64,000 nt of DNA from positions 310,001-374,000 of the forward strand of contig NC_003228.3 in the NCBI RefSeq assembly GCF_000025985.1, written 5' to 3'. Made by a program: the position numbers and the translations under genes. Positions 1 to 64,000 of the stretch are shown piece after piece; the stretch's first letter is position 1, and each line of letters opens with the position of its first letter. Below the pieces are notes generated by a model. It was not told where the DNA came from and did not search any database. It saw only the letters and a program-made list of their open reading frames with translations. The DNA comes from Bacteroides fragilis NCTC 9343. Lineage in GTDB: Bacteria > Bacteroidota > Bacteroidia > Bacteroidales > Bacteroidaceae.

Positions 1-368
1 TATCAGGTGGCAATGGGGCTGCCCCTATCAGCCCGGTAGAATATTCTGTGTCTCAGAAAGATTGTGAATTGATGGCTAAGGTTCGGGCAGCAGTCGAGGC
101 ACAGCTTTCGGACGAGAACTTCTCCGTTGATACACTGGCAGAGTCACTCAATATGAGCCGTTCCAATTTCTATCGTAAGATAAAGGCCTTGGCCGGTATG
201 CCGCCCAATGATTACCTGAAGACTATCCGTTTGAATAAAGCTGCCGAGCTGCTGAAAAGCGGAGTGCGCATAACCGAAGTGTGTGAGAAAATCGGCTTCA
301 GTTCTTCGTCCTATTTTGCCAAATGCTTTAAGATTCAGTTTGGAGTATTGCCGAAAGATTATCATTGA
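1..368 (+). CDS. Hybrid two-component system regulator, C-terminal AraC-type DNA-binding end (partial)
   Basis: The reading frame is open from base 3 to the stop at 366-368, so this is the 3' end of a longer gene that starts outside the window. A GTG at 48 is internal. The last 100 or so residues are an AraC/HTH_18 domain: a first helix-turn-helix around NMSRSNFYRKIKALAG and a second around VCEKIGFSSSSYFAKCFK, ending in PKDYH as is usual for Bacteroides hybrid two-component systems (HTCS). In this family a periplasmic sensor, histidine kinase, receiver and AraC domain are fused and activate a neighbouring PUL. Its position beside a 49-kb PUL makes it the likely regulator, and an AraC dimer would suit the tandem direct-repeat operators found at six promoters here. 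That it is an HTCS rather than a stand-alone AraC protein is inferred, because the sensor part is not visible. Confidence 0.82.
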   Translation, partial: SGGNGAAPISPVEYSVSQKDCELMAKVRAAVEAQLSDENFSVDTLAESLNMSRSNFYRKIKALAGMPPNDYLKTIRLNKAAELLKSGVRITEVCEKIGFSSSSYFAKCFKIQFGVLPKDYH

Positions 369-448
369 TACAAGTGCGGACTCCGCATTATCCCAAGATA
401 TATGATGCACTACAGGGGATAGATGGCTGTCACCGCTTAAACAATCAG

Positions 449-497
449 TACCCTCTTTACTCTTTTTCCATCAACTGAAAGGAGAGTAAAGAGGGTA
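449..497. terminator. Bidirectional terminator hairpin between convergent genes
   Basis: A perfect 14-bp inverted repeat (449-462 with 484-497, arms built on CCCTCTTTAC) lies between the convergent ends of the AraC-type regulator gene (stop 368) and the GH43 gene (stop 550). A T run follows the left arm. It probably ends both transcripts. Confidence 0.75.
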
Positions 498-549
498 TTG
501 ACAAAGAGGGGATGTATAACTGTGTATACAATAGATCAATCGGATTGTA

Positions 550-1626
550 CTATTTAATTTGCGTTCCTTCTTTGCAAGGTTTTCCCAAAACAGGCATCCC
601 GTTTGCATCCCAGCTTATTTTTTGCAGACGGGGACTACGGGAGTCTGTTGCTCCCGGTGCATCGTTGGGGATTTTTCGGGCATGATAAAGCATGTACCAT
701 TCCTTTTCATCCGGTGTAGGGACAAAAGAGGGACTACCCGGTCCGAAAACACTGTCTTCGGGTTGCTGCTCAAAGACAGGAGTATCCTGTTTCTTCCAGG
801 ATGCCGCATTGGTCAGGTCACTTCCGGCATCAGCAGTCAGCAGTCCGATGCAATAGTAGGGAGTCCAGCTTCCACTGGCACAGTAGTATATCAGCACTTT
901 GTCCTTGTTCTTCGATTCAAAGAATTGTGGGGACTCGTTGACGTGGATTGGGTAAGCTGTTTTACTGCCATCAGGTGAGATCCATTGACGTTCCCATTCA
1001 TATTCCGGTTCCGCAATCATCACCCTGTCCGACGAGAGTGTCCACGGATTTTCCATCCTGGCAATATAGATACATTGAGTTTCTGTTTCAATCCGGCGCT
1101 TAGGCCATCCACACCAAATGAGATAACGCTGACCCTGATGCTCGAATGTACTGGCATGGATTGCCCAATTATCGTCTTTGTCAGTTTTAATTCGTCCTTT
1201 CATCACAAATTCACCTTCCAACGGGTTGGGAGAACTGTTTTCTATGACATAGATGTGGTGATTGTCCATGTTGCCGTCATCTGCTGCGAAATAAACATAC
1301 CATTTCCCGTCAATCCGGTGTATCTCCGGTCCCCAGAGGTGATAAGAGTTGGAGATTTCTTTTGGAATCCATACTTCTTTCCGGGCAGCATGTTCCAGGT
1401 CGGTGATGTCATTGGTTTCCCAAAGGATAATTTTATTCTCGGCTCCTTGCGTGTAATAATATTTGCCTTCGTGAAAGACAGCCCATGGTTCTGCTCCTAC
1501 TGCCAATAGTGGATTGGTATAAGTAGCTTCGGAAGGAATCTCTTTAGTGGCAGAAGCTTTCTTGTTTTGACAAGCCGGACAGCAGGTCAGTACCAACAGG
1601 AGTAAGGGGATATGTTTGAGTTTCAT
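550..1626 (-). CDS. GH43-family lipoprotein with altered catalytic triad
   Basis: A 358-residue lipoprotein with a signal peptide ending at the cysteine in CPACQNK. The fold is a five-bladed beta-propeller of family GH43, whose members mostly remove arabinofuranose, xylose or galactose-type residues. Family landmarks are HLWGPEIH, WYVYFAADDG and FGPGSPSFV. The triad is unusual. The general base position, normally Asp in an ADP motif, reads AEP (Glu46). The pKa-modulator position, normally Asp in a (L/I)DAT motif, is His157 (AIHAST). The general acid Glu231 (NESPQ) is kept. A close paralog lies at 12047. This is the last gene of the leftward operon, 81 nt after GH3. It could be an enzyme with modified chemistry or a binding protein; the family call is firm, the activity is not. 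Confidence 0.85.
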   Translation of the reverse strand: MKLKHIPLLLLVLTCCPACQNKKASATKEIPSEATYTNPLLAVGAEPWAVFHEGKYYYTQGAENKIILWETNDITDLEHAARKEVWIPKEISNSYHLWGPEIHRIDGKWYVYFAADDGNMDNHHIYVIENSSPNPLEGEFVMKGRIKTDKDDNWAIHASTFEHQGQRYLIWCGWPKRRIETETQCIYIARMENPWTLSSDRVMIAEPEYEWERQWISPDGSKTAYPIHVNESPQFFESKNKDKVLIYYCASGSWTPYYCIGLLTADAGSDLTNAASWKKQDTPVFEQQPEDSVFGPGSPSFVPTPDEKEWYMLYHARKIPNDAPGATDSRSPRLQKISWDANGMPVLGKPCKEGTQIK

Positions 1627-1707
1627 AGGCTTTGGGTTTTAACAATATTGCAAATTAAACACGTTTTGGGACGAACGGAGACACGTCCGGCTCAAGTTTA
1701 GACTATT

Positions 1708-4206
1708 TTAACGTGAAATCCCGACCGACATCTTTGCTTTGATATCCCGGGAAGAAAATCCTAACAAGATGTCGTGGCTACCCCGGTCGATGACAAATCT
1801 CCGGCTACCCGTATCATAATGTGAGAATGCTTCTGCCGGAACAGTAATTTCTATACTCTTTGTTTCGCCCGGTTCCAGATATACTTTCCGGAAGCCTTTC
1901 AGTTCTTTTTCCGGATGTTCCACTGTCGTATCTTTGTTGGATACATAAAGTTGTACGACTTCTGCGCCTGCCGTTCTTCCGGTGTTGGTGAGTTTACAGG
2001 TGACTGTTACCGAACCGTCCGTTTTCGGAGTACCGACAGTCGGTGCCGAAAGTTTAAAACGGGTATACGACAATCCGTAACCAAATGGATATTGTACTTC
2101 CCGTTTCAGTTTATCGTATCCACGATATCCGACAAATATACCTTCGGCGTACTCTACATGCTTGTCTCCGTCCGGATCGTAGTAGCTGTGAAAAGTGGGA
2201 TTGTCTTCCCATCGTTTCTCAAAAGTGATAGGTAATTTCCCCGAAGGATTGAGCTCCCCGAAGAGTGTACGTGCGATTGCCGTTCCGGCTTCCTGGCCTC
2301 CGTACCATGCCCATAGTAGTCCTTTCAGGGAAGGTTCCCAGCTTTGCATCTCTACATTGCCCCCTGCATTGACGATACCTACTACGGGACGTTTAGATTG
2401 CAGCGTATTCTGCAGTAATTGTGCTTCGTCTTCGGGGAGTTCGAAGGTACGGTCTCGTCCTTCTCCTTCCGTATCTGAGTTGAATCCGATGCAAGCCACT
2501 ACCAGGTCGTTTCGGTTCAGTGCTTCAACGAATAAATTGTTTGAGGCATTCTTCTGTTTCCATATAAAATTGACAGCAGCACCTCCGCCTTTCTGGAAGT
2601 ATTCTATCTTCAGGTCATACTTTTTACCGGCTTCCAGCATGCAACGATAAGTGGAATTGCGGAAAGCACCTTCGTGCCATTCGTCTGCGATGAGTTTTCC
2701 ATCGATATATAGTCTGTATCCATCGTCTCCGCCAAGGGTGAACAGGTATTCATCTGTTTCCTGTGGACAGATGGTTCCATTCCATCGGACGGAGAATTGC
2801 TCTTTGGGCATCTCTTTTAATCCCGTACCACCCGACCAGGAATAGTTTATTTTCGTCTCAGTCTGTTCCACTTTCGGAGTGCCTTCTAAATTCATGTTAT
2901 CGAAGTACTGAGCACGGAAGCCTTTTTGCTTTCTTTCAGTATCGGTAAAAATAATAGTCGGTAAATAGTCGTATACATCCAGATATTCTACCCGGATGTC
3001 TCTTTCGGCGGCTTCTTTGCGTATACCGTCCAATACGGATACATATTGGAACGGATGTACTTCACCACTGCCGCCTCCGCAAACATATCCTTGTGCGTTT
3101 TTACCTACTACAGCGATTGTTTTCACTTTGCCGGAGCGGATTGGAAGGATCTGGTTGGTATTCTTCAGCAATACCAAGCCTTCACTCGCCACGTTCAAAG
3201 CGGTTTGGGCGCATTGCGGATTCTTCAGTGGGATATGAGTATCCGGCTGCTGTGTTTCCCGGAATCCGAAAGCAAGGAGAGTTTGCAGGATGTGGCGTAC
3301 CTTTTCGTCTATCGTTTCGATTGTGATATCACCTGTCCGTAAGTAGTACTTCAGTTCTTCGGGTTGCATCTTGCTTCCGGCAGGCATCTCGAGATCGAGC
3401 CCTCCTTTTACGGCAGGGATGCAATGATGAGTCGATCCCCAGTCGGACATCAGGATTCCCTTGAAGCCCCATTGCTGTCTTAGTACATCTTTCAGCAGCC
3501 ACGGGTGTTCGGTAGTATAAATTCCGTTCAGCAGATTGTAGCTTGACATCACTGCACCTACTTCGGCTTCTTGTACGGCTGCCCGAAAAGAAGGGAAATA
3601 AATTTCGTTTAGAGTTCGTTCATCAATATCCGAACTGATATGATCACGATCATAATCCGAGTTATTGGCGATAAAGTGTTTGATGGTAGCCATGACCCCT
3701 TGCCCTTGTACGCCTTTTATATATCCGGTTGCCATGCGTGAAGTGAGATACGGGTCTTCTCCCATATATTCGAAATTACGTCCACACATCGGAGCACGGT
3801 AAATGTTGACTGCAGGACCTAAAAGGACATGTACTCCTCGTGCGCGGCAATCTTTACCCAAGGCGCTTCCGTATTCCGTAGCCAATTGTTCGTTCCAGGT
3901 GGCAGCCAGCATCAGCGCACACGGATAAGCAGTAGAGGGCCCGTGTGTTCCCAGCCCTTGTGGCCCATCGCTCATCTTCAGTCGGGGGATGCCGAAACGT
4001 TCCAGCGGACGGGTATACATCCAATTGATACCCCCTATATAAGACAGTTTTTCGTCAAGGGTCATTTGTGAGAGTATTTTTTCCGCTTGTTGTTCCACAT
4101 CGGCAGTGAATCGTTTTTGGGCGGTGCTAAAAAGACATTGAAGGGTGAGTACTCCCCATAACAGGAGTCGGCGGCAAGAAGTTGCCAAGGAGGTAGTTGC
4201 TTTCAT
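1708..4206 (-). CDS. GH3 glycoside hydrolase with inserted PA14 domain
   Basis: An 832-residue secreted enzyme with an N-terminal signal peptide (cleavage near FSTAQ). It has the standard GH3 layout: a TIM barrel (about 35-300) with KHF at 176-178 and the nucleophile Asp255 in LMSDWGSTH, then a (alpha/beta)6 sandwich. A PA14 carbohydrate-binding module is inserted in the sandwich (about 425-565; RAQYFDN to NFIWKQK). A C-terminal fibronectin-III-like domain follows (about 745-820). The likely acid/base is the Glu in GEGRDRTFELP. GH3 enzymes with PA14 are retaining beta-glucosidases or beta-xylosidases and related enzymes; the substrate is not readable from sequence. It would act in the periplasm on beta-linked end sugars. 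It is preceded by GH76 in the same leftward run, with a hairpin-bearing gap between them. Confidence 0.92.
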   Translation of the reverse strand: MKATTSLATSCRRLLLWGVLTLQCLFSTAQKRFTADVEQQAEKILSQMTLDEKLSYIGGINWMYTRPLERFGIPRLKMSDGPQGLGTHGPSTAYPCALMLAATWNEQLATEYGSALGKDCRARGVHVLLGPAVNIYRAPMCGRNFEYMGEDPYLTSRMATGYIKGVQGQGVMATIKHFIANNSDYDRDHISSDIDERTLNEIYFPSFRAAVQEAEVGAVMSSYNLLNGIYTTEHPWLLKDVLRQQWGFKGILMSDWGSTHHCIPAVKGGLDLEMPAGSKMQPEELKYYLRTGDITIETIDEKVRHILQTLLAFGFRETQQPDTHIPLKNPQCAQTALNVASEGLVLLKNTNQILPIRSGKVKTIAVVGKNAQGYVCGGGSGEVHPFQYVSVLDGIRKEAAERDIRVEYLDVYDYLPTIIFTDTERKQKGFRAQYFDNMNLEGTPKVEQTETKINYSWSGGTGLKEMPKEQFSVRWNGTICPQETDEYLFTLGGDDGYRLYIDGKLIADEWHEGAFRNSTYRCMLEAGKKYDLKIEYFQKGGGAAVNFIWKQKNASNNLFVEALNRNDLVVACIGFNSDTEGEGRDRTFELPEDEAQLLQNTLQSKRPVVGIVNAGGNVEMQSWEPSLKGLLWAWYGGQEAGTAIARTLFGELNPSGKLPITFEKRWEDNPTFHSYYDPDGDKHVEYAEGIFVGYRGYDKLKREVQYPFGYGLSYTRFKLSAPTVGTPKTDGSVTVTCKLTNTGRTAGAEVVQLYVSNKDTTVEHPEKELKGFRKVYLEPGETKSIEITVPAEAFSHYDTGSRRFVIDRGSHDILLGFSSRDIKAKMSVGISR

Positions 4207-4243
4207 TTTAGTAAGATTATTGGTTTGTGCAGGTCTGTTGTGA

Positions 4244-4343
4244 ATTTACCACAAAGTGCACGGAGAGCATGAGAGGAAATCTTCTTTGAGATATGCTGAC
4301 TTGTTTAACAGTAAGCTACAACTCCGTGTCCTCTGTGGTAAAT
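4244..4343. repeat. Intercistronic inverted repeat of the CACAGAG family
   Basis: The arms 4244-4265 and 4322-4343 match at 18 of 22 positions (left arm begins ATTTACCACAAAG; right arm ends CTCTGTGGTAAAT). It sits between GH76 and GH3. Related arms occur at 32478, 38575-38662 and 42508-42631. Confidence 0.7.
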
Positions 4344-4348
4344 CTATA

Positions 4349-5515
4349 TTAGAGTTCGCTGATTTCCGAGTACAGTTCAATCATGCAGGAATTTTCCAGC
4401 AAGCTTTTGAACTTGTCTTTCCGGTTGCCCGACCAGTCGTTGTTCAGCAGCCCGTTTTCATCGCGGGTGTACTGCCAGGCATAGTCTGCATTGTCGATCA
4501 TAGCTTTTACATAAGTATCGTTTTTGTCAACTTTGTAAAGGGCTTTCAGACCACGGAAAAGGATGACGTTGAACCATGGGCTAGACGGGAAAAACTTCAT
4601 TTCTCCTTTTACCGTTGGTTGCGGTTTCAGGAAATGCTCGTAAGATCCCTTGGCCGTTTGTTGTGCATCTTTCAGGTATTGTTCGTCACCGGTGGCCTGA
4701 TAGAGCAGTACACCTGCCTGAATCATCTGTCCGCTGTTGTACGTATATTTGGCATAACCGATCTTGCCTTGCAGGTTCTTGTTGTCCCAATAGACAAAAT
4801 CCGACGGATCGCGCAAATTATCGCGTGTCCACTGGTAAGTTGCCATTGCCTGGTCGAGGTATTTTTTATCTTTGGTCAACTTGTAGAGCTTCATGCAAAG
4901 AACCGTTGCAGGTGCGTTCGAGCAAGTGTTCTTTGATTCCTTTTTCTGTTCGCACCAGTAGATTCCACCTCCCAGTTCGTCCGACCACCCGGAGTAGATG
5001 TAGTCGTGCAGGGCGATGGCTTTCTTTAAGTACTCTTTGTTCTTTGTCACGGCATAATAGTCGCAAAAGTCAATCGCTACCCAATCGTTGTCATCATAGT
5101 AACGGTCGTTTTGTCCGGCGAAGGCCGGATAAGACTGATAACATTCCGGCTGGCGGGTGGTATCCCAGTACAAGTCGAGTCCGGGCTTGATCTGTTTGTC
5201 CATCAGTTTTTTGTACTTCTTGTTGCCGGATGTTTTATAAAGCGATACGCAACCTGACACCATTGCCGAATAAGGCCATAAGAAGGATACTTCTTGTTGA
5301 GTAACTTCCGAACCGGTGTTGGCTGTATATGTAATTTGTTGTTTGGGATTCCGTGGATAAGTCTCCATCAGCAATCCATACTTCTTTACCTCATAAAGAG
5401 ACAGTACTCGTTGAAGGAGTGAATCGGCTCTCTGAAGGTAGATTTTACCTCCCAACTGTGCCGACAGGCAAGCCGGAACGAGCAGGAAGGTGAGGGCAAT
5501 GAATGATTTTCTCAT
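4349..5515 (-). CDS. GH76 endo-alpha-1,6-mannanase-type enzyme
   Basis: I use the ATG at 5515 ([12 protein letters not shown]) because it opens a clear signal peptide ending near CLSAQ; the longer in-frame start adds an unlikely 20-residue leader. The 388-residue product has the (alpha/alpha)6-barrel pattern of GH76, with the catalytic Asp-Asp pair at 141-142 (RYYDDNDW), GGGIYWCEQ, and [11 protein letters not shown]76 enzymes cut alpha-1,6-mannan backbones with retention. No Cys-lipobox is evident, so it may be periplasmic rather than surface-anchored. It lies in the leftward operon between GH2 and GH3. A second, quite different GH76 is at 32750, so the locus carries at least two backbone-cutting enzymes. 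Confidence 0.9.
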
Positions 5516-5535
5516 ACTTGTATTTAAATAATGGC

Positions 5536-5723
5536 AATCAGTAGTTGAGTCGGGGGTACGGTCTTTACAGGCCACTATCCGGTTGTATACCCTACACCCG
5601 ACAACGACTCAACTATTGATTTGCAAAATAATAAAATAGCAGATAACAGTTGAAAGCCTCCCTTTCATGAAAGTATCCCATCACAGGTAAACAGATTTCT
5701 GCAATGTCCCCTTATAGGGAGGC
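5536..5723. repeat. Two hairpins in the GH2-GH76 intercistronic gap
   Basis: The first hairpin pairs 5536-5552 with 5605-5621 (16 of 17 bp, core AGTTGAGTCG). The second pairs 5656-5663 with 5716-5723 (GCCTCCCT/AGGGAGGC). Neither has a T tract in the direction of transcription that would make it an obvious terminator. They may be processing or attenuation structures in the leftward mRNA. Confidence 0.55.
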
Positions 5724-5730
5724 ACTCCTT

Positions 5731-7515
5731 TTATTTTATTTTCTCAAAAATAGCTTTGATTCGTTTCATATCCAATTTCGGAGTACGGTCATAATAGTAG
5801 ATACCGTTTTTCTCCTGTTCCACGTCAGTCAGCTGAGTATAGCAGAAACCTGTCACATGCGGTGAGTCGATAAAAGCATCGATCTGACCTTCCAGACGCT
5901 TGTAGAATGCTTCTGCATTTTCAGGCATACCACCGTATCCCCATGAGTTTTTGCGGTCTTTCTCTGCCATCCAGGGGATACCGCCGAATTCGTCAACCAT
6001 GTAAGGTTGTCCCTCGTAAACGGCCAGGAAGTCCTTGTCACGCGCATTGCGGTAAGGCTCTTTACCTTCTTCCATTTTTAGCTGTTCAGTCAGTTTAGCA
6101 CGATCCTGCTCGTAGTTGTGTACGCTCCAGATATCTGTTATCACATGGTTATCACCACTGGCGTCGTTTACCGGACGAGTCGGGTCGATGGCTTTGGTAA
6201 TGTTGTATACGTCACGTACCAAGCGGACATAAGCATCCGGACCGCCACCCCAGGTTTCATTGAAAGGAGTCCAGGTTACGAGTGAGGGATGATTGCGGTC
6301 ACGAACCACTACTTCGCTCCATTCACCCAGGAAGTTACGCGCAGCCAGCTCCTTGTTTACATCGAGCATCCAGCTTGCCGATTCTCCCCAGGTGATGTAT
6401 CCCAGTTTGTCGGCCCAGTAATAATATCTCTCTTCAAATACTTTCTGGTGAAGACGTGCCCCGTTGAAACCGGCTTCTTTTCCCAATACGATATCGTTCT
6501 TCAGATCTTCATCGCTCGGAGCTGTCCAGATACCTTCCGGATAGAATCCCTGATCGAGTACCAGACGTTGGAAGTAAGGCTGGTTGTTCAGATAGAAACG
6601 TCCGTTGGCTGTGTGCACTTTGCGCATACCGGCGTATGATTTCACTTCGTCCAGTACGTTGCCTTTGGCATCTTTTACCTGATAAACGAGATCGTATAAG
6701 AACGGATCTTCCGGCGACCACAGTTTCATATTCTTCACCGGCAGAACTACTACCGAACTGTTGGCACAATTTACACTTTTCTTGGCAACGGTTTTATTTC
6801 CGTCTTTCAAGATGATTTCCAATGTGTTGGCCGATTCATTATAAAATTCCGGTTCGATGATCAACTGTTTTTGGTCGATGTCCGGGCGTACGAATACTGA
6901 CTTCAGACCGTCGGTTGAGACAGCTTCCATCCATACAGTCTGCCAGATACCGGTAGTACGGGTATAAGAGCAGCCTCCCGAATAATAGTTACCGCATTGC
7001 TTTCCTCCGGTTTGTAGTCCGGAACGGAGATCATCTTGTACGAATACCACCAGATTGTGAGTCTTTCCGGGGGTAACATAGCGAGTCAGATCTACGGCAA
7101 ACGAAGACGAACCGCCGAAATGACGTTGTACGAATTTACCATCGACGTAGATCTCCGCACAATAATCCACAGCACCGAAGTTCAGGAATATCTTTTTTCC
7201 ATTCCAGTCCGATGGGATGGTAATATTGCGTTGATACCACATCTGTTCGATGAAATCGGTATAGCCTACTCCCGAAAGTTTACTTTCCGGGCAGAAGGGT
7301 ACAGTGATGTTCTTATCAAACTTCTCTGCCGACTGCAGGCGGCGGTCTTTTCCTGATTTACCAAAATCGAAATCGAATGTCCAGGTCCCGTTCAGGTTTA
7401 GCCATTGTTCCCGTTCGAACTGTGGACGGGGATACTCCGCTCGCGGAGTATCTGCACTGAAACAGGACCAGCTGTTCAGCATGAATAGCATTGCTGCTGC
7501 TAAAAGTTTTTTCAT
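5731..7515 (-). CDS. GH2 glycoside hydrolase (three-domain form)
   Basis: The start is taken at ATG 7515 (MKKLLAAAMLF), which gives a signal peptide ending near SCFSAD. The 594-residue protein has a GH2 sugar-binding jelly-roll (about 30-200; MWYQRNITIP, GIWQTVWME), an Ig-like domain (about 205-300) and a TIM barrel (about 305-594). The acid/base is Glu420 in PFNETWGG and the nucleophile Glu509 in VDEFGG. It is shorter than LacZ and lacks the C-terminal LacZ domains. GH2 covers beta-galactosidase, beta-mannosidase, beta-glucuronidase, arabinosidase and galactofuranosidase activities, so the substrate stays open. It follows the GH127 pair in the leftward operon. A distant GH2 relative lies at 13256. 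Confidence 0.9.
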   Translation of the reverse strand: MKKLLAAAMLFMLNSWSCFSADTPRAEYPRPQFEREQWLNLNGTWTFDFDFGKSGKDRRLQSAEKFDKNITVPFCPESKLSGVGYTDFIEQMWYQRNITIPSDWNGKKIFLNFGAVDYCAEIYVDGKFVQRHFGGSSSFAVDLTRYVTPGKTHNLVVFVQDDLRSGLQTGGKQCGNYYSGGCSYTRTTGIWQTVWMEAVSTDGLKSVFVRPDIDQKQLIIEPEFYNESANTLEIILKDGNKTVAKKSVNCANSSVVVLPVKNMKLWSPEDPFLYDLVYQVKDAKGNVLDEVKSYAGMRKVHTANGRFYLNNQPYFQRLVLDQGFYPEGIWTAPSDEDLKNDIVLGKEAGFNGARLHQKVFEERYYYWADKLGYITWGESASWMLDVNKELAARNFLGEWSEVVVRDRNHPSLVTWTPFNETWGGGPDAYVRLVRDVYNITKAIDPTRPVNDASGDNHVITDIWSVHNYEQDRAKLTEQLKMEEGKEPYRNARDKDFLAVYEGQPYMVDEFGGIPWMAEKDRKNSWGYGGMPENAEAFYKRLEGQIDAFIDSPHVTGFCYTQLTDVEQEKNGIYYYDRTPKLDMKRIKAIFEKIK

Positions 7516-7531
7516 TGTAATTGTGTGTTTG

Positions 7532-7577
7532 AGTCCTTCTTTCCCCTCCACTTGCAGGCAGGGGAGAAAGGAGGACT
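7532..7577. repeat. Hairpin between GH127 and GH2
   Basis: The arms 7532-7549 and 7561-7577 pair almost fully (AGTCCTTCTTTCCCC against its complement) just upstream of the GH2 start on the leftward mRNA. It may be a processing or stability element. Confidence 0.6.
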
Positions 7578-7631
7578 TGTGTATGAATATTGAGTTATTA
7601 TTATAATGGTTCGGAGTGATTATTCACCTCT

Positions 7632-9668
7632 CTATCGGGAGGCTCCCACTACCGGAAATTCCGTTATTCTTAATGTAGTGCATCCATAAGGAATCAGGGT
7701 GATTTCTGTTTCCGGCCCTTCGCCTCCGCTACAGAAAGAATAAGGTTGAGGCCCTGCCATTTCGTTGTAAAGTTTCCATGAAGGTACCAATCTTGCTTTC
7801 ATCCGTATTTCTATCGGGGCATTTTCCTTATTCCAGGGGAATACGGAAGATTGCTTTTCCGTATGAATCGTTACACGGGCATGTTCGTTCGCTTTGTTAC
7901 GATTGAAATCAACCAATCCATAGTTCCATGGTTCGGTAGGAGTCACTGAGTAATAATACGGACCATACCACGGCTCTTCAAACTCTTTCTTCTCCCATTT
8001 TTCTTCCATCTTCAAGGCAAATACCAACGGACCGCGTTCAATGGTTACCGAATTCTCATACCAGGTGCTGGCAGTGACTTCCATCGGCAGATGGAGTTCC
8101 ACCCGGTCCCCTTTTTTCCAGTTGCGGTTGACAATGGCCATCCGGCCTCCTTCGGCATGTTGAAGAAGTTGTCCGTTGACTGATATTCCGGCTTGTTTGC
8201 ACCATTTCGGGATACGTAATTGGAGAGCGAAGTTTACTTCTTTCCGTTTTTTGTCCATTGATTGGAGGGTGAAACTTATTTTGTCATCCATCGGATAGTA
8301 GGTTTCTTCACTGAAAGTTACCGTACACCCATCCGCTACTTTGGCCGTCACTTCCGATGGTGCGTATGCCGTAACAGCCAGTCCGCCGTCAGGAGTGGCA
8401 TACCAGAGGCTTTGGGTGAATTTAGGCCAACCTTGGTGCATGTTCGATGCACAACAAGGATATCCCGTCAGCAGCCCGAAACAGTTGTCCGTTCCTCCGT
8501 GATCCTGATCGAAATTGCGACGGTGGCGTGATACCATCACCTGGTTGGCTTGTTGGAAATATTGTTTTGTCATAAAATCGTCTGAAATCTGGGTGGGCAG
8601 TGCATTGAATGCAATCCTTTCCAGATGGTCGGCGAAGTCGATATCTCCCGTGATCTCTACCATTTTTTCCAGCGAGTACATCAGTTCCACAGCTGAGCAG
8701 AGTTCTGAACCTTGGGTCGGATTGTTGCCATGCAATGCCTCGTCACCACCATACATACCCTGCGGTTGTCCGTGGAACTGGCGAATGTCACGAAAAGCAC
8801 GTTTAACCGCATCGAGATACATTTTGTCGGGCTCTTGCTGATAATAGATGACAGGCTCTTTGATACCTTGTGCCAGGTTGACACAGTGAATCGTATTGAT
8901 ACGTTTCAGGTCTCCCCGGTTCACCATATCTACAAAGCTGAAACTTTGTTGATGAATCAGTTTGCCGAGATCGAGTAGGAATGAATCACCGGTGATATTA
9001 TAGAGCCAGTATACGGCCTGAAGATTATCGCAGGCACGGAACTCTGCCCAAAAAGTCCAGTTGCCGAGCGGCTTTTCCGGTAACGTTTTCAGTTGATAAC
9101 GGAAATAGTCGGTCATAAATCGGATGACCCGTTGATCGTTCGTGGCAGAATAATATTGCTGGAGTATTTTCAGCATCACCATACGCGGCCACCAGTCGTG
9201 AGAGTTATCCCGTTGTATGCCGGCCTCTCCGGGATAGTCTTTGGCCGGACCGAAGAAACCGTCTTCCCGCTGACTTTTTAAAGCCCATTCTATCCAAGGT
9301 TGCACTTTAGCTTTCAGTTGCGCATCGTCCAGGATATATGCCAGAGGAAGTAAACCGTCAATCCAGTATGGTCCTCTTTCCCATTGATCACCGTCACCGC
9401 CGAGCCAGCCGTTGCGTTCGCCCATCACCAGCGGATACAGTTTGTCCATTTGCCCGGTTGCCCCGTTTTTCTGCCTTACCAACATTTCCTGCAACCATCC
9501 TTTTGCCTTAATGCTGCCTAACGGTAGTTCCATCAAAGGTTTGCGCACCAATGGATAGCGGTTGTTGGTATAGTTCTCGGGGGTATCGGCCCGGAGCCCG
9601 CTTCCCAAGGAAGAGAAGCAGAGGCCCAGTCCGATGAGCAGATATGTAAATGTATTTTTTTTCTTCAT
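7632..9668 (-). CDS. GH127-type (DUF1680) hydrolase, first paralog
   Basis: I choose ATG 9668 (MKKKNTF) over the GTG at 9695, since it directly opens the signal peptide. The 678-residue protein is an (alpha/alpha)6 barrel followed by beta domains, as in GH127/DUF1680. The family's zinc-thiolate site is visible: Glu322 and Cys324 in SELCSAVE, and Cys405-Cys406 in YPCCASN. By analogy with the characterised beta-L-arabinofuranosidase HypBA1, one Cys of the CC pair is the nucleophile. Glu310 (GGDEALHG) is a possible acid/base. Family members act on beta-L-arabinofuranosides, and some act on other furanosides. It is only distantly similar to the GH127 at 58437. The gap to the upstream paralog is 37 nt, so they are co-transcribed. 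Confidence 0.88.
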   Translation of the reverse strand: MKKKNTFTYLLIGLGLCFSSLGSGLRADTPENYTNNRYPLVRKPLMELPLGSIKAKGWLQEMLVRQKNGATGQMDKLYPLVMGERNGWLGGDGDQWERGPYWIDGLLPLAYILDDAQLKAKVQPWIEWALKSQREDGFFGPAKDYPGEAGIQRDNSHDWWPRMVMLKILQQYYSATNDQRVIRFMTDYFRYQLKTLPEKPLGNWTFWAEFRACDNLQAVYWLYNITGDSFLLDLGKLIHQQSFSFVDMVNRGDLKRINTIHCVNLAQGIKEPVIYYQQEPDKMYLDAVKRAFRDIRQFHGQPQGMYGGDEALHGNNPTQGSELCSAVELMYSLEKMVEITGDIDFADHLERIAFNALPTQISDDFMTKQYFQQANQVMVSRHRRNFDQDHGGTDNCFGLLTGYPCCASNMHQGWPKFTQSLWYATPDGGLAVTAYAPSEVTAKVADGCTVTFSEETYYPMDDKISFTLQSMDKKRKEVNFALQLRIPKWCKQAGISVNGQLLQHAEGGRMAIVNRNWKKGDRVELHLPMEVTASTWYENSVTIERGPLVFALKMEEKWEKKEFEEPWYGPYYYSVTPTEPWNYGLVDFNRNKANEHARVTIHTEKQSSVFPWNKENAPIEIRMKARLVPSWKLYNEMAGPQPYSFCSGGEGPETEITLIPYGCTTLRITEFPVVGASR

Positions 9669-9705
9669 GAGTGTCTTTCGATTAATGTTTATCACCGGGT
9701 ATCTT

Positions 9706-11769
9706 TTATTCTCTTGTGTTCGGGAAAGCCGAAACCCGCAGTCTGGCTGCTCCCATCGGAATCAGGGTGATTTCTTCTTTTTCCCCTTTCGGAGCGTCCA
9801 TTTCAGGAAGTTCGCTACACAAGTCGTATTGATCGATAACCCATGAAGGAACCTTGCGTCCGATAGCTTTTACCTCGATAGGTGTACTTGCGACCGTGAA
9901 CGGGAAGTTGTCAGCCGGCCATTCTTTGTGTACTACTTTAAAGTCTTTCAAAGGTTCGTTCTTACCGAGTACCAATGCGTAGTTCCAAGGAGTTTTTGCA
10001 TAGATCTCGTATGTCGGCCATTGGCTGGCGTCAGCGCCTTCCTGCCATTTAGAGTCACCGATAGCCGTAGCGCGGCTGTCCTTTTTCACATAATCTTCGT
10101 CAATTTTCAGTGACATTGTCAACGGACCGTAGTCTACGCTTACACTGTTTTTGTTCACTTGCCATGTACGCATCGAAAGTTGCATCGGCAGTTGAATCTC
10201 TACTTGGTCATTGTCTTTCCATTCGCGATTGATGCAGGCATATTGTCCGGCTTCGGGGTTAGCCGCTACTTTTTTGCCGTTAACAAAGATAGTTGCACCC
10301 TCTGTCCATGAAGGGATTCTCAGATAGAACGGGAAACTTACAGCTTTCGGAGTATTTACCGTAAACCGGATGGTTTCCTCGAAAGGATAATTCGTCTGCT
10401 CGTGAAGGGTTATTTCGTTTCCGTCACCCACTTTCACCGTTGCTTTGCAGGCGGCATACATGGCGGCCGCTACACCATTATCCGGAGTAGCCAGAATCAG
10501 ATGCTCGGCATAATAAGGCCATCCCTGTGCGTGGTTATGCTGGCAGCAACGGCTGCTGAACGGGTTCATTGCCAGGAAAGGTCCCCGGTTGTCGATGCCC
10601 GGATGATGATTCTTTGAGTCGCTGACCGTCTGGTTAGGGCAAGTGATGTAACGTAATCCTTTGAAATCCGGCATCACGGCAGCCGGATAACTGTTGAAAG
10701 CCACTTCTTCGCAGTGTTCTGCCCAAAGCGGATCGCCCGTCATACAAAGCATCAATTCATCGGAAGCCATCTGTTCTACCAATCCGCAGGTCTCTACTCC
10801 CTGACGTGGGTCGATAGAACCCATGCGGGCATTTTCGTCGGCACCGAACATACCGCCCGGTACTTGTCCGAAAGTACGGCGTATCAGATTGTGTACATTA
10901 TAAGATGCTTTCAGCATGGCTGAATCTCCTGTCATCATATAATAGGTAGCCGGTTCGCGGAAACATTGTGCGATGTTTACATTGTGCCAGTTCGGCAGTG
11001 CCGACGGGCGGGTCCAATCTGCTGTGTTCCGGTGTATCTTCTCAGCCAGTTCCAGTAAGAATTGATCTCCTGTGCGGTTATAAAGCCAATATACGCTTAA
11101 CAGGTTATCTCCGCCACGGCTGTTTTCCCAATAGTCCTCCAGGAATTGTTCGTCCGGTACACTTAACTGCCATTTAAAGTAATTGGTCATCAGGTCGATT
11201 ACCCGTTGGTCATTTGAATATTCATAATAGGATTGCAGACACCAGAGCATAATCATCTGTGCCCATAATTCTCTTTTTCCGTTCCGCTCGTTGATGGGAC
11301 CAAAGTATCCGTCGGGCTGTTGGCTGGCGAATGCTCCTTCGAGCCATACTTTAGCTTCATCAATCATTTTCTGATCCTTTAATATATAAGCCAGGTTTCC
11401 GTATCCTTTCAGCCAATAGGGGACTTCTTCCCATCCGTGATCTCCTCCTTTGGTCAGCCAGGCATTATTCTCTTTGCCCAGCCATGCACTGATCTCATTC
11501 AGGTGACCGGTCAGACCGTCTTTCTGTAATTCGAGATATTTCTTCAACCATCCTTCGGGCTGAATACTTCCGACGGGCAGTTTAATGAAATTCATCGGTT
11601 TCAGTGGCAAGCGGTTTCCTACATAGTTTACGTTGGTTTGTGTACAGTCGGGGCGGTTCACGATGGTTACTGCCGACGATGATTGATCGGAAGTACACGA
11701 TGCTGCCAGTAATCCGGCTGTAAATAGGATTCCGGCCAAGCCTCCTTTCAGACTTTTCATCTTTTTCAT
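9706..11769 (-). CDS. GH127-type (DUF1680) lipoprotein, second paralog; first gene of leftward operon
   Basis: A 687-residue lipoprotein (lipobox LLAASC). The (alpha/alpha)6-barrel pattern is clear. Zinc-site residues are Glu326 and Cys328 (VETCGLVEQ) and Cys408-Cys409 (SRCCQHN). The acid/base candidate is Glu312 (GADENARMG). It is co-linear with the next gene downstream (shared YWLYN.TGD, F.LQL.IP, AGPQPYSF/SELPEMDA-type C-termini) but well diverged, suggesting two related furanosidases with different linkages or sugars. It is the promoter-proximal gene of the leftward operon, about 75 nt downstream of the -7 box of operator copy A. Confidence 0.88.
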   Translation of the reverse strand: MKKMKSLKGGLAGILFTAGLLAASCTSDQSSSAVTIVNRPDCTQTNVNYVGNRLPLKPMNFIKLPVGSIQPEGWLKKYLELQKDGLTGHLNEISAWLGKENNAWLTKGGDHGWEEVPYWLKGYGNLAYILKDQKMIDEAKVWLEGAFASQQPDGYFGPINERNGKRELWAQMIMLWCLQSYYEYSNDQRVIDLMTNYFKWQLSVPDEQFLEDYWENSRGGDNLLSVYWLYNRTGDQFLLELAEKIHRNTADWTRPSALPNWHNVNIAQCFREPATYYMMTGDSAMLKASYNVHNLIRRTFGQVPGGMFGADENARMGSIDPRQGVETCGLVEQMASDELMLCMTGDPLWAEHCEEVAFNSYPAAVMPDFKGLRYITCPNQTVSDSKNHHPGIDNRGPFLAMNPFSSRCCQHNHAQGWPYYAEHLILATPDNGVAAAMYAACKATVKVGDGNEITLHEQTNYPFEETIRFTVNTPKAVSFPFYLRIPSWTEGATIFVNGKKVAANPEAGQYACINREWKDNDQVEIQLPMQLSMRTWQVNKNSVSVDYGPLTMSLKIDEDYVKKDSRATAIGDSKWQEGADASQWPTYEIYAKTPWNYALVLGKNEPLKDFKVVHKEWPADNFPFTVASTPIEVKAIGRKVPSWVIDQYDLCSELPEMDAPKGEKEEITLIPMGAARLRVSAFPNTRE

Positions 11770-11845
11770 GTTTGGGTGTTTTTACTTATGGTTATTATTT
11801 AGGGGTTATTTCAATACAAATCAGTAGCTTCATCTGATATCATGC

Positions 11846-11913
11846 TACAAAGTTTGTGAATTCTGTATGAAATGTGCGACACAAACTATTCAATAAATAG
11901 CAATTACTGACCA
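11846..11913 (-). promoter_or_regulatory. PUL operator/promoter copy A (drives leftward operon)
   Basis: Read on the minus strand: TGGTCAG (11913-11907), 14 nt, TGAATAG (11892-11886), and the -7 box CTTTGTA (11852-11846). The internal TTTATTGA (11897-11890) is exactly 37 nt from the -7 box, as in the five other copies. The first ORF starts at 11769. Confidence 0.8.
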
Positions 11914-11957
11914 ATACGATGCGAAATGCGGGTTATGTGAATATTAGAAGTATAAAA

Positions 11958-12025
11958 AGAACAGATTCTTTTGTTTATTGAGCAGTATTTATCCCTTTAT
12001 TCAACGAAAATGTTTTTTCTTTGTA
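11958..12025 (+). promoter_or_regulatory. PUL operator/promoter copy B (drives GH43-GH2-GtaA operon)
   Basis: AGAACAG (11958-11964), 14 nt, TGAGCAG (11979-11985), TTTATTGA at 11974-11981, then 37 nt to the -7 box CTTTGTA at 12019-12025. Copy A lies back-to-back in the same intergenic region. Confidence 0.82.
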
Positions 12026-12046
12026 GCATCTTAATAACAGAAAGCT

Positions 12047-13153
12047 ATGAAAACAAAGATCTACCTGCTATTTATTACTACCTTATTCTTCTGCGCCGGT
12101 TGTGGCAACAAGAGCGGCGGACAGAAACAGGAGTCGGTAAGTGCGGCAAAGGATACATATGTAAATCCTTTGTTTCCGGAAGGGGCCGATCCGAGTGCTC
12201 TTTTCCATAATGGTAAGTATTATTATACCCATGGAACGGAAGATAAGATCATGCTTTGGGAAACGTCCGATATCACTGATATGGCTCATGCGGTTTGCAA
12301 GATAGTGTGGAAGCCTCAGGATCCATCCAACAGTTGTCATCTCTGGGCACCGGAGATTCACTATATCAATGATAAATGGTATATATATTATGCAGCCGAC
12401 GACGGCAATACGGATAATCACCAGTTGTACGTACTTGAAAACTCTTCACCCGACCCGATGGAGGGAAAGTTCGAAATGAAAGGAAGTATCATAACCAATC
12501 CCGAATGGAATTGGGGGATACAGGCCACCACTTTCGAACATAAGGGAGTCCGCTATCTGGCCTGGTCCGGATGGTCCAAAAGGAGAACCAATGCCGAAAC
12601 TCAATGTATCTATATTGCCAGGATGAAAGATCCGTGGACACTCGATTCACCCCGTGTCCTGATATCCAAACCCGAGTATGAATGGGAACGGCAGTGGGTC
12701 AATCCGGATGGCAGCCGTACGGCTTACCCCATTTATGTGAATGAAGGGCCTCAGTTCTTCCATTCGAAAGATAATAAGACGTTGATTCTATATTACGCTG
12801 CCAGCGGTTCGTGGTCACCCTATTACTGTGTCGGGATGTTGACTGCCGATGCCGAGAGTGATTTGTTAGATCCGGCTTCCTGGACAAAGAGTTCGGTTCC
12901 GGTATTTCAGCAATCGTTGGAGAATGAAGTTTATGGTCCGGGTGGACTCTCCTTTGTTCCCTCGCCCGATGGGACTGAATGGTATATGATTTACCATGCC
13001 CGTCAGGTGACCAATGGAGACACCGGGAGTCCTGAAACCCGTAATCCGCGAATACAAAAAATAGGATGGGATGCCCATGGAATGCCCGATTTAGGGATTC
13101 CGGTTCGTGCAGGGGTTGCCTTGCCAAAACCTTCGGGTACTCTTTTGAAATAA
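12047..13153 (+). CDS. GH43-family lipoprotein, paralog of the one at 550
   Basis: A 368-residue lipoprotein (lipobox FFCAGC) with a full GH43 five-bladed propeller: HLWAPEIH, WYIYYAADDG, YGPGGLSFV. It is closely similar along its whole length to the protein encoded at 550-1626. Here the general base is canonical Asp48 (GADPSALF) and the acid is Glu233 (VNEGPQ). The pKa-modulator position, normally Asp, is Gln159 (GIQATTFEH). Relatives of this group are annotated as alpha-L-arabinofuranosidases or beta-xylosidases; galactofuranosidase activity is another possibility. It is the first gene of a rightward operon, about 22 nt after the -7 box. The two paralogs stand at the far ends of divergent operons under the same operator type. 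Confidence 0.87.
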   Translation: MKTKIYLLFITTLFFCAGCGNKSGGQKQESVSAAKDTYVNPLFPEGADPSALFHNGKYYYTHGTEDKIMLWETSDITDMAHAVCKIVWKPQDPSNSCHLWAPEIHYINDKWYIYYAADDGNTDNHQLYVLENSSPDPMEGKFEMKGSIITNPEWNWGIQATTFEHKGVRYLAWSGWSKRRTNAETQCIYIARMKDPWTLDSPRVLISKPEYEWERQWVNPDGSRTAYPIYVNEGPQFFHSKDNKTLILYYAASGSWSPYYCVGMLTADAESDLLDPASWTKSSVPVFQQSLENEVYGPGGLSFVPSPDGTEWYMIYHARQVTNGDTGSPETRNPRIQKIGWDAHGMPDLGIPVRAGVALPKPSGTLLK

Positions 13154-13185
13154 AATAGTCATTTAGAACATTTTTTCCTTAGTCT

Positions 13186-13207
13186 GACAGGTAGCCGCCT
13201 ACCTGTC
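13186..13207. repeat. Short perfect hairpin in the GH43-GH2 gap
   Basis: A 9-bp perfect stem (GACAGGTAG/CTACCTGTC) with a 4-nt loop lies in the 102-nt gap. No T run follows, so it is not an evident terminator. It could tune expression of downstream genes. Confidence 0.55.
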
Positions 13208-13255
13208 CCGGGGATCGTATTGCATCATTAATAGGTTAAACATAATTTGAAGACA

Positions 13256-15070
13256 ATGAAAAAGAGCATTTTAATTGCAGTTCTGACAGCGTCGATAGCT
13301 ACTTCCGCTTTTGCACAATGGAAACCGGCAGGAGACAAAATCAAGACAAAGTGGGCTGAGCAGGTGAATCCTGAAAATGTATTGCCCGAGTATCCACGTC
13401 CGGTGATGGAACGGGGAGAGTGGAAGAACCTGAATGGTTTGTGGAATTATGCCATCACCGAGAAAGGAGCTGCTCCTTCAGCTTACGAAGGTCAGATTCT
13501 GGTTCCTTTTGCCATAGAGTCCAGCCTTTCGGGTGTTGGTAAGAAAGTCGGCCCCGACAAAGAACTCTGGTATCAGCGTACTTTCACAGTACCCGCTTCC
13601 TGGAAAGGTAAAAAAGTGATGCTGAACTTCGGTGCTGTAGACTGGAAAGCTGATATTTGGGTCAATGACATTAAGGTGGGACAACACACCGGAGGATTTA
13701 CTCCTTTTTCACTCGATATTACGGCTGCTTTGGCTACTAAAGGAGACAATAAACTTGTTGTGAAGGTATGGGACCCGACAGATCGCGGACCTCAGCCTCG
13801 TGGCAAACAGGTAAACCGTCCGGAAGGCATCTGGTATACGGCTGTTACCGGTATCTGGCAAACTGTCTGGATGGAGCCTGTGGCCGAACGTCATATTACT
13901 AATGTTCGTACGACTTCGGACATCGACCGTAAGAAACTCACAGTGGACGTTACTACCAGTACCAGCTGTCCTTCGGAAGTTGTCGAGGTAAAGGTTTTCG
14001 ATGGTAAACAGCTGGTTGCTACCGGAAAAGGATTGAACGGCCAGACTATTGACATTCAGATGCCTGCTGATGCCAAACTGTGGAGTCCTGCTTCTCCGAC
14101 TCTTTATTCTATGCAGATTGCCCTGTTGAGCAATGGTAAAGTGACCGATAAAGTAGATAGCTATACAGCTATGCGCAAATACTCTACCCGCCGTGACAAG
14201 GACGGAATTGTACGTTTGCAGCTGAACAATGAAGATGTGTTCCAGTTCGGTCCTCTCGATCAAGGATGGTGGCCCGACGGACTGTATACAGCTCCGACAG
14301 ACGAAGCGTTGGTTTATGATATTCAGAAAACCAAAGACTTCGGATTTAACATGATCCGTAAACACGTGAAGGTGGAACCGGCACGTTGGTATACGCACTG
14401 TGATAAACTGGGTATCATCGTATGGCAGGATATGCCGAACGGCGACCGTGAACCGGAGTGGCAGATGTACAACTACTTCACCGGCAATGAACTGAATCGT
14501 AGCGAGGAGTCGGAACAGATCTATCGCAAAGAGTGGAAGGAAATCATGGATTATCTGTACAACTATCCTTGTATCGGTGTATGGGTTCCGTTTAACGAGC
14601 GTTGGGGACAGTTCAAGACTGAAGATATCGCGACATGGACAAAGAAGTATGATCCTTCACGCTTGGTGAACCCGGCAAGTGGCGGTAATCACTTCCCTTG
14701 CGGTGATATTCTTGACTTGCATCATTATCCCAATCCGTCACTTGACTTCTACGATGCCGGACGTGCTACCGTGTTAGGTGAATATGGCGGCATCGGCCTG
14801 GCACTGAATGAACATCTTTGGGAACCGAACCACAACTGGGGATACGTGAAGTTTAATTCACCCGAAGAAGTAACCAAACAATACGTTGAATACGGCAATG
14901 AACTGTATCGGTTGATTTCAAGAGGTTTCTCAGCTGCTGTCTATACACAGACTACGGATGTAGAAATGGAGGTGAACGGACTGATGACATACGACCGTAA
15001 AGTGATTAAGGTGAATGAAGCTCAGGTGAAAGCTATCAATACAAAGATATGCAATTCTTTAAATAAGTGA
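13256..15070 (+). CDS. GH2 glycoside hydrolase, second
   Basis: The start is ATG 13256 (MKKSILIAVL); the in-frame TTG at 13247 is less likely. The signal peptide ends near SAFAQ. The 604-residue protein has a GH2 jelly-roll (LWYQRTFTVPASW, GIWQTVWMEPV), an Ig-like domain, and a TIM barrel with acid/base Glu448 (VPFNERWGQ) and nucleophile Glu509 (VLGEYGG). Like the GH2 at 5731 it lacks the C-terminal LacZ domains, but the two differ enough to suggest different targets. It is co-transcribed with the GH43 before it and the GtaA-like gene after it. The exact sugar cannot be told from sequence; galactosidase, galactofuranosidase or arabinosidase would all fit the locus. Confidence 0.9.
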   Translation: MKKSILIAVLTASIATSAFAQWKPAGDKIKTKWAEQVNPENVLPEYPRPVMERGEWKNLNGLWNYAITEKGAAPSAYEGQILVPFAIESSLSGVGKKVGPDKELWYQRTFTVPASWKGKKVMLNFGAVDWKADIWVNDIKVGQHTGGFTPFSLDITAALATKGDNKLVVKVWDPTDRGPQPRGKQVNRPEGIWYTAVTGIWQTVWMEPVAERHITNVRTTSDIDRKKLTVDVTTSTSCPSEVVEVKVFDGKQLVATGKGLNGQTIDIQMPADAKLWSPASPTLYSMQIALLSNGKVTDKVDSYTAMRKYSTRRDKDGIVRLQLNNEDVFQFGPLDQGWWPDGLYTAPTDEALVYDIQKTKDFGFNMIRKHVKVEPARWYTHCDKLGIIVWQDMPNGDREPEWQMYNYFTGNELNRSEESEQIYRKEWKEIMDYLYNYPCIGVWVPFNERWGQFKTEDIATWTKKYDPSRLVNPASGGNHFPCGDILDLHHYPNPSLDFYDAGRATVLGEYGGIGLALNEHLWEPNHNWGYVKFNSPEEVTKQYVEYGNELYRLISRGFSAAVYTQTTDVEMEVNGLMTYDRKVIKVNEAQVKAINTKICNSLNK

Positions 15071-15165
15071 TTAGAGTAGGGTGTCGATAGGTACACAGGT
15101 TTTTGATTAAGGTAAAGATTGTTGAAGGATACTATTTAGATTGAAACATACTAATAAATAAAATA

Positions 15166-17676
15166 ATGAAAAAACTATTCACAATGGCTTTAGCAGTCGG
15201 TATGCTGTGCAATGCGCAGGCAGCCGACCTGTATAAGGCAAGTAGAAATGTTGCTTTGCGTGCGCCGGCGGTGCCTCTCATCACTTCCGACCCCTATCTG
15301 TCCATCTGGTCGCCCACAGATGCGCTGAACGAAAGCAGCACTATGCACTGGACCGGAACGGAACATCCTTTGTTGGGTGCTATCCGTGTAGACGGGAAGA
15401 CTTACCGCTTTATGGGGAAAGATAAATTGAATCTTGAAACCCTTGTACCCATGACCGATACCGATACCTGGCAGGGGAGTTATACTTTCGATGAGCCGGC
15501 TGCGGGATGGAACGCCCTTTCGTTCAATGCTGCCGGATGGAAAGAGGGACAAGGTGCTTTCGGTACTCCCGATATGCCTCGTGTCCATACTCGCTGGACT
15601 ACTCCGGACATCTGGGTTCGCCGCGATTTCCAGATTAACGATGATATGAACGGAGAAACCATCTATCTGAAATATTCGCACGACGATGTATTCGAACTCT
15701 ACCTGAATGGTGAAAAGCTGGTTGCTACAGACTATTCATGGAACAACGACGTATTACTCGAACTATCGGATGCAGCCAAGAAGAAGCTGCAAAAAGGAAA
15801 AAACGTACTTGCCGCACACTGTCACAACACAACAGGAGGTGCTTATGTAGATTTCGGCCTTTATCGCCTGAACAAACAGACGACAGGTTTTGAGACGGCA
15901 GCCGTCCAGAAATCGGTAAGCGTACTCCCCACACAAACTTACTACACGTTTACTTGCGGTCCGGTGGAACTGGACCTGGTGTTTACCGCACCTTTGATGA
16001 TGGACGACCTCGATTTGTTGTCTACTCCCGTTAATTATATTTCTTATCGCGTTCGTTCGCTGGACAAAAAGCAACATGATGTGCAGATGTATGTGGAGAC
16101 CACTCCGCAGCTTGCCATTAATGAACTGACGCAACCTACCCGTTCGAAAGTGATCCGCCGTAACGGTATCAATTATGTACAGGCAGGGACTATCGACCAG
16201 CCTATCCTTGCACGAAAAGGAGACGGTATCTGTATTGATTGGGGATATGCTTATCTGGCAGGAAATATAGGTGCCAATACAGCTGTTAGCCTGGGTAACT
16301 ATTATGGCATGAAGAACGAGTTTGTTACCAAGGGTTCTTTGTTGCCTACACAAGCCGAGTGCGTGACCCGTCGTGCCGACCAGATGCCGGCTATGGCCTA
16401 TACTGACGATCTGGGTAAAGTAGGTACCGATGGCAAATCCGGCTTCCTGATGTTGGGTTACGATGATATTTATGCTATCGAATACTTCTATCAACCTCGC
16501 ATGGCCTACTGGAAGCATGATGGTAAGGTAAGCATCTTCGATGCCTTTGAGCGTGCCAAAGCAAACTATGCGTCTGTCATGGAACGTTGCCGTGCTTACG
16601 ACGAAATGATTCTGAACGATGCAGAAAAAGCAGGTGGCAAAGAATACTCTGAACTGTGTGCATTGGCTTACCGTCAGGTGATTGCCGCCCATAAGCTGTT
16701 CAAGGATGCGGATGGTAACTTGCTCTTCTTCTCTAAAGAGAACAATAGTAACGGTTGTATCAATACTGTCGACCTGACTTATCCGTCTGCTCCGCTCTTC
16801 CTGGCTTATAACCCCGAATTGCAGAAAGGCATGATGACCAGTATCTTTGAATATAGTGCCAGCGGACGTTGGAACAAGCCTTTCCCGGCTCACGACCTGG
16901 GAACTTATCCTATTGCTAACGGACAGGTATACGGTGGTGACATGCCGATTGAAGAAGGTGGAAATATGGTAGTCCTGGCTGCTGCTATTGCCAAGGTAGA
17001 AGGTAACGCCGACTATGCTAAGAAGTATTGGGATTTACTGACCATTTGGACTGATTATCTGGCGGAATACGGACAAGATCCCGAGAACCAACTCTGTACT
17101 GATGACTTTGCCGGACACTGGGCACATAACGCCAACCTTTCGGTAAAAGCGATCATGGGTGTAGCTGCCTACAGTGAAATGGCCCGTATGCTCGGTATGG
17201 ATGATGTAGCCGACCGATATGCTGCCAAAGCCAAAGCAATGGCTACCAAATGGGAACAAATGGCTCGTGAGGGTGATCATTATCGTCTGGCATTCGACCG
17301 TGAGAATACCTGGAGCCAGAAGTACAATATGGTTTGGGACAAGATGTGGAATCTGAACCTTTTCCCCAATAATGTGATTGAGAAAGAAATTTCTTATTAT
17401 CAGACCAAACTGCAAAACCCTTATGGACTTCCGTTGGATTCCCGCAAGGAATATACTAAATCCGACTGGATTATGTGGACTGCTGCCATGTCTTCTGATA
17501 AGGCTACTTTCGAGAAATTTATTTCTCCGGTATATAAGTATGCTAATGAAACCGTATCACGTGTTCCGCTGAGCGACTGGCATCATACCGATAGCGGTAA
17601 GTTTGTCGGCTTCAAGGCACGTTCCGTGATCGGTGGTTATTGGATGAAGGTATTAATGGATAAAATGCAGAAGTAA
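15166..17676 (+). CDS. GtaA-like protein (DUF5127/DUF4965/DUF1793), first paralog
   Basis: An 836-residue secreted protein (signal peptide ending near NAQAAD). The beginning (VPLITSDPYLSIWSP, MHWTGTEHPLLG) and C-terminal two-thirds (FLAYNPEL, GGDMPIEEGGNM, CTDDFAGHWAHNANL, SQKYNMVWDKMWNL) match the DUF4965/DUF1793 family. That family is named glutaminase A after a fungal protein and has an (alpha/alpha)6-barrel core. Residues of about 95-255 look like an inserted beta-sandwich of the type seen in GH2 jelly-rolls (PDIWVRRDFQI, YLKYSHDDVFELYLNGE). In a mannan-type PUL a carbohydrate-active role is more plausible than glutamine hydrolysis, but that is inference. It ends the rightward operon. A strong paralog is at 36086. 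Confidence 0.82.
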   Translation: MKKLFTMALAVGMLCNAQAADLYKASRNVALRAPAVPLITSDPYLSIWSPTDALNESSTMHWTGTEHPLLGAIRVDGKTYRFMGKDKLNLETLVPMTDTDTWQGSYTFDEPAAGWNALSFNAAGWKEGQGAFGTPDMPRVHTRWTTPDIWVRRDFQINDDMNGETIYLKYSHDDVFELYLNGEKLVATDYSWNNDVLLELSDAAKKKLQKGKNVLAAHCHNTTGGAYVDFGLYRLNKQTTGFETAAVQKSVSVLPTQTYYTFTCGPVELDLVFTAPLMMDDLDLLSTPVNYISYRVRSLDKKQHDVQMYVETTPQLAINELTQPTRSKVIRRNGINYVQAGTIDQPILARKGDGICIDWGYAYLAGNIGANTAVSLGNYYGMKNEFVTKGSLLPTQAECVTRRADQMPAMAYTDDLGKVGTDGKSGFLMLGYDDIYAIEYFYQPRMAYWKHDGKVSIFDAFERAKANYASVMERCRAYDEMILNDAEKAGGKEYSELCALAYRQVIAAHKLFKDADGNLLFFSKENNSNGCINTVDLTYPSAPLFLAYNPELQKGMMTSIFEYSASGRWNKPFPAHDLGTYPIANGQVYGGDMPIEEGGNMVVLAAAIAKVEGNADYAKKYWDLLTIWTDYLAEYGQDPENQLCTDDFAGHWAHNANLSVKAIMGVAAYSEMARMLGMDDVADRYAAKAKAMATKWEQMAREGDHYRLAFDRENTWSQKYNMVWDKMWNLNLFPNNVIEKEISYYQTKLQNPYGLPLDSRKEYTKSDWIMWTAAMSSDKATFEKFISPVYKYANETVSRVPLSDWHHTDSGKFVGFKARSVIGGYWMKVLMDKMQK

Positions 17677-17708
17677 TAAGAACCGGTATATAATTAGGGT
17701 TTATTATC

Positions 17709-17756
17709 AAGGGTTGTATCAAAAGCTTGTTTTGCTTGGATACAACCCTTTTTTCT
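17709..17756. terminator. Strong terminator after the GtaA-like gene
   Basis: A 12-bp perfect stem (17709-17720 with 17739-17750, AAGGGTTGTATC) is followed by a T run. It ends the rightward operon and lies between convergent genes. Confidence 0.85.
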
Positions 17757-17824
17757 TTCCAAGAGATGTTATGTTGCCTGTCTGTTCTACTTAAGTTGGT
17801 GTCGGTTTAAGCATGAAGTGGCTG

Positions 17825-20224
17825 TCAAGGGTGTTCCGGCACCTCTGTAACCCGGAAGTCCGTACCAATCAATCCCTCTTCCGAGTAGCCTTCACAATGA
17901 ATCACGTATTCTCCGTTCTCCTGATCGTTTAGAAAGAAGGATACTTGTGCTCTACCTTCCTTGTCGGTTTTTACTGTAGGATTCCAGTACAGTGTATTTC
18001 TTTGTTCCGAATGTTCGAAGAATGAATGATCGGAAAGAGTAGGAGTATAAAATTCTTTTGTCTGGTTATAACCTATCCACTGGCAGATTTTATTATTCGT
18101 TGCTATAACTTCTCCTTGTATCGGACGGCTATATAATACGATAGTGCCTCCATAACTGCTAAATCCTCCAAACTGAGTGGACGTCTGTTGCAGGACTTCT
18201 ACCCGTTCGATTCTGGATGCCTCCATGCTATATACAACTTCAGGATCTTTGGCAATATACCCATCCAGTACCAAGGCAGCTACTGTTCCTCCGGGAAGTC
18301 CGTTGATGTGGGCATACTGTAAGTTACTCTTTGTTTTATCCGGATTAGGAACCATGGTGATGCCGGGCACTGTTCTCAGTAATTGACGGACATCTCCAAA
18401 ACTGTTGCTTGCTTTCACTTGAGTACTTGTTTTCACGAATCCTTCACTATAAGGACGCCGCTTTTCAATCGGATCTTTTTTTCGTGCGGTTACTTTCACT
18501 TCTCCTAATTCGAATAGCTGTTTGTCAATCTCCTTTTGGGGGATGTAGGACTTGGTAATATCCCATTGTACATGAAAAGAACTATCAGGTGCAAAAGGAG
18601 AAGGCATATATTTCACCGATGGAACCGGAATGGAATCATCAAGTTTGATCGGATAGGTTTTCCCATTCTTGTCGGTGGCTGAGAGCATGACTTCCTTTGT
18701 TCCTTCAAAAGAGATTCCCGATAGGCTGAAACGTTTTTGTCCATCCAACGGACAGGTAATAAATTGTTTGAGTGAATCTTGACGTAGGATAGCCTGAAGT
18801 TCAACAGATTTAGCCTTCTGTTTATTTATATTTTCCACTTTTCCTGATAGGATGAGAGATTGTTCCATAGGATATCGGGGGAGATTGTCGGGCTGGTTGA
18901 AAACTTCAAGTGAGTAGCGTCGCCATCCTTGTGTCAGCAATAGCAGTTCTATTTTAGACAGGCTTTCAGTATCTTCCGGATTCCAGTAGCTTAATGGTTG
19001 TTCCGTTTGCCCTTTCAGGTTGCTACTAAGAAATAAGTAGGTACTGAAGTTGTCACGGATCGTTGGTTGCTCTAAAAAAGTTTGTGCAACTGCCAGCGAG
19101 AAAGAACCCGGTTGGGGAATTCCTTTCTTATCAGTACTACGGATATTCACCGACATTTTTCGATGTCCTTCTTGTACCGAAATAGTAGATGAAAGTTTTA
19201 GGTTGAGTGTTTCGGGAAAGTGAGTAAATACCAGCCTTTCACAATAGGCATGATAGTCTTCATCGATCAGGGTTAGTGTGAAGACGCCCGTAGGAAGTTT
19301 ATCTAAAGGCAAATCGAAAAGTGTACGCGGTTGCGAACCATCGACGGGTAGTACGGCAATCAACCGTCCTTCTTGATGGAGGATAAGTGAATAAACCGAG
19401 TTTTTGGTTGAAGGGCCAATATTTTGAGTCAATAAGATACGTAATGCTTCTTTCAGGTGTTTAACAGTCATCACAAACCCCTGCTCGCTTATCGAAGGTA
19501 TTTTAAAGTCTGTGTTATCTCCTGCCAGACGGGCAATGTATTTTTCTTTTTTCTGTGGGATGAAAAAGAAACTTCCTTTGCCCAAGTGACTGGTAGCAAA
19601 TTTACGGATACTGTCTCCATGGGCATTCAGTATGACCCCTTCTGTTTGAACCCCTTTTCCGGTATTGGCATCCACTACTTCGAATGCTATTCGGGAGGTG
19701 AGTCCATTGATTAGATTTCCTCCTTCCGGGAAGAATCTCAGTTTAAATTTTGTTGTCTGCTGGGGAATGTTGTCTTTTTCTGAATTTCCATAAATCGTTA
19801 GTTCACGATGGAAGAAAAACTCCGGATCAAAATTCTGCATCCATCGGGTATAGGCACGAAGTTGATAATGGCCGGCGTGTAGATGTTCCGGGATCGAAAG
19901 GCTACCGGAGGCTGCTCCGTCTGCCAAAGGATACTTGACTTGTTTTACAATTTCTCCTTTACTATTTGACAGATCTATGTATACAATCCTGCTGGCTTCG
20001 GTTGCTGAGGAAGAGAGTGTTTGATACACTTTAAACCAAATGGTTTCTCCGGCATAATAGTTGGTACGGTCTTGATGCAGATATAATTTCTCTATCGGAT
20101 TTTCACGGGCATACCGGTTGAACCGGGCTGACAAAAGAGTATCGCTTACGGCTTTTTGTGGGGCTGCTGCGCAATGGATGGTGCATAACAGACAAAGAAT
20201 AGTTAATGCTGAATGTATTTTCAT
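17825..20224 (-). CDS. MG2-like/TonB-plug domain protein without a beta-barrel
   Basis: The start is ATG 20224 (MKIHSALTILCLL), which gives a signal peptide ending near HCAAAP. The 799-residue protein begins with a macroglobulin (MG2)-like domain (about 30-125; EKLYLHQDRTNYYAGETIWFK is split across the motif start). It continues with more beta-sandwich segments, and about 570-690 resembles a TonB receptor plug (GEVKVTARKK, VRQLLRTVPGITMV, ALVLDGYI, GTIVLYSRP). No transmembrane beta-barrel of about 700 residues follows; the C-terminal 90 residues look like one more beta-sandwich (YWNPTVKTDKEGRAQVSFFL). Such proteins are common in Bacteroides and uncharacterised. It probably sits in the outer membrane or periplasm. 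It has its own -7 box and is separated from GH38 by a terminator. Confidence 0.75.
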   Translation of the reverse strand: MKIHSALTILCLLCTIHCAAAPQKAVSDTLLSARFNRYARENPIEKLYLHQDRTNYYAGETIWFKVYQTLSSSATEASRIVYIDLSNSKGEIVKQVKYPLADGAASGSLSIPEHLHAGHYQLRAYTRWMQNFDPEFFFHRELTIYGNSEKDNIPQQTTKFKLRFFPEGGNLINGLTSRIAFEVVDANTGKGVQTEGVILNAHGDSIRKFATSHLGKGSFFFIPQKKEKYIARLAGDNTDFKIPSISEQGFVMTVKHLKEALRILLTQNIGPSTKNSVYSLILHQEGRLIAVLPVDGSQPRTLFDLPLDKLPTGVFTLTLIDEDYHAYCERLVFTHFPETLNLKLSSTISVQEGHRKMSVNIRSTDKKGIPQPGSFSLAVAQTFLEQPTIRDNFSTYLFLSSNLKGQTEQPLSYWNPEDTESLSKIELLLLTQGWRRYSLEVFNQPDNLPRYPMEQSLILSGKVENINKQKAKSVELQAILRQDSLKQFITCPLDGQKRFSLSGISFEGTKEVMLSATDKNGKTYPIKLDDSIPVPSVKYMPSPFAPDSSFHVQWDITKSYIPQKEIDKQLFELGEVKVTARKKDPIEKRRPYSEGFVKTSTQVKASNSFGDVRQLLRTVPGITMVPNPDKTKSNLQYAHINGLPGGTVAALVLDGYIAKDPEVVYSMEASRIERVEVLQQTSTQFGGFSSYGGTIVLYSRPIQGEVIATNNKICQWIGYNQTKEFYTPTLSDHSFFEHSEQRNTLYWNPTVKTDKEGRAQVSFFLNDQENGEYVIHCEGYSEEGLIGTDFRVTEVPEHP

Positions 20225-20230
20225 AATGAA

Positions 20231-20238
20231 CAAAGGTA
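20231..20238 (-). promoter_or_regulatory. -7 promoter box for the MG2/plug gene
   Basis: TACCTTTG on the minus strand matches the Bacteroides -7 consensus TAnnTTTG. It ends only about 7 nt before the ATG at 20224, so the mRNA would have a very short leader. Confidence 0.45.
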
Positions 20239-20239
20239 G

Positions 20240-20288
20240 TGAAAAAAGATAATAGTGACTGACAGTATTCCAACTATCAGCCACTATT
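20240..20288 (-). terminator. Terminator after GH38
   Basis: A stem pairing 20251-20257 with 20282-20288 (AATAGTG/CACTATT), extended inward with small mismatches, is followed on the minus strand by ATCTTTTTT. It lies 25 nt after the GH38 stop. Confidence 0.65.
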
Positions 20289-20312
20289 GTCATTGAATTT
20301 ACAGTTTTCTGT

Positions 20313-23300
20313 TTATTTATAAACTTCCAGTTCGTAGATACGTGTATCTCTGCCTCCGGTGCTCTGTGTAGGACGAGTCACAAGCAGACGGATGTAACGT
20401 ACTTTTCCGTCATAGTTCAGCGGACGTGAAACGACATTTGCATGGTTACCGTCGATAGCATCCAGAGTCGTCCATTCATCGCCCGGGTTCATTTTACCTT
20501 GCAGGAAGCAACCATTGGTAATGTATGAGTGACTTTCCTGTCCGGCGTTCACCATCTTCCAACCACTGATGTTTTGTGCTTCACCCAGATCGAAGTCTAC
20601 GTAGTTCGGAGTCTGCGAAACGTCACACCACTTTGTATCCGTTTTACCATCCAGCAGGAAGTCCGGTTTTTCTTCGTCGTTGGTATATCCGGAGCAAGCA
20701 ATGATTTTAGCTCTTTTCAGGATATTTTCGCGTACTGCTTCTTCATCATTTCCGGCAGTAGCTGCATTACCTACGTTATTGGTGCGGAAAAGAGTGCCGG
20801 CAACGGTTGTAGCCGGTTCATTTTCGGCAACCAGAGTAGCAGCAAACAAAACCACTTTCTCATTTCGGGGCAAGATTACGCTGGTAGCTCCCTTCGGAAT
20901 ATCCATACCAAATTTGAACATATAAGTGAATTCATAAGGCTGATCACCGTTGGATGCATGGCGGTGTGTACCTACATAGGCAATCTCAGCATCTTTCAGG
21001 TATCCTTCGGTGTGTCCTTTATGTCCCCATTGGCCGATGAAGCCGGTATAAGAAGGTACAACGAATGAAGCGGTCTGCTTGCCAATGCGGAAGTCGGCCT
21101 GATTGTCTCCTTCGGTAGAGGCGGCGAGGATATAGAGACGGTTGTATTTGTTTCCCGCAGGCAGTTGCAAGGTATCACCTTCACAAGTCATTCCGTTCGC
21201 AATCTCTTTTTCTCCCAAGCGGAAAGTGATCTGACCGGCTATCAGTGAGTCCGGCAGAAGTTCGGCTGCAAAAGAATAGCCCGATTCGAAGTCGCCTTCT
21301 CCACGGAATTCATTATAAGAAGCACATTTGCGGTCGTAGTCAAGCGGTAAAGCGGCATATTCGATCGGAGACGCCTCACGTCCCGATGGTTTGAGGCGTA
21401 CTTTGTAAGTTCTTACAGAATAAGGAGTGATGTTTACCTGCAACTTGTTTCCTTCGAAAGTTGCATTGCCGATTGTCTTTTCTGTACCGTTGGCTTCGCT
21501 GGCACTGATGATTTCCCCTGCAAAGGTCAGTGTGGCGCTCTGTGCTTTCCGGCCTTCGGTTTCGTATACGCGTACTACATACTCATCGGTTTCTTCCGCT
21601 TTCTTCAGTGCCTTGATCAATACATTGCGGTTGTCCGAAGCGACAAACGAGAACGATTTTCCGACATTTCCTTTGTGCTTTTCCGTACGGAAGGCTTTCA
21701 GTTGCTGGTTCAGCTTTTCGGCTTTCTCTACAGTGGCAGGTTTATCCAAGGCTCCCTGATGCGGTATCAGGCTGTAGGTGAAGGTATGATGACCGAGATC
21801 CTGATGATCCTGATATGCGTAACCTCCGCGTGTTTCCGGTGTGTGGAGCAGGGTGAGGCGGATCGTATGGTTATCCGGCTTGTCCCATCCATATTTGCTG
21901 TCGTTCATCACCGATACACCATAACTTCCGTCACGATCGGTCAGGTCGGCCCAATATTGTGCATATACTTCGTAAGCTGTTTCGGTATTGTTGCCACGTT
22001 GTATGCTGCCGATACCCAAGTCGTACGTAGCCTTTTCGTTTTCAAGATTGAGCGGGAATTCGGCTTTTAACAATGCGTTGGTCGATTGCCAGTCTATTTC
22101 GTTATAGAAGTCGATGCGTTCTGCACGGCTACCTTCATACAGACGTATGTATTGACGGAAGACAGATTCTCCGTGACGTTTCTCGACACAAAGCGATTTA
22201 CGTAAAGTTCCGTCTTCAACCAAAGTTATTTTCACGTCATCCGTAATCGAAACCGGAGTACGGTCGGTTGTCTCTTTCAACACTTCCCATGCCGGCCAAT
22301 TGTATGACTTGTTCTGAGTGAAGAGTGCCAGGCGGATTGCTTTCCCGGCTTTCACCAGCTCTTTGCCGTTCTTTTTGTCAGTCAGAGAGACGATATCTCC
22401 ATTTTTATCCAATGTAATCTTGTACAGAGAGTTTTCCAAGGTATTGACGTTCGTCGAGACGTTGCTTGCACCGGTTCCTGATGTGCGTATGTCATATACC
22501 ACATATCCTGTAGCCGGAACTGTTGCTTCTACCAGGATGCGTGCTTTTCCGTCGGTATAAGAAATGAGCTGAGCCGATACTTTTTTGCCCTTTTCATCGT
22601 ACACCGTTATCCCTTTGGGGGCTTTTGGAAGGTCAAGTTCTATTTCCGCAATATCTGTAACCGCAAATCCGAGTGCATTATAAAGGATTACCGGAATACC
22701 GCTGACCCGTGTATCCAATTCCCTGCCGATACCATGAATGGAAGAAGTCAGTACATTGGAGAACTGTTTCAGTGAGATTAGTTCATCGTTCCATGAAAAT
22801 TCATAGGCACGCGGTATACTGGTTCCTGTCAGGTCATCGTGGAACTGATGATAAATGAAGCGTTTCCATGCTTCATTGATGGTGCTTCCCGGATATTTGG
22901 CCTGATTCAGCCATTCGGCAGTTACGGCAGCTCTTTCGGCCGCATCTCCCAGTAATTCGTTCTGGCGGTTGTACAATTTCATGGCAGCCTGTGAGGTGTA
23001 GCATCCTGTACCGTGAACATCCATCAACAGTTCACCGTCGAATACCGGTAATTCCGGATGATTCTTATAAGGAAGGTAATCTTTGTAAAGCTGGTCGCTG
23101 GTTGCACTGACAATTTCTACCGGACCGTTTCCGCGAAGTCCTTTTTCCACTGAACGGACAGAGGCCAGTGTCGGTGATCCGCCGATATCGCCTGTACCGT
23201 AATATCTGTATACTGTATTAAGTGGTGTACGGCCTGCCAGTTCTTTCAGTTGTTCGTTTTCTGAAAGGTCTTCGTCGTTCCATCTTCTGCCATAATCATA

Positions 23301-23930
23301 TCCATGTGCCAGCATGATAGACGATCCATCTATTCCTTTCCACAAGCCGATTGTAAACGGATGCTTGCTCTTACCATAGAACGGATGCACACGCCAGTCC
23401 AGCTTTTGTGAAGAGAAACCAATCAGGCCGCAGTGCGAAGCGATAGTAGGCAGTGTCCAACCAAATCCGAAACAGTCGGGCAGGAAGATGTCCGTGCTTT
23501 CCACTCCGAATTCTTGTCTGTAATACTGTTGTCCCAGCATAATATTGCGGATGAACGATTCAGTCGAAGGTACCAGAGCGTCCGTTGCATCCCAGCTACT
23601 TCCGGAAATGTGCCAGCGGCCTTCCCCGATGTACTTTTTCATTTCTTCGTATTGTGCAGGATAGTACTCCTTCATCCAGGCATATTTCACTCCGCCTTCA
23701 AAGTTGAATACATAGTTCGGATACTTTTTCAGCAGAAACAGGTTCTGGTTGATCGTGTTCCATACATACTCTTTAATGGTAGTCTGTACATCCCAGTTCC
23801 ACTGAGTGTCCAGATGGGCATCTGCCACCATGTAGGCTTTCGCCTTTTTCTCCTGTTTGTTCCCTTGAGCGTACGAGGCTCCTCCGGACAACAGCAGGGT
23901 AGCTGCCAGCATAGCAATGTGTAATTTCAT
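20313..23930 (-). CDS. GH38 alpha-mannosidase with C-terminal discoidin domain
   Basis: A 1205-residue secreted enzyme (signal peptide ending near GASYAQG). The N-terminal GH38 barrel shows the zinc-binding His39 and Asp41 in DAHLDTQW and the nucleophile Asp152 in LPDCFGFGW. The all-alpha middle and beta-rich C-terminal GH38 domains follow (FHDDLTGTSIP; RAERIDFYNEIDWQ). Residues of about 1050-1205 form an F5/8 type C (discoidin) module (IACSGYTNDEEKPDFLLDG, YVDFDLGEAQNI, YIRLLVTRPT). GH38 enzymes are retaining, zinc-dependent exo-alpha-mannosidases. In this PUL it would trim alpha-mannosyl ends. It is transcribed leftwards from operator copy C, divergent from SusC. Confidence 0.93.
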   Translation of the reverse strand: MKLHIAMLAATLLLSGGASYAQGNKQEKKAKAYMVADAHLDTQWNWDVQTTIKEYVWNTINQNLFLLKKYPNYVFNFEGGVKYAWMKEYYPAQYEEMKKYIGEGRWHISGSSWDATDALVPSTESFIRNIMLGQQYYRQEFGVESTDIFLPDCFGFGWTLPTIASHCGLIGFSSQKLDWRVHPFYGKSKHPFTIGLWKGIDGSSIMLAHGYDYGRRWNDEDLSENEQLKELAGRTPLNTVYRYYGTGDIGGSPTLASVRSVEKGLRGNGPVEIVSATSDQLYKDYLPYKNHPELPVFDGELLMDVHGTGCYTSQAAMKLYNRQNELLGDAAERAAVTAEWLNQAKYPGSTINEAWKRFIYHQFHDDLTGTSIPRAYEFSWNDELISLKQFSNVLTSSIHGIGRELDTRVSGIPVILYNALGFAVTDIAEIELDLPKAPKGITVYDEKGKKVSAQLISYTDGKARILVEATVPATGYVVYDIRTSGTGASNVSTNVNTLENSLYKITLDKNGDIVSLTDKKNGKELVKAGKAIRLALFTQNKSYNWPAWEVLKETTDRTPVSITDDVKITLVEDGTLRKSLCVEKRHGESVFRQYIRLYEGSRAERIDFYNEIDWQSTNALLKAEFPLNLENEKATYDLGIGSIQRGNNTETAYEVYAQYWADLTDRDGSYGVSVMNDSKYGWDKPDNHTIRLTLLHTPETRGGYAYQDHQDLGHHTFTYSLIPHQGALDKPATVEKAEKLNQQLKAFRTEKHKGNVGKSFSFVASDNRNVLIKALKKAEETDEYVVRVYETEGRKAQSATLTFAGEIISASEANGTEKTIGNATFEGNKLQVNITPYSVRTYKVRLKPSGREASPIEYAALPLDYDRKCASYNEFRGEGDFESGYSFAAELLPDSLIAGQITFRLGEKEIANGMTCEGDTLQLPAGNKYNRLYILAASTEGDNQADFRIGKQTASFVVPSYTGFIGQWGHKGHTEGYLKDAEIAYVGTHRHASNGDQPYEFTYMFKFGMDIPKGATSVILPRNEKVVLFAATLVAENEPATTVAGTLFRTNNVGNAATAGNDEEAVRENILKRAKIIACSGYTNDEEKPDFLLDGKTDTKWCDVSQTPNYVDFDLGEAQNISGWKMVNAGQESHSYITNGCFLQGKMNPGDEWTTLDAIDGNHANVVSRPLNYDGKVRYIRLLVTRPTQSTGGRDTRIYELEVYK

Positions 23931-23970
23931 GTTTGCTTAATACATTATTTAATTAATAAATGAGGAATTA

Positions 23971-24038
23971 TACAAAGGTGACCAAATTCGCAGAAAGGAG
24001 ATGAAAAATACTGTTCAATAAATAGCAGAATCTGTTCA
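23971..24038 (-). promoter_or_regulatory. PUL operator/promoter copy C (drives GH38)
   Basis: On the minus strand: TGAACAG (24038-24032), 14 nt, TGAACAG (24017-24011), the cleanest copy with two identical half-sites 21 nt apart. TTTATTGA (24022-24015) is 37 nt from the -7 box CTTTGTA (23977-23971). Confidence 0.85.
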
Positions 24039-24081
24039 GATGTGCTTTTAGAGCTCTGTGAGGGGGATTGAAATGTTGAAA

Positions 24082-24149
24082 AGAACAGATTTTGTTGTTT
24101 ATTGAACGGAAATTATCGTCTTATTAGTTAAAAATAACTTTCCTTTGCA
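24082..24149 (+). promoter_or_regulatory. PUL operator/promoter copy D (drives SusC operon)
   Basis: AGAACAG (24082-24088), 14 nt, TGAACGG (24103-24109), TTTATTGA at 24098-24105, 37 nt, then CTTTGCA at 24143-24149. The 343-nt region 23931-24273 holds only copies C and D plus a 124-nt SusC leader. Confidence 0.82.
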
Positions 24150-24273
24150 ATGTTTCGAAACCGTAAAAGCTATACTATGAAATACATCCCGTCTTATATT
24201 CCGAGGATTATTTCCATAACGATGCTTTTATACATTAAAGATTTATAGAACCTGTTTTTTAAATTTATGTACT

Positions 24274-27200
24274 ATGCGTAAAAAAGAACAAATGTTTTGG
24301 CTCGCAAGTCGTAGCAGAATGTGGCGCATACCACTTTGTATGGCTGCCTTTTCGCTTTTGCCAAGTGCCTACAGTTTCGCTAGCGCCGAAAACCCGGCAA
24401 CAGAAACTGTATTGGCAGTGAACTCCGTTCAACAACAACGGACCGTAAAGGGTATAGTTATCGACGCCAATGGCGAAGCGGTAATTGGTGCTAACGTAAA
24501 AGAGCCGGGGAGTACAACTGGTACCATCACCGATATGAACGGTGAATTCTCGCTGAGTGTCGGCCCTAAAGCTACACTTGAAATCTCATTTATTGGTTAC
24601 ACAACACAAAAAGTAAACGTAGGCGCATCAAACACAGTTAAAGTTATTCTAAAGGAAGACACAAAAGTACTCGATGAAGTCGTTATTACCGGTTTCGGTA
24701 TGTCACAGAAAAAGGCAACACTGACGGGTGCCGTTGCTGCAATTGCTTCTACTGACATTGAACGTTCCAATGCAACAACAGCATCAGGTGCATTGGTTGG
24801 TAAAATAGCAGGTATCAATACCCGTCAGAATGATGGACGTCCGGGTGCTTCTACACAACTACAGATACGTAATATGGGTGCTCCATTGTATGTAATTGAC
24901 GGTGTTGTATCTGATGATGGACAGTTTAATAACATGGACTTTAACGATATAGAATCTATCTCTATATTGAAAGATGCCTCTGCTGCAATTTATGGTGTGC
25001 GCGCTGCCAATGGTGTAGTAGTGGTTACATCAAAGAAAGGACAGCGTAATTCGAAGAATTCCGTATCTATTAATGCTTACTATGGTTGGCAGCATAATTC
25101 ACGTTATGTTCAGCCAGCTAAGACTAAAGATTATGTGAACGCTTATGTCTCTGCAGAAACTTGGGCTAAAAAGGCGGACAATGATCGCAGGTACAACAAA
25201 GAGGAATATGCAAAATGGATGGCCGGTACTGAGAAAAACTACCAGGGTTTTGATTGGAGCGACTATATTTGGATTACTGCTCCTCAATCATATATTAGTG
25301 CGAATCTTTCAGGAGGTACCGATAAGGCTAATTATTATGTAGCAGTTTCTCATATCGATCAAGAAGCGACTGTACGTGGTTACGGTGGATTCAGACGTAC
25401 AAATGCCCAGATGAATATTGATATGAATATTTCTGATCGTTTCAAGATTGGTGCTACGATGAATGGACGTATTGAAGATCGTCACCATCCGGGTGTTCCG
25501 GGTGCGGATGATACATGGTTGCCTCGTTTTGCAACAATGAAGAATCAGCCTACAAAGCGTCCGTATGCCAACGACAATCCTTTATACCCACAACTTGTCT
25601 CTGACCAGAAAGAAACAAACTTTGCTCTTTTAAATTATGATACCAGTGGTAAAGTATCTGATGTATGGCGTGTCCTTCAAATGCAAACAACTGCTGAATA
25701 TGAAATCCTGAAAGGATTGAAGGCTAAAGGTATGTTGGGCTATTATTATGCTTACAATGAACTGGATAATCAGGAATACACATTCAAATTGTATGGATAC
25801 AATGAAAAAACGGGTGAGTATTATGAAACGGCTGCTATGGATAATCCTTATCGCGAACGTAATCGTGAGAAGGTAGAGGATCAATTTGCTAATTTCCAGT
25901 TGAACTTTGATCGTAGGTTCGGTAATCATTCTATCAATGCTGTTGCTTCTTTTGAGGCTACACAACGTAAGCGCCCCAAATCATGGGTACATTCAGTTCC
26001 GGTTGCCAACGGTATGGATCTGATTCGTTTTAAGGAGATTGTGGAGTATAATGATACTGGTAACAATACGGAAGCTCGTATGGGATGGTTAGGACGTATC
26101 AATTATAGTTTTGCTGATCGTTATCTGATCGAATTAATTGGTCGTTGGGATGGTTCTTGGAAATTTAAACCGGAAAATCGTTGGGGATTCTTCCCTTCTG
26201 CCTCTTTGGGATGGAGAATCTCTGAAGAAAATTTCTGGAAAGAAAGTAAGATTGCCAACGTGTTTTCTAATTTGAAGATACGTGGTTCATACGGTGTGGT
26301 TGGAGATGATAATGTGAGTGATTATGCTGCATTCGATTACCTGCCTGGTTATAAATACAATAACGGTGGTGCTGTATTGGATGGCGATTGGGTTGTTGGA
26401 ACTGAGACTCGTGGTTTACCTAATAAAACTTTATCATGGATGGAATCTAAGATCCTGGATATTGGTGTAGATATGGGCTTCTTTAATAACCGTTTGAATG
26501 CTCAGGTAGACTTCTTCCAGCGTATTCGCGATGGAATTCCTGAATCTCGTTATGACGTGTTGATTCCAAATGAAGCAGGTTTCTCTTTACCAAAAGAAAA
26601 TTTGAGATCGGACAAACATGTTGGTTTTGATGCAATGGTAAACTGGACCGATCATGTTAGTGATTTCAATTATAGCGTTGGTGCTAATATGACTTATTCA
26701 CGTTTCTGGGATTGGGAACAATATGATACACGTCATAGCAACTCTTGGGATGTTTATCGTAACAGTATTTGGCATCGTGTTGGTTATGTAAATTGGGGAT
26801 ATGAAGCTGTTGGCCGTTTTACAAGTTGGGAACAGATTGCTACTTATCCGATAGATAACGATAGAAAAGGAAACAAGACAGTTGTTCCGGGTGATATTAT
26901 GTATAAGGATGTCAACGGTGATGGTGTAATAAACTATATGGATGAGCGTCCAATCGGTTACCGTAGTGATAGTACTCCTACACTCAACTTTGGTATTAAT
27001 TTGTCGGCAAGCTGGAAAGGTTTTGATTTGGCAATGGACTGGACGGGTTCGGGTATGACATCATGGCAACAGCAATATGAAACGGCTCGTCCGTTCCAGA
27101 ATGATGGTAACAGTCCGGAAGAGGTATTTAAAGATGCTTGGCATCTGGCAGATATCTGGGATGCAGACAGCCAGTTGATTCCCGGAAAATATCCGTTAAT

Positions 27201-27477
27201 TCGTTTGAATAATGAAGAAACAAGTGCTTATGATAAGAGTACATTCTGGCTGCATAATGTGAAATATATTAAGCTGCGTAATCTGGAGTTTGGTTATACT
27301 TTGCCCAAACGGATTGTTGCGAAAGCTGGTATCAGTAATTTGCGTTTATATGTGTCTGGAACCAACCTGTTCTCTATCAGTAATATACCTTTTATGGATC
27401 CGGAGTGCATCGATTCAAATGGTTTGGACTATCCGACGATGCGTGTGGTTAACTTAGGTATTAATCTCAAATTTTAA
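24274..27477 (+). CDS. SusC-type TonB-dependent glycan importer
   Basis: A 1067-residue outer-membrane receptor. An N-terminal export signal leads into a CarboxypepD_reg-like domain (about 55-145; TVKGIVIDANGEAVIGANV, GEFSLSV, ISFIGY), a TonB-box-like DEVVITGFG, a plug domain (PLYVIDGV, IESISILKDASAAIYG, ANGVVVVTSKKG) and a 22-strand barrel ending in a hydrophobic C-terminal strand (VVNLGINLKF). SusC proteins move oligosaccharides across the outer membrane with SusD as lid. It is expressed with SusD (7-nt gap) and a DUF3823 lipoprotein from operator copy D. Codon use is somewhat more AT-rich than in the flanking enzymes. Confidence 0.96.
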   Translation: MRKKEQMFWLASRSRMWRIPLCMAAFSLLPSAYSFASAENPATETVLAVNSVQQQRTVKGIVIDANGEAVIGANVKEPGSTTGTITDMNGEFSLSVGPKATLEISFIGYTTQKVNVGASNTVKVILKEDTKVLDEVVITGFGMSQKKATLTGAVAAIASTDIERSNATTASGALVGKIAGINTRQNDGRPGASTQLQIRNMGAPLYVIDGVVSDDGQFNNMDFNDIESISILKDASAAIYGVRAANGVVVVTSKKGQRNSKNSVSINAYYGWQHNSRYVQPAKTKDYVNAYVSAETWAKKADNDRRYNKEEYAKWMAGTEKNYQGFDWSDYIWITAPQSYISANLSGGTDKANYYVAVSHIDQEATVRGYGGFRRTNAQMNIDMNISDRFKIGATMNGRIEDRHHPGVPGADDTWLPRFATMKNQPTKRPYANDNPLYPQLVSDQKETNFALLNYDTSGKVSDVWRVLQMQTTAEYEILKGLKAKGMLGYYYAYNELDNQEYTFKLYGYNEKTGEYYETAAMDNPYRERNREKVEDQFANFQLNFDRRFGNHSINAVASFEATQRKRPKSWVHSVPVANGMDLIRFKEIVEYNDTGNNTEARMGWLGRINYSFADRYLIELIGRWDGSWKFKPENRWGFFPSASLGWRISEENFWKESKIANVFSNLKIRGSYGVVGDDNVSDYAAFDYLPGYKYNNGGAVLDGDWVVGTETRGLPNKTLSWMESKILDIGVDMGFFNNRLNAQVDFFQRIRDGIPESRYDVLIPNEAGFSLPKENLRSDKHVGFDAMVNWTDHVSDFNYSVGANMTYSRFWDWEQYDTRHSNSWDVYRNSIWHRVGYVNWGYEAVGRFTSWEQIATYPIDNDRKGNKTVVPGDIMYKDVNGDGVINYMDERPIGYRSDSTPTLNFGINLSASWKGFDLAMDWTGSGMTSWQQQYETARPFQNDGNSPEEVFKDAWHLADIWDADSQLIPGKYPLIRLNNEETSAYDKSTFWLHNVKYIKLRNLEFGYTLPKRIVAKAGISNLRLYVSGTNLFSISNIPFMDPECIDSNGLDYPTMRVVNLGINLKF

Positions 27478-27484
27478 GTAAACA

Positions 27485-29371
27485 ATGAAAAACAGATATT
27501 TTTTAATGGCTCTTGCTGCTGCAGGAGTATTATCGTTGAGTAGCTGTAATGGCTTTCTGGATACGAAGCCAAACGACATTATGACACAAGATCAGGTGTA
27601 TGCTGACCCGGCGTTGGTGAAATCTGTTCTGGCTAACTTTTATGGCCGTATCACTTTTGGACAACGTAATGAAGCAGTAGAAGATTATTTTATGCTGGAT
27701 GAGGCTATTCATTATGATAACAATAGTGAGGAGAATATTGACAGAAATAAATGGCGTCCTTATGACTATACATTGATTCGTAATTTGAATCAATTCTTAC
27801 AGGGCATTAAAGGATCTACTGCTGTAGATGAGGAGACTAAGAGACTTTATGAAGGTGAAGTTCGCTATATTCGTGCTTGGACTTATTTTTGTATTGCCCG
27901 TGGGTTAGGTGGTATTCCAATTGTAGGAGATGATGTATTTGACTATACCGGTGGTATGGATATTACTACAATTCAGGTTCCCCGCTCTACTGAAGCTGAA
28001 ACTTATGACTACATTATTAAGGAGTGTCAGGAAGCGGCTGCTATGATGAGTAAGCAGACTAATAAAAATAATTCTCGTGCAAACTATTGGGTAGCAAAAA
28101 TGTTGGAAGCACGTGCAGCAATTACGGCAGCGTCATTAGCTACATACAATACGGTGGCCGAACATCCTCAATTGAGGACTGCTGGTGGTGAAGTAGGTAT
28201 ACCCGCAGATAAAGCAGAAGGCTATTATCGTACAGCTTTAGCTGCTGCAAAGGAGGTTATCGAAGGAGCTGCAGATGGTACGGCTTCTCCATATAGATTG
28301 ATGTTAGCTGCTGATAAAACTTCAGAAGCTTTGGCTGATAACTTCTTTAAAGCAGTTTGTGAGAAAAGTGGTAATACTGAAGTTATTTGGACACGAGACT
28401 ATGCTACTCCTGGCTATGGTCATGAATTTACAAAGAATTGCTTACCTAAAAGTATCGAACAGGATACTGGCAGTGATAGAATGTCTGTATTATTGAATTT
28501 GGTTGAGGCTTATGAATCAACAGATGCAACGGAATCAGAACGTGGTAAAGCTGCAAAGTTCGATATAGGTACATTAGATGATCCTAAATTCTTTGATGAT
28601 CCGATGGATTTGTTTGCAGACCGTGATCCACGTTTGGCGGCTACAGTTCTTTTACCGGGCTCCACTTTTGATGGAAAATTAATAGAATTACAGGCTGGAC
28701 AACTGAACAAAGTAAATGGTCAATGGGTAGAAAGAACAGGTCGTAGAAATGAAACGGATGCCCAAGGACGATTGATTACTGCCAATAATGGTCCGTTCGG
28801 AGGTAATGAACGTGAAATTAACCGTACAGGATTTTTCGTTCGTAAATATCTGGATAAAACTCCTTTGGCCGGTACTCAAGGTACAAAATCAGCTATGTGG
28901 AATGTATATTTCCGCATTTCGGAAGCTTACTTGATTGCTGCTGAGGCTTCTTGGGAATTGAGTCGTAATAACAGTGATGTAGAAGCTCTGAAATATATCA
29001 ATGCCGTTCGTGAACGTGCTGGTATTCAGTCTCTAACTTCTATCGATCACCAGAAAATTATGCATGAGTATCAAGTGGAATTTGCATTTGAAGGTCATCG
29101 TTGGTGGGATTTGAAACGTTGGATGGAAGCTGATAATATTTGGACTGGAAATGAAAATGATCGTACAGCACAGCGTCTTGGCTTATGGCCTTACCGTGTA
29201 GTTGCAGATGGGGATGCTAATAATGGTAAATGGGTATTTGTAGAAAAGAATATGCAGACATTAGATTTATGGCGTAAACCGCTGAAGTGTACTGATGTTC
29301 AGTATTATTCAGAAATCGACAATGGTTGGATTAATAATAATCCGAAATTGGTTAAAAACCCGTATCAATAA
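27485..29371 (+). CDS. SusD-type surface glycan-binding lipoprotein
   Basis: A 628-residue lipoprotein (lipobox LSLSSC). It has SusD/RagB features: an N-terminal FLDTKPND segment, tetratricopeptide-like helices (YEGEVRYIRAWTYF, EAYLIAAEASWEL) and the C-terminal HRWWDLKRW signature. It binds glycans at the cell surface and caps the SusC barrel at 24274. The gene follows SusC by 7 nt. Confidence 0.96.
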   Translation: MKNRYFLMALAAAGVLSLSSCNGFLDTKPNDIMTQDQVYADPALVKSVLANFYGRITFGQRNEAVEDYFMLDEAIHYDNNSEENIDRNKWRPYDYTLIRNLNQFLQGIKGSTAVDEETKRLYEGEVRYIRAWTYFCIARGLGGIPIVGDDVFDYTGGMDITTIQVPRSTEAETYDYIIKECQEAAAMMSKQTNKNNSRANYWVAKMLEARAAITAASLATYNTVAEHPQLRTAGGEVGIPADKAEGYYRTALAAAKEVIEGAADGTASPYRLMLAADKTSEALADNFFKAVCEKSGNTEVIWTRDYATPGYGHEFTKNCLPKSIEQDTGSDRMSVLLNLVEAYESTDATESERGKAAKFDIGTLDDPKFFDDPMDLFADRDPRLAATVLLPGSTFDGKLIELQAGQLNKVNGQWVERTGRRNETDAQGRLITANNGPFGGNEREINRTGFFVRKYLDKTPLAGTQGTKSAMWNVYFRISEAYLIAAEASWELSRNNSDVEALKYINAVRERAGIQSLTSIDHQKIMHEYQVEFAFEGHRWWDLKRWMEADNIWTGNENDRTAQRLGLWPYRVVADGDANNGKWVFVEKNMQTLDLWRKPLKCTDVQYYSEIDNGWINNNPKLVKNPYQ

Positions 29372-29390
29372 TCTAAAATTAGAAGAGACA

Positions 29391-30098
29391 ATGAAAACAA
29401 TATCAAAGATTTTTTCAGTATTGCTGTTAGGAGCGATGATGTTTACCAGTTGTATGAAAGACAACTATGACGCTCCTGAGTCAATGTTGACAGGTCGTGT
29501 GATGTATAATGGTGAAGCATTGCAACTTCGTGGCAATGAAGCTGTACAATTACAGCTTTATCAACATGGTTATGCTAAACACGATCCTATTAATGTGTAT
29601 GTTAATCAAGATGGTATGTATTCTGCTAATTTGTTTGATGGTGAATATCAGATGATAACAAAGAGTGGAAATGGCCCTTGGACTTCTGAAGGGCGTGATA
29701 CTATCAATGTAACTGTTGCTGGCAATACAGTGCAGGATGTTGAAGTTACTCCTTATTATCTGGTAAGAGATGCACAGATGACCTTAGAAGGTAATAAGGT
29801 AAATGCATCTTTTAAAGTAGAAAAAGTTGCAGGTGGAGGAATTGACCGGGTATTTTTCATGTTAAGTACTACTCAGTTTGTGAATGATGCAGAACATAAT
29901 GTAGACCGTTATGATGAAACTGATAATTTGGATGCTTACGATGAAACAGGTAAATTATACACTTTTGCCACAAGAGACTATACGGATAATAGTATGTTCC
30001 AAACTGCTTTGAAAAGAGGCACATTGTTCGGTCGTATTTGCATCTGGCCTAAAGGCTCTGATCAGGGTATTTACTCTAAAGTAATCCGACTGAAATAA
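29391..30098 (+). CDS. DUF3823-like surface glycan-binding lipoprotein
   Basis: I use ATG 29391 (MKTISKIFSVLLLG), 19 nt after SusD; an upstream in-frame ATG inside SusD is unlikely. The 235-residue lipoprotein (lipobox MMFTSC) begins with a carboxypeptidase-regulatory-like beta domain (MLTGRVMYNGEAL to NTVQDVEVTPYYLV), then a second beta domain ending in GRICIWPKGSDQGIYSKVIRLK. This matches the DUF3823 layout often found straight after SusCD, in the position of SusE/SusF. It is likely an accessory glycan-binding protein on the cell surface. It is the last gene before a terminator. Confidence 0.85.
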   Translation: MKTISKIFSVLLLGAMMFTSCMKDNYDAPESMLTGRVMYNGEALQLRGNEAVQLQLYQHGYAKHDPINVYVNQDGMYSANLFDGEYQMITKSGNGPWTSEGRDTINVTVAGNTVQDVEVTPYYLVRDAQMTLEGNKVNASFKVEKVAGGGIDRVFFMLSTTQFVNDAEHNVDRYDETDNLDAYDETGKLYTFATRDYTDNSMFQTALKRGTLFGRICIWPKGSDQGIYSKVIRLK

Positions 30099-30122
30099 TT
30101 CATATCAATGTTTAATGTGGGG

Positions 30123-30150
30123 AGGGTGTCGGGTTTCCTGGCACCCTTTC
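30123..30150 (+). terminator. Terminator-like hairpin after the SusCD operon
   Basis: A short stem (AGGGTG-C paired with G-CACCCT) with a T-rich tail lies 25 nt after the DUF3823 stop. Confidence 0.6.
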
Positions 30151-30192
30151 TGTTTAAATAAACTTTTTATTAACTCTTAAAATAATTGTATT

Positions 30193-30612
30193 ATGAACAA
30201 AAGTTATTTTATTGGAATATTAATATTTGCAAGTATGACAGATATAATGGCAAATACATCGAAAAATGAAGAAGTAGAGGCTATTGTTTCTAGCATTGAG
30301 CAAACGGAATTTAGTGGTTATCAATTAGTTTTGCTTACTGGCGCTGGTAGTGGTATTATTCAATCAGTAGAATTGATCAATAATAAAACAATTAGAGTTT
30401 CAGTTATTCGGGGCTCACATGTTAGAATAGACCATCGTGCAAATGGCTTACCTGTTTATACGGAAAACTTCTTTATGGATGATAGTTCCACTTTTGAGTT
30501 TGAAGCTACGACCGAAAGTTTTTTGATTGAAGCTGATTATAATGGGGAAAGTTCTAGTAGTGGTACTAAACGATATGAAACAAGAATGTATGACTTAAAG
30601 TGGGTTCCTTAA
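30193..30612 (+). CDS. Small secreted protein of unknown function
   Basis: A 139-residue protein with an N-terminal hydrophobic export segment (MNKSYFIGILIFASMTDIMA). The mature part is rich in beta-strand-like stretches (IQSVELINNKTIRVSVIRG, STFEFEATTESFLIEADY) and ends in a lysine/aromatic tail (MYDLKWVP). I recognise no family with confidence; small DUF3244-like beta proteins are one possibility. It lies between the SusCD terminator and a GH43. AT-rich codon use resembles the SusCD genes. Confidence 0.55.
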   Translation: MNKSYFIGILIFASMTDIMANTSKNEEVEAIVSSIEQTEFSGYQLVLLTGAGSGIIQSVELINNKTIRVSVIRGSHVRIDHRANGLPVYTENFFMDDSSTFEFEATTESFLIEADYNGESSSSGTKRYETRMYDLKWVP

Positions 30613-30735
30613 GAGATAATAATGGTTTGTAAATATGACTGTATTTTAAAAATAAATTAATATAAATGAGATACTCCCCTTATTTTGCCTACATTTTAAA
30701 AGCTTTAAATAAGGTAATCTTTTTATTGTAATGAT

Positions 30736-31713
30736 ATGAAATTCTTTTTATTTTCCCTTTTTACTGTTTTTTCTTTCTGTGTTCCTTCCATTGCACAGCA
30801 GTATTCCAACCCCGTTATTAATTACAGCCTTCCCGACCCTACGGTTATCAAGGCAGATGATGGTTATTATTACCTGTACGCAACGGAAAATATCAGAAAT
30901 CTTCCTATTCACCGATCGAAAGATATGGTAAACTGGAGCTTTGTGGGTACGGCTTTTACCAATGAAACCCGCCCTACATTTGAGCCGAAAGGAAATCTTT
31001 GGGCACCGGATATAAATAAAATCGGTGATCGGTATGTGATGTATTACTCCATGTCTGTTTGGGGTGGAGAGTGGACCTGCGGGATTGGTGTGGCTACGGC
31101 AGATAAACCTGAGGGACCTTTTACCGATCATGGAAAACTGTTCCGGAGTAATGAAATAGGGATTCAGAATTGTATCGATCCTTTCTATATAGAAGATGGT
31201 GGTAAGAAATACCTTTTTTGGGGAAGTTTTCATGGCATTTATGGAGCAGAACTAAGTGATGACGGGCTCTCCCTGAAAGAAGGAATGAAACCACAGCAGG
31301 TGGCAGGCACAGCCTATGAAGGAACTTATATTCACAAACGGGGAGGCTATTACTATTTGTTTGCCTCTATCGGTCGTTGCTGTGAAGGATTAAAGAGTAC
31401 GTATACCACAGTGGTGGGGCGGTCGAAATACTTATTTGGCCCTTATGTAGATAAAAAAGGGGAATCGATGCTGGAGAATCATCATGAAGTGCTGATTGAT
31501 AAAAATGAAGCATTCGTGGGTCCCGGGCACAACTCGGAGATCGTAACAGATGATAAAGGAGCGGATTGGGTGTTTTATCACGCTGTCAGTGTGGCCAATC
31601 CTGAAGGAAGAGTGTTGATGCTCGACCGTGTAAACTGGAAAAAAGGGTGGCCTGTTGTAGAGGGTGATACACCGTCGTTGCAAGCAAAAGCACCTGTTAT
31701 CCGGCACAAATAA
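30736..31713 (+). CDS. GH43 glycoside hydrolase, arabinanase-like
   Basis: A 325-residue secreted enzyme (signal peptide ending near SIAQQ). It has a complete canonical GH43 site: general base Asp in LPDPTV, pKa-modulator Asp in NCIDPFY and general acid Glu in AYEGTYI. GNLWAPDINKI and VGPGHNSEI are typical of the arabinan-endo-1,5-arabinosidase-like branch. It is a single-domain enzyme with no carbohydrate-binding module. Its intact triad contrasts with the GH43 pair at 550 and 12047. The specific subfamily cannot be set without a search. Confidence 0.88.
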   Translation: MKFFLFSLFTVFSFCVPSIAQQYSNPVINYSLPDPTVIKADDGYYYLYATENIRNLPIHRSKDMVNWSFVGTAFTNETRPTFEPKGNLWAPDINKIGDRYVMYYSMSVWGGEWTCGIGVATADKPEGPFTDHGKLFRSNEIGIQNCIDPFYIEDGGKKYLFWGSFHGIYGAELSDDGLSLKEGMKPQQVAGTAYEGTYIHKRGGYYYLFASIGRCCEGLKSTYTTVVGRSKYLFGPYVDKKGESMLENHHEVLIDKNEAFVGPGHNSEIVTDDKGADWVFYHAVSVANPEGRVLMLDRVNWKKGWPVVEGDTPSLQAKAPVIRHK

Positions 31714-31782
31714 GGGAGTAAACATCAGTATGCTACCTACTTCTAATGGTATGGATACCTGTATATTACGTCTTATTCCGTA

Positions 31783-31888
31783 ATCTTTATCTTGTCCCGC
31801 GTACCCGGGCTGCCGTGCCCGAGTACGTGGATTCATGGGCACAGGCACCCGGACTCATGGGCCCGGGTATACAGGACGAAGTAAAGAT
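31783..31888. repeat. GC-rich imperfect palindrome downstream of GH43
   Basis: The arms 31783-31810 and 31861-31888 match at about 22 of 28 positions, both holding TACCCGGGC or its complement. The interior repeats a TCATGGGC unit. It stands out in an AT-rich region and could be a terminator-like structure or a small repetitive element. Confidence 0.5.
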
Positions 31889-31921
31889 CGCACCATTTCC
31901 AACTAATTAATAGAGAAAAAC

Positions 31922-32439
31922 AAAATGGTTCTTCTTCAAATTTGGTGGTAAGCTTTCTTTTACTCATGGAATCTAATTCAGTTTTCGGACGTGTAAGCCC
32001 TCTTTTATAGTTGACAAAAAAGGAAGTATCCCGGCTTTCGCCCGAAGAGTCCATCCGTGAGGTGAAGAAGCTAATCTTAGACTAAACCATCTGAAAATCA
32101 ATATCTTTAAGAAGTAAGATTTCTGTCCTCAAAAGCTTTGTTTTAACACAGAGTTAAAGCTTGTTCTTTGGATGTGAATAAGAAGTTCTTTAAATGCAAA
32201 AGACTTGTTATTTGCGCACAAGAACCTGCCAACTTGCAAAAGGCGTTAACAATGTTAATTGAAAAAAGGTATAAAGATGAAGATACCGGTTCAGACGGCG
32301 TAAACTCACTTCCGAAACTTGAGCTATCTTATTCAGCCGGTGTCTGTTTTTTCTTATTAAAGCAAGCAAAAAGGACAATTATCAACTTGAAAATAAAGAA
32401 ATAAAGAATTTACCACCAAATTTGAAGAAGAACCATTTT
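31922..32439. mobile_element. Degraded IS-like element with perfect 30-bp inverted ends
   Basis: Positions 31922-31951 and 32410-32439 are perfect 30-bp inverted repeats. If the true tips start at the GG (31927 and 32434), they read GGTTCTTCTTCAAATTTGG, resembling GG-TCTTC tips of ISL3-family elements. The 518-bp interval is too short for a transposase. A small frame from ATG 31966 (MESNSVFGRVSPLL) hits TAG at 32008, then continues for 24 codons in frame (KKEVSRLSPEESIREVKK), suggesting the decayed start of a transposase. I see no matching 8-bp target duplication. The whole gap 31714-32749 holds only this element, the palindrome before it, a repeat arm and operator copy E. Confidence 0.5.
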
Positions 32440-32477
32440 TCGTATGAGAGACGTCCGGTTTCGGAAGATTCTGTGGA

Positions 32478-32502
32478 ACTCTGTGTGGCTCTGTGGTGAA
32501 TG
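32478..32502 (+). repeat. Single CACAGAG-family repeat arm
   Basis: ACTCTGTGTGGCTCTGTGG followed by TGAAT matches the right arms at 4322-4343 and 42581-42631. No paired left arm is seen nearby. Confidence 0.5.
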
Positions 32503-32651
32503 ATGCCACATCCTCAGCCGTGAGAACCACAAATGATTTCTTTTAATATTACCGGATGTTTCCTGACCTTACGGATGGAATGGACAAATTTCGGTCAAAA
32601 GCCTGCTACATATGTTCCATTATTGATAGTAATCGGTTTATCCCCCGTTTT

Positions 32652-32719
32652 TGGTCAGTTTTTGCTATTTATTGAATAATAATTATCCTCCTTTCTCCAA
32701 TATTTCCCCAATCTTTGTA
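32652..32719 (+). promoter_or_regulatory. PUL operator/promoter copy E (drives GH76-to-epimerase operon)
   Basis: TGGTCAG (32652-32658), 14 nt, TGAATAA (32673-32679), TTTATTGA at 32668-32675, 37 nt, then the -7 box CTTTGTA at 32713-32719. The ATG follows at 32750. Confidence 0.82.
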
Positions 32720-32749
32720 ACATGAAAATTTAAAATCTGAGGCAAAAAC

Positions 32750-33868
32750 ATGAAAAACAAAGTACTGATCATAGTAGCTATCTTATTACTTCTTCCCAAT
32801 GCAATGGCATGGGCACATCAGCCCGCAGACGGAAACCTGAAGCATTTTACAAAGAAAGACGCGACGACGGCGATGGATGCTTTTCATTCTACTTTTTATA
32901 ATCCGGATATGAAGTTGTATGCCATATCTTCGGATATGAAAGGAAGAGCTGCCATCTGGGTACAGGCTATCTATTGGGATATGATTATGAACGCGTATAA
33001 ACGTACGAAGGCTCCTAAATATCGCCGGTTGATAGAAGAGGTGTATCAGGGAGGATACGAACAATATGATAAATACAATTGGGACAATAAAATCGAATGG
33101 TTTATTTATGATGATATGATGTGGTGGATTATTTCGCTGGCACGTGCTTACGAAATCACGAATGACCCGAAATACCTGGCACATGCCTCTTCGGGATTCT
33201 ACCATGTCTGGAAAGAGTCGTATGATAAAGAAAGGGGGGGCCTGTGGTGGAACTTCAAGCACGATGGAAAGATGGCTTGCATCAACTATCCGACTACGGT
33301 GGGCGCCATGACTCTTTATAATGTAACCAAAGATCCCGATTATCTGGAAAAGGCAAAAAGTGTATATGCATGGTCGAGGGATGTTTTTTTCGACAAGGAG
33401 AAAGGCCGCATAGCAGACAATATGCACTATCATTTCCAGAGACAGAACGGTATGGACATAGACTGGACAACCCAACTTTATAATCAGGCTACATTTATCG
33501 GTTCGGCCGTGATGCTGTACAAAGCAACCGGCGAGAAAGCTTATCTGGACGATGCCGTTCTGGCTGCCGACTACGTCCGCAACGAGATGTGTGATGCCGA
33601 TGGATTGCTTCCGTTCAAAAATGGAGTGGAACAGGGAATTTATGCTGCCATCTTTGCACAGTACATCATTCGCCTGATAGAAGATGGCAATCAGCCCCAA
33701 TATATGGACTGGCTTCGTCACAACATAGACGTGGCGTGGAACAACCGGGATGTAAACCGTAATGTGACATTCAAGGATGCAGCCAAACCCTGCCCGACAG
33801 GTGTGATGGAAAGCTATGATGCCAGCGGATGTCCCGCACTGATGCAAGTGATTTCTCCATTCAAATAA
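32750..33868 (+). CDS. GH76 endo-alpha-1,6-mannanase-type enzyme, second
   Basis: A 372-residue secreted enzyme (signal peptide ending near MAWAHQ). GH76 features are the catalytic Asp121-Asp122 (IYDDMMWW), GGLWWNFKHDG, and YNQATFIGSAVMLY. It is divergent from the GH76 at 4349, so the two probably differ in cut site or chain length. No lipobox is visible. As the first gene of the operon after operator copy E it is followed by an unrecognised enzyme, a GtaA-like protein, GH92 and GH125, a set suited to stepwise breakdown of alpha-mannan in the periplasm. Confidence 0.92.
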   Translation: MKNKVLIIVAILLLLPNAMAWAHQPADGNLKHFTKKDATTAMDAFHSTFYNPDMKLYAISSDMKGRAAIWVQAIYWDMIMNAYKRTKAPKYRRLIEEVYQGGYEQYDKYNWDNKIEWFIYDDMMWWIISLARAYEITNDPKYLAHASSGFYHVWKESYDKERGGLWWNFKHDGKMACINYPTTVGAMTLYNVTKDPDYLEKAKSVYAWSRDVFFDKEKGRIADNMHYHFQRQNGMDIDWTTQLYNQATFIGSAVMLYKATGEKAYLDDAVLAADYVRNEMCDADGLLPFKNGVEQGIYAAIFAQYIIRLIEDGNQPQYMDWLRHNIDVAWNNRDVNRNVTFKDAAKPCPTGVMESYDASGCPALMQVISPFK

Positions 33869-33896
33869 CAACACAAACACGTGACAACACAAACAC

Positions 33897-36059
33897 ATGA
33901 GTAAGAGGGTATTAGTTTTGATTGGTTTGTTTTTGGCCTGTGGCGGCGTCTATTCTCAAACCGCCACAGGCACAAAAACGAATTTCCAGACAGCAGAGTC
34001 GTGGAAACCGGAAACAGATGTGCGTGCCGATGCCGTGATGGTATACGGAACGCTGGATAAGAAAGGCGTTACTTTTGAGCAACGCGTTCAATCGTGGAGA
34101 GACAAAGGATACCGGGCCGAGTTTATGACAGGGGTAGCCTGGGGAGATTATCAGGATTATTTTCTTGGAAAATGGGATGGGGTGAAAGATCACCTCAAAG
34201 AGGGCCAGCGCGACCGCGAGGGGCGGGAGATTGCGCACGGGCACTTGATTCCCTATATTGTGCCTACTGAGAGTTTCATCCGTTACATGCAGGAGAAGCA
34301 GATCAAACGGGTGATCGATGCGGGCATTACTTCTATTTATCTGGAAGAACCGGAATTTTGGATGCGGGGCGGATACAGTGAAGCCTTCAAATCCGAATGG
34401 CAAAAATATTATGGATTCCCGTGGAGAGCTCAACATGAATCTCCTGAGAATACCTACTTATCGAATAAACTGAAATATTATCTGTACTACAACGCGCTTA
34501 ATCAGATATTCACGTATGCCAAAACGTACGGCAAATCGAAAGGACTGGATGTGAAGTGCTTTGTGCCTACACATTCACTTGTCAACTATACATCGTGGCA
34601 GATCGTAAGTCCCGAAGCGAGCCTGGCTTCGCTGGATTGTGTGGATGGGTATATCGCGCAGGTCTGGACGGGAACCGCCCGCGAACCGAACTATTATGAC
34701 GGAGTGAAGAAAGAACGGGTATTTGAGAATGCTTTTCTTGAATATGGATGTATGAAATCGATGACAGCCCCGTTAAACCGCAAGATGTACTTCCTGACCG
34801 ACCCCATCGAGGACCGGGCGAAAGACTGGCTCGATTATAAAATAAATTACCAGGCTACTTTTGCCGCCCAACTGATGTATCCGGCGGTAGACACATACGA
34901 AGTGATGCCTTGGCCGGACCGTATTTATCAGGGGCTGTACCAAGTAGCGGGAACAGACCGGAAAGAACGTATTCCGCGTGACTACTCCACACAGATGCAG
35001 ATTATGGTGAATACGCTGAACGACATACGGACTTCGGAAACTCAGGTGAGCGGTACGCACGGCATCGGGGTACTGATGGCAAATTCGCTGATGTTTCAGC
35101 GTTTCCCCGGTCATGATGGCTATGACGATCCGCAATTCAGCAGTTTCTATGGACAGACCCTGCCGTTATTGAAAAGAGGAATACCGGTGGAGTTGGTACA
35201 CATGGAGAATACTCCGTTCGGCGACACATTCAAGGGGCTGAAGGTGCTTGTAATGTCTTATTCGAACATGAAACCGATGGAACCCCGATATCATGATTTT
35301 CTGGCAGACTGGGTGAGAAAAGGCGGAGCGCTGATCTATTGCGGCGAAGATATCGATCCTTATCAGTCGGTGCTTGAATGGTGGAATTCCAACGGAAATC
35401 AATATAAGGCTCCTTCGGAACATTTGTTCGAGAAACTGGGACTGGACAGAGTACCTGCTGCCGGAACTTACCCTTGTGGAAAAGGTATGGTGACCGTTAT
35501 ACGTGAAGATCCGAAACACTTTGTGCTGAAAAGCGGAAATGACTGGCAATATTTCGATGCGGTTTCGGCTGCTTACAGAAAGAGTGCCGGGAAAGAAGTA
35601 GAACTGAAAAACAGTTTCCTGCTCGAACGGGGACCATATACCATTGCTGCCGTATTGGACGAAAGTGTATCGGATGCTCCGATGGAACTTTCGGGGGTGT
35701 ATATCGACCTGTTTGATAAGGATCTTCCGGTATTGACACATAAGGTGATTCGTCCGGGCGAACAAGGTTACTTATATAATGTCAAACGGATTTCGGGACG
35801 GGCAAAGGCGAAAGTGCTTTGCGGTGCTTCCAGGATATACGATGAAAAGGCAGGAAAACGAAGTTATTCGTTTGTAGCCAAGAGCCCGTTGCATACGACT
35901 AACGCTTCGAGGATATTGCTCCCTAAACAGCCGATACGGGTTTGTGTGAACGGGAAAGAAGAACCTCAGCCGGAGAAATTGTGGGAAGAGCGTTCGCGTA
36001 CCCTGCTCTTGAAGTTCGAGAACGACCCCGCCGGCGTGCAAGTAGATATTGAATGGTAA
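33897..36059 (+). CDS. Uncharacterised protein, probable GH-A-fold glycoside hydrolase
   Basis: A 720-residue secreted protein (signal peptide ending near GGVYSQ). I do not recognise a named family with certainty. Residues of about 40-380 look like a TIM barrel: AGITSIYLEEPEFW puts acidic residues at 150-153 at a strand end, a usual acid/base site, and MYFLTDPIED puts Glu305 at another, a usual nucleophile site. About 385-505 resembles a glutamine-amidotransferase-like Rossmann domain (GLKVLVMSYSNM, WVRKGGALIYCGED), followed by a C-terminal beta domain. This order recalls GH42 and GH164-type enzymes. It lies 28 nt after GH76 in the mannan operon. A glycosidase role is inference from fold hints and context. 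Confidence 0.6.
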   Translation: MSKRVLVLIGLFLACGGVYSQTATGTKTNFQTAESWKPETDVRADAVMVYGTLDKKGVTFEQRVQSWRDKGYRAEFMTGVAWGDYQDYFLGKWDGVKDHLKEGQRDREGREIAHGHLIPYIVPTESFIRYMQEKQIKRVIDAGITSIYLEEPEFWMRGGYSEAFKSEWQKYYGFPWRAQHESPENTYLSNKLKYYLYYNALNQIFTYAKTYGKSKGLDVKCFVPTHSLVNYTSWQIVSPEASLASLDCVDGYIAQVWTGTAREPNYYDGVKKERVFENAFLEYGCMKSMTAPLNRKMYFLTDPIEDRAKDWLDYKINYQATFAAQLMYPAVDTYEVMPWPDRIYQGLYQVAGTDRKERIPRDYSTQMQIMVNTLNDIRTSETQVSGTHGIGVLMANSLMFQRFPGHDGYDDPQFSSFYGQTLPLLKRGIPVELVHMENTPFGDTFKGLKVLVMSYSNMKPMEPRYHDFLADWVRKGGALIYCGEDIDPYQSVLEWWNSNGNQYKAPSEHLFEKLGLDRVPAAGTYPCGKGMVTVIREDPKHFVLKSGNDWQYFDAVSAAYRKSAGKEVELKNSFLLERGPYTIAAVLDESVSDAPMELSGVYIDLFDKDLPVLTHKVIRPGEQGYLYNVKRISGRAKAKVLCGASRIYDEKAGKRSYSFVAKSPLHTTNASRILLPKQPIRVCVNGKEEPQPEKLWEERSRTLLLKFENDPAGVQVDIEW

Positions 36060-36085
36060 AAACTATAAAAAAAGAATCTGAAGTT

Positions 36086-38566
36086 ATGAAGCTTAAACTA
36101 TCGACTCTGTTCTTGGGTGCAGCTGCCATGCTGAGCAGTTGTGGGGCACCGCAGGACGTCAAGAGTGAAAAAAGTGAGATGCGTGCACCGGCCTATCCGT
36201 TGGTGATGATTGACCCTTACACCAGTGCCTGGTCGTTTACGGATAATCTGTATGACGGACCGGTGAAACACTGGACCGGTAAGGACTTCCCGTTCTTGGG
36301 TGTTGCCAAGGTAGACGGACAGATTTACCGTTTCATGGGAACGGAAGAACTTGAGCTGCTTCCGCTGGTTAAGACCTCGGAACAAGGCAGATGGACAGCT
36401 AAGTATACAACAAAGAAACCGGCTGACGGCTGGCAGAATGCCGACTTTAATGATGCGGCATGGAAAGAAGGAGAAGGTGCTTTCGGTACTATGGAGAATG
36501 AAAGTACAGCCAAGACCCAGTGGGGAGAAGAGTATATCTGGATACGCCGTAAAGCGGATATTAAAGACAACCTGCAAGGTAAAAATGTATATCTGGAATA
36601 TTCTCACGACGATGACGCCATCATCTATGTGAATGGCGTGAAGGTGGTGGATACCGGTAACTCGGCTAAAAAACATATGCTTGCCAAACTGCCGGAAGAG
36701 GCTGTGGCCGCACTGAAACAGGGAGAGAACCTGATTGCAATTTACTGTAATAACCGTGTTGCCAACGGTCTGATCGATTGCGGTCTGTTGGTAGAGAAGG
36801 ACAATACACAGAACTTTACTCAGACAGCAGTACAGAAATCGGTAGACGTGCAGGCTATGCAGACCAACTACGAATTTACTTGCGGACCGGTGGACTTGAA
36901 ACTTGCGTTCACTTCACCTCTCTTTATGGATAATCTCGATTTGATGACTCGTCCGGTGAGCTATCTTACCTATGAAGTGGCTTCGAATGACGGAAATAAA
37001 CATAACGTAGAACTGTATTTCGAAGCAGGACCGCAGTGGGCACTCGACCAGCCTCATCAGGAAGCTGTAGCCGAAAGCTTTACAGAAGGTAATTTGCTAT
37101 ACCTCAAGACGGGAAGCCGCAACCAGGAAATATTGGGTAAAAAGGGAGATGATGTCCGCATTGACTGGGGATACTTCTACATGGCTGCCGATAAGGAGAA
37201 CAGTTCATGCGCTACCGGAGAGGGAAAGACCCTAAGAAAGAGTTTCATCGACGGAAAATTGACATCATCCAAGACCGATGGAAGTGACAAGCTGGCACTG
37301 GTTCGCTCACTGGGTGAAACGAAGAAAGCGGAAGGACACTTGCTGCTGGGTTACGATGACTTGTACTCTATTCAGTATTTCGGTGAAAATCTTCGTCCGT
37401 ACTGGAACCGCAATGGAAACGAAACCATTCAGTCACAGTTTGCGAAAGCTGATAAGGAATATGATGCAGTGATGGATAAATGTGCTGCATTCGATGCTAA
37501 CCTGATGAAAGAAGCTACTGAAGTAGGCGGACGTAAGTATGCCGAACTCTGTGCATTGGCTTATCGCCAGGCAATCGCTGCCCACAAATTGGTGGAAGCC
37601 CCCAATAAAGACCTGCTGTTCCTCTCAAAAGAGAACTTCAGCAACGGTTCGATCGGTACGGTGGATATCACTTATCCTTCTGCTCCTTTGTTCCTGGTAT
37701 ACAATCCGGAATTGGCAAAAGGTCTGATGAACCACATCTTCTATTATAGCGAAAGCGGAAAATGGAATAAGCCGTTCGCTGCACATGATGTAGGTACTTA
37801 TCCGTTGGCTAACGGCCAGACATACGGTGGAGATATGCCGATCGAGGAATCGGGAAATATGCTGATCTTGAGTGCAGCCATCGCCATTGTCGAAGGAAAT
37901 GCCGACTATGCGCAGAAACACTGGGATGTATTGACAACCTGGACCGATTATCTGGCTCAATATGGACTCGATCCGGAAAATCAACTTTGTACAGACGACT
38001 TTGCCGGACACTTTGCACACAACGCCAACCTGTCTATCAAAGCCATCCTGGGTGTAGCGTCTTATGGCTATCTGGCCGATAAGCTGGACAAGAAAGAAGT
38101 GGCTGAGAAATATACACAGAAAGCCAAAGAAATGGCTGCCGAATGGGTGAAGATGGCAGACGACGGCGATCACTACCGCCTGACTTTTGACAAGCCCGGA
38201 ACATGGAGCCAGAAATACAATCTGGTATGGGATAAACTGATGAATCTGCAGATATTCCCTGAAACAGTTGCACAGAAAGAGATAGCTTACTATCTTGGCA
38301 AACAGAATCAATATGGATTGCCGCTGGATAACCGTGAAACTTATACCAAGACCGACTGGATTATGTGGACTGCTACACTGGCACCGGACAAAGCTACATT
38401 CGAGAAGTTTATCGATCCGGTTTATCTGTTCATGAACGAGACGACCGATCGCGTGCCGATGTCTGACTGGGTATTTACCGATCGTCCGAACCAGAGAGGT
38501 TTCCAAGCTCGTTCGGTAGTAGGCGGATACTATATCAAGATGCTTGAGAAGAAGTTGAAAAAATAA
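36086..38566 (+). CDS. GtaA-like lipoprotein (DUF5127/DUF4965/DUF1793), second paralog
   Basis: The start is ATG 36086 (MKLKLSTLFLG), giving a lipobox (MLSSC); an in-frame ATG at 36053 overlaps the previous gene by 7 nt. The 826-residue product matches the protein at 15166 along its whole length, including the inserted beta-sandwich (about 95-240; YIWIRRKADI, YLEYSHDDDAIIYVNG) and the family core (GGDMPIEESGNM, CTDDFAGHFAHNANL, SQKYNLVWDKL). This copy is a lipoprotein while the other has an ordinary signal peptide, so they may act in different places. Function is unknown; the name glutaminase comes from a fungal homolog. Two copies in one PUL point to a role in glycan breakdown. Confidence 0.83.
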   Translation: MKLKLSTLFLGAAAMLSSCGAPQDVKSEKSEMRAPAYPLVMIDPYTSAWSFTDNLYDGPVKHWTGKDFPFLGVAKVDGQIYRFMGTEELELLPLVKTSEQGRWTAKYTTKKPADGWQNADFNDAAWKEGEGAFGTMENESTAKTQWGEEYIWIRRKADIKDNLQGKNVYLEYSHDDDAIIYVNGVKVVDTGNSAKKHMLAKLPEEAVAALKQGENLIAIYCNNRVANGLIDCGLLVEKDNTQNFTQTAVQKSVDVQAMQTNYEFTCGPVDLKLAFTSPLFMDNLDLMTRPVSYLTYEVASNDGNKHNVELYFEAGPQWALDQPHQEAVAESFTEGNLLYLKTGSRNQEILGKKGDDVRIDWGYFYMAADKENSSCATGEGKTLRKSFIDGKLTSSKTDGSDKLALVRSLGETKKAEGHLLLGYDDLYSIQYFGENLRPYWNRNGNETIQSQFAKADKEYDAVMDKCAAFDANLMKEATEVGGRKYAELCALAYRQAIAAHKLVEAPNKDLLFLSKENFSNGSIGTVDITYPSAPLFLVYNPELAKGLMNHIFYYSESGKWNKPFAAHDVGTYPLANGQTYGGDMPIEESGNMLILSAAIAIVEGNADYAQKHWDVLTTWTDYLAQYGLDPENQLCTDDFAGHFAHNANLSIKAILGVASYGYLADKLDKKEVAEKYTQKAKEMAAEWVKMADDGDHYRLTFDKPGTWSQKYNLVWDKLMNLQIFPETVAQKEIAYYLGKQNQYGLPLDNRETYTKTDWIMWTATLAPDKATFEKFIDPVYLFMNETTDRVPMSDWVFTDRPNQRGFQARSVVGGYYIKMLEKKLKK

Positions 38567-38574
38567 GATTCTGT

Positions 38575-38662
38575 CCACAGGTTACACGGATTTTCACAGG
38601 TTAATTATTTTCCCATTGATACTGAAGATTAAAAAAACTGTGTTAGTCCGTGTAATCTGTGG
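38575..38662. repeat. Intercistronic inverted repeat of the CACAGAG family
   Basis: The arms 38575-38599 and 38638-38662 share CCACAG-TTACACGGA-T and CACAG. It fills the gap between the GtaA-like gene and GH92. Confidence 0.65.
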
Positions 38663-38684
38663 TGAATTTAAAACTATTAATATC

Positions 38685-40970
38685 ATGAAGAAATTAGCGC
38701 TATTACTTGTTGGCGTATTGGGTACTGCTTTCTGCACTTTTGCAAAGAGCACGACAGAACCGGTGGATTATGTAAGTCCACTGGTCGGTACCCAGTCAAA
38801 GCATGCTTTATCTACCGGAAATACATATCCGGCTATTGCCATGCCTTGGGGAATGAACTTCTGGGTGGCACAAACCGGAAAGATGGGGGATGGATGGGCT
38901 TATACCTATGATGCCGATAAAATCAGGGGATTTAAGCAGACTCACCAGCCCAGCCCGTGGATTAATGACTACGGGCAGTTTGCCATTATGCCTGTTACGG
39001 GAAAGGTCGTGTTCGATCAGGATCAGCGTGCGAGCTGGTTCTCGCATAAAGCTGAGGTTGCCAAACCGTATTATTATAAAGTATATCTGGCCGATCATGA
39101 TGTCACGACCGAAATTGCTCCGACCAGCCGTGCGGCGATGTTTCGTTTCACTTTTCCTGAGAGTAAAGACTCTTATGTAGTGGTAGATGCTTTCGACAAC
39201 GGTTCGTATGTGAAAGTGATTCCGGAAGAGAACAAGATCATCGGCTACACAACCAAGAACAGTGGAGGAGTGCCGGAGAACTTTAAGAATTATTTTGTAC
39301 TGGTGTTCGATAAGCCGTTCACTTTTACCGCAGCAGTTACCAACGGCAACATCCGTCCGGGTGAGCTGGAATCGAAAGATAAACATGCAGGTGGTATCAT
39401 CGGGTTCTCTACACGTCGCGGAGAGACGGTCAACGTACGAGTGGCTTCTTCTTTTATCAGCCCCGAGCAAGCAGAACAGAACTTGAAAGAGCTGGGTAAA
39501 GACAATCTGGAAGCTGTTGCAGCCAAAGGACGCCAGGAATGGAACAAGGTTCTGGGACGTATTGAGGTGGAAGACGATAATACCGATCATCTCCGTACAT
39601 TCTACTCTTGCCTTTATCGTTCGGTACTTTTCCCGAGAAGCTTCTACGAACTGGATGCCAAAGGGAAACCGGTACATTACAGTCCCTACAACGGTAAAGT
39701 GCTGCCGGGATATATGTTTACCGATACCGGTTTCTGGGATACATTCCGCTGCCTGTTCCCGTTCCTCAACCTGATGTATCCTTCGATGAACGAAAAGATG
39801 CAGGAGGGACTGGCAAATACTTACAAGGAAAGCGGATTCCTTCCCGAATGGGCAAGTCCCGGGCACAGGGGCTGTATGGTAGGTAACAATTCCGCTTCAG
39901 TAGTGGCTGATGCCTATCTGAAAGGATTGAAAGGTTACGATATAGAAACTCTTTGGGAAGCTGTGAAACACGGTGCAAATGCTGTTCATCCGCAGGTTTC
40001 GTCTACCGGACGTCTCGGTTATGAATATTACAATCAACTGGGCTACGTACCTTATAATGTAGGCATCAATGAAAATGCCGCCCGTACGCTGGAATATGCT
40101 TATGATGACTGGTGCATCTATCAGTTGGGTAAAGCCTTGAACAAGCCCGAAGAGGAGATAGCCGTTTATGCACAGCGTGCCATGAACTACAAGAACCTGT
40201 ACGATAAAGAGCATAAGCTGATGCGTGGCAAGAATAAGGACGGACAATTTCAGTCACCGTTCAATCCGCTGAAGTGGGGCGATGCCTTCACCGAAGGAAA
40301 CAGTTGGCACTATACCTGGTCTGTATTCCATGATCCTCAGGGACTGATCGACCTGATGGGCGGACAGCAAGGGTTCAATCAGATGATGGATTCTGTCTTT
40401 ATCCTGCCTCCTGTATTTGATGACAGCTATTACGGCGGTGTGATTCACGAAATCCGTGAAATGCAGATTATGAATATGGGACAGTATGCACACGGTAACC
40501 AACCCATCCAGCACATGCTGTATCTGTACAATTACTCGGGACAACCGTGGAAAGCACAGCATTGGATTCGTGAAGTGATGGATAAACTCTATACACCCAA
40601 TGCCGACGGTTATTGCGGTGACGAAGATAACGGACAGACTTCGGCATGGTATGTATTTTCTGCTATGGGATTCTATCCCGTTTGCCCCGGAACGGATCAG
40701 TACGTGATGGGTACGCCGTACTTCAAACAGATGAAGCTGCATCTGGAGAATGGCAAGACCGTGCAGATCAGCGCACCGGGCAATAGCGATGAAAACCGTT
40801 ACATTGCGTCAATGACCGTAAACGGTAAAACATTGACTCGCAACTACCTGACACATAAAGAACTGATGAACGGAGCGAAGATTACGATGAAAATGTCGTC
40901 TACTCCGAACAAACAGCGTGGAGTACGCGAGTCGGATTTCCCGTATTCGTTCTCTAAAGAGGTACGTTGA
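38685..40970 (+). CDS. GH92 alpha-mannosidase
   Basis: The start is ATG 38685 (MKKLALLLVGVLG), giving a signal peptide ending near CTFAKS. The 761-residue protein is a canonical GH92: an N-terminal beta-sandwich (YVSPLVGTQSKHALSTGNTYPAI, PWGMNFW) and a catalytic (alpha/alpha)6 barrel. Glu537 (TEGNSWHYTW) fits the general acid, Asp646 and Asp648 (CGDEDNG) the base region, and His588-Glu589 (IHEIREM) the pair linked to alpha-1,2 specificity in a studied Bacteroides enzyme. GH92 enzymes are calcium-dependent, inverting exo-alpha-mannosidases. It would remove alpha-1,2-mannosyl side chains so that GH125 and GH76 can reach the backbone. Confidence 0.95.
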   Translation: MKKLALLLVGVLGTAFCTFAKSTTEPVDYVSPLVGTQSKHALSTGNTYPAIAMPWGMNFWVAQTGKMGDGWAYTYDADKIRGFKQTHQPSPWINDYGQFAIMPVTGKVVFDQDQRASWFSHKAEVAKPYYYKVYLADHDVTTEIAPTSRAAMFRFTFPESKDSYVVVDAFDNGSYVKVIPEENKIIGYTTKNSGGVPENFKNYFVLVFDKPFTFTAAVTNGNIRPGELESKDKHAGGIIGFSTRRGETVNVRVASSFISPEQAEQNLKELGKDNLEAVAAKGRQEWNKVLGRIEVEDDNTDHLRTFYSCLYRSVLFPRSFYELDAKGKPVHYSPYNGKVLPGYMFTDTGFWDTFRCLFPFLNLMYPSMNEKMQEGLANTYKESGFLPEWASPGHRGCMVGNNSASVVADAYLKGLKGYDIETLWEAVKHGANAVHPQVSSTGRLGYEYYNQLGYVPYNVGINENAARTLEYAYDDWCIYQLGKALNKPEEEIAVYAQRAMNYKNLYDKEHKLMRGKNKDGQFQSPFNPLKWGDAFTEGNSWHYTWSVFHDPQGLIDLMGGQQGFNQMMDSVFILPPVFDDSYYGGVIHEIREMQIMNMGQYAHGNQPIQHMLYLYNYSGQPWKAQHWIREVMDKLYTPNADGYCGDEDNGQTSAWYVFSAMGFYPVCPGTDQYVMGTPYFKQMKLHLENGKTVQISAPGNSDENRYIASMTVNGKTLTRNYLTHKELMNGAKITMKMSSTPNKQRGVRESDFPYSFSKEVR

Positions 40971-41013
40971 GGCTGGACAGAAACAGATTACTTAATAAAA
41001 ACCAATCAAGATT

Positions 41014-42480
41014 ATGCCAGGAAAAAATTCAAAGAAAATGATCGGAGCATGTGTCGTTACTGCGGCACTGCTCTGTGCGCCTTCAGCACTGAAGGCTGAA
41101 GGTATGTTGTCGCATTATACTTGTGTGGCAGATGCTATTCAGAAAGACAACCGTCCGGAACCCGCTAAGCGTCTGTTCCGTTCGCAGGCTGTAGAAAACG
41201 AAATCATACGTGTACAGAAACTGTTGCGTAACTCAAAGCTGGCCTGGATGTTTACCAATTGTTTCCCCAATACACTGGATACCACCGTACACTTCCGCAA
41301 AGGCAAAGACGGCAAACCCGATACTTTTGTATATACAGGAGATATTCATGCCATGTGGCTCCGTGACTCGGGGGCCCAGGTATGGCCTTATGTACAACTG
41401 GCCAATTCCGATCCGGAACTGAAAACGATGCTTGCCGGAGTTATCAACCGCCAGTTTAAATGTATCAATATCGATCCGTATGCCAATGCGTTCAATGATG
41501 GTCCTAAAGGGGGTGAATGGATGAGCGACCTGACGGATATGAAACCTGAGTTGCATGAACGCAAATGGGAGATCGACTCGCTTTGCTATCCGTTGCGCCT
41601 GGCTTATCAGTACTGGAAGACAACAGGGGATGCCAGTATCTTCGATGAAGAATGGATACAGGCAATCACCAACATATTGCGTACTTTTAAGGAACAACAG
41701 CGCAAAGACGGTGTGGGTCCGTATAAGTTCCAACGTAAGACAGAGCGTGCTCTCGATACAGTGACCAACGACGGACTGGGTAATCCGGTGAAACCTGTCG
41801 GACTGATTGTTTCCACTTTCCGTCCTTCGGACGATGCCACGACATTGCAGTATCTGGTTCCGTCCAACTTCTTTGCCGTATCTTCACTCCGCAAGGCAGC
41901 CGAGATACTAACAACCGTGAATAAAAAGACGGCTTTGGCCAATGAATGCAAGGCTTTGGCAAACGAGGTGGAAACAGCCCTGAAGAAATATGCCGTTTAC
42001 AATCATCCCAAATACGGAAAGATTTATGCTTTCGAGGTGGACGGTTTTGGTAACCACATGCTGATGGACGATGCCAACGTTCCGAGCCTGCTGGCAATGC
42101 CTTATCTGGGTGATGTGTCGATTGATGATCCGATTTATCAGAATACCCGCCGTTTTGTATGGAGCCTCGACAATCCTTACTTCTTCAAAGGTAAGGCAGG
42201 CGAGGGCATTGGCGGACCACACATCGGATACGATATGGTATGGCCCATGAGTATCATGATGAAAGCTTTCACCAGCAAGGATGATGCGGAGATCAAGTCG
42301 TGCATCGAGATGCTGATGAATACGGATGCAGGTACAGGCTTCATGCACGAGTCTTTCCATAAAGACAATCCTGAGAAATTTACCCGTGCCTGGTTTGCAT
42401 GGCAGAATACTTTGTTCGGTGAGTTGATCCTGAAACTGGTGAATGAAGGTAAAGTGGATATGCTGAATAGTATACAGTAA
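41014..42480 (+). CDS. GH125 exo-alpha-1,6-mannosidase
   Basis: A 488-residue secreted enzyme (signal peptide ending near SALKAEG). The GH125 (formerly DUF1237) signature is present: [41 protein letters not shown] (Asp188, a likely general acid) and [10 protein letters not shown], whose Glu is a likely base. The [13 protein letters not shown] and [14 protein letters not shown] segments are also typical. GH125 enzymes are inverting exo-alpha-1,6-mannosidases and would finish the backbone fragments made by the GH76 enzymes. It is 43 nt after GH92 in the same operon. Confidence 0.95.
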
Positions 42481-42507
42481 GAATATAACGAAACAGAAAT
42501 GAATGAG

Positions 42508-42631
42508 ATTCACCACAGAGTAGCACAGAGTCCCACTGAGTTTTTAGACAGATGAACAAATAAAGAATAGTTTGTCCTTTTGTTCATCTGTCTAAAAACT
42601 CAGTGGGACTCCGTGTCGCTCTGTGGTGAAT
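42508..42631. repeat. Near-perfect 51-bp inverted repeat between GH125 and the epimerase
   Basis: The arms 42508-42558 and 42581-42631 pair at 47 of 51 positions around a 22-nt loop. The outer ends read ATTCACCACAGAG and CTCTGTGGTGAAT, the shared signature of the repeat family in this window. Confidence 0.9.
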
Positions 42632-42652
42632 AAAACTCAAAACAGTTTAATA

Positions 42653-43789
42653 ATGAGAAAATTAGCTATGTGGGCACTGGGTGCCCTCTTTGTAGCCGGT
42701 TGTGCAGAGACAGAAAAGGCTACTACGGATTCCGGTTTGGTAAAGAGCAATTTCCAGACTGAGGTGGGCGGAAAGAAAACCGATTTGTATGTACTCCGTA
42801 ATCAGAACAACATGGAGGTTTGCGTCACTAATTTTGGAGGACGTATTGTTTCGGTAATGGTTCCCGATAAAGAAGGGGTGATGCGTGATGTAGTGTTGGG
42901 CTTCGACTCTATTCAGGATTACATCAGCAAGCCTTCGGACTTCGGTGCCAGCATCGGTCGTTATGCCAATCGCATCAATCAGGGAAAATTTACTTTAGAT
43001 GGAGTTGAATACCAGTTGCCGCGCAATAACTACGGACATTGCCTGCACGGTGGTCCGAAAGGATTCCAATATCAGGTATACGATGCCAAGCAGGTGGGAC
43101 CGCAGGAACTTGAGTTGACTTATCTTTCAAAAGACGGCGAGGAAGGTTTCCCCGGTAATATCACCTGTAAGGTTATTATGAAGCTGACAGATGATAATGC
43201 CATCGATATCAAGTATGAGGCAGAAACGGATAAACCGACCATTGTCAATATGACCAACCACTCTTATTTCAATCTGGACGGAGATGCAGGCAGCAATGCC
43301 GATCATCTGCTGACTATCGACGCCGATGCTTATACTCCCGTGGACAGTACCTTTATGACCAGTGGCGAGATTGTAACAGTGGAAGGTACTCCGATGGACT
43401 TCCGCACACCGACTCCGGTTGGAAAACGCATTAATGATTTCGATTTCGTGCAGTTGAAGAACGGTAATGGTTACGACCATAACTGGGTGTTGAATGCCAA
43501 AGGCGATATTACCCGTAAGGCCGCTACTCTTGAATCACCCAAAACCGGTATCGTACTCGATGTATACACTGACGAACCCGGTATTCAGGTATATGCAGGA
43601 AACTTCCTTGACGGTTCGCTGACCGGAAAGAAAGGTATTACTTACAATCAACGTGCTTCTGTCTGTCTGGAGACTCAAAAGTATCCCGATACTCCGAACA
43701 AACCTGAATGGCCTTCGGCTGTATTGCGTCCGGGTGAAACCTACAATAGTCATTGTATCTTCAAATTCTCGGTAGATAACGGAAAATAA
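42653..43789 (+). CDS. Aldose 1-epimerase (mutarotase), lipoprotein
   Basis: The start is ATG 42653 (MRKLAMWALG), giving a lipobox (FVAGC). The 378-residue protein has the GalM family pattern: FGGRIVSVMVPD, GASIGRYANRI, HCLHGGPKGFQ, the catalytic His in NMTNHSYFNL and the catalytic Glu in CLETQKYPDTPN. Mutarotases interconvert alpha and beta anomers of free sugars. A periplasmic lipoprotein form in a PUL would equilibrate sugars released by the many inverting and retaining hydrolases before import. It is the last gene before a strong terminator, separated from GH125 by the 51-bp inverted repeat. Confidence 0.92.
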   Translation: MRKLAMWALGALFVAGCAETEKATTDSGLVKSNFQTEVGGKKTDLYVLRNQNNMEVCVTNFGGRIVSVMVPDKEGVMRDVVLGFDSIQDYISKPSDFGASIGRYANRINQGKFTLDGVEYQLPRNNYGHCLHGGPKGFQYQVYDAKQVGPQELELTYLSKDGEEGFPGNITCKVIMKLTDDNAIDIKYEAETDKPTIVNMTNHSYFNLDGDAGSNADHLLTIDADAYTPVDSTFMTSGEIVTVEGTPMDFRTPTPVGKRINDFDFVQLKNGNGYDHNWVLNAKGDITRKAATLESPKTGIVLDVYTDEPGIQVYAGNFLDGSLTGKKGITYNQRASVCLETQKYPDTPNKPEWPSAVLRPGETYNSHCIFKFSVDNGK

Positions 43790-43813
43790 CACAAGCGTTT
43801 TTTTAGTTGTATT

Positions 43814-43870
43814 GGCATAAGGAATATAGGGTCTGGCAGATCTGCTTCTATATCCTTATGCCTCTTTTTA
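43814..43870 (+). terminator. Terminator ending the GH76-to-epimerase operon
   Basis: A stem of GGCATAAGG-ATATA with its complement (43814 onward, right arm ending at 43862) is followed by TCTTTTTA. Confidence 0.8.
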
Positions 43871-43892
43871 TATCCTGTTTTTAATTCATATC

Positions 43893-45113
43893 ATGACACA
43901 TACACAAACGATCACACCTAAAAAGCGTATTAATTCGATCGATGCCTTGCGGGGGTTCGCACTGATTGGCATCATGCTCTTGCATTGCATGGAGCGTTTC
44001 GACCTGACTTTAGCTCCGGTTGTGGAGTCTCCTTTCTGGCAGGCAATAGATACGGCAGTATACGATTCACTCTATTTTTTGTTTTCCGGGAAATCATACG
44101 CTATGTTTTCCCTTTTGTTCGGTTTGAGCTTTTTCATGCAGATGGAGTCTCAAGCAGCTAAAGGAGTCGATTTCCGGGGACGCTTCCTCTGGAGGCTTGC
44201 CTTATTGTTCCTGTTTGGCTATATCAACGGATTGGTCTATATGGGAGAGTTTTTTATGGTCTATGCCGTATTAGGAGTCTTCTTGATTCCTCTTTATAAA
44301 GTTCCCACCAGATGGTTGCTGGTGCTATGCGTTTTGCTGTTTCTGCAGATACCGGCAGTCATTAGTTTTGTATCTCTGCTCAGCGACAATGTGGCTAACG
44401 AACCGACTGCTGCGGCAGCCTATATGGACCGGCTTTTTGAAAGGGCGGCCGATGTCTTTATCAATGGATCACTGATGGATGTACTGAGTTTCAATACGTT
44501 CGACGGACAGTCGGCCAAATGCCTGTGGGTATTCAATAATTTCCGTTACCTCCAGTTATTGGGACTGTTTATTGCCGGAATGCTGATCGGGCGTCAGGGT
44601 ATTCACAAAAGTGAGGAAAAGATGGTGAAGTACAGTCGTCTGTTTTTACCTTATTGTCTGGCTTTCTGGGCAGTATTTTATGCTGTTGCCTTCCTGCTTC
44701 CGGTATGGGGAGTGGACGGGTTTGCGTTGCGGGTAGGACAGACTCTTTTCAAGACGTATGGCAATCTGGGACAGATGATGGTTTATTTCTGCGGTTTCAC
44801 TTTGCTGTATTATCGGTATAAGGGGCAGAAAGTGCTCGACCGTATTGCTCCGGTGGGACGAATGAGTGTGACGAACTATATGGCGCAGTCGATAGTCGGA
44901 GTTTCCCTATTCTATGGTTTTGGCGGGAACTTTGCTGTCGAGTTCAACTATTTGCAGAGCTTTTTGCTGGGAGCGGCTTTCTGTGTCATCCAGATTGCTT
45001 ATAGCAATTGGTGGATTAAGAGATTCTACTATGGTCCCATGGAGTGGCTGTGGCGTTCGCTTACCTGGTTTCAGGTGGTGCCGTTGTCAAGGCGTAAAGC
45101 TTCGCTTGGATAA
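43893..45113 (+). CDS. DUF418-type (YeiB-like) inner-membrane protein
   Basis: A 406-residue integral membrane protein with about ten hydrophobic segments. The N-terminal motif RINSIDALRGFALIGIMLLH is typical of the DUF418/YeiB group, related to acyltransferase-3 proteins, and the C-terminal DUF418 part holds APVGRMSVTNYMAQSI and GPMEWLWRSLTW. The biochemical function is unknown in general; transport or acyl transfer has been suggested for relatives. It lies between two parts of the PUL, after a terminator and before a GH43, so membership of the glycan pathway is possible but not shown. Confidence 0.82.
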   Translation: MTHTQTITPKKRINSIDALRGFALIGIMLLHCMERFDLTLAPVVESPFWQAIDTAVYDSLYFLFSGKSYAMFSLLFGLSFFMQMESQAAKGVDFRGRFLWRLALLFLFGYINGLVYMGEFFMVYAVLGVFLIPLYKVPTRWLLVLCVLLFLQIPAVISFVSLLSDNVANEPTAAAAYMDRLFERAADVFINGSLMDVLSFNTFDGQSAKCLWVFNNFRYLQLLGLFIAGMLIGRQGIHKSEEKMVKYSRLFLPYCLAFWAVFYAVAFLLPVWGVDGFALRVGQTLFKTYGNLGQMMVYFCGFTLLYYRYKGQKVLDRIAPVGRMSVTNYMAQSIVGVSLFYGFGGNFAVEFNYLQSFLLGAAFCVIQIAYSNWWIKRFYYGPMEWLWRSLTWFQVVPLSRRKASLG

Positions 45114-45162
45114 TAATGTGTCATATAGGTATATTGGTGATATTTAAAACAGATATTGGCTT

Positions 45163-48156
45163 ATGTTTATAAATTCTTTAAGGAAATCCCCTTTTTCCTG
45201 TTCTCCGGGATTGATCCTGTTGGGGGCGTTTACCCTGTTATCTGTTCCTGTGTATGGGCAGCAGATACAACAGGCGGAAAGACAGGTGCAGCAAGTTCCT
45301 TTCCTTCAATTCAACTTCGATGAACAGGGAGGAGAGACAGCCCGTAACAGTGGAAGAGGAGGCTCAAAATATGATGCCCGGATCAACGGAGGTACGGTGG
45401 AGTGGGGGCCGGGTCTGCAGCAGGGAGCGGCAAGACTCAGTAACAAAGGACACTTCAAGTTACCGGACGGAGTCCTGGCACATGTGAAAGATTTCACTTT
45501 GTCTGTCTGGGTCTATCTGAATGAACAGTCTGACAACCAAACGGTGTGCACGTTTGCTTGCGGAACAGACCGTTACCTGATTTTGACAACCCAAAGAGGG
45601 AATGAAGAGAACGGCGTTTCTCTGGTTATGACGAAGACACAGGAGAGTGGAAATCATACCGACAAGGAAGAACGCATTGCATATACCCGTCAGAAAGGTA
45701 AACTGTCGGCTAACGCCTGGCATCATCTTGCTTTCACTCTGAAAGGGAGTGTCGGCACTCTTTATGTAGACGGAGTGAAAGCTGAAATAAAGACGGACTT
45801 CACCGTGAATCCTTCATTGTTAGGTAATACGACCGATAATTACATTGGCCGGCCGACCTGGCCCGATCCATATCTGAATGGCGGGATTGATGATTTCAGG
45901 TTGTATGACTATGCCTTGACAGACCGGCAGGTATACGAACTTGCATCGGTAGCGGACGGGCGGTTGGTGCAGGAAGACAGGGACGGACTTTCGTTGGGCG
46001 ATTTGTCGGCGGTAACCACCGACCTTGTGTTGCCTTCGTCCGGTAAGAGCGGTACTACCATCTCGTGGAGCTCGGCTCAGGGGCAGTACATCAGTGACAG
46101 TGGAAAGCTTTACCGCCCCGATGCGGGAACCGGAAACAAGAAGGCAACCCTGACAGCAACGGTCCGGAAGGGAGACGTGGCTTTGACTAAAGACTTTGTT
46201 TTGACCGTCAAGGATATAGGGACTGAACCGGAAGATGTGAATGTCTTTTCGATGCAGACGGGAAATCCGACTGTGCCTGCTTATCTGGCAGACGCATCTT
46301 TCTATTATGATGACCGGACCAAGACTTTTTATGCTTTCGGAACCAATGACGGAGCGGGTGGTGAAAATGTGTATCCAGCCCAGATGTGGTACTCCAAGGA
46401 CTGTAAGGAATGGAAGAATGAAGTGATCGCCTTCCCAAAATCATGGACGGACTATGCCGGGACCTTGTGTGTATGGGCTCCCAGTATCGAATACAATCCG
46501 GATACAAAGAAGTATTATCTGATGTATAGCATTGCTTCGAATACCTTTGTCGGTATGGCGGACGACCTCTTGGGGCCGTGGGAAGATGCCAATGGGGCAG
46601 CTCCCGGTAAGATGCTTTTCAAGGGATATGACGGACAGTTTTTTATGGATGATGACCGGACGATGTATATTGTAACTGACTCCTGGCACTTTAAGATTAT
46701 GAAGTTGAAGTTCGATGAGGCCGGAAAGATCTATATTGACAACAGTGATCCGGTATTCGCCAAAAGCGATTCCAATCCATTTATCGGCACTTACCACTAT
46801 ACGCAGATAGAAGAGATAAAAAATGCTTTTGAAGCTTCGTTTATTTTTAAGAGAAATAATTTATACTACCTGATGTGGTCGTTTAACGGTAGTGAGAATT
46901 ATAATGTCCGATATGCCGTAGCCGATAAGATCACGGGGCCTTACCGGGAGATCAACCGGTCTATGACTGTTCCTGTATTGCAACGTGATGATGCCAATCG
47001 GATTTTGGGTCCCGGACATCATTCGATGTTCTGTTACGGAGGGCGTACGTTTATTGCTTATCATCGGCAACATTATCCTTTTGTAGACAGTAAACGGCAG
47101 ACTTGTATCGACGAAGTTTTCTTTAATGAGGATGGAAGTATCCGTCCCATTACTCCAACCCACAAGGGGGTAACGGTTGCTCCCGATGTTCCGGGCGATC
47201 ATCGTACGAATCTTGCTTTAGGAAAGCAGACCTTGACCTCTTCGGCGAGGGTGTATGATGATTCGGAATTTGCTCCCCGCTATCGTACACACGGCATTTC
47301 ATTCTGTTATGCCGGTAACTTTGCCGTAGACGAGAATTACGGGACCCATTGGGATCCCGGAGTCGGTGCACATAAGCCTTGGCTGATTGTAGATTTGGGC
47401 AGCGAGTGTAAAGTGGATGAGATAGAGACAATTTTTGAGTTTACAAGCCGTACTTACAAGTATAAACTCGAATATTTGTCACAGAAAGAAGCCGGCAGTC
47501 TGGATGCAGCCTCCGGCAGTCATTTGTGGAAAGTGTTTGCAGACCGGAGTACGGACGGTGTCGGACAATCTCCGGTGACGGATACGAAGCCGGGCAATTC
47601 TCCGGTGAAAGCAAGGTTTATCCGTCTGACCATTCTGGAAGGGGTTGACATCCCCCTGAGAGCAGACGGGCTGGACAAGAAGAATGCCGAAAATGCATTA
47701 AGTATTTTTGAATTGAAAGTTTTTGGAGAAGATCGGTCGGATGACCTGAACCGTATTTTTAAGGCGGAAAGCTTCCATAACCTATATGGGATAGCTCTTG
47801 AAAAGAATGCGGCCGAGAACGGATTTATCATGGGGCAGATCGATAATAACGATTATTTGCTCTACCGGAATGTAGATTTAGGCAAAGGGGCAGGCACGTT
47901 TACAGCTAAAGTTGCTTCAGGTACCGAAGGCGGGAAGATAGAGGTTTATCTGGGTTCCTTGAAGGGAAAACCTATCGGAGTGCTCGAAGTGGGCAATACG
48001 GGTGGCGACCAATCCTGGGAAATCAAGTCAACGTCTCTTGAACGGATTGCGAGAGGGCGGCAGGAGAAATTGTATCTGCTGTTCAAAGGTAAGACCGGTA
48101 CCGAGAACCTATTGAAACTGGATTGGTTTCAGTTTACTAAAGACCGGATGAAATAA
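45163..48156 (+). CDS. Five-domain GH43: LamG - Ig-like - GH43 - F5/8C - CBM6-like
   Basis: A 997-residue secreted protein (signal peptide ending near VYGQQ). Domains in order: a LamG/concanavalin-like module (about 45-260; DFTLSVWVYLNEQ, AWHHLAFTLKGS), an atrophied bacterial Ig-like domain (about 275-350), a GH43 propeller (about 360-670), a discoidin-like F5/8C module (about 690-850; YGTHWDPGVGAHKPWLIVDLG) and a CBM6-like C-terminus (about 865-997; KAESFHNLYGIALE to LDWFQFTK). GH43 residues fit Asp in LADASFY, Asp in YDGQFFMDD and Glu in FEASFIF. With three possible sugar-binding modules it may act on large or cell-wall-bound substrate. The gene before it encodes a membrane protein, and the next GH43 follows by 31 nt. 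Confidence 0.88.
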   Translation: MFINSLRKSPFSCSPGLILLGAFTLLSVPVYGQQIQQAERQVQQVPFLQFNFDEQGGETARNSGRGGSKYDARINGGTVEWGPGLQQGAARLSNKGHFKLPDGVLAHVKDFTLSVWVYLNEQSDNQTVCTFACGTDRYLILTTQRGNEENGVSLVMTKTQESGNHTDKEERIAYTRQKGKLSANAWHHLAFTLKGSVGTLYVDGVKAEIKTDFTVNPSLLGNTTDNYIGRPTWPDPYLNGGIDDFRLYDYALTDRQVYELASVADGRLVQEDRDGLSLGDLSAVTTDLVLPSSGKSGTTISWSSAQGQYISDSGKLYRPDAGTGNKKATLTATVRKGDVALTKDFVLTVKDIGTEPEDVNVFSMQTGNPTVPAYLADASFYYDDRTKTFYAFGTNDGAGGENVYPAQMWYSKDCKEWKNEVIAFPKSWTDYAGTLCVWAPSIEYNPDTKKYYLMYSIASNTFVGMADDLLGPWEDANGAAPGKMLFKGYDGQFFMDDDRTMYIVTDSWHFKIMKLKFDEAGKIYIDNSDPVFAKSDSNPFIGTYHYTQIEEIKNAFEASFIFKRNNLYYLMWSFNGSENYNVRYAVADKITGPYREINRSMTVPVLQRDDANRILGPGHHSMFCYGGRTFIAYHRQHYPFVDSKRQTCIDEVFFNEDGSIRPITPTHKGVTVAPDVPGDHRTNLALGKQTLTSSARVYDDSEFAPRYRTHGISFCYAGNFAVDENYGTHWDPGVGAHKPWLIVDLGSECKVDEIETIFEFTSRTYKYKLEYLSQKEAGSLDAASGSHLWKVFADRSTDGVGQSPVTDTKPGNSPVKARFIRLTILEGVDIPLRADGLDKKNAENALSIFELKVFGEDRSDDLNRIFKAESFHNLYGIALEKNAAENGFIMGQIDNNDYLLYRNVDLGKGAGTFTAKVASGTEGGKIEVYLGSLKGKPIGVLEVGNTGGDQSWEIKSTSLERIARGRQEKLYLLFKGKTGTENLLKLDWFQFTKDRMK

Positions 48157-48187
48157 TGATTGTATTATATTGAAAAAAGATTATATT

Positions 48188-49156
48188 ATGGGAAAGAAAA
48201 AGATTAGTACCGGAGTATGGCTGCTGGGGCTGCTGATTGTGTTTTGCTCTTATACAGGAGTTGCCGGAGCAAAAAACAGGTCAAAAACAAAAACCGTGAC
48301 AAAGTCGGTTCCGTTGGGCGATCCTTTTATTCTATTGCACGATGGAACTTATTATGCTTACGGAACGCATGCGGCCGACGGTATTGAAGTGTATACATCA
48401 AAAGATCTCAGGAAGTGGAAACTGCACGGGCTGGCACTTCATAAAGATGATGTTTGGGCGGATAGCCGCTTCTGGGCACCGGAGATTTACGAGATCGACG
48501 GGAAGTTTTATATGTATTATACGGCAGACGAACACATCTGTGTGGCCATAGCCGATTCTCCGTTAGGTCCGTTCAGGCAGAACGAGAAGAAACCGATGGT
48601 TGCTGGCGAGAAGATGATCGATAGCTCCCTGTTTATCGATGAAGATGGAAAACCTTATCTTTTCTTCGTTCGCTTCAATGATGGCAATAACGTATGGGTA
48701 GCGGAATTGGAGGACGATTATATGACGATTAAAACGGAGACGATGCGTCCTTGCATTCATGTTTCGCAGGCATGGGAAGAAGTGTGGCCGCGTGTGAATG
48801 AAGGATCTTATGTGCTTAAACATAACGGATTGTATTACATGACTTATTCCGGTAACAGCTTTGAGAGCCCATTCTATGGGATCGGATGTGCCACCGCTAC
48901 GGATATCATGGGGGAATGGACCAAATACCAGGAAAATCCGATTTTGCAGAAACCGGGGAATTTGCAGGGAGTGGGGCATAGTGCCATGTTCAAGGATAAA
49001 AAGGGCAGACTTCGCATTGTTTATCATGCGCATAAAGATAAAGAGCATATTCATCCACGGGGCATGTACATCGGTAAGGTCTATTTTGAAAAAGTGGATG
49101 GTATAGACCGCATGCGGATCAACAAGGAATATATTGCTGCGGAATTGGTCGAATAA
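48188..49156 (+). CDS. GH43 glycoside hydrolase (parent of the decayed copy at 51.3 kb)
   Basis: The start is ATG 48188 (MGKKKISTG); the TTG at 48170 is less likely. The signal peptide ends near VAGAKN. The 322-residue enzyme has an intact GH43 triad: Asp in LGDPFI, Asp in MIDSSLFID and Glu in VNEGSYVL. RFWAPEIYEIDGKFYMYYT and GVGHSAMF are further family signs. It could be a beta-galactosidase, xylosidase or arabinosidase-like GH43. Its C-terminal third is duplicated as a broken copy at 51325-51591. It is the last gene of the PUL before a terminator. Confidence 0.9.
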   Translation: MGKKKISTGVWLLGLLIVFCSYTGVAGAKNRSKTKTVTKSVPLGDPFILLHDGTYYAYGTHAADGIEVYTSKDLRKWKLHGLALHKDDVWADSRFWAPEIYEIDGKFYMYYTADEHICVAIADSPLGPFRQNEKKPMVAGEKMIDSSLFIDEDGKPYLFFVRFNDGNNVWVAELEDDYMTIKTETMRPCIHVSQAWEEVWPRVNEGSYVLKHNGLYYMTYSGNSFESPFYGIGCATATDIMGEWTKYQENPILQKPGNLQGVGHSAMFKDKKGRLRIVYHAHKDKEHIHPRGMYIGKVYFEKVDGIDRMRINKEYIAAELVE

Positions 49157-49223
49157 ACCGGGGGGTAGAAATCGATATAGGCGTAAAACGGATGGATGAA
49201 TCCGGAGAATCTGTTGTTCGATA

Positions 49224-49264
49224 AAAAGGGTGTAGCTATCTATATGGTGAGGCTACACCCTTTT
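49224..49264 (+). terminator. Terminator at the right end of the PUL
   Basis: A 13-bp stem (AAAAGGGTGTAGC with GCTACACCCTTTT) has a T-rich tail, 67 nt after the GH43 stop. GGCTACACCC is repeated at 49273. Confidence 0.85.
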
Positions 49265-49478
49265 GTTGTTGGGGCTACACCCAGATATATCTATATGGGG
49301 TGTCTTTAGTTTGTAATAGCTATTGAATATATATTGTTTTTGTATTTCTATTTTTGTTTAATATACTGTCAGGATTGAGAGAAAAATAACATGGATATGT
49401 TTTGTGGAATAGTAAAATTTGGTAAATAATTTTTGCTGCTGTTACATTACAGGTAATATTGGTCTAATTTTCTGATTT

Positions 49479-49546
49479 TGGCTGTATTTTACTGTTTATT
49501 GACCAGTAATTATCCCTTTCCCCTTTTTGTTTTACTGATCTTTGTA
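49479..49546 (+). promoter_or_regulatory. PUL operator/promoter copy F (in front of the Cys-rich peptide gene)
   Basis: The second half-site TGACCAG (49500-49506), TTTATTGA (49495-49502), 37 nt, and the -7 box CTTTGTA (49540-49546) match the other copies. The first half-site at 49479-49485 (TGGCTGT) is weaker. It lies in the 473-nt gap 49157-49629, which otherwise holds only the PUL terminator. Confidence 0.75.
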
Positions 49547-49629
49547 TTCAGAAAATTTAAAAAAAATACTACTTTGCTACTATTTATATATTGGTTTGGA
49601 AAAATACAAACTAATTAAAAAAGAACAAA

Positions 49630-49923
49630 ATGAAAAAATTTGTATTTATTGCTGCTGTATTGGGATTTACTAATGTATTTGTTGCAATGACACAGCAGAA
49701 GAATTCGCCTATCCCTTTGCATAACAATGGTATTGAGACTTTTACAGTTTATGAAGCTGATGGCTCGAATTATTGCTATAATGGTGGTAGAGGGGCTACC
49801 TCTTGTTCTATAAGTGGTGGAATAGATATAAAAGGAGGGGGAGCTAGTGCAGCATGCGATGTTTCATGTCAAACTGGTTATTATGCTTGTTGTGGTATTC
49901 GTTGTACTTGTGAAAAATATTAA
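49630..49923 (+). CDS. Small secreted cysteine-rich peptide, NVEALA-like
   Basis: A 97-residue protein with an N-terminal signal segment (MKKFVFIAAVLGFTNVFVAM) and a region NNGIETFT that resembles the NVEALA leader position. The mature part holds eight cysteines in about 50 residues (NYC, TSC, AACDVSC, ACCGIRCTC) and many glycines. NVEALA-family proteins are Bacteroides-specific small peptides usually encoded beside 6-bladed-propeller lipoproteins, as here (6-nt gap to the next gene). Their function is unknown; signal, toxin or surface peptide are all possible. The eight Cys would allow four disulfides after export. Placement under a PUL-type operator is unusual. I am sure of the ORF, less so of the family. 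Confidence 0.7.
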   Translation: MKKFVFIAAVLGFTNVFVAMTQQKNSPIPLHNNGIETFTVYEADGSNYCYNGGRGATSCSISGGIDIKGGGASAACDVSCQTGYYACCGIRCTCEKY

Positions 49924-49928
49924 AGTGT

Positions 49929-50993
49929 ATGAGGAAAATAGTAATATTGTCCTTGGGATTATTGTTTTTTCTGTTCTCTTGCCAAAGAGAACAGAAAAAT
50001 GTTACCCAAAGGATAGAAGTAGACTTATCACATATCGATACAGTGAAAATATCTGCATCAAGAATAATAAATTTAGAAACTGTGGATAGTTCTTTATTGT
50101 ATGATATTTGCGCTTTATTCAAGCAAGATGACCGTTACTTTATATGGTCAAGAGATAATGCTTATGTTTTTAATGATAAGGGTGATTTTCTTTTTAATAT
50201 ATCATGTAAAGGGCAGGGGCCTGGTGAGTATTTAAGTTTTGGATGTATGTTTATGGAGGACGGGGAGGTATGTATTTTTGATCAAGATAAACAGCAAATA
50301 CTACGTTTTGATATAAATGGTAAGTTTATGGGAGTTCAAAAGGTTCTTTTGGATGAAGATGCTCCTTCTCCTTCAATGATAATTCCGATTGGAACGGAAC
50401 GTTACTTAAGTACAAATAGATTTGGGGGGGATTATCGTAAAATGCCAGTGCTAAGCTTCTGGAATAAAGACTTTTCATCTCAGCAAATCGTGAAAGGACG
50501 TTTCATGAATGATGGTATCCATTTTCCTGATGCTTTTTTTGTAGGAGAAGAAGGTCGGAGAGTGTTGTATTGGGAGCCCTTGAAGGATACCCTTTTTACC
50601 GTAACAGATAATTTTCTTGTCCCTGAGTATAAAATAGATTTTGGTACTTATGCGATACCTGAAGAGGAGGGAGCTAAAGATATATATGCTCGAATAATGT
50701 ATTTAAATAAGCCGGAAAATCAAAGCTGCGCTTCTGTCGCAAGATTCTATCAGATAGATGGATATTATATATATTTTACATTTATGTGGTATGATCGTGT
50801 TTACTTATGTAGATATAGTGAGAAAACAAAGAAATCAGAAATATTTGCAATTTTGACAGATGAAATGCAACTAAAAGAATGCTCTTTCTTCAAGATTCTA
50901 GGAGATGATATTGTTATAGCTTTTGAAGATAAGGGTAATCTTGAGAAAAATCCTTCACTTTGTGTGTTTAATAAAAAAATATTAGATATATGA
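49929..50993 (+). CDS. 6-bladed beta-propeller lipoprotein
   Basis: A 354-residue lipoprotein (lipobox FFLFSC). The sequence has repeated propeller-blade patterns (RYFIWSRDNAYVFNDKGDFL, GPGEYLSFGCMFMEDGEVCIFD, ILRFDINGKFM), as in the Bacteroides 6-bladed propeller family PF17170. These proteins are commonly paired with NVEALA-type peptides; their role is not known. It lies 6 nt after the Cys-rich peptide gene, so the two are co-transcribed. AT-rich codon use differs from the GC-richer PUL enzymes and fits separate ancestry. Confidence 0.82.
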   Translation: MRKIVILSLGLLFFLFSCQREQKNVTQRIEVDLSHIDTVKISASRIINLETVDSSLLYDICALFKQDDRYFIWSRDNAYVFNDKGDFLFNISCKGQGPGEYLSFGCMFMEDGEVCIFDQDKQQILRFDINGKFMGVQKVLLDEDAPSPSMIIPIGTERYLSTNRFGGDYRKMPVLSFWNKDFSSQQIVKGRFMNDGIHFPDAFFVGEEGRRVLYWEPLKDTLFTVTDNFLVPEYKIDFGTYAIPEEEGAKDIYARIMYLNKPENQSCASVARFYQIDGYYIYFTFMWYDRVYLCRYSEKTKKSEIFAILTDEMQLKECSFFKILGDDIVIAFEDKGNLEKNPSLCVFNKKILDI

Positions 50994-51078
50994 CCTTAAA
51001 ATGGATGATAACTTCAATCAAAAATAGAAGTATATCGTTTGATTTGGATAAAAAATCATTGACTCTTAGAACTCGTCT

Positions 51079-51324
51079 ATGAAAATAAGGGAGATTCTTG
51101 AAGATAGTTTATTAATTGTTAGATTTTCTGTTTATTCTTGTAGAGACTGTCTTAACTTCTTGATTTCTGAGTTAGATTGCTCTAAAAAGCAAAGTAAAAT
51201 TAAAATGGCTATGTTGATAGCTAATATTCCAGTTAGAGACCTACATGTGAAATGTAAAGAGTTTGATAATCCTAGACTGTATCGGGTTGATTCACTCTCA
51301 TTTGATTTTGATTATTCTTTGACT
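51079..51324 (+). pseudogene. Truncated thioredoxin-like partner of the propeller protein
   Basis: About 82 codons (ILEDSLLIVRFSVYSCRDC onward) resemble the short secreted thiol-type proteins often found after 6-bladed propellers, with a CxxC-like SCRDC and the terminal strand region FDYSLTPYVF. The normal N-terminal leader is missing, and just upstream (51000-51075) fragments in another frame suggest earlier coding. The frame passes directly into a GH43 remnant at TPYVF, so the gene has lost its end by recombination. Only weakly recognisable. Confidence 0.5.
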
Positions 51325-51591
51325 CCATATGTGTTTAAACATAAGGAGCTGTACTATATGGCTTATTCCGGCAATAGCTTTGAAAGTCCGTTCTATGGGG
51401 TAGGCTGTGCTACGGCAACCGATATAATCGGCAAATGGACCAAATACGATGAAAATCTTATCTTGCAGAATCCCGGCGCTTTTGCAGGGTGTAGGGTATA
51501 ACACTATGTTTAAAGATAAAGAGGGAAAGTTTCGTATCGTTTATCATGTACATATAGCAAAGATTATGTTACTGCAGAGCTGGTAAAGTAA
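51325..51591 (+). pseudogene. Decayed 3' fragment of a GH43 gene, copy of the one at 48188
   Basis: YYMAYSGNSFESPFYGVGCA and TDIIGKWTKYDENLILQNPG align almost residue by residue with the intact GH43. An extra base near 51485 shifts the frame (stop at 51499-51501). In the next frame GYNTMFKDKEGKFRIVYH continues the match. A deletion of roughly 27 codons then joins to KDYVTAELVK and a stop at 51589-51591, matching the intact C-terminus KEYIAAELVE. The N-terminal two-thirds, including two triad residues, are absent. Confidence 0.85.
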
Positions 51592-52268
51592 GGCAGAGAA
51601 AGCGATTTGATAGTATGATTCTATTTATCTGTATCAGCTTTCAAAAAGTATTTAAAATGCCTTTTTTGATAACTTCCTCTTCCTTCCTTTCTGTTCAACC
51701 GGAAGGATAGGAGGGTGATAGTCGGGGTGAATGCAACGAAAAGCCGGGCTTTTTGGACTCTGAAGCCGACATTTCCTAGAAAAGGAGTAGGCATCTGGTA
51801 CAAAAGAAGTAAGTATCTACTCTAAAAGAAGTAAGCAATTTCTGAAAATGCTTACTTCTTTTTTGAAAATCTCTTAATGTTTTGCACGATTACATATATT
51901 GTTCCATAATAGAGAGATTATTTTGCTCCTTCTTTTTCTGGTTGACAAGCACAGAAGACTACTCTCTGACTTTCCAAAAGCGCTTTATTTTTGCGAAAAA
52001 CAAACACGAGTACTCTTACTTTCTCCTTTGGGTGTTCATTGTGTTGTGAAAACATCAGGATTCCTGCAATATGATAAACGGAAAAATGAAATAGAGACGA
52101 TTTTTAGTACGAACCCGACTAATGTGCTGAAATAATCAAACCTGAGAAGGGTTGTTTAGCAAACTGTCAAAAATATAAGTGATCTTTTCAGAAGTTATTT
52201 CTTTCTAATGCATCCTTTGTTGTACCGGATTTATTGTTATTTTCTTTTAAGGATATGTTTGTAGTTAT
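51592..52268. other. Gene-poor stretch
   Basis: No convincing gene. A 78-codon ORF (51899-52135, plus) starts with a hydrophobic run but has no recognisable family and may be chance. The clear element is the terminator at 51824-51864; AAAAGAAGTAAG also occurs as a partial direct copy near 51801. Confidence 0.5.
51824..51864. terminator. Perfect terminator hairpin
   Basis: A 14-bp perfect stem (AAAAGAAGTAAGCA, 51824-51837, with 51849-51862) has an 11-nt loop and a T run. Confidence 0.8.
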
Positions 52269-52276
52269 TATCTTTG
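52269..52276 (+). promoter_or_regulatory. -7 promoter box
   Basis: TATCTTTG fits TAnnTTTG, 45 nt before the ATG at 52322. Confidence 0.5.
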
Positions 52277-52321
52277 TCAGACTAATGAACTAAAACTGAT
52301 TATTATGAAAAAGATTTGATT

Positions 52322-53353
52322 ATGGTTAAACTCTTATTGATATGTCTGGCAACGATAGTAATGATCTCTTGCGGATCGGAACAGGAAAAGTTAACCGTGT
52401 ATATTCCTGATACGTGTACGGATACTCTTCAATACGAAATCTACTTGCCGGAAGAAGAAGGATTGAATATTTTCTATGATTTGTGTGTAACTGATTCTTT
52501 TTGTGCTTTTTTGGACACACGTAATGATACATTATTAAAGATCTTCACTGCTACAATTCCTCCTGCTCTTGTCGGATTGGGGATGAAAGGAGAGGGCCCG
52601 GATGATTTTCTTTTTCCTTTTTTTGAGAAATCGATAGGCAGAGAGGGCAAAGGAAAGCTATCGTTCATTGAGTTGAATAGTTGGAATAAAAAGATTGTTG
52701 CGATTCATTCGGCAGCATCTCCCGCTCCTGTCGCTGTTTCTGTCGTTGAGGCACAACAATTGCCGGAGATGCCTGTAGTCAGGGATTATAATGAAACAGA
52801 CTCTTGTGTATATGGCATTGATGTAGATATGCAGCATGGTTTGTTTTTCATTTATGATAAGCATACTGCCCGTGTTAAGACTGTGGATTATCATCGTGAT
52901 ATTAGGTCCGGATATCCGGAAGGACATTTATCTTATCTATACGAAAGTTGTTTAATGGTAAATCAAGATGCAAAGGCAGCTTGTATGGGATTGCTGAATC
53001 TGAACTCTCTCTGTTTTTATGATTTAAAAGGAAATCTGATGAAAGAAATAGTGATAGGGAAAGAGTTGAAATCCCCGGAGTATGACCCTGAGTTTCTTGA
53101 TTTTCCGAATGCACCTAAATATTTCATTTCTCTTTGTGGTACTCCCAATTATCTTTATGCCCTTTATAACGGTTTCCCGGGTACTTCGGGTAAATCAAAG
53201 ATTATGGTCTTTACCTGGCAAGGTGCTCCGGTTGCCATCTATCAGACAGATGTAAAATTGGAAAGAATTGCTGTTGCTCCATCCGGTAGATATGTATTGG
53301 GACTGAATATAACGGAAGAAGGAGGGAGTGATGTGCTGAAGTTTGAACTTTAG
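52322..53353 (+). CDS. DUF4221-like lipoprotein
   Basis: The start is ATG 52322 (MVKLLLICLATIVM), giving a lipobox (VMISC); the in-frame TTG at 52316 is less likely. The 343-residue protein is rich in propeller-like beta strands (NIFYDLCVTDSFCAFLDTRN, GLFFIYDKHTARVKTVD, LNLNSLCFYDLKGNLMKEI) and resembles DUF4221/6-bladed-propeller proteins of Bacteroides. It has its own -7 box. Function unknown. It is probably from the same kind of peptide/propeller system as the genes at 49630-50993, though about 1.3 kb away and separated by decayed sequence. Confidence 0.7.
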   Translation: MVKLLLICLATIVMISCGSEQEKLTVYIPDTCTDTLQYEIYLPEEEGLNIFYDLCVTDSFCAFLDTRNDTLLKIFTATIPPALVGLGMKGEGPDDFLFPFFEKSIGREGKGKLSFIELNSWNKKIVAIHSAASPAPVAVSVVEAQQLPEMPVVRDYNETDSCVYGIDVDMQHGLFFIYDKHTARVKTVDYHRDIRSGYPEGHLSYLYESCLMVNQDAKAACMGLLNLNSLCFYDLKGNLMKEIVIGKELKSPEYDPEFLDFPNAPKYFISLCGTPNYLYALYNGFPGTSGKSKIMVFTWQGAPVAIYQTDVKLERIAVAPSGRYVLGLNITEEGGSDVLKFEL

Positions 53354-53476
53354 GTATTAGCTGAATCTTGCTGAAGAATATTCTGACTAATGTATTGTTC
53401 GGACTCTCGGAAGTTCCGGTTGAACAATTTATGCAATCATCAAATGCCTTTTCCGAGATTGGATTCTTCCATAATG

Positions 53477-53532
53477 AGAGTTGCAGTGAATTCACTTAAG
53501 GCCTACCTTAAAGTGATTTCACTGCAACTCTT
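53477..53532. terminator. Large bidirectional hairpin between convergent genes
   Basis: AGAGTTGCAGTGAA...ACTT pairs with its complement ending at 53532 (one or two mismatches) between the DUF4221-like gene and the convergent acyltransferase gene. Confidence 0.7.
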
Positions 53533-53587
53533 CTATCTCAGCTATGTGTTTATGTTTATGGCGCTACTTATATAGAGCAAGTACATA

Positions 53588-54742
53588 TTATTGTTTCTTA
53601 TTCAGGAAGCGTTTAGCCAGATATTTTCGTACCGGTTCATCGTATAGCTTCAAGCATAGATAAGCAAACAATATGTTCCATGCGTAAACGCATAAGGCAA
53701 CTTGCCAGGTCTCTCCTAATGTGAAAAGTTGATTTTTGATCAACCATGCATAGAACAAATACATGAATGGATAATGTATCACATAGATCGGATAAGATAT
53801 ATCTCCCAGGAATTTACATATTTGGGTTGACTTCTTATCCGTGGTGGTTCCCGATGCTCCTATCCAAAGCAGGATGGGGAAAGCTATGATAATACAGAAT
53901 GCTTCATAAATGCCGTTTGTGCAGATTGATTCCGTTCCTTCCAAATAAGGCACTGCGAACAAGGCGATCATTACAAGGGTACATATCCAGAATGCACCTC
54001 TCAACTTCATGGGCTTGAAGTTACGCGATAAGAGCATACCCATGGAGAAGGGGAAAAGCATTCTTAATAATCCGCCTATAAAGTTTACACCGTCCAGTGT
54101 CCAGCCGACTCCTATGTTTCCATAACCCGAGACATTGAAGATGGCAAATGAAGCCAATGCTACTCCCAGTAATACTACAACTATGGTCAACGCTTTATTT
54201 GACAGACGACGAATGAACAAAGCGTAAAGGATATTGCCTATGTACTCGAAGAATAATGACCAGCAGGGGCCGTTCAATGGGAACATTTCGCCATTGCCGC
54301 GAACCTCGTAACCTACACCCGGCATTGCAGGGATGAAAAAGATGGTACAAAGAAGAGACAACATCACCATCGATATGCCGATATGTGTTCCGTCCCATTG
54401 TACAGAACCCTGGATATAGAATGTGATAGCACCCACTATGGCACCCATGATTACCATCGGATGAAGACGTATCAAACGGCGTTTAATGAAATCTTTCATG
54501 GTGAAATTCTTACCCCAACGATCATCATAAGCATAACCGATAACGAAACCTGAAAGGATAAAGAAGAAATCTACTGCTAAATATCCGTGGTTGAAGGTAT
54601 CGATAGTGGTACCACCGGCAAAAGCATAGCCTTCGAATACATGATACCATATAACCATAAGAGCGGCTACTCCCCGGAGCCCGTCCAGTAGATGATAATG
54701 CGGCTTGGTATCTGCAAAAACTGTTGAAGAGATATTCGACAT
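53588..54742 (-). CDS. Acyltransferase-3 family membrane protein
   Basis: A 384-residue integral membrane protein with about ten hydrophobic segments. The N-terminal signature YHLLDGLRGVAALMVIWYH, then AVDFFFILSGFVIGYAY and KDFIKRRLIRLHP, define the acyltransferase-3 (OafA/NodX-like) family. These transfer acetyl or similar groups to sugars of surface polysaccharides or other extracytoplasmic acceptors; the acceptor here is unknown. It lies downstream of a Crp/Fnr gene on the same strand but has its own -7 box. Not evidently part of the PUL. Confidence 0.92.
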   Translation of the reverse strand: MSNISSTVFADTKPHYHLLDGLRGVAALMVIWYHVFEGYAFAGGTTIDTFNHGYLAVDFFFILSGFVIGYAYDDRWGKNFTMKDFIKRRLIRLHPMVIMGAIVGAITFYIQGSVQWDGTHIGISMVMLSLLCTIFFIPAMPGVGYEVRGNGEMFPLNGPCWSLFFEYIGNILYALFIRRLSNKALTIVVVLLGVALASFAIFNVSGYGNIGVGWTLDGVNFIGGLLRMLFPFSMGMLLSRNFKPMKLRGAFWICTLVMIALFAVPYLEGTESICTNGIYEAFCIIIAFPILLWIGASGTTTDKKSTQICKFLGDISYPIYVIHYPFMYLFYAWLIKNQLFTLGETWQVALCVYAWNILFAYLCLKLYDEPVRKYLAKRFLNKKQ

Positions 54743-54777
54743 CTGTGTTTTATTAGTTAGTTAATATTTTCAGATGG

Positions 54778-54785
54778 CAAAGATA
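54778..54785 (-). promoter_or_regulatory. -7 promoter box for the acyltransferase gene
   Basis: TATCTTTG on the minus strand fits TAnnTTTG, 36 nt before the ATG at 54742. Confidence 0.5.
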
Positions 54786-54838
54786 CGGCTTGCAAAATGA
54801 AGTTCTTTTGCTTAAAAGCAAAAAAGACCGGCCGGGAG

Positions 54839-55417
54839 CTATTTTTTAGCGCGTACCCGGCTGAGTGTATAAATGGAAATACCCAGAAATGCAGCGACAT
54901 ACTTCAGCTTTACCCGATTGATCAGTCCGGGGTAGCGCCTGTTGAACTGTTCGTATCGTTCCTTGGGAGAAAGCTGGAGTCTTTCCACAAACATGTGACT
55001 GAGTTCTTTGTTGACGTCCTGATGCAAGATCCTTCCCCAGTTGGCTATATCGATATACTTTTCGTAAAGGGCGTTCAGTTCGTCTATATGGAGAACGTAG
55101 ATTTTGCAATCCGAAAGGGTTTCAATACTCTCTATGGACGGCTGTTTATAATATAACGAATCCATGCCGAAAGTAACGTCACCTTCTTGGCTGAACCAGG
55201 TGGTGGTATCTTGCCCGTTGTGATGAAATACAGAACGGGTGACACCTTCTTCGATGAAATAAACCAGGCGATCCGTTATTCCCGATTGCACTATATAAGT
55301 ATCTTTGGGATAATACTTTACCTGCATGTTTGCCTGTAATGCCTGGAGCGCTTCATCCGAAACCGGGTATAACTGCCTGATTTTGTTTATGATGTTTTTC
55401 ATTGGAGAGGAATTCAT
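54839..55417 (-). CDS. Crp/Fnr-family transcriptional regulator
   Basis: The start is taken at ATG 55417 (MNSSPMKNIINK); a longer start at 55450 and a shorter one at 55402 are possible. The 192-residue protein has an N-terminal cyclic-nucleotide-binding-type domain (KYYPKDTYIVQSGITDRLVYF, EEGVTRSVF, EGDVTFGMDSL). A short C-terminal helix-turn-helix follows (RVKLKYVAAFLGISIYTLSRVR). This is the usual layout of Bacteroides Crp/Fnr proteins without Fe-S cysteines. The ligand and target genes are unknown; the neighbouring acyltransferase is one candidate. Confidence 0.88.
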   Translation of the reverse strand: MNSSPMKNIINKIRQLYPVSDEALQALQANMQVKYYPKDTYIVQSGITDRLVYFIEEGVTRSVFHHNGQDTTTWFSQEGDVTFGMDSLYYKQPSIESIETLSDCKIYVLHIDELNALYEKYIDIANWGRILHQDVNKELSHMFVERLQLSPKERYEQFNRRYPGLINRVKLKYVAAFLGISIYTLSRVRAKK

Positions 55418-55428
55418 TATTCTGTTTA

Positions 55429-55436
55429 CAAACTTA
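55429..55436 (-). promoter_or_regulatory. -7 promoter box for the Crp/Fnr gene
   Basis: TAAGTTTG on the minus strand fits TAnnTTTG, 12 nt before the ATG at 55417. Confidence 0.4.
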
Positions 55437-55671
55437 CATAATTTTATCAATTCCTAAAAATTATCGATCTTAAATCCGCCCCTTTGATGTGGAAGAGAGG
55501 TAAATTTAATAAATAGGCATATAGATATAAACAAAGGTTGTCGGTCCTGACAGCTGTCCTTTGTGTTTTATGTTGGGGCTTTAGGGGAGCTGGAGTAAGC
55601 GTTGTGCTCGTTTTGACTTGCCCCTTAAAGAAGTTTAACGCCTCTATGTGCTTATATTCAGACCTTTCCGT

Positions 55672-55679
55672 TAACTTTG
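55672..55679 (+). promoter_or_regulatory. -7 promoter box for the PepSY-like gene
   Basis: TAACTTTG fits TAnnTTTG, 26 nt before the ATG at 55705. Confidence 0.55.
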
Positions 55680-55704
55680 TCTGAAACATAAAAACCACGC
55701 AACT

Positions 55705-57087
55705 ATGAAATCTTTTTATCCTGTCCTTTACTTATGTTTCTTATTCGGATTACTTCCGTTTCTGGGCAGTTGTTCGGAGGAGAATGAATCTTCCGGTACA
55801 ATCGAAATGAATCAACTGCCGGGCACTGCACAATCTTTTTTATCTAATTACTTTCCGGGACAAACTCCGGAGAAAATAGAAAGAACGAATACCGATCAGG
55901 AAAATGCCCGGTTGCTTTATCGTGTTGTTTTTCCCAATGAAGTTAAAGTGGAATTTAGTGAAAATGGAGGATGGAAAAGATTGATGATTCCGGATCAAAA
56001 GTTACCCGGGTCCTTAGACTCTCTTTGGGGAAAGATTATTGAATATGTACAGCAACTTTTTCCCGATGATCCGTTTATCGGTATAGAGAATGCCTGTTAT
56101 GGGGATTGTGTGTTGTTAAGTAGCGGTAAGAAAATAGCGTTCTATTATGACGGAACGTGTATCGGCTATGAAATGGATATAAAAGATGAATCCGGAGTGC
56201 CGCAACCTGTACGTGATTTTGTTGCAACGTATTTTCCTGATGGAGTTTTCCAGGCGGTGGTGGAGCACATTCCGAATGAGAATGTTACTGCCGGCTATTC
56301 ATTCTGGTTGGAGAATGGATTTAAATGTGTGCTGAATGATCGTGGTCAGTGGACAGAAGTGAATGGAGGTACAGAGTTGCTGCCGGTTTCGATTCTGGAG
56401 ACTTTACCTGCAAAAGTAACCGAACAATTGTATCGGGATTATCCGGCTGCACAAGTTACTTACATTCGTTTGGAGGGTACCTGTTATACCATTCAGGTCA
56501 GCAAGACGGTGTATGTGACTATCGATCCGGAAAGTAAACCGATAGTAGTACCTGTGATGCAGGCACAAGCTTTGGCTGAAGAGTACTTTGGCAAACTGCG
56601 TTCCATTTCCATCAGTCATCCGCTTCATACGGATGTTTTGAATTTCAAGGTCTGTTTGCCGAACGGATTTAATATGCTTGTCAACGAAGATGCCAGCGAA
56701 TGGTTGAATATAGATGGGAACGGATTTGCATTTCCTGAAAAGCTGGTAGCATCGCTTCCTGAAAAGATTACCGAATATATTTCGGCACATTCGAACTCCG
56801 AAATTACGAGAGTCGATCGTTCGGTTGCAGCTTCATTTTTGGTGGAGTTGACGAATGGTGACGGACTGATGTTTGATTCCCAGGGAGGTTTTCTTGGAAA
56901 AGAAAAAATAGAATTGAGCATTTCCGAGAAAACATACAGATATATGCGACATCAATTTCCGGATGACCTCAATATGTATTTCTCTTCTTATAGCATAGAG
57001 GGGTGGATTTATAAATTGGGAGACGGATCACAGGTCAGGTTCGATCGGGATGGTAACTTTGTGGAAATGATCGCTGCGGCGAAGTAG
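55705..57087 (+). CDS. PepSY-like repeat lipoprotein
   Basis: A 460-residue lipoprotein (lipobox FLGSC). About five repeats follow, each with a pattern like LP..(A/V)..F...YFP then a hydrophobic strand and a W or F near GG-W (examples: LPGTAQSFLSNYFPGQ, VRDFVATYFPDGVFQ, LPEKITEYISAHSNSEI). This fits the PepSY-like (PF11396, BLIP-fold-like) family of Bacteroidetes periplasmic or surface proteins. Their role is not established; inhibitor or binding functions have been guessed. It stands alone with its own promoter and is followed by a hairpin. Confidence 0.8.
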   Translation: MKSFYPVLYLCFLFGLLPFLGSCSEENESSGTIEMNQLPGTAQSFLSNYFPGQTPEKIERTNTDQENARLLYRVVFPNEVKVEFSENGGWKRLMIPDQKLPGSLDSLWGKIIEYVQQLFPDDPFIGIENACYGDCVLLSSGKKIAFYYDGTCIGYEMDIKDESGVPQPVRDFVATYFPDGVFQAVVEHIPNENVTAGYSFWLENGFKCVLNDRGQWTEVNGGTELLPVSILETLPAKVTEQLYRDYPAAQVTYIRLEGTCYTIQVSKTVYVTIDPESKPIVVPVMQAQALAEEYFGKLRSISISHPLHTDVLNFKVCLPNGFNMLVNEDASEWLNIDGNGFAFPEKLVASLPEKITEYISAHSNSEITRVDRSVAASFLVELTNGDGLMFDSQGGFLGKEKIELSISEKTYRYMRHQFPDDLNMYFSSYSIEGWIYKLGDGSQVRFDRDGNFVEMIAAAK

Positions 57088-57139
57088 CGATACGGTCTCA
57101 ACAATGTATTTCAGTTGGAAATACGTTAGAAATTGGCAC

Positions 57140-57206
57140 AGATCACACAGAAGTATATGAATAATTGATGTTTAATGCAGGGTATTGGTATGCCTCTGTG
57201 TGATCT
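57140..57206. repeat. Inverted repeat related to the CACAGAG family
   Basis: AGATCACACAGA (57140-57151) pairs perfectly with 57195-57206. It lies between the convergent PepSY-like and GntR genes and may end transcription. Confidence 0.55.
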
Positions 57207-57247
57207 TTCAAATATTAAAAAAAGGGTTGGTATATGAAATCCGGACA

Positions 57248-58225
57248 TTAAAGTGAGTTCCGGATATCCAACTTCCAGGGATTCTCGATGGTCTTTATTT
57301 CTTTTTGTGTAATGAGTGAAGCCATTGTTTGTCCCATTTGTTTGAAGTCGGTAGACAAAGTGGTGATTCCTCCGGCCAATATTTCTTTAAGCGGGGTGTC
57401 ATTGTAAGAAATGATTCCGAAGTCTTTTCCCGGTGCGAAATTCTGTAGTTGGGCCTGTTTAAGCAGGTCGACGAGATCCCGGTCATTAACGACCATGAAG
57501 GTTTCCCCTTGCCTGATTTCCCTGTTCCGGACGGAGTCGGTATATTCATGCGTGAAATGGTATTCTTCACAGAATGCGCAAAGCCCGTTATAGCGCTCGA
57601 TCGGTTCTTTTTCTTCTTTCTGAACCATTATGATATGATCATATTTCTTTAGGTGGGGAAGTCCGTATACCAAGGCTTCGTAGGTGTCTTTTTCAAAATT
57701 CTGTGCGACAGAAGAGTATTTTCCGGCCAGTTCGGGATGGAAATGGTCGAGTAAAAAGACACGACCCGATAGGCTTTCCAATAGTGGGGCTATATTAGTG
57801 AATTTACCGGGCATCAGAATATAGGTTGTGTATTTATAATTGGCTTCGTTGATCAGAGTTTCAAAAACCTTTCGGTTGTAATTATGAAAATATAGATCTA
57901 CATTGGCGGTTTTCCTGATGGATGAAATAAATGAATTGTAAAGATCTTCTTTGAATTCATTGAATTCGTTGAAAAGAAGGAATATATTCAGCTTTTGTGC
58001 GATGCGGGTCGTTGCTATATAATAACCTACACCCGGAGTCGAATCAATGATTCCTTTTGATTTCAGTTCGCTTAAACCGGCGAATACCGTATCTCTGGAT
58101 AGATTATAGTTTTTCCTGAATTCGTTGATAGAGAGAATCCAGTCACCTTTCTTATAACTACCGTTATTGATACCGTCTATTACGTGGTTTACTACCTGTT
58201 TGTATTTTGATTCGTTCCTTTTCAT
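57248..58225 (-). CDS. GntR-type regulator with sugar-binding (LacI/PBP-like) effector domain
   Basis: The start is ATG 58225 (MKRNESKYKQVV); the longer ORF adds an unlikely leader across the promoter. The 325-residue protein has an N-terminal GntR winged helix (about 5-70; GDWILSINEFRKNYNLSRDTVFAGLSELKSKG is spread over it). A periplasmic-binding-protein-like effector domain follows (about 80-320; YILMPGKFTN, VFLLDHFHPE, FGIISYNDTPL, GGITTLSTDF). This architecture is used in Bacteroides to sense monosaccharides such as arabinose, fucose or rhamnose. It diverges from the GH127-GH51-GH78 operon, so it likely controls that operon in response to a sugar such as L-arabinose or L-rhamnose (inference). 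Confidence 0.88.
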   Translation of the reverse strand: MKRNESKYKQVVNHVIDGINNGSYKKGDWILSINEFRKNYNLSRDTVFAGLSELKSKGIIDSTPGVGYYIATTRIAQKLNIFLLFNEFNEFKEDLYNSFISSIRKTANVDLYFHNYNRKVFETLINEANYKYTTYILMPGKFTNIAPLLESLSGRVFLLDHFHPELAGKYSSVAQNFEKDTYEALVYGLPHLKKYDHIIMVQKEEKEPIERYNGLCAFCEEYHFTHEYTDSVRNREIRQGETFMVVNDRDLVDLLKQAQLQNFAPGKDFGIISYNDTPLKEILAGGITTLSTDFKQMGQTMASLITQKEIKTIENPWKLDIRNSL

Positions 58226-58244
58226 ACTTTTGTTTTTGGTGCTG

Positions 58245-58363
58245 CAAAGATAGGATAAAAAACGTAAAAGGGTACAGCTACTGTCCGGATATCGTATATG
58301 TTTTGTAACATAATAAAAATACATACCAGTTCGTATCAGTTACGATAGGTTTCATTATCTTTG
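58245..58363. promoter_or_regulatory. Divergent promoter region with palindromic operator candidate
   Basis: On the minus strand TATCTTTG (58252-58245) serves the GntR gene. On the plus strand TATCTTTG (58356-58363) serves GH127. A palindrome TCGTA-N5-TACGA (58331-58345) lies about 10 nt upstream of the plus -7 box, near the expected -33 region, which would suit repression by the GntR protein. Confidence 0.6.
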
Positions 58364-58436
58364 CACTGTTGCTCGGATTGTAAAGATTCACAGGCAAAAA
58401 AAGGAGCGGAAGAAACAACAAACTAAAAATAAAACA

Positions 58437-60524
58437 ATGAGAACGTACAGATTTATGTTTCCGGTACTACTTGCAATGACTGCAACCGGAAGTTTGACGG
58501 CAGGGCCGTCTGATAAAGGGAGCTCCGGTATTCGGTTTCCGGAAGTAAACCAAGTGAAAATAGAAGATACATTCTGGAAACCCAAATTGAATCTTTGGCA
58601 GAAAGTGACGGTAAACGATGTTTTCGATAAGTTTGAAGGAAAGCATCTGGAACATCCGGGAGAATTCTGTAATACGTTCGAAAACTTCGATCGTGTGGCG
58701 AAAGGTGAACGCAATATCGGACGGCATGCAGGAGCTCCCTGGTTCGATGGGCTTGTTTACGAGACTATCCGTGGAGTGGCAGACCTGATGGCAAGGCAAT
58801 CGGATGCGGCTTTGGAAAAACGGGTGGACGGATATATCGATCGGATTGCTGTGGCACAGGCGTCTGAACCTAACGGGTATATCGATACTTACACTCAACT
58901 GATGGAAGCCGACCATCAGTGGGGAGAGCGGGGAGGAATGCTCCGTTGGCAACACGATGTATACAACGCCGGTATGTTGGTGGAAGCGGGCGTACACTAT
59001 TATAATGCGACCGGAAAAACAAAATTACTGGAAGTGGCAACTCGCTGTGCCAATTTGATGGCTGAATATATGGGGACTTTTCCTAAAAAGAATGTGGTTC
59101 CTGCACATTCGGGTCCGGAAGAGGCTTTGGTGAAACTGTATACCTTATATAGAGACAATCCGGGACTGAAGAAACAGATCAATGTTCCGGTAGTTGAGCG
59201 GGAATATCTCAGGTTGGCTGAATTCTGGATCGAAGGTAGAGGAAAACATTGCGGATTCCCGTTGTGGGGGACATGGGGTAACCCTGCTGCCGAACAATGG
59301 ATACGCGACCGGAAATACGAGGCTCCTGAGTTTGGCAATCATACCCGTCCGTCATGGGGAGACTATGCACAGGATTCTATTCCGCTTTTCGAGCAGAAGA
59401 CAATCGAGGGGCATGCTGTTCGTGCCACCTTGTTTGCTACCGGAGCAACGGCTGCTGCACTTGAAAATCGTTCACCGGAGTATATAGCTGCCGTCAGCCG
59501 TTTATGGGATAATATGATTGGTAAACGTATGTTTATCACCGGTGGGGTAGGTGCTGTTCACTTTGACGAAAAGTTCGGGCCTGATTATTTCTTGCCTACG
59601 GATGCTTATCTGGAAACTTGTGCTGCTGTCGGTGCCGGCTTTTTCAGCCAGAGAATGAATGAACTGACCGGTGATGCTAAATATATGGACGAGCTGGAAC
59701 GTACTTTATATAATAATGTCCTGACAGGCATTTCTCTTTCGGGTACACAATATACTTATCAGAATCCGTTGAATTCCGCCAAGCACGCCCGTTGGGGATG
59801 GCATGATTGTCCTTGCTGTCCGCCCATGTTCTTGAAAATGATGTCCGCAATGCCCGGATTTATCTATTCACAGAAGGGGGATGATATCTATGTAAACCTC
59901 TTTATCGGCAGTGAAACGGAACTGAGCCTATCGGATCAGAGTCGGATACGGTTGACGCAAAAGACCGGATATCCATGGGATGGTTCTGTTGTCATGACTG
60001 TTGAACCGGAGAAAGAAAAAACTTTTTTATTAAAAGTACGGATCCCGGGATGGGCACAGGGAGTCGAGAATCCATACGATTTGTATCGTTCGGAAGTGAA
60101 GTCTGCTGTCAATCTGAAAGTAAACGGCAAATCTATCGCAATGAAAATATTTAAAGGATATGCCGAAATTCAGCGGAAGTGGAAAAAGGGAGATAGAGTA
60201 GAATTGACATTACCTGTTCAGCCGCGGTTGGTAACGGCCAATGAAGCTGTAGCGGATCTGCAAAATAAGGTGGCCATTGCTGCCGGTCCTTTTGTATATT
60301 GCCTGGAAGGATGTGACAATGAAGGGGTGGCTGATCTGAGACTCGATACGCGCGCTCCTTTATCGATGACTTTTGAAAAAGAACTGCTGAATGGAGTTAA
60401 TGTAATTAAAGGCCAGGCACTGGATAAGACAGGAAAGAAAGTGTCGGTTTCGGCTATTCCTTATTATGCTCTGGGCAATCGTCAGGATAAAGGCTATGTC
60501 GTTTGGATGCCCGCAAATAAATGA
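58437..60524 (+). CDS. GH127/GH146-type beta-L-arabinofuranosidase
   Basis: A 695-residue secreted enzyme (signal peptide ending near GSLTAG). It is a typical DUF1680 protein: NTFENFDRVAKG, HDVYNAGMLVEAGVHYY, acid/base Glu378 (HFDEKFG), zinc ligands Glu393 and Cys395 (LETCAAVGAG) and the Cys460-Cys461 pair in CPCCPP, one of which is the nucleophile in characterised members. It is more canonical than the two GH127-like proteins at 7632 and 9706. The expected substrate is beta-L-arabinofuranose on plant arabinans or extensin-type glycans. It is first in an operon with GH51 (28-nt gap) and GH78. Confidence 0.92.
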   Translation: MRTYRFMFPVLLAMTATGSLTAGPSDKGSSGIRFPEVNQVKIEDTFWKPKLNLWQKVTVNDVFDKFEGKHLEHPGEFCNTFENFDRVAKGERNIGRHAGAPWFDGLVYETIRGVADLMARQSDAALEKRVDGYIDRIAVAQASEPNGYIDTYTQLMEADHQWGERGGMLRWQHDVYNAGMLVEAGVHYYNATGKTKLLEVATRCANLMAEYMGTFPKKNVVPAHSGPEEALVKLYTLYRDNPGLKKQINVPVVEREYLRLAEFWIEGRGKHCGFPLWGTWGNPAAEQWIRDRKYEAPEFGNHTRPSWGDYAQDSIPLFEQKTIEGHAVRATLFATGATAAALENRSPEYIAAVSRLWDNMIGKRMFITGGVGAVHFDEKFGPDYFLPTDAYLETCAAVGAGFFSQRMNELTGDAKYMDELERTLYNNVLTGISLSGTQYTYQNPLNSAKHARWGWHDCPCCPPMFLKMMSAMPGFIYSQKGDDIYVNLFIGSETELSLSDQSRIRLTQKTGYPWDGSVVMTVEPEKEKTFLLKVRIPGWAQGVENPYDLYRSEVKSAVNLKVNGKSIAMKIFKGYAEIQRKWKKGDRVELTLPVQPRLVTANEAVADLQNKVAIAAGPFVYCLEGCDNEGVADLRLDTRAPLSMTFEKELLNGVNVIKGQALDKTGKKVSVSAIPYYALGNRQDKGYVVWMPANK

Positions 60525-60552
60525 CATGAACGAACATAAACACAATTACAAC

Positions 60553-62952
60553 ATGAAAATAAACTGTCTTTTAGCCTTGGCATTGTCTGCTTCATCATTG
60601 GCGGCACAAGATGCCGTTATCCGGGTGGATGCCGGTAAGGTTGAAAATAAAATAACTCCCTATTTGTACGGAGCTTGTATGGAAGACGTAAATCATGAGA
60701 TTTACGGTGGTCTTTATGACCAGAAAATTTTCGGCGAGAGTTTTGAAGAACCTGTTTCCATGGATAATTTTATCGGGTTTACCCGTTGTGAAGGGGTGTG
60801 GAAACTACAAGATGGCCAACTTTCCGTACAGGCACATCCGGGAGCAAAATTGGTATATGATGACACGCAGCTTTCCGACGGAACGGTCGGGGTCGATCTT
60901 AAATTTACGAACGGTACTTCATCCTCCAACAATGCCGGACTTTTACTGCGTGTCGGTGAATATGGAGGCGGAGCCGATAACTTCGATGGATATGAGGTCA
61001 GTCTGTTTGCTGATGGAAAGCGCTTGCTGTTAGGGAAACACTTGCATAACTGGCAAGAGTTGAAAACGACTCCGGTAGATGTAGATCCGATGCAATGGAA
61101 CCGTATGGAAGTGAAACTGGATGGAGATGAACTGGTGATTCTGCTGAATGACTGTGAGGTGTTGCGTTTCGAAGATCGGGATACCGGTTTGCGTAATGGG
61201 AAAGTCGCTTTCCGAAACTGGGGAGCCGATGTATCTTATCGTAGTTTGACTATCGGAAGCAATACTCCTGTCAAGCTGTTGACCAAAGCAACTCCACAAG
61301 TCAGCGGGATGTGGGATGCTTTTGCTGACCTGACTGCCGCTGCTGTTTACAAACAAATTGCAGATAAACCTTTTCATGGCCGGTATGCGCAGGAGATAGA
61401 GTATCTGGTAGGAACCGGTAAAGTGGGTATTGCTAACCGGAGCCTGAATCGTTGGGGAATATCTGTACGTCAGGGAGAGAAAAAGACCGGCAGCCTTTAT
61501 TTAAAGGGAAAAGCAGAAGTCCGGGTAGCCTTGCAGAGTGTGGATGGTGAAAAAGAATATGCTGTGCAGTGCATTCGGGCCAATGCCGGTGACTGGAAGA
61601 AATATACGTTTGAGCTAACTCCTGATAAAACCGATGAAAATGCACGCCTTGCTATTTATCTGGAAGAGAAAGGACGCATTCAGGTAGACATGGTCACCCT
61701 TATGAACGGCGCGGACCGTCAGTTTTGCGGGTTGCCGCTGCGTAATGACATCGGGCAGGCAATGGTGGATCAGGGTTTACGCTTTCTCCGCTATGGCGGC
61801 ACCATGGTCAATGCACCTGAATACCGTTTTAAGAAGATGATTGGAGACCGTGCGGAAAGACCTCCTTATAAAGGTCATTGGTATACGTATTCTACCAACG
61901 GTTTCGGAATTGAGGATTTCCTTCATTTTTGTGAGAAAGCCGGATTTATGCCTGCTTATGCAGTGAATGTAGAAGAGTCGGCGCAGGATATGGCGGATAT
62001 GATCGAATACCTGAACGGATCGGTAGATACGAAGTGGGGTAAGAAGCGTGCAGAGAACGGACATCCTGAGCCTTACGGGTTAAAATATCTGGAAATTGGA
62101 AATGAAGAAGTTATCTGGGGAGATATTGAAGCCGATTATCAGCATTATATCGATCGATTTAATGATATTTATGAGGCTGTTCATGCCAAGGATCCGGAAG
62201 TGCAGTTTATTCATTCTGCCTGGTGGCGTCCCGAATCACCTAATATGGAGAAAGTATTTAAAGCACTTGATGGTAAAGCAGCCTATTGGGATTACCATCC
62301 TTGGACGGATGATCTTGGCAGTCACGTAAATATAGACCGGGAGTTGACGGATATGAAAGCTAAATTCCTGAAATGGAATCCGAAGACAAGTATGCGTTGT
62401 GCTATTTTCGAAGAAAACGGTAATCTGCACAACGTTCAGCGCGCCATTGTGCATGCTACTGTTCAGAATGTGGTTCGTCGCCATGGTGATTTTATTCTGA
62501 CCACCTGTGCGGCCAATGCTCTTCAACCCTATTTGCAAAATGACAACGGCTGGGATCAGGGACAAATTTTTTTCACTTCGGGACAGGTTTGGGGTATGCC
62601 GACTTTCTATGCACAGCAGATGTCTTCGGCCCATCACCATCCGCTGCGGTTGTGGAGTGAGACAGTGGGAGAACTGGATATGACGGCCACTACGAACGAG
62701 GCACGCGATGAAGTGATTCTTCATGTAGTCAACACTTCCTCTGAAGTGCGGGAGACTCAGGTTAGTCTGTCCGGTTTCATTCCGAAAGGGAATATGGAAA
62801 TATATACGCTGAGTGGAGAGTTGAATGATGAGAACCTTCCGGATACGCCTACATGGATTCTGCCGAAAGCTACCTGGAAGCAGGCTCCCGGATCTGATTT
62901 TACCTATTCATTCCCCGGTTATTCGTATACGATTGTTGTACTTAAAAAGTGA
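60553..62952 (+). CDS. GH51 alpha-L-arabinofuranosidase
   Basis: The start is ATG 60553 (MKINCLLALAL), giving a signal peptide ending near SSLAAQD. In the 799-residue protein, residues of about 70-235 form a concanavalin-type beta-sandwich inserted near the N-terminus (EGVWKLQDGQLSVQAH, NFDGYEVSLFADGKR). A CBM4/9-like segment follows (about 270-385), then the GH51 TIM barrel with acid/base Glu518 (LEIGNEEVIWG), the nucleophile in AIFEENGN (Glu620 or 621) and a C-terminal beta domain. GH51 enzymes are retaining alpha-L-arabinofuranosidases. It works with the GH127 before it and the GH78 after it (9-nt gap). Confidence 0.94.
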   Translation: MKINCLLALALSASSLAAQDAVIRVDAGKVENKITPYLYGACMEDVNHEIYGGLYDQKIFGESFEEPVSMDNFIGFTRCEGVWKLQDGQLSVQAHPGAKLVYDDTQLSDGTVGVDLKFTNGTSSSNNAGLLLRVGEYGGGADNFDGYEVSLFADGKRLLLGKHLHNWQELKTTPVDVDPMQWNRMEVKLDGDELVILLNDCEVLRFEDRDTGLRNGKVAFRNWGADVSYRSLTIGSNTPVKLLTKATPQVSGMWDAFADLTAAAVYKQIADKPFHGRYAQEIEYLVGTGKVGIANRSLNRWGISVRQGEKKTGSLYLKGKAEVRVALQSVDGEKEYAVQCIRANAGDWKKYTFELTPDKTDENARLAIYLEEKGRIQVDMVTLMNGADRQFCGLPLRNDIGQAMVDQGLRFLRYGGTMVNAPEYRFKKMIGDRAERPPYKGHWYTYSTNGFGIEDFLHFCEKAGFMPAYAVNVEESAQDMADMIEYLNGSVDTKWGKKRAENGHPEPYGLKYLEIGNEEVIWGDIEADYQHYIDRFNDIYEAVHAKDPEVQFIHSAWWRPESPNMEKVFKALDGKAAYWDYHPWTDDLGSHVNIDRELTDMKAKFLKWNPKTSMRCAIFEENGNLHNVQRAIVHATVQNVVRRHGDFILTTCAANALQPYLQNDNGWDQGQIFFTSGQVWGMPTFYAQQMSSAHHHPLRLWSETVGELDMTATTNEARDEVILHVVNTSSEVRETQVSLSGFIPKGNMEIYTLSGELNDENLPDTPTWILPKATWKQAPGSDFTYSFPGYSYTIVVLKK

Positions 62953-62961
62953 GTTGTTTTT

Positions 62962-64000
62962 ATGAAAATAGGATATCTTAAACCGGGTATTCTGCTTCTC
63001 GTCCTGTTATTCTCTTTCCGTCAAGATCTTTTTGCCAAGAAGAGAATCACTTCGTTGAAGTGTGAATACATTGAAGCGCCTTTAGGACTTGATGTGCAGC
63101 GCCCGCGTCTGATGTGGAAAGTGGACACTTCCGATGTGCCCAGTAGGCAAACGGCCTATAGGATTTTGGTCTCTTCTACTCCGGAACTGTTGCGACAAGG
63201 AGAGGCTGATATCTGGGATTCCGGCAAACAGAAGTCGGATGAGCAATTGGTTTCTTACGCCGGGAGTACGTTGCGTCCTCACACCCGATACTGGTGGAGG
63301 GTAGAAGTGTGGCTGAATAATAAGAAGGTCGTTTCGGAACCTATGTGGTTTGAAACCGGAAAATTTTCGGCAACGGATTGGGAAGCTTCTTGGATTACCG
63401 ATGGGTATGATAAAGACTACGAACCCTCTCCGATGTTTCGTAAAGTGTTCGATGTTTCCAAAGAGGTTGCTTCTGCCCGTTGCTATATAAGCGGTTTGGG
63501 GTATTACAGGCTGTCCTTTAACGGGAAGGCTGTCAATGATCATGCACTCGATCCGGGGTTTACGGATTATAGTAAGCGGGTGCTTTATCTCACGTATGAT
63601 ATTTCCGGACTGCTCCGGCATGGTAAAAACTGTATAGGGGTTCAGTTGGGCAATGGCTGGTTCAATGAGCAAACTCCTGCCGTGTGGCACTTTCATGAGG
63701 CACCCTGGCGAAAGCGCCCGCAAATGATTGCTGAGATACATCTCTGTTATACTGATGGCAGCAAGGATATCATAACGACCGATACTTCATGGAAGACATC
63801 TACAGGACCGCTCCTGTTTGATAATCTTTATGTAGGCTCTTTCTATGATGCCCGTCTGGAACAGAAAGGGTGGGATACGGAACTTTTTGATGATGTCTCT
63901 TGGCAACATGCTAAATTGACTGCGGCACCTGCCCCACTGATCGAAGCACAGAAGATGCCTTCCATTACTACAGCAGATACTCTTTCTGTAGTGTCTGTCA
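62962..64000 (+). CDS. GH78 alpha-L-rhamnosidase, N-terminal part (runs off window)
   Basis: Open from ATG 62962 (MKIGYLKPGILLLVLLF, a signal peptide ending near QDLFAK) to the window edge, 346 codons. The visible part has the N-terminal domains of bacterial rhamnosidases: a fibronectin-type domain (RITSLKCEYIEAPLGLDV, RPRLMWKV, YRILVSS) and the Bac_rhamnosid_N beta-sandwich (ARCYISGLGYYRLSFNGK, LDPGFTDYSKRVLYLTYD, VGSFYDARLE). The catalytic (alpha/alpha)6 barrel lies outside the window. GH78 enzymes are inverting and release L-rhamnose, for example from pectic rhamnogalacturonan or arabinogalactan. It is third in the GntR-linked operon. Confidence 0.93.
   Translation, partial: MKIGYLKPGILLLVLLFSFRQDLFAKKRITSLKCEYIEAPLGLDVQRPRLMWKVDTSDVPSRQTAYRILVSSTPELLRQGEADIWDSGKQKSDEQLVSYAGSTLRPHTRYWWRVEVWLNNKKVVSEPMWFETGKFSATDWEASWITDGYDKDYEPSPMFRKVFDVSKEVASARCYISGLGYYRLSFNGKAVNDHALDPGFTDYSKRVLYLTYDISGLLRHGKNCIGVQLGNGWFNEQTPAVWHFHEAPWRKRPQMIAEIHLCYTDGSKDIITTDTSWKTSTGPLLFDNLYVGSFYDARLEQKGWDTELFDDVSWQHAKLTAAPAPLIEAQKMPSITTADTLSVVSV

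Follow-up and report, generated by a model that had tools for sequence, protein, structure and literature searches.

Tandem direct repeats in fixed register with the -7 box form a predicted HTCS operator in six promoters of a Bacteroides fragilis PUL

The closest described systems are the mannan HTCSs of Bacteroides thetaiotaomicron, whose operators, in the excerpted text of Ravcheev et al. 2013 (PMC3878776), pair two 16-bp sites across a 5-bp spacer. According to the same excerpt, the 16 predicted HTCS operators of this species are direct repeats with an average of 21 bp, and 20 of its 36 HTCSs were left without a motif. The two-site 16-bp/5-bp layout was already known in 2013; in this part of the HTCS operator literature (PMC3878776), we found neither a mention of the distance to the -7 box being fixed nor a description of a lock to that box at the level of a single base.

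Here, we analyzed a stretch of 64,000 nt of the Bacteroides fragilis genome (the window), in which each of six promoters of an alpha-mannan-type PUL carries a pair of 16-bp direct repeats at a 21-bp offset, and the distance from this pair to a sigma-ABfr-type -7 box is constant. As read from the sequence, this arrangement stands ahead of the gene runs given below and of a seventh gene elsewhere in the genome, and other Bacteroides retain the layout. The predicted operators resemble those of HTCS_Man (BT2628, BT3302, and BT3786; PMC3878776, in excerpt) in their 16-bp direct repeat, their 5-bp spacer, the alpha-mannan PUL genes downstream, and the presence of an HTCS in the locus, a likeness that is one of layout, and they share the direct repeats and the ~21-bp period of HTCS operators in general (same excerpt). 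The regulators themselves may differ: Across the receiver and DNA-binding part, no HTCS of genome G161 exceeds 49% identity to the HTCS here, which carries the consensus SHIP motif, from which BT2628, BT3302, and BT3786 are among the HTCSs that deviate (mBio 2024, PMC11253607, in excerpt).

An earlier note had placed six 68-bp promoter blocks in the window, and we found all six (6/6) at the following positions and strands, where the E values come from the own-genome profile scan:

11846 to 11913, minus strand: promoter 1, half-sites 11898-11913 and 11877-11892, TTTG 11848-11851, E 8.4e-12
11958 to 12025, plus strand: promoter 2, half-sites 11958-11973 and 11979-11994, TTTG 12020-12023, E 1.0e-11
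23971 to 24038, minus strand: promoter 3, half-sites 24023-24038 and 24002-24017, TTTG 23973-23976, E 2.4e-13
24082 to 24149, plus strand: promoter 4, half-sites 24082-24097 and 24103-24118, TTTG 24144-24147, E 1.2e-13
32652 to 32719, plus strand: promoter 5, half-sites 32652-32667 and 32673-32688, TTTG 32714-32717, E 1.2e-15
49479 to 49546, plus strand: promoter 6, half-sites 49479-49494 and 49500-49515, TTTG 49541-49544, E 2.3e-8

The gap of 37 nt between TTTATTGA and CTTTG held in all six promoters, as previously described, and the -7 box, given earlier as CTTTGTA or CTTTGCA, read CTTTGTA in five and CTTTGCA in one. The half-sites do lie 21 nt apart, but the word TGNNCAG proposed for them proved loose, with exact matches in only 3/6 distal and 3/6 proximal half-sites. 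A better reading of the operator is that of two bipartite 16-bp repeats at a 21-bp offset with a 5-bp spacer (6/6, imperfect in site 6), i.e., wGnnCAGwnwTTnYTr followed by an invariant TTTAT and then by TGAnCAGTAnTTnTCn, where each repeat holds two conserved patches, GnnCAG and TT..T. Measured to the -7 box, TTTG begins 62 nt after the operator start and 41 nt after the start of the proximal half-site. The textbook sigma-ABfr promoter combines TAnnTTTG at -7 with a TTTG near -33; at the six promoters, TTTG was present in 6/6, the TA was weak, and a conserved -33 box was absent.

The first genes after these promoters, together with SusD, are as follows:

9706 to 11769, minus strand: GH127-type gene, first after promoter 1 (Pfam GH127, E 2.1e-75)
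12047 to 13153, plus strand: GH43 gene, first after promoter 2 (Pfam, E 7.6e-53)
20313 to 23930, minus strand: GH38 alpha-mannosidase, first after promoter 3 (Pfam, E 2.9e-43)
24274 to 27477, plus strand: SusC-like TonB-dependent receptor, first after promoter 4 (Pfam Plug, CarbopepD_reg_2)
27485 to 29371, plus strand: SusD (Pfam SusD_RagB, E 5.9e-43)
32750 to 33868, plus strand: GH76, first after promoter 5 (Pfam, E 1.1e-53)
49630 to 49923, plus strand: 97-aa ORF, Cys-rich with a hydrophobic N-terminus, the first such ORF 3′ of promoter 6

Promoter 1 would drive a predicted operon of GH127, GH127, GH2, GH76, GH3, and GH43 genes (11769-550), promoter 2 one of GH43, GH2, and GtaA-like genes (12047-17676), and promoter 3 the GH38 alpha-mannosidase with an MG2/Plug protein (23930-17825). 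The putative operon after promoter 4 includes the PUL genes susC and susD, followed by DUF3823 and GH43 (24274-31713), and the one after promoter 5 would comprise GH76, a 720-aa protein, GtaA-like, GH92, GH125, epimerase, DUF418, GH43, and GH43 genes (32750-49156). Promoter 6, the most diverged of the six, is followed by the 97-aa ORF and then by a propeller gene at 49929-50993. The 97-aa ORF had no match in Pfam (E ≤ 1) or in NCBIfam (E ≤ 0.1); the idea that it might be an NVEALA peptide was dropped, as neither these searches nor a literature search yielded a match.

Scanning the 5.24-Mb own genome for TTTATTGA-N37-CTTTG gave seven matches, namely the six promoters and C1:1285859, while the reversed-pattern control gave 0. 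The match at C1:1285859 was discarded as an operator, since the locus holding it had no profile match at E ≤ 1. When the gap was freed to 22 to 52 nt, 38 matches were obtained, with 7 at a gap of 37 and at most 3 at every other gap (counted from the listed lengths). A 35-nt operator pattern, searched with at most 3 mismatches allowed, matched the six promoters only (control 0). In the own-genome profile scan, for which the best 150 of 4643 first-look candidates were scored, the six promoters, all being members of the profile, scored E values of 1.2e-15 to 2.3e-8, and a seventh full site outside the profile scored 3.4e-8, with the next match at 0.0044. Hence, the same motif was not found ahead of many unrelated genes in the own genome. 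The seventh site lies ~3.1 Mb further along the contig, outside the PUL, so that the predicted regulon is not confined to the PUL. Seven promoters would make up this regulon of the alpha-mannan-type PUL, one of them at a distant unit with transglutaminase-like and propeller genes.

A block at a fixed distance from the -7 box, as is the case for core elements, might be read as a sigma-factor recognition or UP-like element instead of an activator operator. We consider this highly improbable: The block is a 16-bp direct repeat with a 21-bp period, its letters vary between HTCS loci, strong scores in the own genome occurred at seven promoters only (among the best 150 of 4643 candidates), and the spacing of the -33 to the -7 box at B. 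thetaiotaomicron start sites is variable (PMC7366714, in excerpt).

We examined the spacing in relatives with an operator matrix of 36 columns that excluded the -7 box, scanned at a score of at least 20 on 60 stretches from 23 genomes. These genomes had been picked for their HTCS match, and the stretches were chosen without regard to the -7 box; 12 of them were picked by operator-pattern match and 48 by HTCS neighborhood (31/59 sites came from those 12). Sites with <100 nt of following sequence (one, in L241, at a score of at least 20) and identical 70-nt blocks were removed before the counts. Of the 59 nonidentical sites that were obtained, in further Bacteroides as well, 54 carried TTTG at exactly +62, where ~0.4 of 59 would be expected by chance (background 0.0065 per position); a simulated 1.1-Mb null gave 5 matches at ≥12 and 0 at ≥14. 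Two high-scoring operators lacked TTTG at +62, viz., L222 minus (37.3) and L215 plus (30.6). Two B. fragilis genomes, G001 and G004, each had 5/6 promoters with N37 kept (among the matches listed). An ORF of at least 80 aa lay within 700 nt of 53/59 sites, with a median TTTG-to-ATG distance of 46 nt; the downstream products, scanned for 52 of these 53, included sulfatase (8), GH2 (8), GH43 (7), GH76 (6), GH127 (4), GH67 (2), and SusC-type Plug (2).

Spacer columns were mostly low in information, with peaks of ~1 bit at +42 and +53. The kept distance (54/59) and the mostly low-information spacer support the earlier proposal that fixed spacing with a variable spacer points to a functional activator site. 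Orthology is evident for some promoters of relatives, and the 59 sites therefore do not all represent independent events; this would suit a history in which the six promoters arose by recent copying from a single ancestral promoter and the fixed spacing reflects shared ancestry rather than constraint. Such a history is very hard to reconcile with spacer columns that are mostly low in information while the operator and TTTG persist, and with the recurrence of the same register with unrelated half-site letters near distant HTCSs; we give it very little weight. A gapless alignment of 50 sites (6 own sites and 44 of the 54 register-keeping ones, the ten omitted being partly near-duplicates) was not used as evidence for spacing, as it is gapless partly because its sites were selected.

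The candidate binder is encoded at the left edge of the window:

3 to 368, plus strand: C-terminal end of the HTCS, AraC-type HTH_18 (Pfam HTH_18, E 3.4e-21)

The full gene (G000:C1:306379-310368) is complete, encodes 1329 aa, and lies in the same locus as the six operators; its own upstream flank, when scanned, contained no operator. One chain holds Reg_prop, Y_Y_Y, HisKA, HATPase_c, Response_reg, and HTH_18 domains, i.e., a propeller sensor, a histidine kinase, a receiver, and an AraC-type DNA-binding domain. That the AraC-type domain is the likely binder, as suggested earlier, gains support from its place at the C-terminus of a complete HTCS and from the co-occurrence of operator and HTCS. 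The operator (≤3 mismatches) was found in 24/26 of the genus genomes that had an HTCS match at E ≤ 1e-80 (own included) versus 28/132 of those without; at ≤2 mismatches, counted by eye, the numbers were 14/26 versus 2/132. Fisher tests were applied to this co-occurrence, with the best 17 candidates per genome scored in the HTCS search; profile searches in relatives scored the best 150 first-look candidates per genome, and the control genomes G161 and G030 gave best profile matches of 0.0011 and 0.064.

Four genomes with sites and no HTCS match at first (G036, G070, G160, and G014) went through a second search in which every candidate was scored. In G036, six sites reached E < 1e-6; four of these, together with a fifth at 1.7e-5, formed a cluster, and there was no HTCS of >48% identity, nor any within ~111 kb of that cluster. 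G014 had one site at E < 1e-6 and no HTCS of >47% identity or within ~96 kb. The sites of G070 and G160 shared their contigs with HTCSs that were 45 and 48% identical. Another HTCS may therefore read the operator, so that the sites would be genuine activator operators bound in trans by a different HTCS or by several related ones. Further points in favor of this reading are the 12 own-genome matches that span receiver and DNA-binding domain (the HTCS of the PUL included) and the seventh site ~3.1 Mb away; nonetheless, the strong co-occurrence of close HTCS orthologue and operator makes this reading unlikely, as do the different letters (TAGGAC... and TGGG...) in the two promoters that we assign to the nearest own paralog (49% identity). 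Of the 11 own paralogs with both domains, 10 were examined (C1:38460 was left out). We conclude that the six promoters are very probably activated by the HTCS at the left end of the PUL, as judged from these genome comparisons.

In such an activation, the periplasmic propeller domain would sense a mannan oligosaccharide, upon which the HTCS would phosphorylate its own receiver, and the tandem half-sites may then be occupied, along a single face of the DNA, by two AraC-type domains, in each of which one helix-turn-helix would recognize GnnCAG and the other TT..T. The 3′ patch of the proximal half-site would lie at about the -33 position, where the bound activator could contact RNA polymerase directly and replace the missing -33 box; such a direct contact would explain why the distance is held to the exact base, which is stricter than keeping the helical turn alone. 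In AraC class II activation at araI1-I2, the tandem half-sites are likewise offset by 21 bp, the proximal one adjoins the core promoter and contacts sigma from the -35/-33 region, and the position is strict. The arrangement here fits this geometry, with AraC-type tandem half-sites at the same offset, the proximal one in the -35/-33 region beside the core promoter, and a strict position. Unlike at araI1-I2, the promoter would be of the sigma-ABfr type, with TTTG and no conserved -33, and the regulator is a membrane HTCS rather than a cytosolic sugar-binding protein.

Comparison of promoter sequences indicates that the spacing rule is not special to this mannan PUL. For TGR...TGR pairs 21 bp apart upstream of intergenic TTTG anchors, 27/3906 anchors had the pair at exactly -41 versus 4.8 elsewhere (SD 2.2, maximum 10), with 7 at -42 and 5 at -40, and with 0, 6, and 6 for the control words TTTC, TATT, and TTGT. 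The 27 promoters are all distinct, spread over 19 loci, and lie near HTCSs only 26 to 49% identical. All four half-site patterns tried peaked at -41, the other three with 49 versus 16.9 (TG), 5 versus 0.1 (TG.{5}[AT]TT), and 6 versus 0.2 (TG.{6}TT). Likewise, strict 21-bp repeats at distant HTCS loci gave 13 in the same register, the top of 308 windows (mean 0.97), with control words at 6, 3, 3, 0, 2, and 6. At own paralog loci, the TGR pair test gave 0 at -41, and the strict direct-repeat test was not significant there (1) or in G161 (3), where 22-bp interspersed repeats dominated. Enrichment near the HTCS gene was not significant at the distant loci (7/689 anchors versus 10/1618, p = 0.30), and 53 other loci, drawn partly from the matches listed, gave 0/455 anchors at -41 versus 0.32 elsewhere, numbers too small to establish HTCS specificity.

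The same register with other half-site letters thus appears general for HTCSs of the phylum. We think it likely that HTCSs across Bacteroidota use one rigid register, in which two half-sites (often TGR.....wTT) are offset by 21 bp, TTTG follows exactly 41 nt after the start of the proximal one, this arrangement takes the place of a -33 box, and only the half-site letters vary from one HTCS to the next. If this rule is true, position alone would suffice to find the operator of an uncharacterized HTCS in its PUL promoters; deep orthology would no longer be required to obtain operators for each PUL, and simple spacer changes could be used to probe how HTCSs activate transcription. A shared-block test on promoter pairs per locus (score ≥18) points the same way, with 13 pairs in the same register versus 0.13 at other shifts in the window, 5 versus 0.12 at own paralog loci, 5 versus 0.17 in G161, and 13 versus 0.65 at distant loci. 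Outside the window, many of these pairs were duplications, palindromes, or 22-bp repeats, and those at L273/L274, L321, and L314 looked genuine.

Column-by-column inspection bore out the earlier note: all six operator-promoters exist as claimed, and the observation of six fixed-spacing sites is correct. In each, two 16-bp repeats flank TTTAT; next come 25 weakly conserved bases, then CTTTGTA or CTTTGCA. The same comparison of the six revealed no conserved -33 element. Every 16-bp repeat holds two patches, one GnnCAG-like and one TT..T, which would suit the pair of helix-turn-helix motifs in an AraC-type domain. Within the two divergent pairs (window 11846-12025 and 23971-24149), the operator starts lie 44 and 43 bases apart, i.e., at nearly equal distances, and identical gaps occur in genomes G153 and G157 (stretches L222 and L215).

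Across the own genome (5,241,700 bp in two contigs; window at C1:310001-374000), exact gap-37 matches occurred seven times versus zero in the control, and gap 37 alone stood out among gaps of 22 to 52 nt. At up to three mismatches, the operator pattern was confined in this genome to the six sites; a matrix from 60 sites found exactly six window matches scoring at least 10, and each of them has TTTG at +62 from the operator start. Among the candidates scored, a genome scan with a 72-column profile built from 50 sites (the six window sites among them) returned the six and a seventh, the next match reaching only E 0.0044:

C1:3485199-3485269 (L333:5199-5269), minus strand, seventh operator-promoter, profile E 3.4e-8

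This site, ~3.1 Mb further along the contig, shares the geometry of the six and precedes a 656-aa transglutaminase-like/F5-F8 gene, behind which lie two TolB-like propeller genes separated by an unassigned gene. A weak partial match (L333:5317-5354) lies divergent from it.

The register also holds in relatives. With a matrix of the 36 operator columns alone, scanned over 60 stretches of 23 Bacteroides genomes, TTTG fell exactly at +62 in 54 of 59 non-identical sites scoring at least 20, and in 64 of 81 when the threshold was lowered to 12. The five higher-scoring sites lacking TTTG there were:

L222:10808-10879, minus strand
L215:5878-5949, plus strand
L247, plus strand
L228, minus strand
L234, minus strand

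The L222 and L215 operators, both high-scoring, are divergent from an operator preceding a 1067-aa ORF, and are possibly orphans of lost promoters. The genes downstream of the relatives' sites include sulfatases, GH2, GH43, GH76, GH127, GH67, and GH115, so the set of controlled genes apparently shifts with operator and register retained.

The left-edge AraC domain is the C-terminus of a 1329-aa hybrid two-component sensor (HTCS) with a propeller sensor, a kinase, a receiver carrying the SHIP motif, and the DNA-binding domain; two B. fragilis records hold HTCSs 94% identical to it. At up to three mismatches, the operator was present in 24 of 26 genomes with a close HTCS (own included) versus 28 of 132 without, many of the latter matches resembling TGATTAGTG repeats by eye; at up to two mismatches, the counts were 14 of 26 versus 2 of 132, both of the latter being TGATTAGTG repeats. 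Weighing against this, genomes G036 and G014 carry operators but have no close HTCS, and in G070 and G160 the operators lie on contigs whose HTCSs are 45 and 48% identical. G036 has a cluster at C1:1718789-1737069 (four sites at E<1e-6, one at 1.7e-5) whose nearest HTCS match (E<=1e-30) is ~111 kb off, and another site (886038) with a 48% identical HTCS ~17 kb away. We therefore read the operator as a property of a wider HTCS subfamily, with the encoded HTCS most likely the activator of the six promoters here.

We evaluated the register near other HTCSs in 20 stretches round 10 own paralogs, 40 stretches of G161, and 72 distant loci (HTCSs 26-36% identical). Among 3906 intergenic TTTG anchors, TGR half-site pairs 21 bp apart fell at exactly -41 in 27 cases (neighboring offsets, 7 and 5; mean elsewhere, 4.8), for a pattern that was one of four tried and derived from the window sites, the distant loci having been inspected previously. 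Seventeen came from distant loci, 10 from G161, and none from own paralog loci; 24 of the 27 had an ORF within 350 nt, in nine cases of 900 aa or longer. Half-site letters vary among loci (e.g., TGAGAT, TGAAAC, and TGGAAT). A separate strict repeat test agreed with the register in distant loci and showed no agreement in own paralog loci or G161. Intergenic 22-bp tandem repeats, interspersed and with dyads (L298, L316, and L326 of G161), confound such tests. In L273 and L274 (own genome, C1:5070001-5110000), a same-register operator appears to precede both the gene of a 49% identical HTCS paralog and the next gene, the former suggesting autoregulation.

The reading of the sites as HTCS activator operators is well supported from sequence, the operator being kin to known ones. 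Ravcheev et al. 2013 (PMC3878776) assign direct repeats of 21 bp to 16 HTCSs and, to the mannan HTCSs, a pair of 16-bp sites separated by 5 bp. For HTCS BT0366, ChIP-seq with a chimera (PMC3404733) and a gel shift (PMC5061871) have both shown the regulatory part binding DNA at PULs under its control. In the portions covered of these three papers, and of PMC11253607, PMC7366714, PMC6874557, PMC12125979, PMC10994844, and PMC11501099, and in the results of further literature searches, we found no statement of a fixed operator-to--7 distance, a negative only as strong as the literature search and excluding Figure S3 of PMC5061871, which marks both elements. The operator is itself of an already described HTCS type; what merits pursuit is the lock to the -7 box, which appears to be general.

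The PUL holds two GH76 genes, GH38, GH92, GH125, SusC/SusD, GH3, two GtaA-like proteins, and several GH43, GH127, and GH2 genes, families that would point to alpha-mannan as its substrate. The promoter 5 gene run includes a 720-aa protein (window 33897-36059) for which searches of Pfam (E<=1) and NCBIfam (E<=0.1) returned no match. Downstream of promoter 6, adjoining a six-bladed propeller gene, lies a 97-aa Cys-rich ORF (49630-49923) with a hydrophobic N-terminus, for which no family match was found. A 140-aa ORF (51079-51501), matching part of GH43 weakly and under Pfam's cut-off, is possibly a gene fragment.
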